A stretch of DNA of 48,389 nt, taken from the NCBI GenBank assembly GCA_944322285.1, contig CALUOR010000025.1:1-48389 (forward strand), read 5' to 3'. Below are positions 1 to 48,389 of this stretch, in pieces. Source of the DNA: an uncultured Bacteroides sp. (GTDB taxonomy: Bacteria; Bacteroidota; Bacteroidia; Bacteroidales; Bacteroidaceae). Both the position numbers and the translations under genes were made by a program. The stretch's first letter is position 1; the number at the start of each line of letters is the position of its first letter. Below the pieces are notes generated by a model that had not been told where the DNA came from, did no database searches, and worked only from the letters and a program-made list of their open reading frames with translations.

Positions 1-159
1 ATATGTCAACTATATCAATAACAAGCCCATTGGTAGAATTAAGTACGCACTAAATTAATTCCGCCAACGGGTTATAATAATATGATGTAATGCCGTAGAA
101 CATTTATGTATCGACCAAAGTAAAATGTTGCTTTGCCTAAAGTAAAATCTATAACCGAA

Positions 160-235
160 GGTTTCGGTTGTAAAACTCAAAGCTTCGGTTTTACAACTGA
201 AGCTTTCGGTTATACAACCGGAGACTTCGGTTGAA
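160..235. repeat. 21-bp tandem repeat, about 3.5 copies
   Basis: Units start at 160, 181, 202 and 223 (the last is partial). Each carries TTCGGTT followed by an AC-rich stretch. The period of 21 is a multiple of three, and read on the plus strand from 160 the array stays open as heptapeptides of the form xFGxTTx until TGA at 235. No ATG start precedes it (a TAA lies at 121-123), so coding is unlikely. It lies beyond the 3' end of the pectate lyase gene. The rest of positions 1-300 shows no gene; two AAAGTAAAAT copies occur near 118 and 140. Confidence 0.75.
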
Positions 236-300
236 GTTTATACTTCACTATAAATGGTTTTATGACGGAGCTTATTCAAAAATGTCTCCAGCAGATGGCA

Positions 301-1395
301 TTAATATTTCCTCTTCCATTCCTCATACTTCTTGAACACCTTGAGGCCATCGCTGTTATACCAGCTATAGCCGTTGCGGCGTTCGTGTCCTATCTCGGAA
401 AGGTCGAAGCGCATGATGCCGTCACGGTCGCAGAAGAAAGGACGATTGTCCTCCAGCGTGTAGAAGCGTGCCCAAAGAGGAGGACATTCCTCGCCTTCTT
501 GGCAGGGCACCATGCGGTAGTCCTTTTTGCCTTCAGCGTTGGTGAAGGTTTCCCGCTTCAATCCGTTTATTTGTACTTTCTTGAACCAGGCAACCGCGGC
601 ATCTATGCTGGCAATGATTTCGGGCGAAGGTTTGGAGAGAGACATGAGAAAGAGAACAATATCATCCGATTCCTGGCCGCTAAGTGAGGGCAGTTCGTAA
701 GCACGCGCTTTGGCGGGAGCCAAAGTATGTTCATCGTGCTGGGCACACCATACGGTCAGTACACCATTTTGACGTACCTGAGTCTTCAAGATGCAGTCCA
801 CGCCTTTGTCCAGCGATACTTTGGCTTGCTGGCGGATGTCTTCAGGCAAATAAGTGTAGGGTGCTTTGCCTTTGCTGATGTCACGCATCAGCTTCAGTAC
901 GTTAGTCATGGCATCGTCATTGTAAGTAATGTGTGTATAATAGCCTTTGGGGCGGGGATAGAACTGAGGCCAGCCGCCGTTTTCGTATTGTGCCTCAAAA
1001 AGGTAACAGATGCCCCGGATGGCTGCGTCTTTGTACTTTTCAATGCCTGAGGCATTGTACAGGCGAGACAGATAGGTGATTTCCGTGGTGGTGGCTTTGT
1101 TATCAATGGTGCTTTCGTTGACATCATCTTTCTGATCAATAACTTTCTGACATTCCTCTTCCGTCAATTCGGCAGGGATGAAGATGTTTTTCGGCCAGCC
1201 GCCGGTGGTCTGCTGGTAAAGCAGGACATTGTCGCCGATGCGCCGGGCTTCCTGCGTGGTGAAGAAGTCATTGCTCAGCTTCGCGGCCAGCTTGGGCCAG
1301 TCTTTGTACGATTGCCTATCTTTATAGGTTTCTTGCGCGATGCCTGCCAGTGTGCAGCCTAAAGCCAAGAGGCACGCTACGATGGTTCTTTTCAT
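301..1395 (-). CDS. Secreted pectate lyase, polysaccharide lyase family 10
   Basis: A 364-residue protein with a signal peptide (about residues 1-20, ending AGIAQ), so periplasmic or exported. It resembles PL10 pectate lyases, which cleave polygalacturonate by beta-elimination, usually with Ca2+. Family-like segments include NGGWPQFYP, ITYNDDAMTNVL, VWCAQHDEHTL and YELPSLSGQESDDI, and the length fits a single PL10 catalytic domain without accessory modules. The start is supported by a strong GGAGG about 6 nt upstream and a TAnnTTTG promoter at 1419-1426. It stands alone, with no SusC/SusD pair in the window, so it is not visibly part of a polysaccharide-utilisation locus. Family assignment is from recognised motifs; substrate is inferred. 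Confidence 0.85.
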   Translation of the reverse strand: MKRTIVACLLALGCTLAGIAQETYKDRQSYKDWPKLAAKLSNDFFTTQEARRIGDNVLLYQQTTGGWPKNIFIPAELTEEECQKVIDQKDDVNESTIDNKATTTEITYLSRLYNASGIEKYKDAAIRGICYLFEAQYENGGWPQFYPRPKGYYTHITYNDDAMTNVLKLMRDISKGKAPYTYLPEDIRQQAKVSLDKGVDCILKTQVRQNGVLTVWCAQHDEHTLAPAKARAYELPSLSGQESDDIVLFLMSLSKPSPEIIASIDAAVAWFKKVQINGLKRETFTNAEGKKDYRMVPCQEGEECPPLWARFYTLEDNRPFFCDRDGIMRFDLSEIGHERRNGYSWYNSDGLKVFKKYEEWKRKY

Positions 1396-1418
1396 GATGA
1401 ATCCTCCTTTTTTTAAAG

Positions 1419-1426
1419 CAAAAGTA
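1419..1426 (-). promoter_or_regulatory. -7 element of the pectate lyase promoter
   Basis: On the minus strand the sequence is TACTTTTG, a full match to the Bacteroidetes -7 consensus TAnnTTTG. It lies 23 bp upstream of the start codon at 1395. No clear -33 TTTG is seen. Confidence 0.6.
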
Positions 1427-1545
1427 GTCGATAAAACGCTGATGTGTGTCGAAAATCTGATTTATTCCAAGTATATTGTCGTCTTTTCGCTTTTTAACAG
1501 GCGAAATTCTTCCCTTTCCATGTTTCACCCTTTCATTTATATGTG

Positions 1546-1553
1546 TACCTTTG
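1546..1553 (+). promoter_or_regulatory. -7 element of the M13 peptidase promoter
   Basis: TACCTTTG matches TAnnTTTG and sits 24 bp upstream of ATG 1578. This supports a start at 1578 rather than an in-frame ATG further upstream at 1476, which would lie before the promoter. Confidence 0.6.
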
Positions 1554-1577
1554 TGCCCAGATTTTAAACACTTTGTT

Positions 1578-3608
1578 ATGAACATGAAACATTACTTACC
1601 CGTTGCAGCCCTCTGCCTGCTTATGGCAGCCTGCAACACCGGCAAGACTACGCAGACCATCGGCCTCGACCTTGCCAATCTCGATACCACGGCTCTGCCC
1701 GGTACCGACTTCTACCAGTATGCTTGTGGAGGCTGGATGAAGAACCATCCCCTCACGGCCGAGTATTCGCAATACGGCTCTTTCACCATCTTGGCCGAAG
1801 AGAACCGTAAGCAGATGCAGGGACTTATCGAAGAGCTGGCTCAAGGCCAGAATGCTGAAGGTTCCATCGCACAAAAAATCGGTACATTGTACAATGTAGC
1901 CATGGATAGCGTGAAGCTCAACGCTGATGGCATTGCTCCCATCCAAGGAGAATTGGACGAAATTGCCGCATTGAAAGACAAGAAAGATGTTTATGCCTTG
2001 TTGGGTTCGTTGGAGCGCCGTGGCATTACTGCCTACTTAGGCACCGGTGTAGCAGCCGATGAGAAGAACAGCACGATGAATGCCGTCTACACTTCGCAAG
2101 CCGGCTTGTCGTTGGGTGAACGCGACTATTACCTGGCCGAAGACGAGGCCACAACCAAGATACGTGAAGCCTTCAAGGTACACATTGTAAAACTACTGCA
2201 ATTGGCCGGGTTTGACGAAACAAAGGCACAGCAAACGCGAGACATTGTAATGGACGTGGAGACCCGCTTGGCCAAGGCCTTCCGCAGCATGGTGGAACGC
2301 CGTGACCCGCATGCCAATTACAACAAGATGGCAATGGACGACCTCAAGAAACAATACGCCACTTTCAATTGGGACGCTTATTTAACTAATCTTGGCTTGA
2401 AAAACGTAAACGAAATCATTGTGGGTCAGCCCGAAGCTTTGGCCGAAGCCGCCCAAATTCTGGATACCCTTCCTGCCGAGCAGCAAGTCCTCTACTTGCA
2501 ATGGAAGCTCATAAACCATGCCGCCGGTTGCCTGAGCGATGCCTTTGTAGAGCAGGACTTCGACTTCTATGGCCGTACCATGAGCGGCGCACAAGAAATG
2601 CAGCCCCGCTGGAAGCGTGCAGTCAGCACCGTGAGCGGTGTATTGGGTGAGGCCGTCGGCCAAATGTATGTGGAGAAATACTTCCCCGCCGCCGCCAAGG
2701 AACGCATGACCACCTTGGTAAAGAACCTGCAAACCGCTCTTGGCGAACGTATCCAGGCATTGGAGTGGATGGGCGACTCTACCAAGACCAAAGCATTGGA
2801 GAAACTGGCTGCCTTCCGTGTGAAGATTGGCTATCCCGACAAATGGAAAGACTACACCACGCTGGACATCAAGGACGATTCCTTCTATGCCAACATCGAG
2901 CGCGCCACCGTATGGAATAGCGATGAGAATATGGCCAAGGCAGGCAAGCCGGTTGACCGTGACGAGTGGTATATGACCCCGCAAACCGTAAATGCCTACT
3001 ATAATCCGACAACTAACGAAATCTGCTTCCCGGCCGGCATTCTGCAACCTCCTTTCTTTGATATGAATGCGGACGATGCTTTCAACTATGGTGCCATCGG
3101 TGTAGTGATCGGCCATGAAATGACCCACGGATTCGATGACCAAGGACGTCAGTATGACAAGGATGGCAATCTGCGCGACTGGTGGACAGCCGAAGATGCT
3201 GAGCGCTTCAACAAACGCGCTCAAGTGATGGTGAACTTCTTCGACAGCATCCAAGTGGCTCCGGGCGTACACGCTAACGGCAAGCAGACCTTAGGCGAGA
3301 ACATTGCCGATTATGGTGGCCTGCAAGTGTCCTACCAAGCCTTCAAGAAAGCCACGGCACAGAATCCGCTCCCCGTAGTGGACGGCCTGACGCCCGAACA
3401 GCGCTTCTTCCTGGCCTATGCCGGCGTATGGGCCAACAACGTCCGTCCTGAATACGTGCTCTATCTGACTAAGATGGACGTACACTCACTGGGCGAATGG
3501 CGTGTGAACGGTGCCCTGCCGCAGATAGACGCTTGGTATGAGGCATTCAATATTACCGAGAAAGACCCGATGTTCCTGCCGAAAGAGGAGCGCGTGTCTA
3601 TTTGGTAA
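1578..3608 (+). CDS. M13 family (neprilysin/PepO-like) zinc metallopeptidase, lipoprotein
   Basis: About 676 residues from ATG 1578. The N-terminus MNMKHYLPVAALCLLMAAC is a lipoprotein signal with the lipobox cysteine, so the enzyme is probably membrane-anchored. The M13 zinc site is intact: HEMTH with H513, E514 and H517, and the third ligand E574 in GENIADYGG. The usual substrate-binding NAYYNPTTNEICFPAG segment lies upstream of it. Family members cleave oligopeptides, and the length matches full-size M13 proteins (about 670-700). The frame stays open upstream to 1476, but the extra residues do not look like a signal peptide and precede the promoter. It is monocistronic, with a terminator directly after the stop. 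Confidence 0.93.
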   Translation: MNMKHYLPVAALCLLMAACNTGKTTQTIGLDLANLDTTALPGTDFYQYACGGWMKNHPLTAEYSQYGSFTILAEENRKQMQGLIEELAQGQNAEGSIAQKIGTLYNVAMDSVKLNADGIAPIQGELDEIAALKDKKDVYALLGSLERRGITAYLGTGVAADEKNSTMNAVYTSQAGLSLGERDYYLAEDEATTKIREAFKVHIVKLLQLAGFDETKAQQTRDIVMDVETRLAKAFRSMVERRDPHANYNKMAMDDLKKQYATFNWDAYLTNLGLKNVNEIIVGQPEALAEAAQILDTLPAEQQVLYLQWKLINHAAGCLSDAFVEQDFDFYGRTMSGAQEMQPRWKRAVSTVSGVLGEAVGQMYVEKYFPAAAKERMTTLVKNLQTALGERIQALEWMGDSTKTKALEKLAAFRVKIGYPDKWKDYTTLDIKDDSFYANIERATVWNSDENMAKAGKPVDRDEWYMTPQTVNAYYNPTTNEICFPAGILQPPFFDMNADDAFNYGAIGVVIGHEMTHGFDDQGRQYDKDGNLRDWWTAEDAERFNKRAQVMVNFFDSIQVAPGVHANGKQTLGENIADYGGLQVSYQAFKKATAQNPLPVVDGLTPEQRFFLAYAGVWANNVRPEYVLYLTKMDVHSLGEWRVNGALPQIDAWYEAFNITEKDPMFLPKEERVSIW

Positions 3609-3638
3609 GTCTCTCTACAATCTGATTAGAAACAAGAG

Positions 3639-3678
3639 ACCTCCCGCAAACAGAAATTGCGGGAGGTTTCTGTATTTT
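3639..3678 (+). terminator. Intrinsic terminator after the M13 peptidase
   Basis: An 11-bp perfect stem (3639-3649 with 3657-3667, arm ACCTCCCGCAA) has a 7-nt loop and is followed by a T-rich run. It begins 30 bp after the stop codon. Confidence 0.85.
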
Positions 3679-3745
3679 AGCACTCATTCAGAATTTTATC
3701 TCTAATTTCTTGCCTACGAATGCATAAGTAAACGAAGTAAATTTG

Positions 3746-3753
3746 TAACTTTG
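3746..3753 (+). promoter_or_regulatory. -7 element of the purH promoter
   Basis: TAACTTTG matches TAnnTTTG. It lies 51 bp upstream of the chosen purH start at 3804. A start at 3771 would leave almost no leader. Confidence 0.55.
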
Positions 3754-3803
3754 CGCATGTTTTAACTAGTTTGCATATATTATTCACTAAAAACTATACA
3801 GTC

Positions 3804-5333
3804 ATGGCTGAAACCAAAAGAATAAAGACCGCCTTAGTATCCGTATACCACAAGGACGGGCTGGATGAAATCATCAACAAGTTGCACGCGGAAGGCGTAA
3901 AATTCCTCTCTACAGGGGGCACACGCCAGTTTATTGAGAGCTTGGGCATACCCTGCCAGGCCGTGGAAGAGCTAACCACTTATCCTTCCATCTTGGGCGG
4001 ACGAGTGAAGACCTTACATCCCAAAGTATTCGGTGGCATCCTGTACCGTCGTGATGTAGAGCAGGACCGCCAGCAGATAGAGAAATATGAAATCCCGGAA
4101 ATAGACTTGGTCATTGTAGACCTGTATCCATTCGAGGCAACCGTAGCCAGCGGTGCCAGTGAGGCAGAAATCATCGAAAAGATAGATATAGGCGGTATCT
4201 CATTGATACGTGCCGCCGCCAAGAATTACAAGGACGTGGCCATTGTGGCTTCGCGCGAACAGTATGCCACGCTGCACGACATCCTGATGGAACGCGGAGC
4301 GGCTACTACCTTGGAAGAACGCCGTCTGTTGGCCCGCGAAGCTTTTGGGGTGTCTTCACGGTATGATTCGGCCATCTTCACGCACTTTGACGGAGAAGAA
4401 GGCTCTGCATTCCGCTATGCGGCAGACCAGCGCAAGGTGTTGCGTTATGGTGAGAATCCTCATCAGAAGGGAAGTTTCTACGGTGCGTTGGATGAAATGT
4501 TCGACCAAGTGCACGGTAAGGAAATTTCTTACAACAACCTGTTGGACATCAACGCGGCGGTAGACCTGATAAACGAATTTGGCACAGACACCACGTTCGC
4601 CATCCTGAAACACAACAACGCTTGCGGACTGGCTACACGCCCCACTGTCTTGGAGGCATGGAAGGACGCTTTGGCTGGTGATCCGGTTTCAGCCTTCGGC
4701 GGGGTGCTGATAACGAACGGAGTAGTGGATAAGGCAGCTGCCGAGGAAATCACGAAGATTTTCTTCGAAGTAATCATCGCTCCGGATTACGACGTAGATG
4801 CGTTGGAGATATTGGGCCAGAAGAAAAACCGCATTATCCTGGTGCGTAAGCCGGGCGGGAAATTGCCGGTACGCCAATTCCGTTCATTGCTGAATGGAGT
4901 CTTGGTACAAGATCGTGACCTCAAGATAGAGACGCCTGAGGATTTGAAACCGGTGACACACCGTGAACCTACCCCGCAGGAAGTGGAGGATATGTTGTTT
5001 GCCAACAAGATTGTGAAGAACAGCAAGAGCAACTCCATTGTGCTGGCCAAAGGCAAGCAGCTGTATGCCAGTGGCGTAGGACAGACCAGCCGTGTAGATG
5101 CTTTGAAGCAGGCGATTGAGAAGGCTCACAGTTTTGGTTTCGACTTGCACGGTGCGGTAATGGCAAGCGATGCATTCTTCCCCTTCCCGGACTGCGTGGA
5201 GATTGCCCACGAGGCAGGTGTTACGGCCGTTATCCAGCCGGGCGGAAGCATCAAGGACCAGCTTTCCTTCGACTATTGCGACCAGCATGACATGGCGATG
5301 GTGATAACAGGCTTCCGCCACTTCAAGCACTAA
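3804..5333 (+). CDS. purH: Bifunctional AICAR transformylase / IMP cyclohydrolase
   Basis: A 509-residue cytosolic enzyme for the last two steps of purine synthesis: formylation of AICAR with 10-formyl-THF, then ring closure to IMP. The N-terminal MGS-like cyclohydrolase domain shows STGGTRQFIES and HPKVFGGIL. The C-terminal transformylase shows KHNNACG (K269, H270), SDAFFPFPD and the terminal PGGSIKDQ. Start 3804 (MAETKRIKTALVS) matches the family start; the frame also contains an ATG at 3771, giving 11 extra residues not typical of PurH. It is followed by a repeat-rich spacer and then mreB, an order I recognise from Bacteroides. Confidence 0.97.
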   Translation: MAETKRIKTALVSVYHKDGLDEIINKLHAEGVKFLSTGGTRQFIESLGIPCQAVEELTTYPSILGGRVKTLHPKVFGGILYRRDVEQDRQQIEKYEIPEIDLVIVDLYPFEATVASGASEAEIIEKIDIGGISLIRAAAKNYKDVAIVASREQYATLHDILMERGAATTLEERRLLAREAFGVSSRYDSAIFTHFDGEEGSAFRYAADQRKVLRYGENPHQKGSFYGALDEMFDQVHGKEISYNNLLDINAAVDLINEFGTDTTFAILKHNNACGLATRPTVLEAWKDALAGDPVSAFGGVLITNGVVDKAAAEEITKIFFEVIIAPDYDVDALEILGQKKNRIILVRKPGGKLPVRQFRSLLNGVLVQDRDLKIETPEDLKPVTHREPTPQEVEDMLFANKIVKNSKSNSIVLAKGKQLYASGVGQTSRVDALKQAIEKAHSFGFDLHGAVMASDAFFPFPDCVEIAHEAGVTAVIQPGGSIKDQLSFDYCDQHDMAMVITGFRHFKH

Positions 5334-5342
5334 AATTAATAA

Positions 5343-5450
5343 AGAATGAAGAACGAAGAATGAAGAATTTTAGCGTACCGAAGTGCCTGACTAAAATCTC
5401 GTTTTCCGTTCTTCATTCTCAATTCATCATTCTTAATTCTTCATTAAAAA
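5343..5450. repeat. AATGAAGAA-rich imperfect inverted repeat between purH and mreB
   Basis: AGAATGAAGAA occurs at 5343-5353 and 5357-5367. Its reverse complement TTCTTCATTCT occurs at 5409-5419, with further TTCTTCATT and TTCATCATTCTTAA copies up to 5450. The stem 5357-5367/5409-5419 could act as a weak terminator or a spacer hairpin. No TAnnTTTG box is seen here, so the mreB promoter is unresolved. Confidence 0.6.
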
Positions 5451-5451
5451 G

Positions 5452-6474
5452 ATGGGATTTTTCTCTTTTACTCAAGAAATAGCGATGGACTTGGGCACGG
5501 CCAACACCATCATTACCTCCGGCGGGAAGATTGTGGTGGACGAGCCTTCGGTCGTGGCACTGGATCGGCGCACGGACAAGATGATAGCCGTGGGCGAGAA
5601 GGCGAAGATGATGCACGAGAAGACGCACGAAAACATACGCACTATACGCCCCCTGCGCGATGGCGTGATAGCCGACTTCTACGCCTGCGAGCAGATGATA
5701 CGCGGGCTCATCAAGATGGTGAACACGGGACACCGCCTCTTCACGCCCTCGCTGCGCATGGTCATAGGCGTGCCCAGCGGTAGTACAGAGGTGGAGTTGC
5801 GCGCCGTGCGCGACTCGGCCGAACATGCCGGAGGACGCGATGTATACCTAATATTCGAGCCCATGGCAGCGGCCATCGGCATCGGTATTGACGTGGAGGC
5901 ACCTGAAGGAAACATGATTGTGGACATCGGCGGCGGCTCAACGGAGATTGCGGTCATCTCACTGGGTGGTATCGTATCCAACAATTCCATCCGCATAGCG
6001 GGCGATGATCTTACAGCGGACATACAGGAGTATATGAGTCGCCAGCACAACGTAAAAGTGAGCGAGCGCATGGCGGAACGTATCAAGATAAACGTGGGAG
6101 CCGCCCTCACCGATTTGGGTGAGGATGCGCCCGAGGACTACATCGTGCACGGTCCGAACCGCATCACGGCGTTGCCCATGGAGGTACCGGTGTGTTACCA
6201 GGAAGTGGCGCATTGCCTTGAGAAGAGTATCTCGAAGATTGAGACGGCCATCCTCTCCGCCTTGGAGAACACACCGCCCGAGCTGTATGCCGACATCGTG
6301 CACAATGGAATCTACTTGGCTGGAGGCGGCGCGCTGTTGCGTGGACTGGACAAGCGCCTAACGGACAAAATCAACATCCCCTTCCACATAGCGGAAGATC
6401 CGCTGCACGCTGTGGCCAAGGGCACGGGCATCGCACTGAAGAACGTAAACCGCTTCTCGTTCCTGATGAGATGA
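5452..6474 (+). CDS. mreB: Rod shape-determining protein MreB (bacterial actin)
   Basis: A 340-residue actin-fold ATPase that polymerises under the inner membrane and positions the elongasome. The phosphate-1 loop MDLGTANTII, the phosphate-2 loop DIGGGSTEIAVIS and the C-terminal adenosine motif LAGGGALLRGLD are all present, and the length is normal. It is the first gene of mreBCD-mrdA-rodA. Its stop overlaps the mreC start by 4 bp (ATGA), indicating translational coupling. The start at 5452 follows an AT-rich leader and gives the usual MreB N-terminus MGFFSFTQEIAMDLG. Confidence 0.97.
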   Translation: MGFFSFTQEIAMDLGTANTIITSGGKIVVDEPSVVALDRRTDKMIAVGEKAKMMHEKTHENIRTIRPLRDGVIADFYACEQMIRGLIKMVNTGHRLFTPSLRMVIGVPSGSTEVELRAVRDSAEHAGGRDVYLIFEPMAAAIGIGIDVEAPEGNMIVDIGGGSTEIAVISLGGIVSNNSIRIAGDDLTADIQEYMSRQHNVKVSERMAERIKINVGAALTDLGEDAPEDYIVHGPNRITALPMEVPVCYQEVAHCLEKSISKIETAILSALENTPPELYADIVHNGIYLAGGGALLRGLDKRLTDKINIPFHIAEDPLHAVAKGTGIALKNVNRFSFLMR

Positions 6475-7298
6475 AGCACCTGCTGGAGTTCCTGTGGAGG
6501 TTCAGGCACTGGCTGCTCTTCATCGTGCTGGAAGCACTGAGCTTGGCATTGCTGCTGCATTTCAACTCTTACCAGCGCAGCGTGTGGCTGAGTTCAGCAG
6601 GTCGGGTGGCAGGCATTGTATACGAATGGGCGGACGGGGTGACTTCTTATTTCCGCCTGAAAGGAGTGAACGAGGACCTGTCGCGCCGCAACGCCTGGCT
6701 AGAGGAGCGAGTGTCGGTGCTGGAGAGGCACTTGCGCGAGGCGGGCGACACATCGGCCGCAGCTTTGCAACTTCCGCCTCCCTACCAGACCATCCGAGCG
6801 CGGGTGATAAAAAACAGCCTAAACTTGGTGGACAACTACATCACGCTAGACCGCGGAGAAGCGGCGGGCGTCCGTCCGGACATGGGCGTGGCGGGGACGG
6901 ACGGCGTGGTGGGCATTGTCTACAAGGTGTCGCCACGCTATGCGCTGGTGTTACCGGTACTGAACAGCCGCTCGAACCTCAGTTGCATGATACAGGGAAG
7001 CGGCTACTTCGGCTATCTACGTTGGGAAGGTGGCGATCCACGCTATGCCTGGCTGGAGGACCTGCCACGTCATGCAGAGTTCGAGCTGGGCGACACAGTG
7101 GTGACCAGCGGCTACTCGGCCGTATTTCCACAAGGCGTAACGGTGGGCACAGTGGACGATGCGGTAGATGCCGATGACGGTTTATCCTATCGGCTGAAAA
7201 TCCGGTTGGCTACGGACTTTGGACGGCTAGACGCAGTCAGAATACTGGCACGCACGGGACGCGAAGAGCAGAAACACCTGGAGGAGGAAGGATTGTAA
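6471..7298 (+). CDS. mreC: Rod shape-determining protein MreC
   Basis: 275 residues. One N-terminal membrane helix (about residues 10-30) is followed by a coiled coil (about 55-90) and the periplasmic MreC beta-domain, with segments LDRGEAAGVRPDMGV, DGVVGIVYKVS and GDTVVTSGYSAVFPQGVTVG. MreC links cytoplasmic MreB filaments to the PBP2-RodA synthase and helps activate it. The start overlaps the end of mreB by 4 bp, and mreD follows after 22 bp. The order, length and topology all fit. Confidence 0.95.
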   Translation: MKHLLEFLWRFRHWLLFIVLEALSLALLLHFNSYQRSVWLSSAGRVAGIVYEWADGVTSYFRLKGVNEDLSRRNAWLEERVSVLERHLREAGDTSAAALQLPPPYQTIRARVIKNSLNLVDNYITLDRGEAAGVRPDMGVAGTDGVVGIVYKVSPRYALVLPVLNSRSNLSCMIQGSGYFGYLRWEGGDPRYAWLEDLPRHAEFELGDTVVTSGYSAVFPQGVTVGTVDDAVDADDGLSYRLKIRLATDFGRLDAVRILARTGREEQKHLEEEGL

Positions 7299-7320
7299 AC
7301 AGTAAATTGTAAAATAGCAA

Positions 7321-7815
7321 ATGAACAGGATACTTTGCTGGACAGGCATGATATTGCTGCAGGCATTGGTGTTGAATAAGGTACACATAGCCGGCCTGGG
7401 CACGCCACTGCTCTACATCTGGCTTCTGCTGAAGGAAAACTCTGGCGTTTCTCCACAGAGGCTGATGCTGGAAGCCTTTGTGCTGGGGCTGGCGGTAGAC
7501 ATATTCTCCGACACATGGGGCATGAACGCGGCAGCGGCGGTGGCATTGGCCTTCGCGCGGCCTTTGTTGCTGCGGATGTCTGCCGTGCGCGAGGAACAGG
7601 AGACCTACACACCTGGTGTCCGAACGCTGGGGACGGGAGGTTTTGCTCGTTATCTGACAGCGGGCGTACTGCTGCACCATACCGTTTTGCTGACACTTGA
7701 GCTGCTTCCCACATCTGCCGACTACCTGAGTGGATTGGCACGACTGGCCGCTTGTTCAGCACTAACACTGGCCTGCATGGCCGCCTTGGAGAACGTTGTA
7801 CGGCGGAAAAGTTAG
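7321..7815 (+). CDS. mreD: Rod shape-determining protein MreD
   Basis: A 164-residue, very hydrophobic protein with about five predicted membrane helices. Sequence conservation in MreD is low, so the call rests on position between mreC and mrdA, size, and the segment AFVLGLAVDIFSDTWGMNAAAAVALAFARPLLL, which resembles the conserved MreD G-x-x-x-D-x-x core (shown in full here would be longer than needed; the key residues are G, D and the following small-residue helix near residues 56-80). It acts in the inner membrane with MreC. The 22-bp gap from mreC is AT-rich in an otherwise GC-rich operon. Confidence 0.92.
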   Translation: MNRILCWTGMILLQALVLNKVHIAGLGTPLLYIWLLLKENSGVSPQRLMLEAFVLGLAVDIFSDTWGMNAAAAVALAFARPLLLRMSAVREEQETYTPGVRTLGTGGFARYLTAGVLLHHTVLLTLELLPTSADYLSGLARLAACSALTLACMAALENVVRRKS

Positions 7816-7852
7816 CCGGCAGCAGGAAAAGGAAAAAACAGAAACGAGAAAA

Positions 7853-9721
7853 ATGTCGAAGGATTACAGATATGAAAAGCGTAAGTATGTCATCGGCGGC
7901 ATGGTGCTGCTGGTGACATTTGTGTATGTACTGCGCCTGTTCGACCTGCAGATTCTTTCCGATGAATATAAACGCTATGCGGACAGCAACGCTTTTCTCA
8001 ACGAAGTACAATATCCGTCACGCGGAGCCATTTACGACCGCAACGGGGAACTGTTGGTGTTCGACCAGCCGGCCTATGATGTCGTATTCGTCCCCCGTGA
8101 GGTGGAGAGGCTGGATACACTGGACTTCTGCCGCCTGCTGAACATCACCCGGCCGGACTTCGACCGCCGCATGGAGGAAGTGAGAGACCGCCGTAAGAAT
8201 CCCGGCTATTCCCGCTATACGCCGCAAGTATTCATGACGCAGCTCTCGGCCGAAGAATGCGGCGTCTTCCGGGAGAGCTTGTTCAAGTTTCCCGGCTTCT
8301 CGGTGCAGAGACGCACGGTGAGGCGCTATGCCTATAACGCGGCGGGCCATTTGTTAGGCGACATTGGCGAAGTATCAGTTCGCGATATGGCTGAAGACGA
8401 TTACTACCGACGGGGCGACTTTATCGGCAAACAGGGTGTGGAACGAGCTTATGAGAAACAGCTGCGTGGCGTGAAAGGCGTCGAGGTGCTGCTGCGTGAC
8501 GCCCACGGCAGGATACAAGGCCGCTACATGGACGGAAAATTGGATAAGGCTCCCGTGCCGGGCAAAGACCTGAAGTTGAGTATCGACATCGACTTGCAGA
8601 TGTTAGGTGAGCGGCTGATGCAAGGCAAGATAGGTTCCATTGTTGCCATAGAACCCGCTACCGGCGAAGTGTTGTGTATGGTATCATCACCGTCGTTCGA
8701 TCCGCAATCCATGGTAGGCCGCCAGCGCGGGAAGAACCACCAGGCCTTGGGCAAAGACCCCCGCAAACCCCTGCTGAACCGCGCCATCATGGGCACTTAT
8801 CCACCCGGTTCTACCTTCAAGACCACACAAGGTCTGATATTCCTGCAAGAAGGCATTGTGGATGAAGAGACCCGCTTCCCCTGTTCGCACGGCTTCACGT
8901 ACCGCGGCCTGCATGTAGGCTGCCACGGACATGCATCCCCGATTCCGTTGATTCCCGCCATTGCCACTTCATGTAACTCTTATTTCTGTTGGGGACTCTT
9001 CCGCATGTTAGGTGATAAAAGATACGGCTCGCCGCAGCAGGCGTTGACCGTGTGGAAAGACCATATCGTAGCGCAAGGCTTCGGCTACCGTTTGGGCGTG
9101 GACCTTCCGGGCGAGAAGCGCGGATTTATCCCCAACTCACAACATTACGATCGGGTATACCGCGGCTCGTGGAACGGGCTGACGGTCATCAGTATCTCCA
9201 TTGGTCAGGGCGAAGTATTGGCCACGCCTTTGCAGATAGCCAACCTGGGCGCCACGATAGCCAACCGCGGATACTTCATCACCCCCCATGTGGTGAAGGA
9301 GGTCAGCGGCGAACCATCCGACAGCCTTTATGTCACACCGCGCCACACAGGCATCGACCGCATGTATTACGAGGATATCGTTCAAGGTATGCGGGCGGCC
9401 GTTACGGGAAGCACAGGTAGCGGAACTTGCCGACGTGTCGCCACCTTATTGCCCGGTGTGGAAGCCTGCGGAAAGACCGGGACGGCTCAGAATCCTCATG
9501 GCAAAGACCATTCCGTATTCATGGGCTTTGCACCGATGGACCGTCCGCAGATAGCCATTGCCGTATATGTGGAAAACGGAGGATGGGGAGCTACCTACGG
9601 CGTGCCCATCGGCGCGCTGATGATGGACCAATACCTGCACGGCACCCTCTCCGCGGAAAACGAACAATTGGCCGAAACAATCAGTAAACAAGTAATCCTG
9701 TATGGCAACGAAACGAGATAG
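7853..9721 (+). CDS. mrdA: Penicillin-binding protein 2, elongasome transpeptidase
   Basis: 622 residues from ATG 7853 (MSKDYRYEKRKYVIGG). One N-terminal membrane anchor is followed by the PBP dimerisation region (SRGAIYDRNGELL) and a C-terminal transpeptidase domain. Active-site motifs are complete: S320-T-F-K323 in PPGSTFK, S373-C-N375, and K541-T-G. The enzyme cross-links new side-wall peptidoglycan in partnership with RodA. The frame also opens at 7796, overlapping mreD by 20 bp, but that adds a 19-residue K/R/Q-rich leader not usual for PBP2, so 7853 is preferred. The 3' end overlaps rodA by 20 bp. Confidence 0.95.
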   Translation: MSKDYRYEKRKYVIGGMVLLVTFVYVLRLFDLQILSDEYKRYADSNAFLNEVQYPSRGAIYDRNGELLVFDQPAYDVVFVPREVERLDTLDFCRLLNITRPDFDRRMEEVRDRRKNPGYSRYTPQVFMTQLSAEECGVFRESLFKFPGFSVQRRTVRRYAYNAAGHLLGDIGEVSVRDMAEDDYYRRGDFIGKQGVERAYEKQLRGVKGVEVLLRDAHGRIQGRYMDGKLDKAPVPGKDLKLSIDIDLQMLGERLMQGKIGSIVAIEPATGEVLCMVSSPSFDPQSMVGRQRGKNHQALGKDPRKPLLNRAIMGTYPPGSTFKTTQGLIFLQEGIVDEETRFPCSHGFTYRGLHVGCHGHASPIPLIPAIATSCNSYFCWGLFRMLGDKRYGSPQQALTVWKDHIVAQGFGYRLGVDLPGEKRGFIPNSQHYDRVYRGSWNGLTVISISIGQGEVLATPLQIANLGATIANRGYFITPHVVKEVSGEPSDSLYVTPRHTGIDRMYYEDIVQGMRAAVTGSTGSGTCRRVATLLPGVEACGKTGTAQNPHGKDHSVFMGFAPMDRPQIAIAVYVENGGWGATYGVPIGALMMDQYLHGTLSAENEQLAETISKQVILYGNETR

Positions 9722-11165
9722 TATATGGAAGTCCTTGGACTGGGTGACGGTATTGCTCTATCTGATACTCGTGACCTGCGGATGGTTCAGCGTGTGCGGC
9801 GCAAGCTACGACTTTGCCGACCACACGTTCTTCGATTTCGCCACGCGTGCCGGCAAACAGTTCGTATGGATTGTCTGTTCGTTCGGTTTAGGTTTCGTTC
9901 TATTGATGTTGGATGATCGCTTCTACGACACCTTCGCTTACCTGATTTATGCCGGACTGATGGCGTTGCTGGTTGTCACTATCTTTGTTGCCCCCGATAC
10001 TAAAGGTTCCCATTCGTGGCTCATTTTAGGACCTGTCAGCCTGCAGCCGGCTGAGTTTGCCAAGTTTGCTACAGCGTTGGCACTTGCCAAACTGATGGAT
10101 ACCTACGGCTTTGCGCTGCATAGCTGGCGCGGAGCATTCCGGGTAGGCTGCATTATCGTCATTCCCTTGCTACTCATCATCCTACAGCAGGAGACTGGAT
10201 CCGCCCTAGTCTATCTTTCTTTCCTTCTGATGCTCTACCGCGAAGGCATGTCTGGCATGGTGCTACTGGCCGGGCTTTGCGCGGTGGTCTACTTCATTAT
10301 AGGCATTCGTCTGGGCGATGTTCCTATGGGTGCCGGTTCCGCTTCTTCCATGGGGCAGTTCGTGGCCCTGTCACTAATGCTGACGTTTGCTTTGGCGTTT
10401 GTGTGGGTGCAAGGCAAGCGTTGGCCAGTGGTCCGCGTTCCGATCAGTGTGACGAGCGGCGCGTGGCTCGCCTCGTTGGCGGTATGGCATCTGTGGCCGG
10501 CTTTCAACCCTGTGTGGGCGGTATGGGCGTTGTTGGCGGGCACCGTGGGCTGGCTGCTCTACCGGCTTATAAGGACGCGACAGCGTGTGTACGCCTTCTC
10601 CGCCCTATTCACCGTGTGCAGCCTAGGGTTCTTCTACAGCAGCGACTACGTGTTTCACGAAGTGCTCCAGCCCCATCAGCAGGTGCGCATCCGCGTGCTG
10701 CTTGGCATGGAGTCCGACCCCGCCGGAGCCGGCTATAACGTGGCGCAGTCGAAGATAGCTATCGGTTCGGGCGGATTGACGGGCAAAGGTTTTCTCAACG
10801 GCACACAGACTAAACTGAAGTATGTGCCCGAGCAGGACACCGACTTCATCTTCTGCACTGTGGGCGAGGAGCAGGGCTTCCTTGGATCCACGCTTGTGCT
10901 GCTGGTTTACGCGGTCCTGCTGCTGCGGCTGCTCTACGTGGCCGAGCGCCAGCCCACTGTTTTCGGGCGCATCTACGGTTACAGCGTGGCGGGCATCTTC
11001 TTCTTCCACCTCGCCATTAATATAGGCATGGTGCTGGGACTGATGCCCGTCATCGGCATTCCCCTACCCTTTTTCAGCTACGGCGGCTCCTCCTTATGGG
11101 GCTTCACCATCCTGCTGTTCATCTTCCTGCGCATTGATGCCGGTAGGAGAAGGCAGGTCAATTAA
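9702..11165 (+). CDS. rodA: Peptidoglycan glycosyltransferase RodA (SEDS family)
   Basis: 487 residues, a polytopic inner-membrane protein that polymerises lipid II into glycan strands with PBP2. SEDS signatures include PDTKGSHSWLILGPVSLQPAEFAK, of which the key part is SLQPAEFAK, then QQETGSALVY, VAQSKIAIGSGGLTGKG, PEQDTDFIFCTVGEEQGF and the terminal PLPFFSYGGSS. It is longer than the roughly 370-residue enterobacterial RodA because of extra hydrophobic sequence at about residues 200-300, between the QETGSAL and QSKIAIGSGG motifs. It starts inside the end of mrdA and ends 15 bp from the convergent ricT stop, so there is no room for a separate terminator. Confidence 0.95.
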   Translation: MATKRDSIWKSLDWVTVLLYLILVTCGWFSVCGASYDFADHTFFDFATRAGKQFVWIVCSFGLGFVLLMLDDRFYDTFAYLIYAGLMALLVVTIFVAPDTKGSHSWLILGPVSLQPAEFAKFATALALAKLMDTYGFALHSWRGAFRVGCIIVIPLLLIILQQETGSALVYLSFLLMLYREGMSGMVLLAGLCAVVYFIIGIRLGDVPMGAGSASSMGQFVALSLMLTFALAFVWVQGKRWPVVRVPISVTSGAWLASLAVWHLWPAFNPVWAVWALLAGTVGWLLYRLIRTRQRVYAFSALFTVCSLGFFYSSDYVFHEVLQPHQQVRIRVLLGMESDPAGAGYNVAQSKIAIGSGGLTGKGFLNGTQTKLKYVPEQDTDFIFCTVGEEQGFLGSTLVLLVYAVLLLRLLYVAERQPTVFGRIYGYSVAGIFFFHLAINIGMVLGLMPVIGIPLPFFSYGGSSLWGFTILLFIFLRIDAGRRRQVN

Positions 11166-11180
11166 GCCCGTCTCTTGACC

Positions 11181-12434
11181 TTATGCGGCAGGTTCCTCTC
11201 CCGGTTGTTCCTCCTTGGGTGTCTTCTTTTTCTTGCTTTTATTGTTGCGCTTGGGCCGTTCAGTGGTTGTGGCATCCGCTGGTTGCGGGCCGGGCGCGGC
11301 GGCTTCCTGCTGCATGCGTGCGGCGTTGTTCTTCTTCTTTTTCTTCCGCGCGTTGCCAGAGTTTTTCCCTTTGCCGCGATCAAAGCGCGTCAGACTGTCC
11401 TGTTCCAGTAAGTCGGCCGGGCGCGCATTCCGTCCAATCTGCGTGTCGTCGTCCAAACAGTCCGGCTTTGTGCCGCGCCGGTTCAACTCCATCACTTCTA
11501 AGGCCCTGCGCGCACTGATGTTCACTGCCCCCTCCAGCGAGCCCTTCTGCGGGCTGTAGGTCACGCGTCCCGCTAGAATGTCCGCCTTCAGGAAGTAGAA
11601 TGTAGCATCCGCCGTTTCCAGCGGAATCTCTCTGCTTGGCATCCGCTTGGACGCTTCCACGTAGATGTCCGCCTCGTAGTTCAGGCAGCACTTCAGCTTG
11701 GCGCACTGTCCCGCCAGTTTCTGCGGGTTCAGGGCAATGTCCTGCAAGCGTGCAGCGGCCGTTGCCACGGATACAAACGAGGTCATCCATGTAGCACAGC
11801 ACAGCTCGCGTCCGCAGGGTCCTATGCCGCCTATGCGTCCTGCCTCCTGCCTTGCGCCTATCTGCTTCATCTCAATACGCACGCGGAACACCTCCGCCAG
11901 CACCTTGATGAGCTGCCGGAAGTCCACCCTTCCTTCTGCTATATAGTAAAAGATGGCCTTTCCCCCATCGCCCTGATATTCCACATCGCCTATTTTCATT
12001 TCGAGGTTCAGACTCAACGCTATTTGCCGTGCGCGTATCATCGTGTCGTGTTCGCGCGCCTTGGCCATTTTCCATTTTTCCAAGTCGCCCACCTTTGCCT
12101 TGCGATATACGCGTCTGGCCGTGGCATCCGGCTTTAGGTTGGCTTTCGCCATCTGTAGGGGCACAAGGGGACCCGTCAGCGTCACCACGCCCACATCGTG
12201 CCCCGGCTGCGCCTCCACCGCTACCGTGTCTCCTTTATGCAAGTCCAACCCGCCCGAGTTGCGGTAATATCCCTTCCGTGTGTTTTTGAACTGCACCTCT
12301 ACGTATTCTGTCTCCCTGTGCGTCCCGTCCTTCAGGTCCGCCATCCAGTCATACGTGTTCAGTTGTCGGTCCTGCCGCCCGCATCCGCCGGCGCACAGCC
12401 TTCCACTTCCGTTATGTAATATCCAGTCACCCAT
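11181..12434 (-). CDS. ricT: RicT/YaaT-like PSP1-domain iron-sulfur protein
   Basis: 417 residues. The PSP1 C-terminal domain and its cysteine cluster are present: C207, C212 and C213 in GPCGRELCC, and C244, C249 and C250 in GQCAKLKCC. In Bacillus RicT these cysteines bind a 4Fe-4S cluster in the RicAFT complex that affects RNA maturation. An extra pair, C14 and C18, lies near the N-terminus. From about residue 330 the protein becomes a low-complexity K/N/R/E-rich tail, probably disordered and able to bind nucleic acid. It follows holB on the same strand, the same neighbour yaaT has in Bacillus. The role in Bacteroides is inferred. Confidence 0.85.
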   Translation of the reverse strand: MGDWILHNGSGRLCAGGCGRQDRQLNTYDWMADLKDGTHRETEYVEVQFKNTRKGYYRNSGGLDLHKGDTVAVEAQPGHDVGVVTLTGPLVPLQMAKANLKPDATARRVYRKAKVGDLEKWKMAKAREHDTMIRARQIALSLNLEMKIGDVEYQGDGGKAIFYYIAEGRVDFRQLIKVLAEVFRVRIEMKQIGARQEAGRIGGIGPCGRELCCATWMTSFVSVATAAARLQDIALNPQKLAGQCAKLKCCLNYEADIYVEASKRMPSREIPLETADATFYFLKADILAGRVTYSPQKGSLEGAVNISARRALEVMELNRRGTKPDCLDDDTQIGRNARPADLLEQDSLTRFDRGKGKNSGNARKKKKKNNAARMQQEAAAPGPQPADATTTERPKRNNKSKKKKTPKEEQPGEEPAA

Positions 12435-12440
12435 CTGTTC

Positions 12441-12469
12441 ATTTACTATTTAACGATTTACTATTTACG
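12441..12469. repeat. Direct repeat in the ricT-holB spacer
   Basis: ATTTACTATTTAACG (12441-12455) is followed directly by ATTTACTATTTACG (12456-12469) and then a partial third unit. This AT-rich run stands out in a GC-rich operon. Similar TTTACAATTT-type spacers occur at 13550-13578 and 7299-7320. Confidence 0.7.
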
Positions 12470-12478
12470 ATTTATTCA

Positions 12479-13549
12479 TCATTTTTTCAGTTCTACTGTC
12501 ACCTTCAGGATATAGTCGAAGAACACCATCCTAGGGTTGACGTTGCGTTCGATGTGCTCCTGTGCTTCGGCGGTGAGTCCCGCCAGGCTCAAGATATTCC
12601 GCTCGTTGACGAAGGGTCCAAATCGGCTCACGAACGCCCTTTCCGCTTCCGATGCATACTCCAGTTCCACGCATCGTACGTTGCTCACAAAGCTTTCCCT
12701 CAACATGCGTCCCGCATAGGCCAGGAAGTCCGCTTGCCGGGCGCGCGTTTTCGCCGCCATATCCTCGCTCCAAGCTTTCATACGCGGCGCCTGCCTTAAC
12801 CATGCGATTCTCATCAGTGCCGCGAAGTCCTCCAGCATCTCCTTTTCGTCCGCCGCTTCCATCAAGTCCCTCAGAGCTTGCGTCCAGCTTCCCTGCGCCT
12901 TTCGAGCCACCTGTTCCGCCCTGTGCGGCTCCGCCCCTCGCGCCATCAGTTCCGCTGTCAATAGCCTTTCGTCTATGGGCGGCACGTCCAAACGTTGCAC
13001 GCGGCTCCTCACTGTCTCCATCACCGCCTCCGGCTCCTGGCTCACCATCAGGAACAGCGTTCCCCGCGGCGGTTCCTCCAACAGCTTCAGCAGCTTATTG
13101 GCGCAGGCCTCGTGCATGCGCTCCGGCAACCACATCAGCACCACCCTGCGTCCATCCGGTGCCGTTGCCTTCAGAGCCAACTTTCGTGCCAGTGCGTCGC
13201 TTTCACGTGCATATATTATCGGCTGCGTGTTAACTGGCGCGTTCATACGGCGCGTCCATTCCTGCAATCCAGCATACGGGTTGTCCCTCATCATCTCCCT
13301 CCACAGCGGCAGATAGTCGTTGCAAGTTTCCCGTCCGTGCCTGGCGTCCTTGGCCACGGGGAACACGCAGTGCACGTCCGGGTGCTCCAACGGATCCCCT
13401 GCGGCTAATCCTCGCGCGTATTCCAACGCCAATGCCATCTTGCCCGTACCCTGCGGTCCGCACAGCATCAGTCCCTGCGGCGTCCGTCCCGCGCGCGCCT
13501 CGTCCTCCAGCCTTTTCAGCAAGTCCCTATGGAAGAAAGGAGTCATCAT
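12479..13549 (-). CDS. holB: DNA polymerase III delta' subunit-like clamp-loader ATPase
   Basis: 356 residues. An N-terminal AAA+ domain has Walker A GPQGTGK (residues 31-37), a Walker-B-like region VVLMWLPERM and the sensor-like segment KLLKLLEEPPRGTLF. The C-terminal part is helical and less conserved. Delta' helps load the sliding clamp at replication forks. Unlike DnaX, there is no clear four-cysteine zinc module after Walker A (only C64-like isolated cysteines), and no tau-type extension. Two adjacent ATGs (13549 and 13546) are possible starts. It lies 29 bp after metF and 44 bp before ricT in one minus-strand operon. Confidence 0.88.
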   Translation of the reverse strand: MMTPFFHRDLLKRLEDEARAGRTPQGLMLCGPQGTGKMALALEYARGLAAGDPLEHPDVHCVFPVAKDARHGRETCNDYLPLWREMMRDNPYAGLQEWTRRMNAPVNTQPIIYARESDALARKLALKATAPDGRRVVLMWLPERMHEACANKLLKLLEEPPRGTLFLMVSQEPEAVMETVRSRVQRLDVPPIDERLLTAELMARGAEPHRAEQVARKAQGSWTQALRDLMEAADEKEMLEDFAALMRIAWLRQAPRMKAWSEDMAAKTRARQADFLAYAGRMLRESFVSNVRCVELEYASEAERAFVSRFGPFVNERNILSLAGLTAEAQEHIERNVNPRMVFFDYILKVTVELKK

Positions 13550-13578
13550 TTACAATTTGCCGGTTTACAAATTACTGT

Positions 13579-14535
13579 TTAATAGATTTCCTTTGCAATA
13601 CGCGCGATGCTGTCTGCCGCCCCCATAGCGTAAAAGTGGATGCTAGGCACCCCGTGTTCCATCAGCTCGCGACATTGACCGATGCACCATTCCACGCCTA
13701 CACGTTCCACCTCACGATCGTCCCCGCATTCGTCCACCCTTCTGGCCAACTCGCGAGGAATGTCCACCTTGAACGTCTGCGGAATGACTGTCAGCTGCTT
13801 CTTTCTACGCAGGGGCTTGATGCCCGGAATGATGGGCACACCGATACCCCTTTCCCTGGCCCGTCTGACGAAGTCGAAGTATCGCGCGTTGTCATAGAAC
13901 AATTGCGTCACGGCATACTGCGCCCCCGCCTGTACCTTTCGTTCCAACCAGTAGAGGTCCGTATCACAGTTAGGTGCCTCCTCATGCTTTTCCGGATAGC
14001 ATGCCACGCCGTAGGTGAAAGGGTTTTCCGGCTTTCGCTCCATAGCGCTTCCGTCCTCAAAGAGCCCCCGGTTGAAGCGTTCTATCTGCCCTTGCAGGTC
14101 AATGGCGTGCGGCCATCCGTCTGGCTCTGGGTTAAAGGCGCGCTGGTGCCTTGCCTTGTCCCCCCGCAACACCAGCAAATCCGTAATACCTAGATACTGC
14201 AAGTCCAACAAGGCATATTCAGTCTCTTCCCTGTTGCATCCACTGCATACCAGGTGCGGCACGGGGGTCACGCCATATCGGTTCTTAATGGCTGCCGCCA
14301 CGGCCACGGTTCCCGGTCTTCGTTTTATCCATTTTCGTCTCCACAGCCCCTCACCCGCCTCTTCGTAGGCATATTCACTGCGGTGGGTGGTGATGTTGAT
14401 GTACAGGGGGTTGAAAGGGGCCAATGTATCAATTGTTTCCCACAATCCTTCTATGCCGCTTCCCTTCAGCGGGGGCAACACCTCGAAAGAGAAGGCTGTC
14501 TTTTTTCTATCTTTCAGCAAGTCTGTTACACTCAT
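13579..14535 (-). CDS. metF: 5,10-methylenetetrahydrofolate reductase
   Basis: A 318-residue cytosolic TIM-barrel flavoenzyme that reduces methylene-THF to methyl-THF for methionine synthesis. Recognised segments are FSFEVLPPLKG near the N-terminus (catalytic Glu region), the ITTHRSEY and PHLVCSGCNREE segments, LVLRGD, and GAQYAVTQLFYDN. Length is normal (about 290-320). It is the first gene of the minus operon metF-holB-ricT and has its own promoter 24 bp upstream. The grouping with a clamp-loader gene is probably positional rather than functional. Confidence 0.95.
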   Translation of the reverse strand: MSVTDLLKDRKKTAFSFEVLPPLKGSGIEGLWETIDTLAPFNPLYINITTHRSEYAYEEAGEGLWRRKWIKRRPGTVAVAAAIKNRYGVTPVPHLVCSGCNREETEYALLDLQYLGITDLLVLRGDKARHQRAFNPEPDGWPHAIDLQGQIERFNRGLFEDGSAMERKPENPFTYGVACYPEKHEEAPNCDTDLYWLERKVQAGAQYAVTQLFYDNARYFDFVRRARERGIGVPIIPGIKPLRRKKQLTVIPQTFKVDIPRELARRVDECGDDREVERVGVEWCIGQCRELMEHGVPSIHFYAMGAADSIARIAKEIY

Positions 14536-14558
14536 AGCTATCTGTAATCTTTGGCAGA

Positions 14559-14566
14559 CAAATATA
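14559..14566 (-). promoter_or_regulatory. -7 element of the metF operon promoter
   Basis: The minus strand reads TATATTTG, a match to TAnnTTTG, 24 bp before the metF start. A -33 element is not obvious. Confidence 0.55.
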
Positions 14567-14647
14567 TGAAAAATGTGGGAAAAGAAGCTCCCTCCTCGGA
14601 TAGTTTCTACAATTTTTTATTGTTTTTTCCCGAACAACCTGATTATT

Positions 14648-14690
14648 AGAAAATAAAAGTCTCGCTTAGTTTCATTGAAAGCGAGACTTT
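14648..14690 (-). terminator. Intrinsic terminator of the tandem lipoprotein operon
   Basis: A 12-bp perfect stem (AAAGTCTCGCTT at 14656-14667 with 14679-14690) has an 11-nt loop. On the minus strand it is followed by TTTTATTTTCT. It starts 8 bp after the stop codon at 14698. Confidence 0.85.
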
Positions 14691-14697
14691 GTGAGGG

Positions 14698-16623
14698 TCA
14701 ATGCGGGACTTTGTCAACGGTCTTTTTTACACATCTGACGTTGAGTGCTCTATAGCAACTTTTATCTGCCACTTTATTATTCCCTTTTGCTATTGTATTT
14801 TGACTATATAATAGGAAAATTGTTATATCGGGCAAGGTGGTTTCTCCTTCTTTTCTGTCCATCCAATATACCGCGTTTCTCTCATAATTCATGTGCACAG
14901 TCTTTCCGTTTTCGTTTTCTGTGTAATATCCGTAGGGCAAACAGGATAGGCCAGTCAGATTGGTGGCAGGAAAGATTTCATTGTCATCGGAGACTTTCTT
15001 CCAAACCCCGTCTTTTATAATGGATGCGTTGTGATGGATATAAATTATGAGCTTGTCCCAATCATCTTCATCGGGTATCTTCCAGCCATCGGGAGCCAAT
15101 TCTCCTTCCAATAACGTTTCGCCCGGATAGAAGTAAGAGCCTTTGTCTTCAATATATCCAGTCTTTCCGCTCAGGCTATTCAACTCTCTCAATTCTTCTC
15201 CAAACATGCCTTGATATTGAGTGGCTTTCAGGTCTTCGCGCATCCAGTATTGGGTGCCGACTTTTACAATAGGATATTCTTGCAACTTGCCGCTTCGCAT
15301 ATCTCGTAAAGTGTGTATTTTAATGTTCACATGAGCGGGGCTGTCGGGTTTGGACAAGCAGATGTCTCCCTCTTCGTTGATATAGAATTGGGTAACAGGC
15401 TCCAAGGTTCCTTCATCATAGTGAAAGGAATTGTCCTCTACATCCCATTGGATGCGTCCGCCATGTATGGGTGTTTCCTCGTCTTTCAATTCCAAGACAA
15501 TGCCTTCGCTTAAATCGGCCTCATCATTGTGCACTGGATATACAACAATGGCTTCTGAGGCCAATGAGGCGTTATCCGCTAAAAGATATTCTTTGCATAT
15601 CTCGGCCACAGGCTCACTTTCATGATATACTCTATAAACGTTGGAATCCTTGAAGGAAAGACTTGCGATGCGAATTGTCGACAAATCATATTCTGTGTCG
15701 CTTTCCGCTTTTGTGTTATAGGCCCATTCTTTGATGCTGCCTTTCGCAGCACTCAATGTACCGCTGGTCGTTTGAAATGCATTTATGTTGATTTCACAAA
15801 TGGTATTGCCTTCTATTTCCATCTTGGGCATGGGGCATGTATAGATTCTTCCGTTCCACTCCATGACAAGTGCTTGTTCGTCTTCATCATTTTCTTGTGG
15901 AATAATAATGAATTCTTTTCCTACAAGCTTCTCTCCTTTCTTTTCCCATTCACCTGCCGGCGTGATGTCGACCGCATGCTCCAATTCTTCGAATTCTCCC
16001 GAGAGAAAATTATATTGCCCACGGGTTTTGAATCCCGATGCAATGACGTGAGGATTTGCTTCCAACATTTCGTCTATATCCTCATCTCCTATGGCGGACA
16101 ATACCAATTCTATTTTTGTAAGTTTATGTTCAAATTCCAATTCAATGGGAGATTCGCTTCCGCTTACGCGAGGCACTTCGGCCACCAGGAAATCCGAAGC
16201 GGAGAGGTTGGCCGAAGTGCTTTGGTCGCTTCGTACGCTTACGGGCAATAAAGAGCTTGAAGGCTCAACGCCTTGTCTGTCATATGGATAATAAGCAATA
16301 ATGTCCAGCTCCGTATTTCCTTCCGGATAGAAAATCTCTTCCTCAGGAATCAAGTTCGAGTTTCCATCGCTAATCAGTCGCAGATTGTCAATGTATCTGT
16401 CTTGGTCTATATCCATATTGGCGAACGTGGCGAAAAGTCCTATTTCATCTTCCTTGTCGAATGTATTTCCGGATACTTTTGTGTTTGTCGAATTAATTTC
16501 CTTCACAGAAAAGGTCATGGGAATCTTTCCCACTTGCATCTCCTCGCCTATGTTGTTGACGCAAGCAGTTGATAACAAGCTTAGTAAACAGATGCTTATG
16601 AAATTATACTTATTCATGGGCAT
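14698..16623 (-). CDS. Fimbrillin-like lipoprotein with C-terminal FISUMP domain (copy 2)
   Basis: 641 residues. The signal peptide ends in LLSTAC, a lipobox. Residues about 40-320 resemble fimbrillin/Mfa-like domains (DEIGLFAT, RYIDNL, FEHKLTKIEL, DITPAGEW, FIIIPQ). Residues about 460-635 match the FISUMP pattern: VGTQYWMREDLKA, then GELAPDGWKIPDEDDWDKL, ATNLTGLSCLPYGYY and a terminal cysteine (NVRCVKK). Surface exposure on the outer membrane is likely; no adhesin role is shown by sequence alone. It follows a paralogue of identical length by 11 bp, so the pair looks like a tandem duplication in one operon, and it ends at a strong terminator. Confidence 0.8.
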   Translation of the reverse strand: MPMNKYNFISICLLSLLSTACVNNIGEEMQVGKIPMTFSVKEINSTNTKVSGNTFDKEDEIGLFATFANMDIDQDRYIDNLRLISDGNSNLIPEEEIFYPEGNTELDIIAYYPYDRQGVEPSSSLLPVSVRSDQSTSANLSASDFLVAEVPRVSGSESPIELEFEHKLTKIELVLSAIGDEDIDEMLEANPHVIASGFKTRGQYNFLSGEFEELEHAVDITPAGEWEKKGEKLVGKEFIIIPQENDEDEQALVMEWNGRIYTCPMPKMEIEGNTICEININAFQTTSGTLSAAKGSIKEWAYNTKAESDTEYDLSTIRIASLSFKDSNVYRVYHESEPVAEICKEYLLADNASLASEAIVVYPVHNDEADLSEGIVLELKDEETPIHGGRIQWDVEDNSFHYDEGTLEPVTQFYINEEGDICLSKPDSPAHVNIKIHTLRDMRSGKLQEYPIVKVGTQYWMREDLKATQYQGMFGEELRELNSLSGKTGYIEDKGSYFYPGETLLEGELAPDGWKIPDEDDWDKLIIYIHHNASIIKDGVWKKVSDDNEIFPATNLTGLSCLPYGYYTENENGKTVHMNYERNAVYWMDRKEGETTLPDITIFLLYSQNTIAKGNNKVADKSCYRALNVRCVKKTVDKVPH

Positions 16624-16634
16624 GTCTTTTTAGA

Positions 16635-18560
16635 TTATTCCATTTCTTTAATACAGCGGATGGACAAGGCTTTATAATACTCTCCTCCTTTCATTAATGA
16701 AGTGGATAAATCATATTCGTTTGATTCTCCTTTGAAAACAATGATATTCTCGGGAATTGCCTCTCCCGATGGCTCCATACACCAATAACCGACCGCTTGG
16801 CCATAGTATGCATTTGCCTCATTTCCCCACATGCCTTGCGGATAGATGCTCAGACCTGTCAAATTTGTTGCGGGAGCCACTTCTGTCGGCTCTTTTGAAG
16901 TGGAAGCCCAAGTCCCCGCTTTCAATAAAGACGCTTCTCCTCCGATGTATTCGTTCAGGGTTTCCCAATCTTCCATTATAGGAATCTTCCATCCGTTTGG
17001 TACCAGTTCGCCCGCTAAAACAGCCTCGCCATTATACTGATAGGCTTCACTCTCTTTTGGGCAAAAATATCCGGCTCCTTCTCCCAGTTTGGTTTGTTGC
17101 GTCAAAGCCGTTCCGTCCCGATAGTATTGCGTACGCAAGTCTTCCTGCATCCAATATTGCTTGCCGATTTTTACCACCGGATATTCTATAACTTCTTTCC
17201 CTCGAATATCGCGCAGATAATGGCTGACAATATTTACATTGACCGTACTCATTAACTCTCCCGAGAGAAAAGAGCCGTCTTCTCCGATATAGAATTTATA
17301 AACGACCTTTTCTTCGCCTTCTTGATAAGTGAAGCTATTTCCATCTGTCTCCCAGCATAGCTTTCCTCCGCAAATAGCGTCATCCACATCCAGCAATTGG
17401 AGAATGGTTCCATTCTTCAGGTCAGCTTCTCCAGTCTCGTTTAATATGGGATAATGTACAATAGCTCTGGATGTTAGCTGGTCAGAAGCAAGATATTCTT
17501 TGCAGATTTCGGCAATAGCTTTCCCTTGATAATAAACGCGGTATATATTGGACGAAGCAAACGACAAGGAAGAGGTGTAGATCGCGTCGTTCTCTTCTTC
17601 ATTACTTCCGGCTTCATTTATCTCGTCCGACCAGTCTGTGATGCTTCCGGCTATTCCGCTAAGAATCTGATTCTCTTGTTTCCGCACTTCGATGGTTATT
17701 TCGCATTGGTCGCCGCTTTGCAACTCTACATCAGGCATCAGATAGGTGTATATTTGTCCTTTCCATTCTAAAATGATGGATTGTTTTTGCGAGTTGAGAT
17801 TTTGTGGAATGATAATAAGCTCTTTGCCTATTAACTCAGTATCGTTATCCGTCCATTCGCCGGCAGGTGTGATGTCTTCGGGCGTTTGTAAGTCGCTGAT
17901 AGTCTCGTCTTCCAGATTGTATTTGGCTTCAGTTTGAATACCCGTCACTACAATGCGCGGGTCATCGGCCAGCAAGGAAGCCAATTCTTCGCCTTCTTCA
18001 GGCACAAGTGCTATTTTGAGTCTTGAAAGTTTGTGCTCAAAGTTTAGCTCCACAGTTTCCGTGCCATTGCTTATTCCTTCTTTTCGAGCCAATAGAAAAT
18101 CACTTTTCGATAAATTTCCAGGAATGCTTTGATCGGTTTGGACGGATATGGACAGAATAGAATTTCCACTTGATAATCCCCCGGTTTGATAAGGATAATA
18201 AGCCGTAAAGTCGAGAGTCACATCGCCTATGGGGTAATAAACAACCTGTTCGGGAGTGAATTGTGTGCCATCAGCAGTCTCTAAGAGCAAATTGTCAATA
18301 TATCGTTCCTCACTTAATTTGGCCGGCGACAAGGTGGCGAATAATCCTATTTGGTCTTGCGGTTCAAAGGCGTCGGTCGTTACTCTGGTGATGGCCGAGT
18401 GTGCCTGCGTAGCCATATTTACGGAAAATTGAATAGGCGTATCACTTTGTCCTATCGTATTCTCTGCCTGCTCAGTGCAGGCCGTTGTCGCTAATAAGCC
18501 ATACCACATCAGACATGATGCGAGTATGGCAGAAAGGTTGAGTTTATTAGTCATATTCAT
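16635..18560 (-). CDS. Fimbrillin-like lipoprotein with C-terminal FISUMP domain (copy 1)
   Basis: 641 residues, first gene of the pair. The lipobox is LLATTAC. It shares with its downstream neighbour DQIGLFAT, RYIDNL, GNLSKSDFLLA (ANLSASDFLVA in the other), FEHKLSRLKI, DITPAGEW, IIIPQ and AEICKEYLASD, and the FISUMP tail GKQYWMQEDLRTQYYRDG, ELVPNGWKIPIMEDWETL, ATNLTGLSIYP and ALSIRCIKE. Identity is spread over the whole length, implying an old duplication. ATG at 18560 or 18554 could start it. The promoter TACTTTTG lies at 18584-18591. Function is inferred as a surface structural or adhesive lipoprotein. Confidence 0.8.
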   Translation of the reverse strand: MNMTNKLNLSAILASCLMWYGLLATTACTEQAENTIGQSDTPIQFSVNMATQAHSAITRVTTDAFEPQDQIGLFATLSPAKLSEERYIDNLLLETADGTQFTPEQVVYYPIGDVTLDFTAYYPYQTGGLSSGNSILSISVQTDQSIPGNLSKSDFLLARKEGISNGTETVELNFEHKLSRLKIALVPEEGEELASLLADDPRIVVTGIQTEAKYNLEDETISDLQTPEDITPAGEWTDNDTELIGKELIIIPQNLNSQKQSIILEWKGQIYTYLMPDVELQSGDQCEITIEVRKQENQILSGIAGSITDWSDEINEAGSNEEENDAIYTSSLSFASSNIYRVYYQGKAIAEICKEYLASDQLTSRAIVHYPILNETGEADLKNGTILQLLDVDDAICGGKLCWETDGNSFTYQEGEEKVVYKFYIGEDGSFLSGELMSTVNVNIVSHYLRDIRGKEVIEYPVVKIGKQYWMQEDLRTQYYRDGTALTQQTKLGEGAGYFCPKESEAYQYNGEAVLAGELVPNGWKIPIMEDWETLNEYIGGEASLLKAGTWASTSKEPTEVAPATNLTGLSIYPQGMWGNEANAYYGQAVGYWCMEPSGEAIPENIIVFKGESNEYDLSTSLMKGGEYYKALSIRCIKEME

Positions 18561-18583
18561 CTCTTTTAATTAATTTTGGGCGG

Positions 18584-18591
18584 CAAAAGTA
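18584..18591 (-). promoter_or_regulatory. -7 element of the fimbrillin-like operon promoter
   Basis: The minus strand reads TACTTTTG (TAnnTTTG), 24 bp upstream of the 18560 start. Confidence 0.6.
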
Positions 18592-18880
18592 GTAAAATTA
18601 AAATTTTAAGCGAATAAAAATTTCGTTTTTTCAATAAGTTTGTTTCCTACTTATCACTTAGAGAATAATGAAGTAACGATGTAAACAATTGGGATTCAAC
18701 ATTTTTTAATAATGAAACTTGCTGATTTGAGAATTGAACTTTTTATGCCCTATGAAAAATTGTAAGCCGAGTGACACCTATATTAATACAATAGACTTAC
18801 TGAATTCGTTCGCATACGGATAACTGCGTGAAGAAATATTCCTGATTTGTAGGCAGGATGCGTAAATCTGAGCCGAAACG
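18592..18880. other. AT-rich divergent intergenic region
   Basis: Between the fimbrillin-like operon and proC. Apart from the two promoters at its ends I see no gene, no strong hairpin and no repeat. Confidence 0.6.
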
Positions 18881-18912
18881 TTTGCATTTCTGTGCGGAAA
18901 AGTTTACTTTTG
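18881..18912 (+). promoter_or_regulatory. proC promoter with both elements
   Basis: TTTG at 18881-18884 is a -33 element. A 20-bp spacer follows, then the -7 element TACTTTTG at 18905-18912. This is the best full match to the Bacteroidetes primary-sigma promoter in the window. It lies 26 bp before ATG 18939, which fixes the start there rather than at 18858. Confidence 0.75.
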
Positions 18913-18938
18913 CCGGAAAACTAAAACATACATCAGTC

Positions 18939-19715
18939 ATGAAGATAGCAATCATCGGTGCAGGCAATATGGGAGGCGCCATTGCGCGCGGACTATCCTT
19001 GGGGAAAGTCATTGATACGCGGGACATTTACGTGGCCAATCCTTCGCAATCCAAATTGGATAGGTTGAAAGAGGAATTTTCCGAAATTAATGTCACGAAC
19101 GATAATCAGGACGCCGTGACGGGTGCCGAATACATCTACCTGGCCGTGAAACCTTGGCTGGTGAGACCCGTGCTTCGTGCTTTGAAGCTTCGTAAGGGTC
19201 AGGTGTTGGTGTCCGTAGCCGCTGGCATAACCTTTGAAGAATTGGCTCACTACGTGCCGGATAAGGATATGGCAATGTTCCGCATTGTGCCCAATACGGC
19301 TATCCGTATTTGCCAGAGCATGACGCTCATAGCTGAGCGTAATACGACGAACGAGCAACATCGGGTGTTGACCGAAATGTTGGACGAGATGGGCAAGACT
19401 ATATATATAGAAGAGAAGAACATAGCCGCCGCAACAGCCTTGTGTTCGTGTGGCATTGCTTATGTAATGAAGTACGTACAGGCTTGTGTGCAGGCGGGTA
19501 TTGAACTGGGCATCCGCCCCGCAGACGGTAAGGACTTGGTGGCTCAAACATTGAAGGGTGCCGCTTTGATATTGGAAAATCCCGATGCCAATCCGGCCAA
19601 GGAGATAGAAGCCGTATGTACGCCCGGCGGATACACCATCCGGGGCATCAACCAATTGGATCATGACGGCTTTCCTTCGGCCATCATCAATGCCATGAAG
19701 GCGTGCATGTATTAA
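18939..19715 (+). CDS. proC: Pyrroline-5-carboxylate reductase
   Basis: 258 residues from ATG 18939 (MKIAIIGAGNMGGAIARG). The enzyme reduces pyrroline-5-carboxylate to proline in the cytosol. It has the Rossmann dinucleotide motif GAGNMGG, the AVKPWLV segment, MFRIVPNTAIRICQSM, and the C-terminal family signature around CTPGGYTIRGINQLDHDGF. The length is slightly short of the usual 265-280 residues but no domain is missing. It is followed after 31 bp by the XRE-cupin gene, with no terminator seen between them, so the three genes proC, XRE-cupin and acyl-CoA synthetase may be co-transcribed. Confidence 0.94.
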   Translation: MKIAIIGAGNMGGAIARGLSLGKVIDTRDIYVANPSQSKLDRLKEEFSEINVTNDNQDAVTGAEYIYLAVKPWLVRPVLRALKLRKGQVLVSVAAGITFEELAHYVPDKDMAMFRIVPNTAIRICQSMTLIAERNTTNEQHRVLTEMLDEMGKTIYIEEKNIAAATALCSCGIAYVMKYVQACVQAGIELGIRPADGKDLVAQTLKGAALILENPDANPAKEIEAVCTPGGYTIRGINQLDHDGFPSAIINAMKACMY

Positions 19716-19746
19716 AAAGGATTACTAAATATTAAATATTATACTC

Positions 19747-20295
19747 GTGGACGAACAGATTAAACAAATAGCCGAGCGTTTGCGCGGATTGCGCGATGCC
19801 ATGGAATTGACACCGGCCGACATAGCCATTGATTGCGGCATCGACCAGGCCGAGTACGAACGGGCTGAAAGCGGAGAGTACGACATCAGCGTAAGCATGC
19901 TTCAGCAGATAGCCCGTCATTATAACATTGCGTTGGATGCCCTGATGTTTGGCGAAGAGCCGAAGATGAGCACTTATTTTCTGACCCGTGCAGGCAAGGG
20001 AGTAAGCGTGGAGCGTACAAAAGTGTATAAGTATCAATCCCTGGCCGCTGGCTTCAAGGACCGCAAGGCCGACCCTTTCATCGTGACCGTAGAGCCGGGC
20101 GAACGCCCCATGCACTACAACACGCACGAGGGGCAGGAGTTCAACCTCGTCATTGAAGGTCGTCTGCTGCTGAGCATCAGCGGGAAAGAGCTTGTTCTCA
20201 ATCCCGGAGACAGCATCTACTTCAACTCCAACCTGCCTCATGGCATGAAAGCGCTGGATGGCAAGACCGTGCAATTCTTGGCAATCATATTATAA
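19747..20295 (+). CDS. XRE-family regulator with C-terminal cupin domain
   Basis: 182 residues, starting at GTG 19747. An N-terminal Cro/C1-type helix-turn-helix (about residues 8-62, with LTPADIAIDCGIDQAEYERAE around the recognition helices) is joined to a cupin barrel (about 105-180: PGERPMHYNTHEGQEF and LNPGDSIYFNSNLPHG carry the metal-site histidine/glutamate pattern). Such proteins usually bind a small-molecule effector in the cupin and repress or activate the adjacent operon. It lies 11 bp ahead of an acyl-CoA synthetase, so control of that gene in response to an acid or acyl-CoA is a reasonable inference. Confidence 0.9.
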   Translation: MDEQIKQIAERLRGLRDAMELTPADIAIDCGIDQAEYERAESGEYDISVSMLQQIARHYNIALDALMFGEEPKMSTYFLTRAGKGVSVERTKVYKYQSLAAGFKDRKADPFIVTVEPGERPMHYNTHEGQEFNLVIEGRLLLSISGKELVLNPGDSIYFNSNLPHGMKALDGKTVQFLAIIL

Positions 20296-20306
20296 ATAAT
20301 TAGGTT

Positions 20307-21962
20307 ATGATAGAAAGATTTCTAAAACAAACTACATTTACATCGCAACAAGACTTTATAGATAACTTGAAGATAATTGTGCCGGAGAATTTTAACTTTG
20401 GCTATGACGTAGTAGATGCCTGGGCTGCCGAGCAACCCGACAAGCCCGCCCTGCTTTGGACAAACGACAAGGGCGAACACCGCCAATATACATTTGCCGA
20501 CATGAAGCGATATACGGACATGACGGCTTCTTACTTCCAATCGTTGGGCATCGGACATGGTGACATGGTGATGCTCATCTTGAAACGCCGCGTGGAGTTT
20601 TGGTTCAGCATCATTGCCTTGCACAAGTTGGGAGCCGTGGTCATTCCTGCCACTCACTTATTGACGAAGAAGGACATCGTATATCGGTGCAACGCCGCGG
20701 ACATCAAGATGATTGTCTGTGCAGGCGAATCGGTCATTACCGATCATATCACTGCCGCCATGCCGGAGTCGCCTAGCGTACATAAACTGGTCAGCGTGGG
20801 TCCTGAAGTGCCCGAAGGTTACTTGGATTTCCACAAAGGCATCGAGAAAGCTCCCATTTTCGTCCGCCCCGAGCGTCCTAATACAAATGATGATATTTCC
20901 CTGATGTATTTCACGAGTGGCACCACGGGTGAGCCTAAGATGGTGGCGCACGATTTCACCTATCCCTTGGGGCACATCGTCACGGGTTGTTTCTGGCACA
21001 ATCTGACGGAGCAAAGCCTTCATCTGACCATAGCTGACACGGGATGGGGCAAGGCCGTATGGGGTAAACTCTATGGTCAGTGGATAGCCGGAGCAAATAT
21101 CTTTGTTTATGATCACGAGAAGTTCACACCTGCCAACATCTTGCAGATGATACAAGACTATCACGTCACTTCGCTTTGCGCACCGCCTACAATCTTCCGT
21201 TTCCTTATTCATGAAGACCTGACTAAATATGACTTGTCGCACTTGAAATATTGCACCATAGCCGGTGAGGCCTTAAATCCCGCTGTATTTGATACTTTCA
21301 AGAGACTGACAGGCATCAAACTGATGGAAGGCTTCGGACAGACGGAAACGACATTGACCGTGGCCACCATGCCTTGGATGGAACCTAAACCAGGAAGCAT
21401 GGGATTGCCCAATCCGCAATATGATGTAGATTTGGTGAATCATGAAGGTCGTTCGGTGGAAGCTGGTGAGCAGGGGCAAATCGTTATCCGCACCGATAAG
21501 GGCAAACCGTTGGGACTCTTTAAGGAATATTATCGTGATGCCGAACGTACGCATGAAGCATGGCACGATGGTGTTTATTATACCGGTGACGTGGCGTGGA
21601 AGGACGAGGACGGTTATTTGTGGTTCGTAGGCCGTGCCGATGATGTCATCAAGAGTTCGGGTTATCGTATCGGGCCTTTCGAAGTAGAAAGCGCATTGAT
21701 GACACATCCGGCCGTAGTAGAGTGCGCCATCACCGGTGTGCCCGACGAGATACGCGGACAAGTGGTCAAAGCCACCATCGTCCTCTCCAAGGGATACAAG
21801 GACAAGGCGGGCGATGACCTCATCAAGGAGCTTCAGAACCACGTGAAGCGCGTCACGGCTCCCTATAAGTATCCGCGCGTCATCGAGTTTGTGGACGAAT
21901 TGCCAAAGACCATCAGCGGAAAGATACGCCGCGTGGAAATCCGTCAAAACGACGAAAAGTGA
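20307..21962 (+). CDS. AMP-forming acyl-CoA synthetase (acetyl/medium-chain type)
   Basis: 551 residues of the ANL superfamily, activating a carboxylic acid with ATP to an acyl-adenylate and then to acyl-CoA. Core motifs are the P-loop [12 protein letters not shown] (about residue 205), [28 protein letters not shown] (the key part is TGD and the hinge [20 protein letters not shown]) and the C-terminal catalytic lysine in [10 protein letters not shown] (about residue 542). The overall layout is closest to ACSM/AcsA-like enzymes; the chain length preferred cannot be read from sequence. It is probably in one operon with, and regulated by, the XRE-cupin gene 11 bp upstream. An intrinsic terminator follows. 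Confidence 0.92.
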
Positions 21963-21993
21963 GAAACTGCCATATAGTTACTTGTTTTTTGCC

Positions 21994-22045
21994 ACTCCCT
22001 CTCCGGCTATTTCATTGGAGAGGGAGTGATTTATCTTCTTTTTTA
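21994..22045 (+). terminator. Intrinsic terminator after the acyl-CoA synthetase
   Basis: An 11-bp perfect stem (ACTCCCTCTCC at 21994-22004 with 22017-22027) has a 12-nt loop and is followed by ATTTATCTTCTTTTTT. Confidence 0.85.
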
Positions 22046-22142
22046 TCCTGAAAACTCACCCTTTCATCGGGTAATGGCGTTATTTTATCTATAATTTTGT
22101 ATAAATCTTCCATGTAAAGCGGATTATAGAAAAAATTGTTCC

Positions 22143-22150
22143 TATTTTTG
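22143..22150 (+). promoter_or_regulatory. -7 element before the 438-aa lipoprotein
   Basis: TATTTTTG (TAnnTTTG), 27 bp before ATG 22178. Confidence 0.55.
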
Positions 22151-22177
22151 CAACTTGTAAATAACATGATGTGGTAA

Positions 22178-23494
22178 ATGAGAACAAAATTTCTACTGAT
22201 AATAGCTTGTTTTGTCTTTGTGTCTGTAGCTATCAGTTCGTGCCTCGATTCTGATACGGAGTATGTATACAGCTCAGATGCAACCGTACATGCTTTCGCA
22301 TTGGATACGATCCATGGCAAGAAATACAAATTTGAAATAGACCAAATTCAGCGTCTGATATTCAATCGGGATTCGTTGCCGATGGATGCGGACACCATTT
22401 TAGACAGTATTTTGATAGACTCTTTTTTGGTGTATGGTTATGTTTTGTCGGGCACGCAAGATACGTTGCTTGATACCTCGAATCCGCAAAATCTGTTGGC
22501 AGCTACTTCGGGCGATGGTATGACTTTCCGTATTTATGCTCCAGACAACATTACCAACCGCACCTATACGTTACGCATCAATGTCCATAAGGAAGATCCG
22601 GACTCCATGTCGTGGATAAAGATGGCTTCGGCTCCCGTCATTGAATCGGCTCCACAGGGCTTGAAGGCTGTAATCTTAAATGATGATTTGCTGATATATC
22701 CATCCTATAATGAAGTATATATAACCTCCACCATTCCCTCTTCTTCCAATGCTTGGACTAACCACAATGAGGTCAACCTGCCGGAGGACGTAATCTTAGG
22801 CTCCATCATCAATGCCGGTGAAACGCTGATGGCCAATACTGAGCAGGGCGATGTATATACTTCGAACGATGGGATCCGATGGGAACGGTCAGAAACGCTG
22901 AGTGGAAACATCACCTGTCTGCTCGCTTATCTGCCTGCTAATGACATTAGTGACACACCTGCTACACTAAGTGCCATTCAAAAGGACGAGACTGACGGGA
23001 AACTCTACTTCTGTAGCACTAATACTGCAATAAGTTGGACGCGGGGCGAAGAAGTCCCGGAGAATTTCCCTACGCGGAACATTTCCGCAACCTTAAAGAC
23101 TACAAGCAACGGTCTTTGCCAAGTATTTCTGACCGGAAGCTCTGATGTAGAAAGTGAACATACCACGCCTTGGGCATCGATGGATGGATTGACGTGGGTA
23201 GACCTGTATACTGAAGCCGGTTATTGTCCGATGATATCCACACCTTATATTATAGGTTACAATGATGCGTTATACATTTGGGGAGGTGACATGAGTCGTG
23301 TATATACATCAGATACGGGTGGCATTGTATGGGCAGAAGCTGATGAGAAATTCTGGCTACCCGAAGAATTCGTATCCAATGGCCCATCCTACACCATAGT
23401 CCATGACCGGAATGACTTCATCTGGGTCATTTGGGGAGGTAACGGAACCAACGAAATATGGCGTGGATGCTTGAACAAATTGAAGAAGTTTTAA
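22178..23494 (+). CDS. Lipoprotein, probably DUF6242-like, beta-propeller type
   Basis: 438 residues. The signal peptide MRTKFLLIIACFVFVSVAISSC ends in a lipobox-like ISSC, so it is probably outer-membrane or periplasmic. It resembles Bacteroides DUF6242 lipoproteins: an N-terminal beta-domain (to about residue 145) followed by repeats of the form TS-x-D-G-x-x-W (YTSNDGIRWE, WASMDGLTWV, YTSDTGGIVWAEAD), which look like sialidase/BNR-type propeller blades. No catalytic residues are evident. It lies 18 bp upstream of uppS and may be co-transcribed with the envelope genes that follow. The family name is from memory; the molecular role is unknown. Confidence 0.75.
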   Translation: MRTKFLLIIACFVFVSVAISSCLDSDTEYVYSSDATVHAFALDTIHGKKYKFEIDQIQRLIFNRDSLPMDADTILDSILIDSFLVYGYVLSGTQDTLLDTSNPQNLLAATSGDGMTFRIYAPDNITNRTYTLRINVHKEDPDSMSWIKMASAPVIESAPQGLKAVILNDDLLIYPSYNEVYITSTIPSSSNAWTNHNEVNLPEDVILGSIINAGETLMANTEQGDVYTSNDGIRWERSETLSGNITCLLAYLPANDISDTPATLSAIQKDETDGKLYFCSTNTAISWTRGEEVPENFPTRNISATLKTTSNGLCQVFLTGSSDVESEHTTPWASMDGLTWVDLYTEAGYCPMISTPYIIGYNDALYIWGGDMSRVYTSDTGGIVWAEADEKFWLPEEFVSNGPSYTIVHDRNDFIWVIWGGNGTNEIWRGCLNKLKKF

Positions 23495-23512
23495 TTAAAC
23501 GACTTTATAAAG

Positions 23513-24247
23513 ATGCCATATAAAGAGCAACTTGATACAAACCGGATACCGGAGCACATAGCCATCATCATGGATGGTAACGGACGGTGGGCCAAGCAAC
23601 GCGGTCATGAGCGTAGTTTTGGCCATCAGGCCGGTGCGGAGACCGTGCATGTCATTGCCGAAGAATGCGCCAGACTGGGTGTCAAATTCTTGACTCTATA
23701 TACATTCTCCACCGAAAACTGGAATCGGCCGACCGATGAAGTTAACGCACTGATGACCTTACTGTTCGACTCCATTGAAGAGGAAACTTTCATGAAGAAC
23801 AACATCAGTTTTCGTGTGATAGGCGACATCAGCAAATTGCCCGAAAAGGTTCGGAATCGTCTGATTGCCTGCATTGACCGTACGGCCTCCAATAGCGGCA
23901 TGTGCCTGGTTCTTGCCATCAGTTACTCTTCACGCTGGGAACTGACCCAAGCCACCAAAGACATCACGACACTTGTACAAGAAGGAAAGATAACTCCTAA
24001 TGATATCAACGAGCAACTTATCAACCGACACTTAGCCACGAATTTCATGCCAGAGCCAGATTTGCTGATACGTACTGGAGGCGAGATACGTCTGAGCAAT
24101 TATCTGCTATGGCAATGTGCTTATTCCGAATTGTACTTTTGTGATACCTATTGGCCCGATTTCAGGGAAGAGGAATTATGTCATGCCATTTATGACTATC
24201 AGCAACGAGAACGTAGGTTTGGAAAGACAAGCGAACAAATTAAATAG
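23513..24247 (+). CDS. uppS: Isoprenyl transferase, undecaprenyl diphosphate synthase
   Basis: A 244-residue cis-prenyltransferase making the C55 lipid carrier for peptidoglycan and glycans. The diphosphate-binding motif IMDGNGRWA has D21 and R25; [13 protein letters not shown] and the substrate/Mg motif [15 protein letters not shown] (R187 to Q201) are intact, as is the terminal RRFG. Length is typical. The gene leads into bamA after 28 bp, an order common in Bacteroides, so carrier-lipid synthesis and outer-membrane assembly are probably co-expressed. Confidence 0.95.
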
Positions 24248-24275
24248 AAACGCCAATATCATTATAAATTAGATT

Positions 24276-26927
24276 ATGTTGAAAATCAGACATACCATAA
24301 TGCATCATCCAATTTTCTATATATTCGTATCCTTCATTTGTCTTATAGGCTATGTACAGCCTGCATTTGGGCAGACAAGTGAAGAAGAAAAACCGGTAGT
24401 GCTCTATTCGGCCACACCTAAAAAATATGAGATAGCGGACATTAAAGTTGTAGGCGCCGATAATTATGAAGACTATGTCATCATTAACCTTTCAGGCCTA
24501 AGCAAAGGGCAGACTATTACGATTCCGGGCGAGGAGATTACACAGGCGTGTAAACGCTATTGGCGGCATGGCTTGTTTTCAGATGTATCTATCACTTTGG
24601 ATAAAATAGAAAATGACAAAGCGTGGCTTACCATACACGTTGTGATGCGTCCTCGTGTGTCCGAGTTGAATTTTCATGGCGTGAAAAAATCTGAGCGGGA
24701 AGATTTGGAAGCAAAAATCGGTATGATTAAAGGAAACCAGATAACCCCCAATCAGATAGACCGTGCCAAGACCTTGATAGAGCGTTACTTTGACGACAAG
24801 GGCTTCAAGAACGCCGAAGTCATTATCAACCAGCGAGATGACAAGACCAAGGAAAATCAGGTCATTGTAGATATTGAGGTTGATAAGAAAGAAAAAGTGA
24901 AAGTTCATCAGATAACCATTGTAGGCAACAAGGCCATCAAGACCAAGAAGCTGAAACGTGTGATGAAGAAAACGAATGAGAAAGGCAAACTTATCAACTT
25001 ATTCCGCACCAAAAAGTTTGTGGAAGAGAATTATGAAGCCGACAAGCAACTCATCATCAACAAATATAATGAGCTGGGTTATCGTGACGCTATGATTGTG
25101 GTGGATAGCGTAACACCTTATGACGAAAAAACCGTGAATGTGTTCATGCAGATAGAGGAAGGACAGAAGTATTATTTGCGTAACATTACATGGGTAGGAA
25201 ACACGCTCTATCCTTCGGAACAACTCAATTATTTGCTCCGCATGAAGAAAGGTGACGTCTACAACCAAAAATTGTTGGAGGAACGTACTACAACCGATGA
25301 AGACGCTATCGGAAATCTTTATTACAATAATGGTTATCTGTTTTATAGCCTCGATCCTGTTGAAGTAAATATTGTAGGCGACTCCATTGATTTGGAAATG
25401 CGCATATTCGAAGGACGCCAGGCTACTATTAATAAGATTATAATTAGCGGTAATGATCGTGTGTATGAGAATGTGGTGCGCCGTGAGCTTCGTACCCGTC
25501 CGGGCGACCTCTTCAGCCGTGAACAACTGATGCGTTCACTCCGTGAAATCCAACAGATGGGGCACTTCGACCCCGAGCAGCTCCAGCCGGACATCAAACC
25601 TCGTCCCGAAGACGGAACAGTAGATATAGGCTATCCATTGGTATCTAAGGCAAACGACCAGGTGGAATTCTCTGCCGGTTGGGGGCAGACGGGTATCATT
25701 GGTAAGTTGAGTCTGAAGTTTACCAATTTCTCTTTGGCAAACCTTTTGCATCCGGGCGAGAATTATCGTGGCATTCTTCCGCAAGGAGACGGGCAGACTT
25801 TAACCGTCAGTGCTCAGACAAATGCCCGCTATTACCAGCAATATAGCCTTTCATTCTACGACCCTTGGTTTGGAGGAAAACGTCCGAACGCTTTCTCTGT
25901 ATCGGCATTCTATTCCCGTCAAACCGATATCAGTAGCCAATACTATAACGATGCCTTCTACAACAACTATTATAATAGTTTCTATAGCGGCATGTACGGA
26001 TATGGCCTTTATAATTATGGTAACTATATTAACTATGAGAACTATTACGACCCCGACAAATCAGTGCAGATGTATGGTGTTGCACTCATGTTCGGTAAAC
26101 GTCTGAAATGGCCAGATGACTATTTCCAGATCAGTGCCGAGCTTTCTTACCAGCGATATGTGTTGAGTGACTGGCAATACTTCCCCGTTACCAATGGTAA
26201 GTGTAATGACTTGAGCATTAACTTGACGTTGGCTCGTAGCTCTATAGACAATCCTATCTATCCGCGTACAGGTTCGGAGTTTTCGCTCTCCGTACAGTTC
26301 ACTCCTCCTTATTCTGCGTTTGATGGAGTTGATTATAGTAAATATAACCTGAATAATCAGGATGATATCAATCGGATGCACAAGTGGGTAGAATATCATA
26401 AATGGAAATTCAAATCGAAAGTCTATATCCCATTGATGGATCCTTACACAGTAAAACGCACACCGGTGTTGATGGGACGCGTGGAGTTTGGCTTGCTGGG
26501 ACATTATAATAAGTATAAAAAGTCGCCTTTCGGCACCTTCGAAGTGGGTGGTGACGGTATGACCGGATATTCTTATTATGCTACGGAAACCATCGCTCTC
26601 CGTGGATATGAGAATGGCTCTCTTGCTTCATATGGAAACGAAGGTTATGCCTATACGCGCTTAGGACTTGAGCTGCGTTATCCGCTGATGCTTGAGACAA
26701 GCACTAGCATTTATGCCCTTACTTTTGTTGAGGCCGGTAACGCATGGCAGGAAGTAGGCGATTTCAACCCGTTCGATTTGAAACGTTCGGCCGGTGTGGG
26801 CGTTCGTATCTTCCTTCCTATGGTGGGTATGATGGGTATTGACTGGGCGTATGGTTTCGACAAGGTGCGCGGTTCTTCCCAATATGGCGGAAGCCAGTTC
26901 CACTTCATCTTGGGTCAAGAGTTCTAA
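24276..26927 (+). CDS. bamA: Outer-membrane protein assembly factor BamA
   Basis: 883 residues: signal peptide, periplasmic POTRA repeats (about residues 45-470, probably five) and a C-terminal 16-strand barrel ending in phenylalanine (HFILGQEF). It inserts beta-barrel proteins into the outer membrane. Signatures include VVRRELRTRPGDLFS in the last POTRA, MRGYENGS-like LRGYENGSLA in the barrel (the conserved VRGF/LRGY loop 6 motif), and FGLGHYN-like barrel strands. Residues about 553-593 are an unusual Y/N/G-rich stretch, presumably an extracellular loop. Two nearby starts (24276 and 24300) are possible. Two Skp/OmpH genes follow. Confidence 0.95.
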   Translation: MLKIRHTIMHHPIFYIFVSFICLIGYVQPAFGQTSEEEKPVVLYSATPKKYEIADIKVVGADNYEDYVIINLSGLSKGQTITIPGEEITQACKRYWRHGLFSDVSITLDKIENDKAWLTIHVVMRPRVSELNFHGVKKSEREDLEAKIGMIKGNQITPNQIDRAKTLIERYFDDKGFKNAEVIINQRDDKTKENQVIVDIEVDKKEKVKVHQITIVGNKAIKTKKLKRVMKKTNEKGKLINLFRTKKFVEENYEADKQLIINKYNELGYRDAMIVVDSVTPYDEKTVNVFMQIEEGQKYYLRNITWVGNTLYPSEQLNYLLRMKKGDVYNQKLLEERTTTDEDAIGNLYYNNGYLFYSLDPVEVNIVGDSIDLEMRIFEGRQATINKIIISGNDRVYENVVRRELRTRPGDLFSREQLMRSLREIQQMGHFDPEQLQPDIKPRPEDGTVDIGYPLVSKANDQVEFSAGWGQTGIIGKLSLKFTNFSLANLLHPGENYRGILPQGDGQTLTVSAQTNARYYQQYSLSFYDPWFGGKRPNAFSVSAFYSRQTDISSQYYNDAFYNNYYNSFYSGMYGYGLYNYGNYINYENYYDPDKSVQMYGVALMFGKRLKWPDDYFQISAELSYQRYVLSDWQYFPVTNGKCNDLSINLTLARSSIDNPIYPRTGSEFSLSVQFTPPYSAFDGVDYSKYNLNNQDDINRMHKWVEYHKWKFKSKVYIPLMDPYTVKRTPVLMGRVEFGLLGHYNKYKKSPFGTFEVGGDGMTGYSYYATETIALRGYENGSLASYGNEGYAYTRLGLELRYPLMLETSTSIYALTFVEAGNAWQEVGDFNPFDLKRSAGVGVRIFLPMVGMMGIDWAYGFDKVRGSSQYGGSQFHFILGQEF

Positions 26928-26961
26928 CACATAATTGTTTCACTTAATAAAATAAAGCGCT

Positions 26962-27477
26962 ATGAGAAAGCCCTTTTTACTAATGCTTCTGTTATCTGTC
27001 ATGAGCCTAACGGCACATGCGCAGAAGTTCGCTCTTATTGATATGGAATACATTTTGAAGAATATTCCTGCTTACGAGTCGGCCAACCAGCAAATGGAGC
27101 AAGCATCCAAACAATGGCAGGCTGAAGTGGAAAAACTGGCTGAGGAAGCTAAAGCGATGTACGAAGACTATCAGTCTACTGCCCAGAAACTCACCGCAGA
27201 GCAACGTACGCAAAAAGAAGATGCTATCGTGACGAAGGAAAAAGAAGTGGCAGACCTGCGGCGAAAATATTTCGGACCGGAAGGAGAAATGGCTAAAATG
27301 CAAGCCCGCCTGATGGGGCCTATTCAAGATGATATCTACGATGCCGTGAAAGTCATCGCCACCGAGCAAGGTTATGCCGTTGTGACCGACCGGGCATCTG
27401 CTACAAGTATTATTTTTGCCTCGCCTAGCATTGACATAAGCAATGAAGTTCTCGCAAGGTTAGGATATTCCAATTAA
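26962..27477 (+). CDS. OmpH/Skp-family periplasmic chaperone (first copy)
   Basis: 171 residues with a signal peptide ending AHAQ. The mature protein begins KFALIDMEYILKNIPAYE, typical of OmpH, followed by a long charged helical region (about 45-115) that forms the Skp-like tentacles, and a C-terminal beta-part (GYAVVTDRASATSIIFASP). It is predicted to hold unfolded outer-membrane proteins on the way to BamA, encoded directly upstream. A second OmpH gene follows after 53 bp. Confidence 0.92.
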   Translation: MRKPFLLMLLLSVMSLTAHAQKFALIDMEYILKNIPAYESANQQMEQASKQWQAEVEKLAEEAKAMYEDYQSTAQKLTAEQRTQKEDAIVTKEKEVADLRRKYFGPEGEMAKMQARLMGPIQDDIYDAVKVIATEQGYAVVTDRASATSIIFASPSIDISNEVLARLGYSN

Positions 27478-27530
27478 AAACCTTACATTTGCGCTCTATA
27501 GAAGAAAACAATTAATTAAAAATCAATATT

Positions 27531-28037
27531 ATGCTAAAAAAATTCGCACTACTCGTAGTTTTGTTCATTCTCCCGTTGGGAGTAATGGCGCAATCCAAGT
27601 TCGCCCACATGAACTCACAAGATGTTATCACCGTTATGCCTGAGTTCACCAAGGCACAAGCCGATTTGGAAGCTCTCTCCAAACAGTACACTGAAGAAAT
27701 GCAACGTTCAGAGCAAGAATTCAATCGTAAGTATCAGGAGCTGATTCAACAACAGGATTCTCTGCCCAGGAACATCTTGGAAAGACGTCAGAAAGAAGTG
27801 CAAGACATGGCTCAACGTCAGCAACAATTCCAGCAAGAAGCTTATCAGGCAATGGAAAAAGCTCAGCAGGAAGCCATGGTGCCCATTTACAATAAGCTGA
27901 ACGAGGCAGTTCAGGCTGTGGGCAAGGCTGAAGGCGTAGTTTACATCTTTGATGTCGCACGTACTCCGGTAGCATACATCGGTGCTGAAAGTATTGATGT
28001 GACCGCCAAAGTAAAAGCTCAGCTCGGCATTAAATAA
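27531..28037 (+). CDS. OmpH/Skp-family periplasmic chaperone (second copy)
   Basis: 168 residues, signal peptide ending GVMAQ. SKFAHMNSQDVITVMPEF replaces the usual start strand, a Q/E-rich coiled region spans about residues 45-125, and the tail GVVYIFDVARTPVAYIG closes the Skp fold. It is a diverged paralogue of the preceding gene; two OmpH copies after bamA are usual in Bacteroides. A strong terminator follows, ending the uppS-bamA-ompH-ompH unit. Confidence 0.92.
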   Translation: MLKKFALLVVLFILPLGVMAQSKFAHMNSQDVITVMPEFTKAQADLEALSKQYTEEMQRSEQEFNRKYQELIQQQDSLPRNILERRQKEVQDMAQRQQQFQQEAYQAMEKAQQEAMVPIYNKLNEAVQAVGKAEGVVYIFDVARTPVAYIGAESIDVTAKVKAQLGIK

Positions 28038-28063
28038 CAGAACAATCTACCTTTCATAAAAGG

Positions 28064-28128
28064 CACGGATTACACGGAGCGCGGATTTGTGGTACACCAT
28101 CCGTGAAGTGCGTGTAATCCGTGTCTTT
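28064..28128 (+). terminator. Long-stem terminator after the ompH pair
   Basis: CACGGATTACACG (28064-28076) pairs perfectly with 28111-28123, and an inner GGAT/ATCC hairpin lies at 28083-28102. It is followed by TCTTTTT. The outer stem is 13 bp. Confidence 0.85.
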
Positions 28129-28145
28129 TTATAGCCATTCCGCAC

Positions 28146-28991
28146 ATGTCTCTTGCATTACCTGCACATCCTGGCCCTATTGGTGTATTCGATTCCGGTT
28201 ATGGAGGTTTAACCATCCTCAGCGAAATTCGGAAACTCCTCCCTGAATATGACTATATCTATTTAGGAGACAATGCCCGTACACCTTATGGGACTCGTTC
28301 GTTCGATATTGTTTATGAGTTTACCTTGCAAGCTGTTCATCGTCTTTTTGAGTTGGGATGTCATTTAGTTATCCTGGCATGTAATACGGCTTCAGCTAAA
28401 GCATTGAGGAGTATCCAGATGCGGGACCTTCCGATGCTTGACCCGGGAAGGCGTGTGCTAGGTGTTATCCGTCCTACCGTAGAGTATATCGGACATCTTA
28501 CTCAAAGTCGCCACATCGGTGTATTGGGAACAGTCGGTACTATCAAGTCTGAATCTTATGTTTTAGAGGTCCGTAAACTTTTCCCCGATATTCAAGTTGT
28601 TGGTCAGGCTTGTCCCATGTGGGTGCCTTTGGTAGAGTATAACGAAGCGCATAGTGAGGGCGCTGATTATTTTGTACGGAAGTATATTGACGCATTGTTA
28701 AAGCAGGACAGTCGTATAGATACAGTCATCTTGGGATGTACTCATTATCCTCTTTTGTTACCTAAAATAAAGAAATACATGCCCGCAGATATTACCATTG
28801 TATCCCAAGGAGAACTGGTGGCTGAAAGTTTGAGAGATTATCTGTTACGTCATCCGGAAATGGATGTTTTCTGTACCCGTACGGCCCATTGCACATATTA
28901 TACGACCGAATCTGAAGAAAAATTTGCGGAATCCGCCTCTATATTCCTCAATAAAAGTATCGAAGTACATCACCTAGACTTGAATGAATAA
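28146..28991 (+). CDS. murI: Glutamate racemase
   Basis: A 281-residue cytosolic enzyme making D-glutamate for peptidoglycan stem peptides. Catalytic cysteines are C79 in LACNTASA and C198 in LGCTHYP; the N-terminal GVFDSGYGGLTIL (D16, S17) and the YLGDNARTPYG segment are intact. The length is normal. The start at 28146 follows the preceding terminator by 17 bp, so it needs its own promoter or readthrough; I do not see a clear TAnnTTTG in that gap. Confidence 0.96.
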   Translation: MSLALPAHPGPIGVFDSGYGGLTILSEIRKLLPEYDYIYLGDNARTPYGTRSFDIVYEFTLQAVHRLFELGCHLVILACNTASAKALRSIQMRDLPMLDPGRRVLGVIRPTVEYIGHLTQSRHIGVLGTVGTIKSESYVLEVRKLFPDIQVVGQACPMWVPLVEYNEAHSEGADYFVRKYIDALLKQDSRIDTVILGCTHYPLLLPKIKKYMPADITIVSQGELVAESLRDYLLRHPEMDVFCTRTAHCTYYTTESEEKFAESASIFLNKSIEVHHLDLNE

Positions 28992-29050
28992 AGGTGGAAA
29001 TTTCGCACAAAAAATGCACGTAAGTCTGGCTAACTATGGAAAGGATTGCC

Positions 29051-29058
29051 TATTTTTG
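29051..29058 (+). promoter_or_regulatory. -7 element before the SpmAB-like gene
   Basis: TATTTTTG (TAnnTTTG), about 82 bp before ATG 29141, giving a leader of roughly 75 nt. Confidence 0.55.
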
Positions 29059-29140
29059 CCAATGCATAATATGAAAAGAAATAACTAAGACCGCCTTTCT
29101 GAACATATGGAGGCTGGCGAATGAAGAAAAGTATTAAAAT

Positions 29141-30373
29141 ATGGTACTAAATTACATCTGGATAGCCTTTTTCGTCATCGCTTTCGTCATGGCTTTAGGG
29201 CGTTTGCTCTTTCTGGGCGATACGGAGATTTTTACTTCGCTGGTAAATGCCACGTTTGATTCATCAAAGAACGCATTCGAGATTTCTTTAGGTCTGACCG
29301 GCATCCTTGCCTTGTGGTTGGGAGTGATGAAGATTGGCGAGCAAAGTGGTATGATTAACGCCTTGTCCCGCTGGCTCAGCCCGGTGTTTTGTCGGCTCTT
29401 CCCCGACATTCCCAAAGGACATCCCGCTATGGGAAGCATTTTCATGAACTTCTCCGCCAATATGTTGGGACTGGATAATGCAGCTACGCCTATGGGGTTG
29501 AAGGCTATGAAGGAACTTCAGGAACTGAATCCGCATAAGGATACGGCCACCAACCCTATGATCATGTTTCTCGTCATCAATACTTCCGGATTGATACTTA
29601 TCCCGGTTAGTATTATGGTATATCGGGCACAGATGGGGGCCGCCCAACCCACGGATATTTTTATTCCTACTTTGCTTACTACTACCGTATCTACTTTCGT
29701 AGGCATTGTGGCGGTCAGTCTTAGTCAACGCATTAACCTTATCTGCAGACCTATATTAATACTGGTAGGCTGTATCGCCTTTTTTTTCACTTGCCTGATT
29801 TATATGTCTGTACGCCTCGGGCGTGACCAAATGGGAACTTATTCTACCTTGACGGCCAACATCATCCTGTTCAGCATCATTCTGCTCTTCATCCTTTGGG
29901 GCGTGTGGAAGCGGACGAATGTTTACGATGCCTTCATCGAAGGTGCCAAAGAAGGATTTGTCACCGCCGTGCGCATCATTCCCTATTTAGTGGCGTTTCT
30001 TGTTGGTATTGCGGTTTTTCGTGCTTCGGGAGCCATGGATTTGTTGGTGCAAGCCATTGGCTGGGTGGTAGGTCTGTGCGGTGTAGACACCAGTTTTGTG
30101 GGTGCTTTGCCAACGGCTCTTATGAAGTCATTGAGCGGAAGTGGGGCCAACGGACTGATGATAGACGCCATGAAAGAATATGGAGCCGATTCATTTGTAG
30201 GCCGCATGAGTTGTGTGGTACGCGGTGCCTCGGATACCACGTTTTATATTTTGGCCGTATACTTCGGAAGCGTAGGCATCACCCGCACACGCAATGCTGT
30301 GACCTGCGGCCTTATAGCCGATTTTTCCGGCATTGTGGCAGGTATCCTTATCAGTTATCTGTTTTTCTATTAA
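29141..30373 (+). CDS. Fused SpmA/SpmB-like nucleoside-recognition (Gate) membrane protein
   Basis: 410 residues with about ten membrane helices. The first half matches spore maturation protein A (IWIAFFVIAFVMALGRL start, LWLGVMKIGEQSGMI, NMLGLDNAATPMGLKAM) and the second half SpmB (YDAFIEGAKEGFVTAVRIIPYL, LPTALMKSLSGSGANGLM, SDTTFYILAVYFGSVGI). Both halves contain the Gate/nucleoside-recognition core. Bacteroides does not sporulate, so a solute transport role is likely, but the substrate is not known from sequence. ybeY follows after 36 bp with no terminator seen. Confidence 0.88.
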   Translation: MVLNYIWIAFFVIAFVMALGRLLFLGDTEIFTSLVNATFDSSKNAFEISLGLTGILALWLGVMKIGEQSGMINALSRWLSPVFCRLFPDIPKGHPAMGSIFMNFSANMLGLDNAATPMGLKAMKELQELNPHKDTATNPMIMFLVINTSGLILIPVSIMVYRAQMGAAQPTDIFIPTLLTTTVSTFVGIVAVSLSQRINLICRPILILVGCIAFFFTCLIYMSVRLGRDQMGTYSTLTANIILFSIILLFILWGVWKRTNVYDAFIEGAKEGFVTAVRIIPYLVAFLVGIAVFRASGAMDLLVQAIGWVVGLCGVDTSFVGALPTALMKSLSGSGANGLMIDAMKEYGADSFVGRMSCVVRGASDTTFYILAVYFGSVGITRTRNAVTCGLIADFSGIVAGILISYLFFY

Positions 30374-30409
30374 ATAAAGAATCGAAAACTAATTTATACT
30401 TATTATCTC

Positions 30410-30838
30410 ATGATTACTTATCAGAACGAAGACATTGAGATGCCCTCTATTAAGAAGCGGGAAACCACAGAATGGATTAAGGCCGTAGCTACCACATACG
30501 GCAAAAAAATTGGCGAAATCGCTTATATTTTCTGTTCGGACGAGAAAATACTGGAGGTAAACCGCCAATATCTAGGTCATGATTACTACACGGACATCAT
30601 CACCTTTGATTATTGCGAAGGCAACCGCCTGAGCGGTGACCTCTTCATCAGCCTGGATACTGTACGTACTAACGCCGACCAGTTTGCCGGAGGCGATTAT
30701 AATCGTGAACTACATCGGGTTATCATTCATGGCATCCTGCACCTATGCGGCATTAATGACAAAGGACCGGGCGAACGGGAGATTATGGAGGAAGCGGAGA
30801 ATAAGGCACTGGAATTATTGGGGAATGATACGCTATAG
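30410..30838 (+). CDS. ybeY: Endoribonuclease YbeY, rRNA maturation factor
   Basis: A 142-residue UPF0054-family metal-dependent RNase for 16S rRNA 3'-end processing and ribosome quality control. The core reads HGILHLCGINDK: H107 and H111 are kept, but the usual third histidine of HGxLHLxGYDH is lysine here (K118). I believe this is common in Bacteroidetes orthologues, so it need not mean loss of activity. Upstream segments YLGHDYYTDIITFDY and SGDLFISLDTV are typical. It is the last recognised core gene before the accessory region. Confidence 0.93.
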   Translation: MITYQNEDIEMPSIKKRETTEWIKAVATTYGKKIGEIAYIFCSDEKILEVNRQYLGHDYYTDIITFDYCEGNRLSGDLFISLDTVRTNADQFAGGDYNRELHRVIIHGILHLCGINDKGPGEREIMEEAENKALELLGNDTL

Positions 30839-30865
30839 GAAGTATAGGTTACTTACCCAAGTATT

Positions 30866-30903
30866 ATTGGATAATTGCTCAAGTATCCAATGATATTTTG
30901 TCG
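30866..30903 (+). terminator. Probable terminator after ybeY
   Basis: ATTGGATA (30866-30873) pairs with TATCCAAT (30884-30891), with a 10-nt loop and then GATATTTTGTCGTTT. The stem is AT-rich and the T-run interrupted, so strength is uncertain. Confidence 0.5.
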
Positions 30904-30982
30904 TTTATCCTTGCTTACTTATTTTGCGTCCAAATATAGTTTGAAGAGAGGTTCGGGATGACATTATAATTGTACTATATAT

Positions 30983-31543
30983 CTAACAAAGATGTTGCGC
31001 AAGCGAAAGAGCGAGCTCGCACAACTTCTCTCCATCGAGTTTCAAGTCCCTGTTGCGATGGGACAGATACTCCTGCAAGTACCGTGACAAATCTCTACCC
31101 GCTTTATGGTAAAGTGTCAGTTCCTGGCAGGAGCACCCTTTCTCCTCCAATCGTTTCAAAAGCTCGGCAATTCCCGCTTCTATGGATTCAGAGTTGAGCG
31201 CAGATAAGATCTTGCATTTTCTTCGTAAAGCAGCTTCTTCCTCTTCATCTTCCGCTCGCTCATAAAATGTTGGCTCATACCGCCCTATCCGAATAATAAC
31301 TTTTAGCGGATAAGGATTGACATATATTTGGAATGTATCCATTAATTCACCTTGCAACGAATACACTTTATATTTACCATTGACTTTACACAAAAGCAGA
31401 TTCTCTTTGTATCCTACCACCTCGCCTATTTGTTCTGATGAAAGAGCAGTCTCTTTCCCTTTCTCATCGCAGATGTGATATTCTATCTTATAACTGCCTG
31501 AAGGCCCTTTCTTTTTCTTAATACTGATATGCTTTATCATCAT
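30983..31543 (-). CDS. Orphan 186-aa protein, second gene of the W-repeat operon
   Basis: 186 residues, not recognised. It starts with a basic stretch (KHISIKKKKG), has a beta-rich N-terminal half with two short strand-turn repeats (GYKENLLLCKVNGKYKVYSLQGEL), a very acidic patch (ERAEDEEEEAA, about residues 96-106) and a helical C-terminus. No signal peptide or membrane segment, so cytosolic. It follows the W-repeat gene by 3 bp, so the two are surely co-transcribed and likely translationally coupled. It may form a two-component unit with that protein; function unknown. Confidence 0.7.
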   Translation of the reverse strand: MMIKHISIKKKKGPSGSYKIEYHICDEKGKETALSSEQIGEVVGYKENLLLCKVNGKYKVYSLQGELMDTFQIYVNPYPLKVIIRIGRYEPTFYERAEDEEEEAALRRKCKILSALNSESIEAGIAELLKRLEEKGCSCQELTLYHKAGRDLSRYLQEYLSHRNRDLKLDGEKLCELALSLAQHLC

Positions 31544-31546
31544 TTA

Positions 31547-32062
31547 TCAAGAAAGAATCTGATTTTTCAAGTTATTCTTTTCCTCTTCCACCATCAGCAT
31601 CCATAAGCGGGAGCTTTGCAAAGCAGATGCTGGGATGTGGTCTTGATACTTATCAAAAAAGTCTATTCCATACAAATCCTCTCTGTAACCTTCAATAATC
31701 TCGCTCCAATCCCAATAATCAGCGAATTGTTCGAGGAGGGCATGCGTCAATTTCAAACTCGAATTGCCGGACAATTCATGCCAGTTCCAATAGTCTTTGA
31801 ATTTGTCCAAGTTTGCGGCCGAAAACACGTCTTCATTATCAGAACTTGAAAGTTCATCCCAATTTATCTTGTTCTTGAACTTTTCGAGCATAGAAGAAGT
31901 CCATACTATATGCCCATTACCGGAAATTTCTTTCCACGCCACCTTGTCTTTATACTTCTCCAGTAATTGTTCACTCCATGCGAAGCGTTCAGACAGCTTC
32001 GACCATGCCGCATCTTCCAATACCTTAGCCATGAATTCATTGCTTAATTTTGTTGTTGCCAT
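31547..32062 (-). CDS. Orphan protein built of W-x-E-L-S tandem repeats
   Basis: 171 residues from ATG 32062 (MATTKLSNEFM). Five degenerate units of 23-26 residues begin WSKLS, WKEIS, WDELS, WHELS and WSEII, and each ends in a segment like LLEKFKDYWN; a further half-unit precedes them. Periodic Trp/Leu suggests a helical-solenoid scaffold for protein or nucleic-acid binding. It is cytosolic: no signal peptide. The frame is open to 32092, but the added 10 residues overlap the promoter region. It is the first gene of a two-gene operon under the shared TTGGCACA promoter. I do not recognise a named family. Confidence 0.75.
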   Translation of the reverse strand: MATTKLSNEFMAKVLEDAAWSKLSERFAWSEQLLEKYKDKVAWKEISGNGHIVWTSSMLEKFKNKINWDELSSSDNEDVFSAANLDKFKDYWNWHELSGNSSLKLTHALLEQFADYWDWSEIIEGYREDLYGIDFFDKYQDHIPASALQSSRLWMLMVEEEKNNLKNQILS

Positions 32063-32089
32063 AATTTTGTTTTTTAAAGTTTGACGGCA

Positions 32090-32114
32090 CAAAGTTCAGA
32101 GGATGATGTGCCAA
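32090..32114 (-). promoter_or_regulatory. Shared TTGGCACA promoter module, W-repeat operon
   Basis: Minus strand: TTGGCACA (32114-32107), 12 nt, CTTTG (32094-32090). This is a -33-like TTTGG and a -7-like CTTTG with the spacing of a Bacteroidetes promoter. The same 25-bp layout recurs at 35264, 35340, 37553 and 45236. The start codon is 28 bp downstream. Confidence 0.65.
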
Positions 32115-32243
32115 ATTGGGGCACAAGATGATTTTTTATTTCATTTTAAGCATCAAAATGCTTGAACGTCTGAAATATCCTTATAAAAAAGTTGCGAAGA
32201 AAACAAAACGTCATCTCCGCAACTCTGATAAAAACGCTCACTC

Positions 32244-32444
32244 TTACTTCACTTCTTTAATATCAAAGCAAGTGAGGCTACACCCTCCCAGCAACTTAAT
32301 GCCATATTTCCGAACAAACGCCTCATCAATTTCCCGTATTACGGGCGGAGCGTTCGTCCCCGATTTTACTACTTCCACCCACATGCCGGGCACTACTTTT
32401 CCTGTCGCTTTCTTAGCTTCTACATGCCATAAATGTGTTACCAT
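32244..32444 (-). CDS. Small orphan protein, 66 aa
   Basis: MVTHLWHVEAKKATGKVVPG is the N-terminus, followed by a compact basic/beta-looking sequence ending CSLTCFDIKEVK. There is no signal peptide. It reads as a genuine small cytosolic protein: balanced composition, ATG start, and a location in an otherwise empty gap between two real genes. No family recognised. The flanking stretches 32115-32243 and 32445-32581 hold nothing else I can support. Confidence 0.55.
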   Translation of the reverse strand: MVTHLWHVEAKKATGKVVPGMWVEVVKSGTNAPPVIREIDEAFVRKYGIKLLGGCSLTCFDIKEVK

Positions 32445-32581
32445 AATGAATTTTATTTATTGGTTAATATTCGGCGACAAAGAAAATATAGAGGTGTGCA
32501 GAAATGAAGCAGAGGTTTAGGGAAAGAATGGGGTTAAGTTATTTTAACGCATACTACTTATGCAAATATAAAATAGAATCT

Positions 32582-32589
32582 TATATTTG
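32582..32589 (+). promoter_or_regulatory. -7 element before the first PD-(D/E)XK gene
   Basis: TATATTTG (TAnnTTTG), 32 bp before ATG 32622, in a very AT-rich leader. Confidence 0.55.
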
Positions 32590-32621
32590 TATATAATTAT
32601 AAATTTTAAAAATTTTATACT

Positions 32622-33932
32622 ATGAGTGAACATGATATATTTGAATTAACACAGACATTGAAAAAACTAAAAGAAAAGCTGCCTTACCACATCAATGTAA
32701 TTGATGCTCTTGGGGGAGCAAATGAAAATGCAAATACAAAAATATTCTGTAAGCTATTGAAGTATAAGACGGATGAGAATTATCCAATTCTGAATTCTTT
32801 TGTAAGTTTAATAAGAAACAAGTGTCCTAGTGCATCGTTTGTAATTAAAGACCCTCATATTGAATTTGGAAAAGAATATATTGACGGATTGATTGAAGAT
32901 AAAACAAAGGCTTATGGGGTCATTATCGAAAATAAAATTCATAATGCAAAAGATCAATATCGTCAAATAGAACGTTATATTAACACTGTAAATCAACATG
33001 GAGTCGCATATAAAAACATATATGTTGTCTATCTGACAAGAGATAACAATAAGGAGATAGAAAGTTATAGTTTAACCTCTATCGCAAAAGAGCATTTGAG
33101 CATAATGGGTAATGATAATGGACGTTTCATTCCATTGAATTATCGTGATGACATACTACCTTGGCTTAAAACAGAAATATTGCCAAATTGTAAAATCAAG
33201 GAGGATTGTTTGCGATCTGCAATAGAGCAATACATAGATTATCTTGAAGGAATATTTGAATTACGCAAATCAAAGGAGTCAAATGAAATTAATAGAATTA
33301 TGAAAGAACAGTTATATCAAAAATTAGGAATAACAGAGAACTCATCTCTTTCTGAGCAATATAATAAAGTTGCTGCGGAAACAAGTCTTTTGGAGCAGTT
33401 AAAACAAAGAATGCTACAAATTCAAGAAGGAATAAAAGGAATAATTATAAATAAAATTTGTGCACATTTTGAAGAAATAACTAAAGTTTTTTTTCAATCA
33501 GGTAATATGCGAAAGGTACATATAAAGAATGCTATTGAAGAAGGGAAGTACTTTTTTATCCATTATGAGGAATGGGGATGGAATGTGCATTTTGAATGGC
33601 ATCCTTTAAATATTAATAAGTTAGTAAATGGAAAAACATATACATTGCATTTGCATACGGAAGGAGAAAATAATTCTTTAAAGGCTAAATTATTGCAAGA
33701 TGAAGAATTCAAAAGGGTTACAAAAGGCATTGCTGATATTGATTTGCATGTAGATCACAAATATACTGTTTTCAAGAAAGATTATGAGGCAGATAAATCT
33801 TTTGCTGATATGACTTATGAACAGCAAAAGGCTTTTTTAGATGGAGCATATAAAGAAATCATGCCAATAGTTCCTATAATCGACCGATTATTAGGGATTT
33901 CTTTTAAAAAATGTAATAGTAATGACGATTAA
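32622..33932 (+). CDS. PD-(D/E)XK nuclease-superfamily protein (PDDEXK_4-like)
   Basis: 436 residues. The N-terminal third has the restriction-endonuclease-like core: D88 in YIDGLIED, then E103-N-K105 in VIIENKIHNAKDQ and the following QIERYI helix. This matches the PDDEXK_4 family, putative metal-dependent DNA nucleases often found in defence or mobile contexts. Residues about 210-280 are a coiled, charged helix, and the C-terminal part is beta-rich with no recognised domain. The gene is markedly AT-rich compared with the core genes, suggesting transfer. No methylase or helicase partner is adjacent, so it is not a classic restriction system. Substrate unknown. Confidence 0.8.
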   Translation: MSEHDIFELTQTLKKLKEKLPYHINVIDALGGANENANTKIFCKLLKYKTDENYPILNSFVSLIRNKCPSASFVIKDPHIEFGKEYIDGLIEDKTKAYGVIIENKIHNAKDQYRQIERYINTVNQHGVAYKNIYVVYLTRDNNKEIESYSLTSIAKEHLSIMGNDNGRFIPLNYRDDILPWLKTEILPNCKIKEDCLRSAIEQYIDYLEGIFELRKSKESNEINRIMKEQLYQKLGITENSSLSEQYNKVAAETSLLEQLKQRMLQIQEGIKGIIINKICAHFEEITKVFFQSGNMRKVHIKNAIEEGKYFFIHYEEWGWNVHFEWHPLNINKLVNGKTYTLHLHTEGENNSLKAKLLQDEEFKRVTKGIADIDLHVDHKYTVFKKDYEADKSFADMTYEQQKAFLDGAYKEIMPIVPIIDRLLGISFKKCNSNDD

Positions 33933-33978
33933 CATATATCTCTAATATACCGTGCTACAAAATGCATAAATTAAATCA

Positions 33979-34578
33979 ATGACCTTTCTCCATCTCTCCG
34001 ACACCCACAATCTGCATCGGCAGCTTACCAATTTGCCCGATGCAGATATCATTATCCATTCCGGAGATTTCACCATGGTTGGCACGGAACAGGAAGCAGT
34101 GGATTTTCTTAATTGGTTCTGTGATCTACCCTATCGGCACAAAATTTTTATTGCAGGAAATCATGACGAATGCTTGTACGGTGCAACGTTATCCGGATTG
34201 GATGAGAATTGCCATTACCTCTGCCATTCGGGCATCTGTATAGAAGGTTTGAATTTCTATGGAGTTCCGATGTTTGTAGGAGATGCCGTCAATGGAAGAG
34301 ACAAACGATTCATACAAGCAATCCCGATGGATACAGATGTGTTAATTACTCACCAACCTCCTCATGGTATTCTTGATTATGATGAGAACTATCATTACGG
34401 AAGCAATGATTTATGGCAAAAAATCAATTCCATTAAACCTAAATTTCATCTATTCGGGCATATTCATACTAATTACGGAATAAAGACTTGCAATGGAATC
34501 ACTTTCTCCAATGCCAGTATGATGGATGAAGGGTGTCTGCTGCATAAAGAGCGGATGAATGTACTCAACTTTAAATAA
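33979..34578 (+). CDS. Calcineurin-like metallophosphoesterase
   Basis: 199 residues with a full set of metal ligands: D8 and H10 (LSDTH), D30 (HSGD), N61-H62-D63 (AGNHDE), H125 (LITHQPPHG), and H161 and H163 (FGHIH). The fold is that of small cytosolic calcineurin-like phosphoesterases acting on nucleotides, RNA ends or phosphoproteins; which one is not readable. It follows the nuclease gene by 46 bp. A rearranged, stop-containing relic of the same gene lies at 36950-37035, showing that this gene has been duplicated and lost nearby. Confidence 0.88.
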   Translation: MTFLHLSDTHNLHRQLTNLPDADIIIHSGDFTMVGTEQEAVDFLNWFCDLPYRHKIFIAGNHDECLYGATLSGLDENCHYLCHSGICIEGLNFYGVPMFVGDAVNGRDKRFIQAIPMDTDVLITHQPPHGILDYDENYHYGSNDLWQKINSIKPKFHLFGHIHTNYGIKTCNGITFSNASMMDEGCLLHKERMNVLNFK

Positions 34579-34586
34579 TAAGATTA

Positions 34587-34626
34587 AGGAGTGCTAATCA
34601 CATATAACCTTATGTGAAGCACTCCT
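34587..34626. terminator. Bidirectional terminator between convergent genes
   Basis: AGGAGTGCT (34587-34595) pairs with 34618-34626, and an inner TCACATA (34598-34604) pairs with 34611-34617, with a 6-nt loop. Sixteen paired bases lie between the stops of the metallophosphoesterase and the 183-aa gene. Confidence 0.7.
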
Positions 34627-34631
34627 CACAT

Positions 34632-35183
34632 TTACCTACGCCTCCCTTCACGATATTCCGTAAAAAGGTCTATGCTTTCTACATTAAGAATGTCACATGC
34701 TGTATCATAAATGAGTTGATACTCATCATACATATCTGTTATATATTGCCTCATGGAATCTAAAGCGATGTATCCGGGAGAGTCTTTTTCTATATTTATA
34801 TTTAAACGCCTAAGCAAACAAATAAACAAATTATCGTCTTTATCTTCTTTCGATACCGCATTTAAGAAATCAATGACACGGTTAAAGTCATTCATTTGAT
34901 CTTCGTATAGGAATGTAACTCCCCATTTATCAGAATTAACCACTACTTCCACACGTTTGGATTTAACATATTGAGGCTGGGGTAATTCTACGACCTCTCC
35001 GGTAACAACATTTAGCTTTAAATAATTGCCAAAGAGCCGATGACTATAAATGATGTAGTCTTCGTCTACACAAATATCATCTTCTACATCTATACCAAGA
35101 TCTGTATCATTCTTAAAGCGTTTCGTTCCCATGGAACCACCGACTTCAATAAAGTCTGAATAGAACTTAATGTCTGTAATCAT
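34632..35183 (-). CDS. Orphan 183-aa acidic protein
   Basis: 183 residues, not recognised, cytosolic. The N-terminal half looks beta-rich (KFYSDFIEVGGSMGTKRF, YIIYSHRLFGNYLKLNVVTG), the C-terminal half helical, with a basic end (EYREGRRR). It could be an immunity-type or regulatory protein, but nothing in the sequence decides this. It is monocistronic: own terminator downstream, and upstream one arm of an inverted repeat carrying the shared TTGGCACA promoter module. That places it in the same putative regulon as rtcB and the W-repeat operon. Confidence 0.7.
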   Translation of the reverse strand: MITDIKFYSDFIEVGGSMGTKRFKNDTDLGIDVEDDICVDEDYIIYSHRLFGNYLKLNVVTGEVVELPQPQYVKSKRVEVVVNSDKWGVTFLYEDQMNDFNRVIDFLNAVSKEDKDDNLFICLLRRLNINIEKDSPGYIALDSMRQYITDMYDEYQLIYDTACDILNVESIDLFTEYREGRRR

Positions 35184-35263
35184 AATGTTGGATTTGAACT
35201 GTTATTTGTTATTCAATATTTGTAACTTTATTATATCAAGTATCTAATTCGAATTTTCAGGTA

Positions 35264-35288
35264 CAAAAGAAAATATTTGTTGTGCCAA
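35264..35288 (-). promoter_or_regulatory. Shared TTGGCACA promoter module, 183-aa gene
   Basis: Minus strand: TTGGCACA (35288-35281), 12 nt, TTTTG (35268-35264). The leader to the start at 35183 would be about 75 nt. The upstream flank on this strand, TCCTCCTCTGCC, resembles the flank of the rtcB copy. Confidence 0.65.
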
Positions 35289-35348
35289 ATCAAGGCAGAG
35301 GAGGAAAATTAGTCTGAGTTATTTCTCCTCTGCTGCAATTTGGCACAA
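35280..35348. repeat. Inverted repeat holding two divergent promoters
   Basis: TTGTGCCAAAT (35280-35290) is an 11-bp perfect inverted match to ATTTGGCACAA (35338-35348), and CAGAGGAG (35296-35303) to CTCCTCTG (35325-35332). Each arm is the upstream half of a promoter pointing outward. The symmetry may serve a dimeric regulator or result from duplication of a promoter. Confidence 0.8.
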
Positions 35349-35364
35349 GCAGTTTGTTTCTTTG
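35340..35364 (+). promoter_or_regulatory. Shared TTGGCACA promoter module facing the structured RNA locus
   Basis: TTGGCACA (35340-35347), 12 nt, CTTTG (35360-35364). It would start transcription near 35371, running into the structured region and the 76-aa gene. Confidence 0.6.
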
Positions 35365-35425
35365 CATCGCAAATGAATTTCTTTAAAAAAGGTGTGGAGT
35401 ATTTCTTTTCTTCCTTTTTTATTAT

Positions 35426-35433
35426 TACATTTG
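35426..35433 (+). promoter_or_regulatory. -7 element directly before the structured RNA
   Basis: TACATTTG (TAnnTTTG). The expected start, about 7 nt further on, is at the first base of the hairpin at 35439, which supports a defined RNA 5' end there. Confidence 0.6.
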
Positions 35434-35438
35434 CCGAT

Positions 35439-35700
35439 GGGCGAGCAAAATCTCGTCCAAGGACATAATAATTAGAGAAGAAGCGTTATGCTAATCTTGT
35501 AGTTTGGAAACCTAGGAAATTTTCAGATTGACACAAGAAGATGGCATAGTGGTTCTCACGCTATATGGCGTGGGCTGCTATACTCCACACTTGTGTTAAG
35601 GTTTTCCTAGGACCTCCAAACGATACGTGGCATGCAGTTCCACGCTTTGTGTTTAAAAGAGGTTCTTGAGGAACGGAAGAACCAAGACTTAAAATCATAC
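35439..35700 (+). ncRNA. Candidate structured RNA / long leader of the 76-aa gene
   Basis: Four hairpins are seen. First: 35439-35445 with 35452-35458. Second, a long arm: 35502-35508 with 35615-35621, then CCTAGGAAA 35511-35519 with 35603-35611, then 35528-35537 with 35590-35599 (one G-U), closed by CTCACGC 35555-35561 with 35568-35574. Third: CGTGG 35626-35630 with 35640-35644. Fourth: GGTTCTT 35661-35667 with 35677-35683. More than 30 bp of nested complementarity in the second element is far beyond chance. No open frame of note runs through it. It ends just before the ATG at 35705, so it could be a cis-regulatory leader or a separate RNA. I do not recognise a named family. Confidence 0.7.
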
Positions 35701-35704
35701 CGCT

Positions 35705-35935
35705 ATGTCACAAATGATTAAACGTGGGAAAGAACTGATTCGTATCTCTCCCAAATCTGCGACAAAAATTGAGTATTCAACGAATGACGGAAGAACATGG
35801 ATGCCACGCTACTCTTCCTCTATGTATGGAGATTTCGAGGATCTTATGGACAACGGCCGTGAAATCTTGGCACAGACCTCCAAAGGACTTTATTGCTCTA
35901 CCAATGAAGGAAGAACTTGGTTTAAACGTAGTTAA
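35705..35935 (+). CDS. 76-aa protein with two BNR-like S-T-N-x-G-R-T-W repeats
   Basis: 76 residues, cytosolic (no signal peptide). Two halves each end in the same motif: YSTNDGRTWMPRY at about residues 24-36 and CSTNEGRTWFKRS at the C-terminus. The motif S-x-D/E-G-x-T-W is the Asp-box of BNR/sialidase propellers, but two blades cannot make a propeller, so it may be a beta-hairpin binding module or part of an oligomer. It lies 4 nt after the structured RNA and 19 bp ahead of the second nuclease gene, with no terminator between them. Function unknown. Confidence 0.75.
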   Translation: MSQMIKRGKELIRISPKSATKIEYSTNDGRTWMPRYSSSMYGDFEDLMDNGREILAQTSKGLYCSTNEGRTWFKRS

Positions 35936-35954
35936 TTAAAAAAAGCACGTCAAT

Positions 35955-36929
35955 ATGAAAGTTAATATTTTCAAGTATGCTACAAGCGAACTAAGTCAAG
36001 ATGCGTTTCTATGCTGGTTGATAGCCAATAGTCATCCCCAATATGCCGAAAATGCAGATTTGTATAAAGCTGCCTGCGGCTTCGTATATTTCTTGATAAA
36101 CAGAAATGGAGAATGGGCATATGACAAACCTATTGAAGAAATAAAAGTTTTTAAGCAACAAAATCATGTGGATATAAGTTTTGTTGTCAATAAGGAGGTT
36201 AAAGTTATCATTGAAGATAAGACTGACACCGGTGCGCACAATGGGCAATTAGAAAGATATAAGAAAGACGAGGAGGAAAGATTGAAAGGCTCCCAGAAAC
36301 TGGTGTGCATCTATTTAAAGATCGGTAATGAAGCTCATTCATCTTTACGCGGAATAGAGAAAAAGGGTTATCGGGTTATTCTGAGAAAAGACATCTTGAA
36401 TGTATTGTCTCAATACGAAGTGAAGAACGATTTCTATATTGATTATGTTACTCACATCCAGGATTTGGAGGATAAGACGAACACTTACCTAAATGTTCCG
36501 TATGATAAATGGAAAGATTTGGCATGGCAAGGCTTTTATATGTCTCTTGAAGAACATCTGAAAAGGTCTTCTTGGAGCTATGTTTCAAATCCGGCTGGCG
36601 GTTTTTGGGGAATGTCTTGGTATTGGGCTCAGAAGTCTGACTGCATAATGTATTTACAGATTGAGAAAGGTGGTAAACTATGTATCAAGATAGAAATAAA
36701 AGATAAGGAAAATGCTTCAGCCATTAGGAATAAATGGCATAAAGACTTGATGAAACAATGCAAACTCTTGGGTTATAATGAGGTGTATAAACCTCAACGG
36801 TTTGGACTCGGGAAATGGATCACAATTGGTTGCATAGACCCCAAAGATTATATAGGTTCAGATATGTTTAGTCGCGATAGAATATTGAATAGCCTTAGGA
36901 AATATGAGAATTTAATAGACAAACTATAA
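35955..36929 (+). CDS. PD-(D/E)XK nuclease-superfamily protein (second copy)
   Basis: 324 residues. The N-terminal nuclease core shows LSQDAFLCWLI, D73 in HVDISFVVN and E87-D-K89 in VIIEDKTDTG, followed by GQLERYK with Q98. The layout matches PDDEXK_4-like proteins such as the one at 32622, though the rest of the chain differs, so they are distant relatives rather than recent duplicates. The C-terminal domain is W-rich (WGMSWYWAQK), with a helical end. It is likely co-transcribed with the 76-aa gene and under the structured leader. A DNA or RNA nuclease in a defence or repair role is inferred only. Confidence 0.78.
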   Translation: MKVNIFKYATSELSQDAFLCWLIANSHPQYAENADLYKAACGFVYFLINRNGEWAYDKPIEEIKVFKQQNHVDISFVVNKEVKVIIEDKTDTGAHNGQLERYKKDEEERLKGSQKLVCIYLKIGNEAHSSLRGIEKKGYRVILRKDILNVLSQYEVKNDFYIDYVTHIQDLEDKTNTYLNVPYDKWKDLAWQGFYMSLEEHLKRSSWSYVSNPAGGFWGMSWYWAQKSDCIMYLQIEKGGKLCIKIEIKDKENASAIRNKWHKDLMKQCKLLGYNEVYKPQRFGLGKWITIGCIDPKDYIGSDMFSRDRILNSLRKYENLIDKL

Positions 36930-36949
36930 ATAGACCATTCTCTATCTTT

Positions 36950-37035
36950 GACTATGGCGGCAACTATCATTACGGAAGTGAAGATTTATAGCAGAAAATC
37001 AATTCCGTGAAGCCGATTGGATGAGAATTGTCATT
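36950..37035 (+). pseudogene. Scrambled relic of the metallophosphoesterase gene
   Basis: 36950-37015 reads DYGGNYHYGSEDL, then a TAG stop at 36989-36991, then QKINSVKP. It aligns with residues 133-154 of the intact gene (34375-34440), where the TAG position is tryptophan TGG. It is followed directly at 37016-37035 by 20 bases matching 34197-34216 with one change, which lie further upstream in the intact gene. The order is therefore inverted relative to the gene: a rearranged remnant, not a truncated copy. Confidence 0.8.
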
Positions 37036-37530
37036 TTGTCACTTCTGACACTTTGTATTTCCTAATCGCTGAGAATCGCTTGTTTCGGACTGAAGGACAA
37101 GTTAAACAGAAAGAACGAATTTTGAAAGTGTTTATTGGTTCACTTTCAGCGAGATGCAATGACTTTTATCGGAATATTTACAAATTCCAGAAGCGCATTT
37201 TTCCGGATTTAAAAGGTTTATTAAAGCAGATTTCACAGTTTTTAGCAAAGTTATGAGAAGCTTCCGTTGAGTCAGCGAACTGTTTGCTCTCAGCCAGCGA
37301 ACTGTTTGCTCTAAAATAGCGTGCTGTTAGTACCATAACACTTAACTAACTCAAAGCAAATTGTGCGCTGACTCAGAAACAAGCATTTTTACCCCTTTCT
37401 AGTTTACGAATTTTTTCAAAATGGCGAGTAAGTCAAATGGATGAAATTGTAGAATTTTGATAGCTATTCGGACTATATGTTTTTCAAATTGCTATTTATC
37501 ACCTATACATTTCTCGAATGGGCCATAATT
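37036..37530. other. Decayed intergenic stretch without intact genes
   Basis: About 500 bp between two pseudogene relics. A short frame at 37017-37256 begins within the metallophosphoesterase relic and has no family resemblance. The only structure seen is the 18-bp direct repeat at 37273-37312. Confidence 0.6.
37273..37312. repeat. 18-bp direct repeat, two copies
   Basis: CAGCGAACTGTTTGCTCT occurs at 37273-37290 and again at 37295-37312, identical, with a 4-bp gap. It lies within the decayed stretch between two pseudogene relics. Confidence 0.8.
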
Positions 37531-37690
37531 ATTTCTCAACTTGTGCTTCATTTTGGCACTACATACACTTTATTTTGCGGTGGAAATAACGTTAAACTTA
37601 GTATATTGCAACATGGAAACAATAGAAAACTATGACGTGAAGATATTGACCATTACCTATAAGCAGATTTAAGAAATAGATTGGACTTTT
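37531..37690 (+). pseudogene. Relic of a second rtcB promoter and 5' end
   Basis: From ATTTCTC at 37531 through TTGGCACT at 37553-37560 (then 12 nt and TTTTG at 37573-37577) and GCGG...AACGTTAAACTTA, the sequence follows the region upstream of rtcB at 45213-45290. ATG 37613 opens METIENYDVKI, against MKTIENYNVKI in RtcB; after a short divergent stretch it hits TAA at 37670-37672, where KQI aligns with EQI of RtcB residues 22-24. The rest of the ligase gene is gone. It retains the shared promoter module. Confidence 0.8.
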
Positions 37691-37782
37691 CGTTTTTGAC
37701 AAAACTATTCACTATTTTTGTAAGCCAAAGAATAATTCAATGGGAATTGCTCGGTATTCCCAAGTACTTGCGACTAATATGC

Positions 37783-37790
37783 TAATTTTG
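37783..37790 (+). promoter_or_regulatory. -7 element before the DUF1016 gene
   Basis: TAATTTTG (TAnnTTTG), 17 bp before ATG 37807. A small hairpin TGGGAAT/ATTCCCA lies just upstream at 37741-37762. Confidence 0.5.
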
Positions 37791-37806
37791 AATATATTTA
37801 TGGAAA

Positions 37807-38529
37807 ATGAGGAACAACGATAACAATATAGAGAAAAGAAGTTTTGAGGCTTTCGGCAACGCCATCGGTTCAGAAATAGAGCAGGCGCAAGTCAGGCTCA
37901 TCAGTGCAGCTAATGCGCAGATGCTGTTCCACTACTGGAAGATGGGTAATTACATATTGTACCATCAGAACCGACAAGGTTGGGGCGGCAAGGTCATCAA
38001 GAAACTGGCGCAGGCGATACGGTTCAATTATCCGGAAAAGAAAGGATATTCGGTCAGGAACTTGGCTTATATGTGCCAGTTCGCGCGTTCATACCCATTG
38101 GCCGCATTACAGAGTTTTATAGAAACTGATATGAAATTACTTACTCCAAGTGTACAGAAAATCACGGACGAAATCCAAAGCCTAAACAATGTTTCATTTA
38201 CGCAAGAACCTCTTGCGCAAATTCAATCCTCAGACAACAAGGAAGTTGCAATTGTGCAAGAACCTCTTGCACAAATTCAAGATGTAGCTCAGACAGTAGC
38301 CGCCGTTTATCGGATGCCAATTGAGGACATGGAAAAACTGTTTTTGGCATCACCTGTGGCAAGAATCAATTGGGCAAGCCATGTGATTATGCTCAACAGT
38401 TCACTTCCATTGGGCGTGGAATACTGGTATATGAAGCAATCCGTAGAAATGGGATGGAGTAGCAATGTCTTGAAAATGCAGATTGAAAGCAAATTGTACG
38501 AAAGACGGTACACTTTGAAAACAAATTAA
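37807..38529 (+). CDS. DUF1016/YhcG-like protein lacking its C-terminal nuclease domain
   Basis: 240 residues. Residues about 15-110 match the DUF1016 N-terminal domain (NAQMLFHYWKMGNYILYHQ, GWGGKVIKKLAQAIRFNYPEKKGYSVRNLAYMCQFA, the key part being YSVRNLAYMCQF). Residues about 190-235 match the next conserved block (WASHVIMLN, YWYMKQSVEMGWSSNVLKMQIES, LYERR). Full-length YhcG proteins continue for some 120-150 residues with a PD-(D/E)XK nuclease domain; here a stop follows LYERRYTLKTN, and the downstream DNA does not encode that domain in any frame. It is therefore probably a truncated, possibly inactive gene. The linker contains a duplicated QEPLAQIQ segment. Confidence 0.75.
   Translation: MRNNDNNIEKRSFEAFGNAIGSEIEQAQVRLISAANAQMLFHYWKMGNYILYHQNRQGWGGKVIKKLAQAIRFNYPEKKGYSVRNLAYMCQFARSYPLAALQSFIETDMKLLTPSVQKITDEIQSLNNVSFTQEPLAQIQSSDNKEVAIVQEPLAQIQDVAQTVAAVYRMPIEDMEKLFLASPVARINWASHVIMLNSSLPLGVEYWYMKQSVEMGWSSNVLKMQIESKLYERRYTLKTN
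38202..38280 (+). repeat. 25-bp near-perfect direct repeat inside the DUF1016 gene
   Basis: Copies at 38202-38226 and 38256-38280 differ at one base and encode QEPLAQIQ twice. Each contains the small inverted repeat GCAAG-N5-CTTGC. Confidence 0.8.
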
Positions 38530-38580
38530 ACCACCGTGTGCCGAACGGTATGTATGGTGATGTGGGAGGAAAAGGAACGA

Positions 38581-38616
38581 AAGTAGGTCAAAAAACTTTC
38601 GTTTCCCAACCTACTT
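38581..38616. terminator. Possible bidirectional terminator
   Basis: AAGTAGGT (38581-38588) pairs with ACCTACTT (38609-38616), between the convergent DUF1016 and DUF805 genes. T-rich tails are only moderate on both strands. Confidence 0.4.
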
Positions 38617-38634
38617 GATAACCTTTCTATCAAT

Positions 38635-39267
38635 CTACTTATATAACGGTGATGGCCCGTATTTATTTTCACCATTAAATGATTTTGTTATGGGCCAAAT
38701 GAACATCACGATGAGCGCGGTTAAATTGCATGCCAAGGCGACCATAAAGAGATATTCCCCAATATCTGATTCCACATTATTTGCAAGTGGCAGTATTGAA
38801 ACTGAATAAATACATGGAATAATAATCCATAAAAGGTTCCAGCCACTTTTATTCATATCATGGAAGCGGCGTACTGTCACTGCCAAGGTAGGAGTAATCG
38901 TAACTACAAATATCAACATGTTAAGAACATAGACATCTGCCTGAGTAATCCACGAAAAGTAAGATAGAAGCCATACGAATACGCCTAATGACAAAGTGAA
39001 TAGTAAGAAATACCAATATTCTGCACGTCGAGCCCGGCCTTTAAAAGTTGCGTATTTTTTGAAGCAGGTGCCAATAGCTTCTCCAAATCCCATGTGATAA
39101 GCAACTTTTATAGGTATCCCGCAATGAGGACATGTCAAAGCTTCATGAGGAATAGGCTTGCCACATTCTTTACATACTACTGCTTCAACCGAAGCACCAC
39201 ACTGAGGGCAGCGAAGCGCTTTATCGGATATTGTTGCACCACATTCTTGACATTTAATCAGAGCCAT
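38635..39267 (-). CDS. Double zinc-ribbon DUF805 membrane protein
   Basis: 210 residues from ATG 39267 (MALIKCQECG, the usual start, with GGAG upstream). Two zinc ribbons lead: C6/C9 with C20/C23, and C32/C35 with C46/C49. A DUF805 domain follows (from FKGRARRAEYWYF, about residue 75), with about four membrane helices and RRFHDMNKSGWNLLW, the family's signature. Inner membrane; function unknown, often in stress or transport contexts. An ATG at 39282 is also possible, and the open frame extends upstream into the preceding lipoprotein gene. It is the last gene of the minus operon running from 44357. Confidence 0.88.
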   Translation of the reverse strand: MALIKCQECGATISDKALRCPQCGASVEAVVCKECGKPIPHEALTCPHCGIPIKVAYHMGFGEAIGTCFKKYATFKGRARRAEYWYFLLFTLSLGVFVWLLSYFSWITQADVYVLNMLIFVVTITPTLAVTVRRFHDMNKSGWNLLWIIIPCIYSVSILPLANNVESDIGEYLFMVALACNLTALIVMFIWPITKSFNGENKYGPSPLYK

Positions 39268-39289
39268 AGTTTGTTTCTCCATATTTTTA

Positions 39290-39631
39290 TTATTCAAAAT
39301 CTTTAATTTGCCATACGAACCGGAAGCCATCGTACACCACTTCCAAAGGGTACTTTTCTTCACTGCCATATTCGCCAATACAGGTTTTTACCGTTACAAA
39401 GCCGCTATAATTGTTTCCCTGTTTGTGAACCAAATCCACACTTTTCACCTCAATGAAGCTGTTTACATCCGCCGCTTCCCATAGTGTACCCAGCGCATCG
39501 TAACTTCTCTCCTTCTCAATAGTTTCCGTAATGTTCTTTTTTACTGCTTCCTCCAATGCTTTCGTGGAAAGCCTGCACGATGTAAGGATGAATAGAAGCG
39601 CAATGAATGCTAATAAATATTTCTTTTTCAT
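39290..39631 (-). CDS. Small lipoprotein, 113 aa
   Basis: 113 residues with a lipoprotein signal (MKKKYLLAFIALLFILTSC). The mature part has a helical start (LSTKALEEAVKKNITETIEKER) and a beta-rich end (YSGFVTVKTCIGEYGSEEKYPLEVVYDG, of which the key part is SGFVTVKTCIGEYG). It resembles small NTF2- or cystatin-like periplasmic proteins in pattern only; no family claimed. It sits between the pseudoprotease lipoprotein and the DUF805 protein in one operon. Confidence 0.75.
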   Translation of the reverse strand: MKKKYLLAFIALLFILTSCRLSTKALEEAVKKNITETIEKERSYDALGTLWEAADVNSFIEVKSVDLVHKQGNNYSGFVTVKTCIGEYGSEEKYPLEVVYDGFRFVWQIKDFE

Positions 39632-39743
39632 GACATAATGGATTTGTAACTGTTAGTATTAAGGGTTAATTACACTATCTGCAATGTTTCCCATAGTTAT
39701 TTTTATTAAAACTGATGATTAACTTTTTCTTCTATTGGTTTAC

Positions 39744-40655
39744 CTACAAAGTCCTGAGATTAATACCTTGAACTCCATCTTGAGACTCATTGATGATGCC
39801 TGCTATTTCCCCATTCTGGTTGATAATGAGGTTGCCGTTCCTGCCTTTTGCCTCGCCTGATGGTAAAGGTATATAAAGTTCATTTATGCTCTTGTCTTCA
39901 AACTTGCTACTCATGGTGGGCATGGGTAGTTGAGCGTTTAAGTCTGTTACTCCTTCATAGCCAATGACATACAGTTCCCGTTTCCCTTCGAAAAGCTTCT
40001 TTATTTGTTTTAAGACGGGATTACTATGGTCTGCCTGGGCAGTCAAGGGGAAAATATAGGCATCCGGTATGTCTTCATACATATGCAACTTGGCATATGG
40101 CAAATCTGAAGAATCGTCCAATAGTTCTACGCTGGCAAAGATTTGATTATGGGTTTCCGGGTGCATGTGCTTTGCCCGGTATTCCGAGTGCGGGATAATT
40201 TCCCATTTTCCTGTTTCCAAGGCTCCAATAGCTTGGTTTAGCTGTTGTAACTTGGCGTACTCACTCAATGAGAACTCAATGTCTATCGATAACTTTAACC
40301 ATTCCCGTGAGGCCTTATAATTTGTCAGTAGTATGTCGCGAAGCTTTTGTTTGTCTATCGGTGGCACGGTTACTACATTTCGACTAGTCAAGATGGTGTC
40401 GTTTGAAACGAGAGCCCCCGTACCGTATGTCTTAGCCTTATCTACTGTCTCACTCGGATTGTAAAACCTATTTGTTAAGGGGCTGAATAAGGTTGATACG
40501 CTCCCCATACGTATTTCGTAGTAAAAAGAATGTTCTATGCAGACAAGCCCAGGAGCGCAAATCTCATAAAGTTCTTTTTCACTCTTCTCACAAGCTGTCA
40601 GGATAGTCATACTGACAACGAGAAACATGGCTTTTATAATCAGTTTATCTTTCAT
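39744..40655 (-). CDS. Trypsin/HtrA-like lipoprotein with mutated catalytic residues (pseudoprotease)
   Basis: 303 residues, lipobox LTAC (C22). The chain follows an HtrA-type serine-protease layout: YGTGALVSNDTILTSRNVV matches the pattern GTG-x-hydrophobic-ILT-x-x-H-VV, but the catalytic histidine is N93. SSDLPYAKL keeps an aspartate at the expected place (D184). Near the C-terminus GRNGNLIINQNGEIAGI matches G-x-S-G-x-hydrophobic-N-x-x-GE-hydrophobic-GI, but the serine is N273. Two of three triad residues are thus lost, so it is likely a binding or regulatory protein rather than an enzyme. No PDZ domain. It is in the middle of the secreted operon. Confidence 0.72.
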   Translation of the reverse strand: MKDKLIIKAMFLVVSMTILTACEKSEKELYEICAPGLVCIEHSFYYEIRMGSVSTLFSPLTNRFYNPSETVDKAKTYGTGALVSNDTILTSRNVVTVPPIDKQKLRDILLTNYKASREWLKLSIDIEFSLSEYAKLQQLNQAIGALETGKWEIIPHSEYRAKHMHPETHNQIFASVELLDDSSDLPYAKLHMYEDIPDAYIFPLTAQADHSNPVLKQIKKLFEGKRELYVIGYEGVTDLNAQLPMPTMSSKFEDKSINELYIPLPSGEAKGRNGNLIINQNGEIAGIINESQDGVQGINLRTL

Positions 40656-40700
40656 TATTGGTTTCTAATTAATAATGTGGTCAATGCGTTTTCTTAATAA

Positions 40701-41723
40701 TCATTCTTTAGGCGTCGGATAAGACAGGTATTCCGTTAATCCCTTTTCCGTTATTGTCACACGTAGAGGATAGTAAGAGTAAGGTAGGCCTATGTCCGGA
40801 TCTGTCACGCAATCAAATTGCCAACACCAGACAGAATCTTCTTTTACCAAATCATACTTGCGTATGTCCGGTTTCCAGCCTTTTTGGAGTAATTCTCCCG
40901 GATTAGGAAGGTGGTTGTCTATAATCCTTTCCCGAATTAAATTCATCAACTTATCTTGCTTTTCCGGTAGAAAGATGTCATCAAACCCCATCACCTTCTG
41001 CTTTTCTAAGCTGTAAAAGAACGCACTTTCATAATAACAATGCGCTGTTGGGCAAGTAATTTCTGTGGCATTTACAGTTAACCACCCGCGATCCGTATCG
41101 TAGTCACAACTTATTTTCATGGAATAATTGTCTGCAAAATTTTCTTCTTGCACTATCCTCCGGGCAGCTCCTTTGAAGTCAAAGTTTTCTTCTTCTTCCT
41201 TTAATACTTTTTCTCCATTAGATAAAAGTTGAGCACCTGAAAAATACCTTTCAAACAATTCTTTATAAAATCCCGTTAGGTCATAGTTCCCTACTTCTAT
41301 CGGGTACGTCATACTGAAATTTCGCCGATAACTCCGTTCTAAGTCTTCATACCAAACATCATTTTTCATCCATATACGGTCATAAACCACGTGAACACTG
41401 CGGTTCGTAAATAGATAATACCCGATGCCCGCTAACAGTAGGATAGCCACAATGCCACCTGCCTTCCACATCCACTTCCCTTTACCTCGTTTAGGTACAT
41501 TGAGGTGAGCAGACGTGTTTGCGGCATATCCTCTTTCAGTACGTTCTTGCGTTGTAGAAAACTGGGATGATGCCATTTCCTGCTCCCGTTTTTCTTGTTT
41601 GTCCATAAATTCTCGATGTGCCTTCTTTATGTCTTCAATGTCATTTTCCGAGATTTTCGGGCTTCCTTTGGCTTGTTGTAAGGCTTTCATTGCCTCAATG
41701 TGTGCTTTCTCAAATTTTCCCAT
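40701..41723 (-). CDS. Single-pass membrane protein, DUF3298-like periplasmic domain
   Basis: 340 residues. A charged cytosolic region (residues 1-80, with helix EKAHIEAMKALQQAKG) precedes one membrane helix (about 87-106, AGGIVAILLLAGIGYYLF) and a periplasmic domain. The latter contains SMTYPIEVGNYDLTGFYKELF and the segment KVMGFDDIFLPEKQDKLMNLI, similar to DUF3298/RsiV-type domains, where F-x-L-x-D-L-F is typical. RsiV proteins are anti-sigma factors, but no such partner is seen here. The neighbours are secreted proteins of the same operon, so an envelope-sensing role is plausible. Confidence 0.6.
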   Translation of the reverse strand: MGKFEKAHIEAMKALQQAKGSPKISENDIEDIKKAHREFMDKQEKREQEMASSQFSTTQERTERGYAANTSAHLNVPKRGKGKWMWKAGGIVAILLLAGIGYYLFTNRSVHVVYDRIWMKNDVWYEDLERSYRRNFSMTYPIEVGNYDLTGFYKELFERYFSGAQLLSNGEKVLKEEEENFDFKGAARRIVQEENFADNYSMKISCDYDTDRGWLTVNATEITCPTAHCYYESAFFYSLEKQKVMGFDDIFLPEKQDKLMNLIRERIIDNHLPNPGELLQKGWKPDIRKYDLVKEDSVWCWQFDCVTDPDIGLPYSYYPLRVTITEKGLTEYLSYPTPKE

Positions 41724-41741
41724 AATGCTTTCCGGTTATAT

Positions 41742-43223
41742 TTATTTAATAATGCCAGTCAGTCTTCCATTGGTGAATGTCAGTTGACTTGGATTTCCGT
41801 AATCCACTCCGAACAGGCCGCCAATCTGATTAATAAACAGCATGGTCATTAAGCCTTCTTTGCCTTCCTTCCGTGCAACAGTTTCAGCCATATTGTCCTC
41901 ATTAAAAGTCCATACTTCTACTTTATTTCCGGATACGATAAATTGGTCGCGGTCAAAGAAATCCTTGTCCCAGACTTCGTTGACCATTTCTATTGTCATG
42001 CCTAATTCTAATTCTCCTTGTGAAATTAATGTACCGTAATGTTCTCCGTATTTGGTAATGAGTTGTTTCCGTCGAGCCGTTTTTCTCCTTTCTTGTTCTT
42101 GCTTTTCCTGCAACTCTGCTAATCTTTGTTGTTGTTCTTCTTTCTTCATTCTTTTGGCCTCAGCTAACTCCTGTTGTTTACGTGCGGCTTTATCACGAAT
42201 CGTTGTCGGGCTATCTCCTTCTTTGTAAAGAGTAGTCCAATCTTCCTCTCTGAGTCCGTACCGTTTGAGCCAATCGCCTTGGGCTACTGTCCCGTCAGTA
42301 AAAGTCATGGTGCCTTGAGTCGGAATATGAACTGTTCCATTCCGGCTGTCCCAGAAGATATCTTCATACGTGCCGTTGAAAGTTTCTCCGGTAACATATT
42401 TGTATATTCCTTGGGTCGGAATGACATCCTTTGAATTCAATTTTATGTTTCCATTGAATTGGTTTCTGTTTTTGAATAATATATTTACAGGCGTTTCTTT
42501 CTGTTCAATATGGAGCAGGCAGTTGTATATCATATCTCCTTCAGTCTGTTGGTTGAAGAAAACATTTTCCGCCCCTTCTTCACGTATCTTTTCTATGAGG
42601 AAATCCCTTGATATTTCGCATGTTATCTTTTCGATTTTATTGCTCATGAATCTTATTTCCAATTGATAATTTGTACTTTTATCCCGACTTTCCCCAGATA
42701 GTGTAGCTGTGTTTGTTTCAACGAAAAACTCCTGTATATTAATAGGTCTTATGCCATTTCCGGTACCATAAACAAGGAATGTACCTTTATACATACTCAT
42801 TCCTTTGGGGTACCATTTCCCTTTAACGTAAGGTATTCCATTCATTGTAAAATAAGTACCTTGTAGAAGCGGTTGCAGTGATGTAACGGGGAGCATTTTA
42901 TTTTCGCCTGTCACGTAGTATTCACCTTTCTTCTTTTTCACTTTGTATTTCTCTGCGTTATGCAGTTTGAAAAATTCAACCTTTTGGTTTTCTACAAATT
43001 GCTCTTTGTAGCGGTAGCCCATGCCCACCATATCGGCGTTTTTATAAAGCACAGCTTCCATTTTAGCCTTCCGTGGAAGTTGATCGGTCGCTTGTCCCCA
43101 TAAGGGGAGTGGGGCAAGGAACGATAGAGTAATTAGGAAAAGTAGGGCACCTGATAATATACCCGAAATGTTTCTTTGAAATCTCCGGATTGTAGTGTCT
43201 TGTAATCTATTATGTGTATTCAT
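41742..43223 (-). CDS. Secreted MORN-like repeat protein with coiled coil
   Basis: 493 residues from ATG 43223 (MNTHNRLQDT); the frame opens 4 codons earlier only at a TTG. An N-terminal signal/anchor (about residues 22-46, ending LWGQ) is followed by beta-rich repeats with MORN-like units (YVTGETFNGTYEDI, GTMTFTDGTVAQGDWL, about 272-321), a charged coiled coil (about 341-386, KEEQQQRLAELQEKQEQERRK), and a C-terminal domain with KYGEHYGTLISQGELELGMT and MVNEVWDKDFF, a pattern seen in SmpA-like domains. Probably periplasmic. The stop of the upstream gene lies 12 bp before its start. Confidence 0.72.
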   Translation of the reverse strand: MNTHNRLQDTTIRRFQRNISGILSGALLFLITLSFLAPLPLWGQATDQLPRKAKMEAVLYKNADMVGMGYRYKEQFVENQKVEFFKLHNAEKYKVKKKKGEYYVTGENKMLPVTSLQPLLQGTYFTMNGIPYVKGKWYPKGMSMYKGTFLVYGTGNGIRPINIQEFFVETNTATLSGESRDKSTNYQLEIRFMSNKIEKITCEISRDFLIEKIREEGAENVFFNQQTEGDMIYNCLLHIEQKETPVNILFKNRNQFNGNIKLNSKDVIPTQGIYKYVTGETFNGTYEDIFWDSRNGTVHIPTQGTMTFTDGTVAQGDWLKRYGLREEDWTTLYKEGDSPTTIRDKAARKQQELAEAKRMKKEEQQQRLAELQEKQEQERRKTARRKQLITKYGEHYGTLISQGELELGMTIEMVNEVWDKDFFDRDQFIVSGNKVEVWTFNEDNMAETVARKEGKEGLMTMLFINQIGGLFGVDYGNPSQLTFTNGRLTGIIK

Positions 43224-43235
43224 AAGTTTGTTCAA

Positions 43236-44357
43236 TTAATCAGTTGGGTCAAAACGCTTGAGAAGATAACCATCGTATAGTTGCCAATTCATTTCTCCGT
43301 CTTCTAATTCATGACTTAACTTCAAGTAAACAATATCTCCGCTTTTCATGGTATTTACAGGAGTTTCTATTATACGGCATTTGGCAACGATTTTTTTATC
43401 TCTTAATACGATATCTACACATCTATAATGGGTGTATGAAGGTATTAGTGCTTTAGCGAAATCGTAGCCGACGTATTGTTGTTTGAGGTAATTGAGGTGA
43501 TTTTCCGTGATATATTCAGTCCAATTCCAAGTGCGTTCTGAAGAAACCAGATATTCTTCCCCATGTTCATTTGCAATAAGGAATATTGGTAACTCTTTTG
43601 ATATACTATATGTTCTGTGTTCATCTATGAGGGTATCTCCTTTAACGGTTTGGGAGAAAACTGTTTCCCCATCATCTGTCTGGGTTATAAACAGATGAGA
43701 TAAACTTTGAAGTTCATCCCAATCTCTTTTCCCTTCCATTTTCTTCTTGATTTTTTGTAATTTCTTTTGCATGTCGAGAGGAAGTTCTGCAGGGTGCATA
43801 TTGTTATCGTCAAGTATTTGGCTAGCTTCCCATGGCGTTAATACATTTACTAAGGTGAAGAATTGTTTGCTATAGTATTCTTCTTTTATCTTACTTGTGC
43901 AATTACCTTCAACTCCGTAGCTGGTCTCATTCAGATATACACTCTGAATAGCGTCTCCCCTTGTGTAAATATTCCGTATGGTGTATGTCGTTTTTTTCTT
44001 TTTCCCTATAAAATTTTCTTTGCCTGTAAATGTTTGTGTAAAAGGCTGATGAAGTCTTATGATATGCGGTTTGATAGGTTGGAAACCGATTGCTCCAGCA
44101 TAAAAAAGGATCCTTTGTCCAATGAAAGCTTTATAGTATTCAATTTGTGCATCAAGGGATGTGTCATAATCGTTGCGACTAATATCCGTAGGAAAGTAAA
44201 TGTTTGTACTTCCATCGGTTTTAGGTGTAACTTTTTTTATTTCCACCTTGTCATCAGCACTGTTTTCAATAGAAATCTGTGCTTTCCCATATCCGGAAAA
44301 AGTCATAAAAGCGACCAACAACAAGCCGCTTTTGACAAAAAATGATATTTGTTTCAT
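43236..44357 (-). CDS. Exported orphan protein, first gene of the secreted operon
   Basis: 373 residues from ATG 44357 (MKQISFFVKSGLLLVAFMTF), signal peptide ending YGKAQ. The mature part is beta-rich, with no recognised catalytic motif; segments such as FTQTFTGKENFIGKKKKT and VSSERTWNWTEYITENHL are only descriptive. The open frame extends upstream to 44414, but that part overlaps a terminator hairpin and lacks a signal peptide. It starts the run 43236, 41742, 40701, 39744, 39290, 38635, all same-strand and closely spaced. Function unknown. Confidence 0.72.
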   Translation of the reverse strand: MKQISFFVKSGLLLVAFMTFSGYGKAQISIENSADDKVEIKKVTPKTDGSTNIYFPTDISRNDYDTSLDAQIEYYKAFIGQRILFYAGAIGFQPIKPHIIRLHQPFTQTFTGKENFIGKKKKTTYTIRNIYTRGDAIQSVYLNETSYGVEGNCTSKIKEEYYSKQFFTLVNVLTPWEASQILDDNNMHPAELPLDMQKKLQKIKKKMEGKRDWDELQSLSHLFITQTDDGETVFSQTVKGDTLIDEHRTYSISKELPIFLIANEHGEEYLVSSERTWNWTEYITENHLNYLKQQYVGYDFAKALIPSYTHYRCVDIVLRDKKIVAKCRIIETPVNTMKSGDIVYLKLSHELEDGEMNWQLYDGYLLKRFDPTD

Positions 44358-44365
44358 AACGATGT

Positions 44366-44420
44366 GATAAAAAGGCTTCTTCGCCGGTATGGTATAAGGC
44401 TGAAATCCCGGCAAAGAAGC
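44366..44420 (-). terminator. Intrinsic terminator of the 117-aa gene
   Basis: GCTTCTT-c-GCCGG (44375-44387) pairs with CCGGC-a-AAGAAGC (44408-44420): 12 bp with one mismatch. On the minus strand it is followed by CTTTTTTATC. It separates the 117-aa gene from the secreted operon. Confidence 0.8.
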
Positions 44421-44433
44421 GTGAGTTAGACTT

Positions 44434-44787
44434 TTATTTGCTTCTCTCGGAATAAGACTGGATGAGGTTGCTGTGCGGATTGTCTTTGATAACTCCCGTA
44501 CTGACTAATTGGAAATGTTCGGCAAGCAGTTTGGAAATCTGGCTGTTGACTGCCTGCAGGTTGCCGGAAGCGGCTACCGTGTCCAAATACATTTTCGTCA
44601 AATCTTTGTCCGACTGAACGAACAGGAAGAACAGATCGGTAATTTCGTGCTCTACCTTATCTTCAAAACGGGGAAGAGCCGCATCCATGAAAGTTTTTAC
44701 TTCACTCATAGCGCTGATGTTTTGTGTCCTTGCAGATTCCCCAACCCGGACGGGTTTATCATGTTTTTTTAGTGAAGGCTTTGGCAT
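44434..44787 (-). CDS. Orphan 117-aa helical protein behind a structured leader
   Basis: 117 residues, cytosolic, mostly helical. A basic N-terminus (MPKPSLKKHDKPVRVGESAR) is followed by MSEVKTFMDAALPRFEDKVEHEI, DLFFLFVQSDKDLTKMYLD and a polar C-terminal helix with NSQISKLLAEHF. I do not recognise a family; a small DNA- or RNA-binding or toxin-antitoxin-like partner is possible but not shown. It is monocistronic: its own promoter about 320 bp upstream, a long structured leader, and a strong terminator after it. Confidence 0.72.
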   Translation of the reverse strand: MPKPSLKKHDKPVRVGESARTQNISAMSEVKTFMDAALPRFEDKVEHEITDLFFLFVQSDKDLTKMYLDTVAASGNLQAVNSQISKLLAEHFQLVSTGVIKDNPHSNLIQSYSERSK

Positions 44788-45100
44788 ATAAAGAAAAAGC
44801 GCGGGAATCTGTACCTGTTACTCGTCCCACGCATTGAGGCCTTCGCATTGCCCATCGTAGTCAAGACGAGCAACGCAGAAGCCCACGCCGATATGTATAA
44901 TGACTCAATGCACCCATGGCAAAAGGATACACTGAGGGCATAAACATATCCCGCAGACATCTACCGCTGCCTTGTCTTTTGACTACGATTAAAAGTTGCG
45001 AAGTTTCAATGCGTCAAAGACAAAACGTCAAGTAAACGTCTTTCTTTATATGTCCGTTTCCCGCCCGCCCGGCTTCTGCAAAAGAAGCTTGGCTACAGGA
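44788..45100 (-). ncRNA. Candidate structured RNA leader with pseudoknot potential
   Basis: Read on the minus strand, a small hairpin with arms GCTTC/GAAGC (45088-45072) comes first. Then TGACTACGAT-type arms at 44989-44980 and 44863-44854 pair perfectly over 10 bp. A second pairing joins 44911-44904 and 44838-44831 (CTCAATGC/GCATTGAG, 8 bp). The two pairings interleave (44989-44980 with 44863-44854 encloses only one arm of the other), which is the arrangement of a pseudoknot. GCGTTGC/GCAATGC-like arms lie inside. There is a short frame within (44769-44960) but no sign that it is translated. The RNA would end at the 117-aa start codon. Confidence 0.6.
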
Positions 45101-45107
45101 AACACTG

Positions 45108-45115
45108 CAAAGTTA
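45108..45115 (-). promoter_or_regulatory. -7 element of the structured leader
   Basis: Minus strand TAACTTTG (TAnnTTTG). Transcription would start near 45100, just before the first hairpin, as at the 35.4-kb locus. Confidence 0.6.
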
Positions 45116-45235
45116 AATAAAAATTTGACATTCTTGCACAATAAGTGGAGAAAATAAAAAATGAATGATAAATGCCTTCTGCTTAACATAATGAACAAGC
45201 ATTGCTTACAATAATTTCTCAGCCTCTGCTTCATT

Positions 45236-45260
45236 TTGGCACAACATATACTTTATTTTG
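45236..45260 (+). promoter_or_regulatory. Shared TTGGCACA promoter module, rtcB
   Basis: TTGGCACA (45236-45243), 12 nt, TTTTG (45256-45260); ATG 45297 is 36 bp further. The upstream flank ATTTCTC...CCTCTGCTTCATTT is shared with the relic at 37531 and, more loosely, with the right arm of the inverted repeat at 35321-35339. Confidence 0.65.
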
Positions 45261-45296
45261 CGGCAAAAATGACGTTAAACTTATTGTGCTACAAGA

Positions 45297-46571
45297 ATGA
45301 AAACTATAGAAAACTATAATGTGAAGATATTCACCGAGAATATCGAGGAGAGCGCGAAAGAGCAAATCAAAGAACTGTTGTCCATTGATGTGTTCAGCCG
45401 ATGCAAAATCCGTATCATGCCCGATGTGCATGCGGGGGCGGGATGCGTCATTGGCTTTACAGGCAATTGGGGGGATAAGGTAATACCTAATATTGTAGGC
45501 GTGGACATCGGGTGCGGCATCTTGGTGCAACCGTTCGTTTGTACCAAGGATATTGATTATCATGCTTTGAATGAGTTTATCCTGCATCATATCCCGTCCG
45601 GCCGCAACTATCGTGACAACAATTATGCGCCACTTCCACAAAAGTATATGGACGTATATCGGGAAAGCAAAGACATCATCAAGCGGTTGCGGTGTTACCG
45701 TGAACTGAAAGAGACGAAACGCCTCAACGCTTCCATCGGTTCATTAGGCGGTGGCAATCATTTCATAGAGTTGGATAAGGATGAGAGCGGCATGACTTAT
45801 TTAGTGGTGCATACGGGAAGCCGCAACTTAGGGAAACAAGTGGCTGAGATTTATCAAAAATTAGCCGTGAAATGCCAGTCGGGTTGGGCGGAACTGATGG
45901 AGGAGCAAAACCGGATGATTGAGGAATACAAACGGGCAGGGCGAAAGAGTGAACTGCAAGAGGCCATTCGTGAATTGCATAACTCGTTCAAGATGCGCAA
46001 GTCGACCATACCGCCCGACTTGTCTTATTTAGAAGGTAGTTTCCGGGAAGATTATTTGCATGACATGCGTCTTTGCCAGCATTGGGCCAAGTTGAACCGG
46101 CGGCTGATTACGGGCCTCATTATGGACGATTTGACTCTGCGAAAGAATGTCGATGACTCGGCAAAAGATTGGCAAAGCCTTTCTTTCGAGAGCATTCACA
46201 ATTACATTGGCGATGATAACGTCATCCGCAAAGGAGCTATTTCGGCTTATTCCGGGCAGAAGTGCATCATCCCGCTGAACATGCGCGACGGTTCGCTTAT
46301 CTGTATCGGCAAAGGCAATGAAGATTGGAACTGCTCCGCTCCGCACGGTGCCGGACGCATCATGAGCCGAAGCCAGGCTTTCAAGAATATTTCGATGGAA
46401 GATTACCGCATATCCATGGAAGGCATCTATAGTGAAAGCCTGTCGAAGGACACAAAGGATGAATCGCCCATGGTGTATAAGCCGAAGGATGAAATCATCC
46501 GCAATATCCAAGATACGGTGTCGATTGTGAATGTGATTAAGCCGATGTATAATTTTAAGGCAGCGGAGTAG
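45297..46571 (+). CDS. rtcB: RtcB-family RNA ligase
   Basis: 424 residues. RtcB joins RNA 2',3'-cyclic-phosphate or 3'-phosphate ends to 5'-OH ends using GTP and Mn2+. All main motifs are present: MPDVHAGAGCVIG, VGVDIGCGIL (D70, C73), SLGGGNHFIEL, VHTGSRNLGKQ and the guanylylated histidine H350 in SAPHGAGR. It lacks the intervening extra domains of archaeal forms and has the length of bacterial RtcB. No archease or RtcA gene is adjacent. It precedes a WYL protein and a DEDDh exonuclease, and a decayed second copy of its 5' end lies at 37.6 kb. Role in stress-induced RNA repair is inferred. Confidence 0.94.
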   Translation: MKTIENYNVKIFTENIEESAKEQIKELLSIDVFSRCKIRIMPDVHAGAGCVIGFTGNWGDKVIPNIVGVDIGCGILVQPFVCTKDIDYHALNEFILHHIPSGRNYRDNNYAPLPQKYMDVYRESKDIIKRLRCYRELKETKRLNASIGSLGGGNHFIELDKDESGMTYLVVHTGSRNLGKQVAEIYQKLAVKCQSGWAELMEEQNRMIEEYKRAGRKSELQEAIRELHNSFKMRKSTIPPDLSYLEGSFREDYLHDMRLCQHWAKLNRRLITGLIMDDLTLRKNVDDSAKDWQSLSFESIHNYIGDDNVIRKGAISAYSGQKCIIPLNMRDGSLICIGKGNEDWNCSAPHGAGRIMSRSQAFKNISMEDYRISMEGIYSESLSKDTKDESPMVYKPKDEIIRNIQDTVSIVNVIKPMYNFKAAE

Positions 46572-46594
46572 GCTCGGGAAGGGAAAATATATCT

Positions 46595-46602
46595 TACCTT
46601 TG
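46595..46602 (+). promoter_or_regulatory. -7 element before the WYL gene
   Basis: TACCTTTG (TAnnTTTG), 24 bp before ATG 46627, so the WYL and exonuclease genes can be expressed apart from rtcB. Confidence 0.6.
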
Positions 46603-46626
46603 TACAAACAATAAAACAATACGGAT

Positions 46627-47589
46627 ATGGCAGCGAATATTATAGGGAGGTACGTGTGGCTGGTGGACACGCTTCGCAGATACAAACGGTTGACTTTTAA
46701 GGAAATCAACGAGTTGTGGCAGGAAAGCGGACTGGGATATGGTGATGTATTCCCAAAGCGCACGTTCCACAATCATCAGAAAGCCATTGTGGACTTGTTC
46801 GACGTATACATCGAGTGCGACCGGAAAGATGGGTATCGCTATTACCTGGATGAGCCGGAACGGCTGGAAGGGAATAACTTCCGTAGTTGGTTGCTCAGTT
46901 CTTACGCCACGTTGAACCAGATACAGGCGGATAGCAAGTTAGAAAAAAGAATCCTTTTTGAAGACATTCCCTCCGGACAACTCTGGCTGACCACGATAGC
47001 CAATGCCATGCGACGTAACCGGGTGCTTGCCATCACCCACCAAGGCTTTGGCAGACCGGAGCCCAGCACGTTCGAGATAGAGCCTTATCTGCTGAAGGTG
47101 GTGAGGCGACGCTGGTATGTTTTGGCACGCAGCCCCTACTACTCGGAAAGGAACAAGGCAAAAGGACGTGAGCCGGAAAATGTCTATCGGGTGTATGCGC
47201 TTGACCGCATTTCACATATCGAGGAAACAAACAAAACCTTTACGATAAATAAGAGCTTCGATGCCCAAGCCTATTTTGAAGGTTGTTGTGGCATCATTAC
47301 GTCCGATAAACCTGCCAAACGTGTGGTCATACGGGCATACGGAGGCTTTGCCGATTATTTGCGCACACTTCCTTTGCATGAGTCGCAACACGAATTGGGA
47401 GGTGATGACGAGTCTACGCTCTTTGAGTATCGCCTTAAGCTGACGTTTGATTTCTATCAGCAAGTACTGGAGCAAGGAGACCAAATGGAAGTATTGGAAC
47501 CGGAGGAGGCACGAAAGGAGCTACACAACTTTGCCCTCAATCTTATGCGTTATTACGACAGAAAGGAGGACACCCCATGCAAGGACTGA
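46627..47589 (+). CDS. WYL-domain transcriptional regulator
   Basis: 320 residues. The N-terminus is a winged-helix/HTH-like region (about 1-75: RYVWLVDTLRRYKRLTFKEINELW). A WYL domain follows (about 120-195, with FEIEPYLLKVVRRRWYVLAR and YALDRISHIEE), then a WCX-type C-terminal domain (about 225-310). WYL proteins bind nucleic acid or nucleotide ligands and commonly regulate RNA-repair or phage-defence genes. It lies just downstream of rtcB and overlaps the exonuclease by 13 bp. It is the only clear regulator in the accessory region, so it may control the TTGGCACA promoters, but this is inference. Confidence 0.9.
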   Translation: MAANIIGRYVWLVDTLRRYKRLTFKEINELWQESGLGYGDVFPKRTFHNHQKAIVDLFDVYIECDRKDGYRYYLDEPERLEGNNFRSWLLSSYATLNQIQADSKLEKRILFEDIPSGQLWLTTIANAMRRNRVLAITHQGFGRPEPSTFEIEPYLLKVVRRRWYVLARSPYYSERNKAKGREPENVYRVYALDRISHIEETNKTFTINKSFDAQAYFEGCCGIITSDKPAKRVVIRAYGGFADYLRTLPLHESQHELGGDDESTLFEYRLKLTFDFYQQVLEQGDQMEVLEPEEARKELHNFALNLMRYYDRKEDTPCKD

Positions 47590-48128
47590 ACTTCATCGCC
47601 ATTGATTTTGAAACCGCTACCGGCAAGCGGGCCTCTATCTGTGAGGCAGGCATCTGCATCGTACGGGATGGACGGATTGCCGGAACCCGTTCATGGTTGG
47701 TGCGTCCCGAAGGAAACTATTACAGCTATTGGAACATGCAGATACATGGCATCCGTCCTTGTGATACAATAGATGCGCCGGAGTTTCCCGAAGTGTGGGA
47801 GGAAATATCGCAATACTTGAAAGAATCTCCTGTACTTGTCGCCCATAATGCCGCCTTTGACATCGGTTGCATCCGTCATTCGTTGGAACTATATAATATG
47901 GAGAAGCCGGACATCACGTATTATTGTTCGTTGCGTGCTGCCCGCAGGCTCTATGACTTCCGGTGCAACACATTAGATTATCTTTGTGACCAGTTTGAAA
48001 TTCCTTGCGGGCAACACCATCGGGCAGGGGATGACGCGGAGATGTGCGCACGGTTGTTCCTACGGGAAATCAGAGATGCGGGCTGGTGTGAGTTGGAGGA
48101 AATGGCGTATTGCGGCGGGAAGCTGTAG
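47577..48128 (+). CDS. DEDDh-family 3'-5' exonuclease (DnaQ-like)
   Basis: 183 residues. The exonuclease motifs are complete: D10 and E12 (FIAIDFETAT), D95 (LVAHNAAFDIGCI), and H148 with D153 (QHHRAGDDAEM). There is no polymerase or BRCT part, so it is a stand-alone nuclease like the small DnaQ-type enzymes acting on DNA or RNA 3' ends. It starts within the end of the WYL gene (13-bp overlap), a sign of coupled translation. With RtcB upstream, end-trimming in RNA repair or degradation is a reasonable guess. Confidence 0.92.
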   Translation: MQGLNFIAIDFETATGKRASICEAGICIVRDGRIAGTRSWLVRPEGNYYSYWNMQIHGIRPCDTIDAPEFPEVWEEISQYLKESPVLVAHNAAFDIGCIRHSLELYNMEKPDITYYCSLRAARRLYDFRCNTLDYLCDQFEIPCGQHHRAGDDAEMCARLFLREIRDAGWCELEEMAYCGGKL

Positions 48129-48184
48129 CTATCTGCAACGAACCCGGTTCACTTCGTTTTTAGACATACGGAAGTCGCCGATAA

Positions 48185-48322
48185 AGAGTATATATACTCT
48201 CGCATAAAGACTATATATACTCTTACGTTGACACTTTATATACTCTTGCATCGACACTTTATATACTCTTGCATAAAGAGTATATATACTCTTTGGCACA
48301 GACTTTATATAGTTGTCTTTTC
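48185..48322. repeat. 23-bp tandem repeat array, five full copies plus one degenerate
   Basis: Units start at 48185, 48208, 48231, 48254, 48277 and 48300, exactly 23 bp apart. The core is TATATACTCT with variable ends (AGAG or ACAC at the start; CGCATAA, GCATCG or TTGGCAC at the end). Because 23 is not a multiple of 3, a reading frame through it repeats every 69 bp; a minus-strand frame (48371-48129) therefore looks like a repetitive peptide and is probably not a gene. The repeats are close to palindromic (AGAGTATATATACTCT). Confidence 0.85.
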
Positions 48323-48389
48323 CTGATTTCACTAGACACTTTTTTGTTTTATAACCTAAGTTAGTAGACACTTCTTTAACAATGGTGCT

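Follow-up and report, generated by a model that had tools for sequence, protein, structure and literature searches.

What is the short sequence that recurs, each time at a set distance from YTTTG, over the accessory region of this Bacteroides DNA, and which protein might recognise it? We addressed this question in the whole stretch of 48,389 nucleotides (hereafter, the window), in the rest of the host genome, and in related genomes.

An imperfect dyad lies upstream of YTTTG at six places

A preliminary description had listed five sites of the form TTGGCACA-N12-YTTTG. All were recovered at the same positions by a pattern scan of the window, four without mismatch (32090-32114 and 35264-35288 on the minus strand, 35340-35364 and 45236-45260 on the plus strand) and one with a single mismatch (37553-37577, plus). 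When up to 2 mismatches were allowed, 9 matches were present in the window against 3.1 expected, a number reached by 1 of 100 shuffles. The sites were correct, but only the downstream half of the element had been described and the upstream half-site was missed. The full element is a 19-bp imperfect dyad, TRTGCY-N7-GGCAYA, followed by 12-13 nt and then YTTTG; at the window sites it reads T[C/G]TGC, 7 nt, TGGCAC. The five sites stand, but a sixth copy had been overlooked on the minus strand (32478-32513), with 2 mismatches to TTGGCACA-N12-YTTTG and an exact match to the widened dyad pattern given below. The six elements are:

32090..32125, minus strand: dyad TGTGCCCCAATTTGGCACA (32107-32125), 12 nt, CTTTG; upstream of the W-repeat gene, exact match
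32478..32513, minus strand: sixth dyad, TCTGCTTCATTTCTGCACA, 12 nt, CTTTG; upstream of the 66-aa gene
35264..35299, minus strand: dyad and TTTTG; upstream of the 183-aa gene, member of a divergent pair
35329..35364, plus strand: dyad and CTTTG; upstream of the structured RNA and the 76-aa gene, member of the divergent pair
37542..37577, plus strand: dyad and TTTTG; upstream of the rtcB relic, homologous to 45225-45260 by alignment
45225..45260, plus strand: dyad and TTTTG; upstream of rtcB; relatives keep it upstream of rtcB or of the W-repeat gene

The genes and the RNA under or near these elements are:

30983..31543, minus strand: 186-aa gene, downstream of the W-repeat gene
31547..32062, minus strand: W-repeat protein, 171 aa; sub-threshold Pfam match only
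32244..32444, minus strand: 66-aa gene; homologs downstream of rtcB in two relatives (L059, L142)
34632..35183, minus strand: 183-aa gene; weak nSTAND3 match below the Pfam cut-off
35434..35704, plus strand: structured RNA leader; family core 35486-35657
35705..35935, plus strand: 76-aa BNR-like gene; near WYL or DnaQ in part of the relatives
37613..37651, plus strand: rtcB relic; aligns with rtcB over roughly its first dozen codons, with unrelated sequence beyond
45297..46571, plus strand: rtcB, RNA ligase, 424 aa (Pfam PF01139, E 1.3e-58)
46627..47589, plus strand: WYL-WCX regulator, 320 aa, downstream of rtcB; TACCTTTG at 46595-46602; no own dyad
47577..48128, plus strand: DnaQ-type DEDDh exonuclease, 183 aa; adjoins wyl in many relatives

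The start codon follows the end of TTTG by 27 nt for the W-repeat gene, 33 nt for the 66-aa gene, 35 nt for the rtcB relic, 36 nt for rtcB, 80 nt for the 183-aa gene and 340 nt for the 76-aa gene, whose RNA leader begins about 70 nt downstream of TTTG. The 15-120 bp to a gene or RNA start reported previously therefore hold everywhere except for the ATG of the 76-aa gene. Promoter and first codons are common to the relic and rtcB, and the alignment confirms that the two sites are homologous copies, a true duplication.

In the regulator, the WYL domain (PF13280, E 1.7e-12) and the C-terminal WCX domain (PF25583, E 1.8e-8) both score above cut-off, and the N-terminus gave no HTH match in Pfam at E <= 0.1. 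The W-repeat gene heads an operon that includes rtcB in several relatives. Its neighbour, the 186-aa gene, has no match in Pfam, PADLOC or NCBIfam; homologs of it adjoin the 66-aa homolog in L059 and L142, and each of these 66-aa homologs has its own dyad-like site. RtcB was also found in 92 plasmid records, all below 60% identity.

The leader of the 76-aa gene is a member of a large multi-copy Bacteroidales RNA family, which has no Rfam match, and it is preceded by its own TACATTTG, a -7-like element, at 35426-35433. Because the host genome holds six copies and the dyad pattern is found near the window copy only, the family is not a regulon product as a rule, which contradicts the idea of this RNA as a general product of a WYL regulon. 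In a MAFFT alignment of five sequences, double changes were seen for 12 of the 47 helix pairs; further pair counts are from a model-fitted alignment of 50 rows, 4 of which are weak matches on the opposite strand. For the outer helix two compensated cases count, the remaining pairing being nearly forced by the letter patterns used.

The module is confined to the WYL/RtcB island

TTGGCAC-N13-YTTTG occurs 8 times in the 3.70-Mb genome, 5 of them in the window, and the reversed pattern once. With up to 2 mismatches, TSTGC-N4-WTTYKGCAC-N13-YTTTG was found 7 times in the 3.7-Mb genome: 6 matches are exact and all lie in the window, within 13.2 kb, and the seventh is outside it with 2 mismatches (control, 3). 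This pattern was fitted to the six window sites, Y and K being widened after the sixth was known; another pattern without these letters gives 5 exact matches and the sixth site at 1 mismatch. Counts exceed the controls, the comparison with random expectation on which the preliminary description had staked its recurrent promoter module. That module is real and concentrated in the window relative to the rest of the genome, but its confinement to the island was missing from the first account: since all six exact genome matches are in the window, it is a local regulon of the WYL/RtcB island and no general promoter.

Other genomes agree. The 18 genomes that have a close WYL and/or RtcB gave 29 exact matches together, against 2 in 18 others, one of which is 1.4 kb upstream of a distant WYL; genomes without WYL gave 13 matches against 15 in the control, that is, the control level. 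A genus-wide promoter class is ruled out by the genome counts of the pattern and by this comparison of genomes with and without WYL. The strict form TATGCC-N7-GGCATA-N12/13-YTTTG, with 1 match in 198 genomes of the order (control, 0), was too strict for use.

Roughly a dozen Bacteroidales gene families have the dyad upstream

Members of several Bacteroidales families have the dyad upstream of wyl, of rtcB, of the W-repeat gene and of roughly nine further gene families, so that the earlier estimate of about three independent occurrences was too cautious. A PWM scan (threshold of at least 15) of 884 kb of WYL, RtcB and 76-aa loci yielded 71 dyads, 18 training sites included, compared to 5, 4 and 1 in Markov-resampled sequence. 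With 10 sites in 83 kb, loci L001-L029 were not kept as a control set, having been chosen by the motif itself. All 10 relatives with an RtcB at least 81% identical (L052-L061) have a dyad before rtcB or the W-repeat gene; among 8 loci with a less similar RtcB (L062-L068, L044) it was present in L064 only, in a weak form, before the W-repeat gene.

The association with wyl was also scored in new loci, 46 out of 75, after exclusion of 26 already seen and 3 partial ones (L224, L232, L233). A dyad was found upstream of wyl in 15/23 loci at 60% identity or more, 4/18 at 49-59% and 0/5 below 40%, compared to 12/834 random windows. The threshold was missed by 27 of the 46 loci, though weaker half-sites were visible by eye in several. 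The window wyl, unlike wyl in many relatives, has no dyad directly upstream.

Promoter geometry and the predicted role of the WYL regulator

YTTTG is placed at exactly +12 or +13 in 63 of the 71 PWM dyads, and at no other offset below 36. Positions of promoter elements were derived from YTTTG and from published centres, such as that of the -33 element of B. thetaiotaomicron promoters. The -33/-7 reading first proposed survives in part: YTTTG fits the 3′ part of a -7 element, but TTTGG falls near -26 when YTTTG is taken as the end of -7, 6-7 nt off the -33 centre, and its reading as a -33 element therefore fails. At the six window sites, TTTG at the -33 position was found in none, nor was the TA of a full -7 (TAnnTTTG). 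The canonical Sigma-ABfr -33/-7 promoter was rejected on these grounds. By this placement, it is the dyad that would overlap the -35 (-33) place, itself a poor match. A sigma-54 promoter, whose consensus is TTGGCAC-N5-TTGC, was rejected as well, as TTGC stands at the consensus spacing in none of the six sites.

We find it rather probable that the WYL-WCX regulator encoded beside rtcB binds the repeated sequence, acting mainly as an activator of an RtcB/exonuclease island. The GGCACA extension, earlier suspected to be an operator, is part of the predicted dyad operator, and the WYL regulator named at that time is still the best candidate, dyads going with WYL in new loci. The sites were observed, as were their dyad layout, their constant spacing, their clustering in WYL/RtcB loci and the genes downstream; from these we infer WYL binding, activation, a ligand and a part in nucleic-acid damage. 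The WYL protein, probably a dimer, would sit on TRTGCY-N7-GGCAYA centred near -29/-30, covering the place of the -33 element needed by the main sigma factor, 12-13 nt before a weak -7. By family precedent, the WYL domain may take single-stranded nucleic acid, whole or as a fragment, as its ligand, and the ligand-bound protein would keep RNA polymerase on promoters with no -33 and a poor -7. RtcB, the W-repeat protein and small accessory proteins would be switched on in this way, as would, in relatives, WYL itself, the DEDDh exonuclease, a DprA-like protein and AAA+ ATPases. A profile of the WYL protein matched 7 PDB entries, including 8tp8 (DriD, E 6.5e-6), over the C-terminal part only; a single-sequence PDB search gave no match. 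WYL control of rtcB is absent from the titles and abstract openings, among the matches listed, of the literature on RtcB with WYL or on Bacteroides RtcB.

The same protein could instead be a repressor like BrxR or CapW (the latter reportedly a WYL regulator found in defence islands, with inverted repeats before its own gene), blocking polymerase from a dyad over -33 until released by its ligand. An operator overlying a promoter can block it, and the dyad before wyl in many relatives would also suit autorepression; BrxR, in the excerpts of its description used here, is a repressor that binds inverted repeats upstream of its gene (PMC9122601). We nevertheless judge repression unlikely: it does not need the constant spacing seen in 63/71 dyads, and it would be superfluous on the six window promoters, which, with neither the -33 TTTG nor the TA of TAnnTTTG, look too weak.

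Still less probable is that TTGGCAC and YTTTG form the two-part promoter of an alternative sigma factor, or serve an unlinked regulator, WYL being a mere neighbour. A fixed spacing of two conserved elements is typical of a sigma factor, a second class of B. thetaiotaomicron promoters has its elements at -10 and -30, and in L052 and L060 dyads are present while WYL is absent from the DNA examined, these genomes being incomplete. Yet the upstream half-site is conserved too, and at one position it covaries with the downstream half, as for a dimer (positions 2 and 18, A-T and G-C; Fisher p 0.0015, on sites that are not independent). The pseudo-palindromic form with a 7-nt spacer is seen in 127 non-redundant sites, though their half-sites, taken overall, are no more symmetric than after shuffled pairing (195/2000). 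Moreover, sites go with WYL in new loci and drop to the control level in genomes without it. Finally, mere duplication of promoter DNA, with no specific regulator, is hardly credible, because despite the relic/rtcB duplication and the divergent pair, dyads stand before many gene families across several Bacteroidales families and turn up again in loci outside the defining set, and the 884-kb PWM scan also largely refutes it.

Discussion

Most likely, the WYL regulator is a stress-sensing protein that has an RNA-ligase gene and varying partner genes under its control in gut bacteria. More tentatively, a damage-sensing WYL activator of the DriD type may exist in Bacteroidales, with a modular regulon that would join RNA repair (RtcB, W-repeat protein) to DNA-end processing (DEDDh exonuclease, DprA-like protein, AAA+ ATPases); this activator might be the phylum's counterpart of RtcR, ruling here a structured RNA leader and small proteins as well. 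A predicted WYL operator of clear geometry before rtcB gives a direct route to the signal behind Bacteroidales RNA repair: candidates are named for the regulator, its operator and roughly a dozen target families, and binding, activation and ligand are open to standard assays. If the activator model is true, the DriD mode of activation would extend to the unusual Bacteroidota promoter, and genes with no known role behind a dyad become candidates for RNA-repair or stress functions.

The comparisons that follow draw on excerpts of the papers cited. YTTTG agrees with the 3′ part of the -7 element in Sigma-ABfr promoters of Bacteroides, but the window sites have no TTTG at -33, and 0/6 have the TA of TAnnTTTG (PMC7366714). 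Control of RtcB has been described, in these sources, for sigma-54/RtcR operons. Ligand-responsive control of the RNA ligase RtcB would be shared with the RtcR-controlled rtcBA operons, but RtcR is a CARF, AAA+, sigma-54 activator, whereas a WYL regulator is proposed here and sigma-54 spacing is absent (PMC4012209). BrxR is likewise a WYL regulator of defence islands with an inverted repeat before its own gene, an arrangement seen at wyl in many relatives and absent before the window wyl; BrxR is, however, a repressor, and fixed -10 spacing is not among the features described for it in the excerpts (PMC9122601). PafBC of mycobacteria, made up of WYL proteins, lets the housekeeping polymerase use promoters without the usual -35, via a -26 motif, in a manner like that proposed here, although PafBC is a heterodimer on a single motif and the element here is a dyad (PMC11804915).

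DriD differs in its half-site letters, sigma factor and targets, RtcB and many accessory genes with no known role being particular to our case; sequence similarity to it is weak and limited to the C-terminal part, and ligand and activation are proposed here by analogy. DriD is nonetheless an activator of the WYL kind whose half-sites, separated by 7 nt, lie over -35 at a fixed distance from -10 (PMC12340889). Both systems have a pseudo-palindrome with a 7-nt spacer (ATACGAC-X7-GTCGTAT in DriD, TRTGCY-N7-GGCAYA here) overlapping -35 (here -33) at a constant distance from a weak -10 (here -7), and they have in common the WYL and WCX domains and nuclease genes among the targets, predicted ones in our case (PMC12340889).

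An imperfect dyad recurs in the accessory region

All five copies of a promoter module claimed for the window were found, and a genome-wide count of TTGGCAC-N13-YTTTG gave 8 occurrences in the 3.70-Mb assembly (99 contigs, ~90% complete), 5 of them inside the window. As T[C/G]TGC stands 7 nt ahead of TGGCAC at every site, the repeated element is an imperfect dyad of 19 bp, TRTGCY-N7-GGCAYA, followed by YTTTG and most evident at 32107-32125. Scanning the same genome for dyad plus -7 element, with a pattern loosened by two letters once a sixth site was known, gave 6 exact matches, all within the window, and 1 further match with two mismatches (control 3). The sites are:

32090-32114, minus, module site
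32478-32513, minus, sixth dyad site, ahead of a 66-aa gene
35264-35288, minus, module site
35340-35364, plus, module site
37553-37577, plus, module site
45236-45260, plus, module site

At the WYL regulator gene of the window (wyl), TACCTTTG is present and no dyad stands ahead of the gene. An AT-rich repeat stretch (48170-48320, units like TATATACTCTTGCAT) lies behind the exonuclease gene and terminates in TTTGGCACA, the partner half of the dyad being absent. The two-mismatch match TTGACAAA-N12-TTTTG at 37696-37720 (+), ahead of a DUF1016 gene, resembles an ordinary promoter rather than a dyad.

Conservation upstream of rtcB and wyl

RtcB relatives (E <= 1e-60) occur in 19 of 158 genus genomes. 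The dyad with YTTTG precedes rtcB, or an operon-leading W-repeat gene, at all ten loci whose RtcB is >=81% identical (L052-L061); at eight loci with less similar RtcB (L062-L068, L044) it was seen only in L064, and weakly. In relatives, wyl is frequently divergent and carries its own reverse copy. A PWM built from 18 sites and run over 884 kb of WYL, RtcB and 76-aa loci found 71 dyads at scores >=15, training sites included, versus 5, 4 and 1 in resampled sequence. YTTTG followed at exactly 12 or 13 nt in 63 of these 71 (training sites again included), and at no other offset below 36.

For an independent test, a WYL-alignment search of named genomes found 75 loci, among others in Bacteroides, Phocaeicola, Prevotella, Parabacteroides, Porphyromonas and Muribaculaceae; of these, 26 previously seen and 3 partial loci were removed. 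A dyad scoring >=10 within 160 nt upstream of wyl was found at 15/23 loci with WYL identity >=60%, 4/18 at 49-59% and 0/5 below 40%; random windows from the same loci yielded 12/834. With one pattern, 18 whole genomes with close WYL and/or RtcB gave 29 exact matches and 58 at <=1 mismatch (control 11), and 18 other genus genomes 2 and 13 (control 15). Two of the latter genomes, G144 and G037, have a distant WYL homolog, and one of the 2 exact matches lies in G144, 1.4 kb upstream of it. The G144 match and one in G289 were located at:

G289 contig 16, 48909-48944, minus, exact dyad match
G144 contig 1, 2589506-2589541, minus, exact dyad match

Each lies upstream of a WYL homolog (~42% identity) at a distance of 1.4-1.6 kb, hinting at an operator type common to a wider WYL group.

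Over 127 non-redundant sites, which are not independent, dyad positions 2 and 18 covary (A with T, G with C; p 0.0015); overall half-site symmetry in this set was no higher than with shuffled pairing (195/2000).

Genes behind the dyad

Dyad-led genes encode WYL, RtcB, W-repeat, DnaQ-type exonuclease and AAA+ ATPases, a DprA-like family (PF02481), DUF6847, DUF6140, a 121-aa family, a DUF6557-like family (below the Pfam cut-off) and 66-aa proteins; the 76-aa and 183-aa genes also belong here. By automatic assignment, the start codon lies <=40 nt from the -7 element in 61/74 cases. Up to 5 kb from wyl at 72 named loci, previously seen ones included, we found DnaQ at 53 loci, RtcB at 18, W-repeat at 16, a 698-aa AAA+ protein at 11, the DUF6557-like gene at 10, a metallophosphoesterase at 10 and the 76-aa gene at 9. 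The core is thus WYL-DnaQ, RtcB being one among several partners.

The metallophosphoesterase of the window (33979-34578, +), with no dyad immediately ahead, matches the PADLOC candidate defence family PDC-S10 (E 3.8e-73), and its homologs are close to rtcB or wyl in several relatives. The island also holds two PD-(D/E)XK nuclease-like genes (PF14281), 32622-33932 and 35955-36929 (+), the latter match slightly under its cut-off.

A structured RNA before the 76-aa gene

Separate from the dyad regulon is the discovery of a structured RNA:

35434-35704 (core 35486-35657), plus, structured RNA ahead of the 76-aa gene

It folds strongly (z -5.9). A covariance model made from five sequences matched in 68/295 order genomes and 51/183 genera, with up to nine copies per genome, and in 2/147 other genomes of a phylum sample. 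The window's genome (G000) has six copies, the others on contigs 36, 37, 16, 13 and 7. Across 50 matches, in an alignment fitted to the model and including 4 weak reverse matches, 91.6% of cells were paired and 35/47 pairs had double changes; in two copies the outer helix is altered on both sides yet still pairs. Rfam 15 gave no match to the window stretch at E <= 1, nor to ten other such loci at E <= 0.5. Many copies start shortly behind a -7-like element and stop ~40-50 nt ahead of an ATG; the genes that follow are varied, and by eye many of their products begin like signal peptides. This is a large multi-copy Bacteroidales family that seemingly serves as 5′ leader to a variety of proteins, often secreted ones.

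Promoter geometry and comparison with known WYL regulators

In B. thetaiotaomicron, the promoter elements are centred on -7 and -33. The preliminary description took TTTGG for the -33 element. If YTTTG marks where the -7 element ends, this does not hold: the dyad is centred at about -29/-30, TTTGG falls near -26, and the -33 place, occupied by the upstream part of the dyad, is without TTTG at all six window sites. The TA of TAnnTTTG is found in 0/6 of them. In the excerpted text of PMC12340889, DriD has the consensus ATACGAC-X7-GTCGTAT, which overlaps -35 at constant distance from -10, and activates poor promoters upon ssDNA binding. The dyad shares with DriD, as described there, its position over an absent -33 element and its constant distance to a weak -7. 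PafBC works at a -26 motif (excerpt of PMC11804915). We infer WYL binding, the direction of the effect and a ligand, and judge it reasonably probable, taken as a whole, that the dyad is the site of a WYL activator. This is favoured over repression by the WYL protein of the BrxR type (described in part of PMC9122601), which we consider rather unlikely.

Among the papers listed by a literature search, no title or abstract opening pointed to a WYL regulon with DriD-like geometry and RtcB as target. The proposed WYL regulon is of a known kind in its DriD-like promoter geometry; it would differ in belonging to another phylum and in having RtcB as a target.
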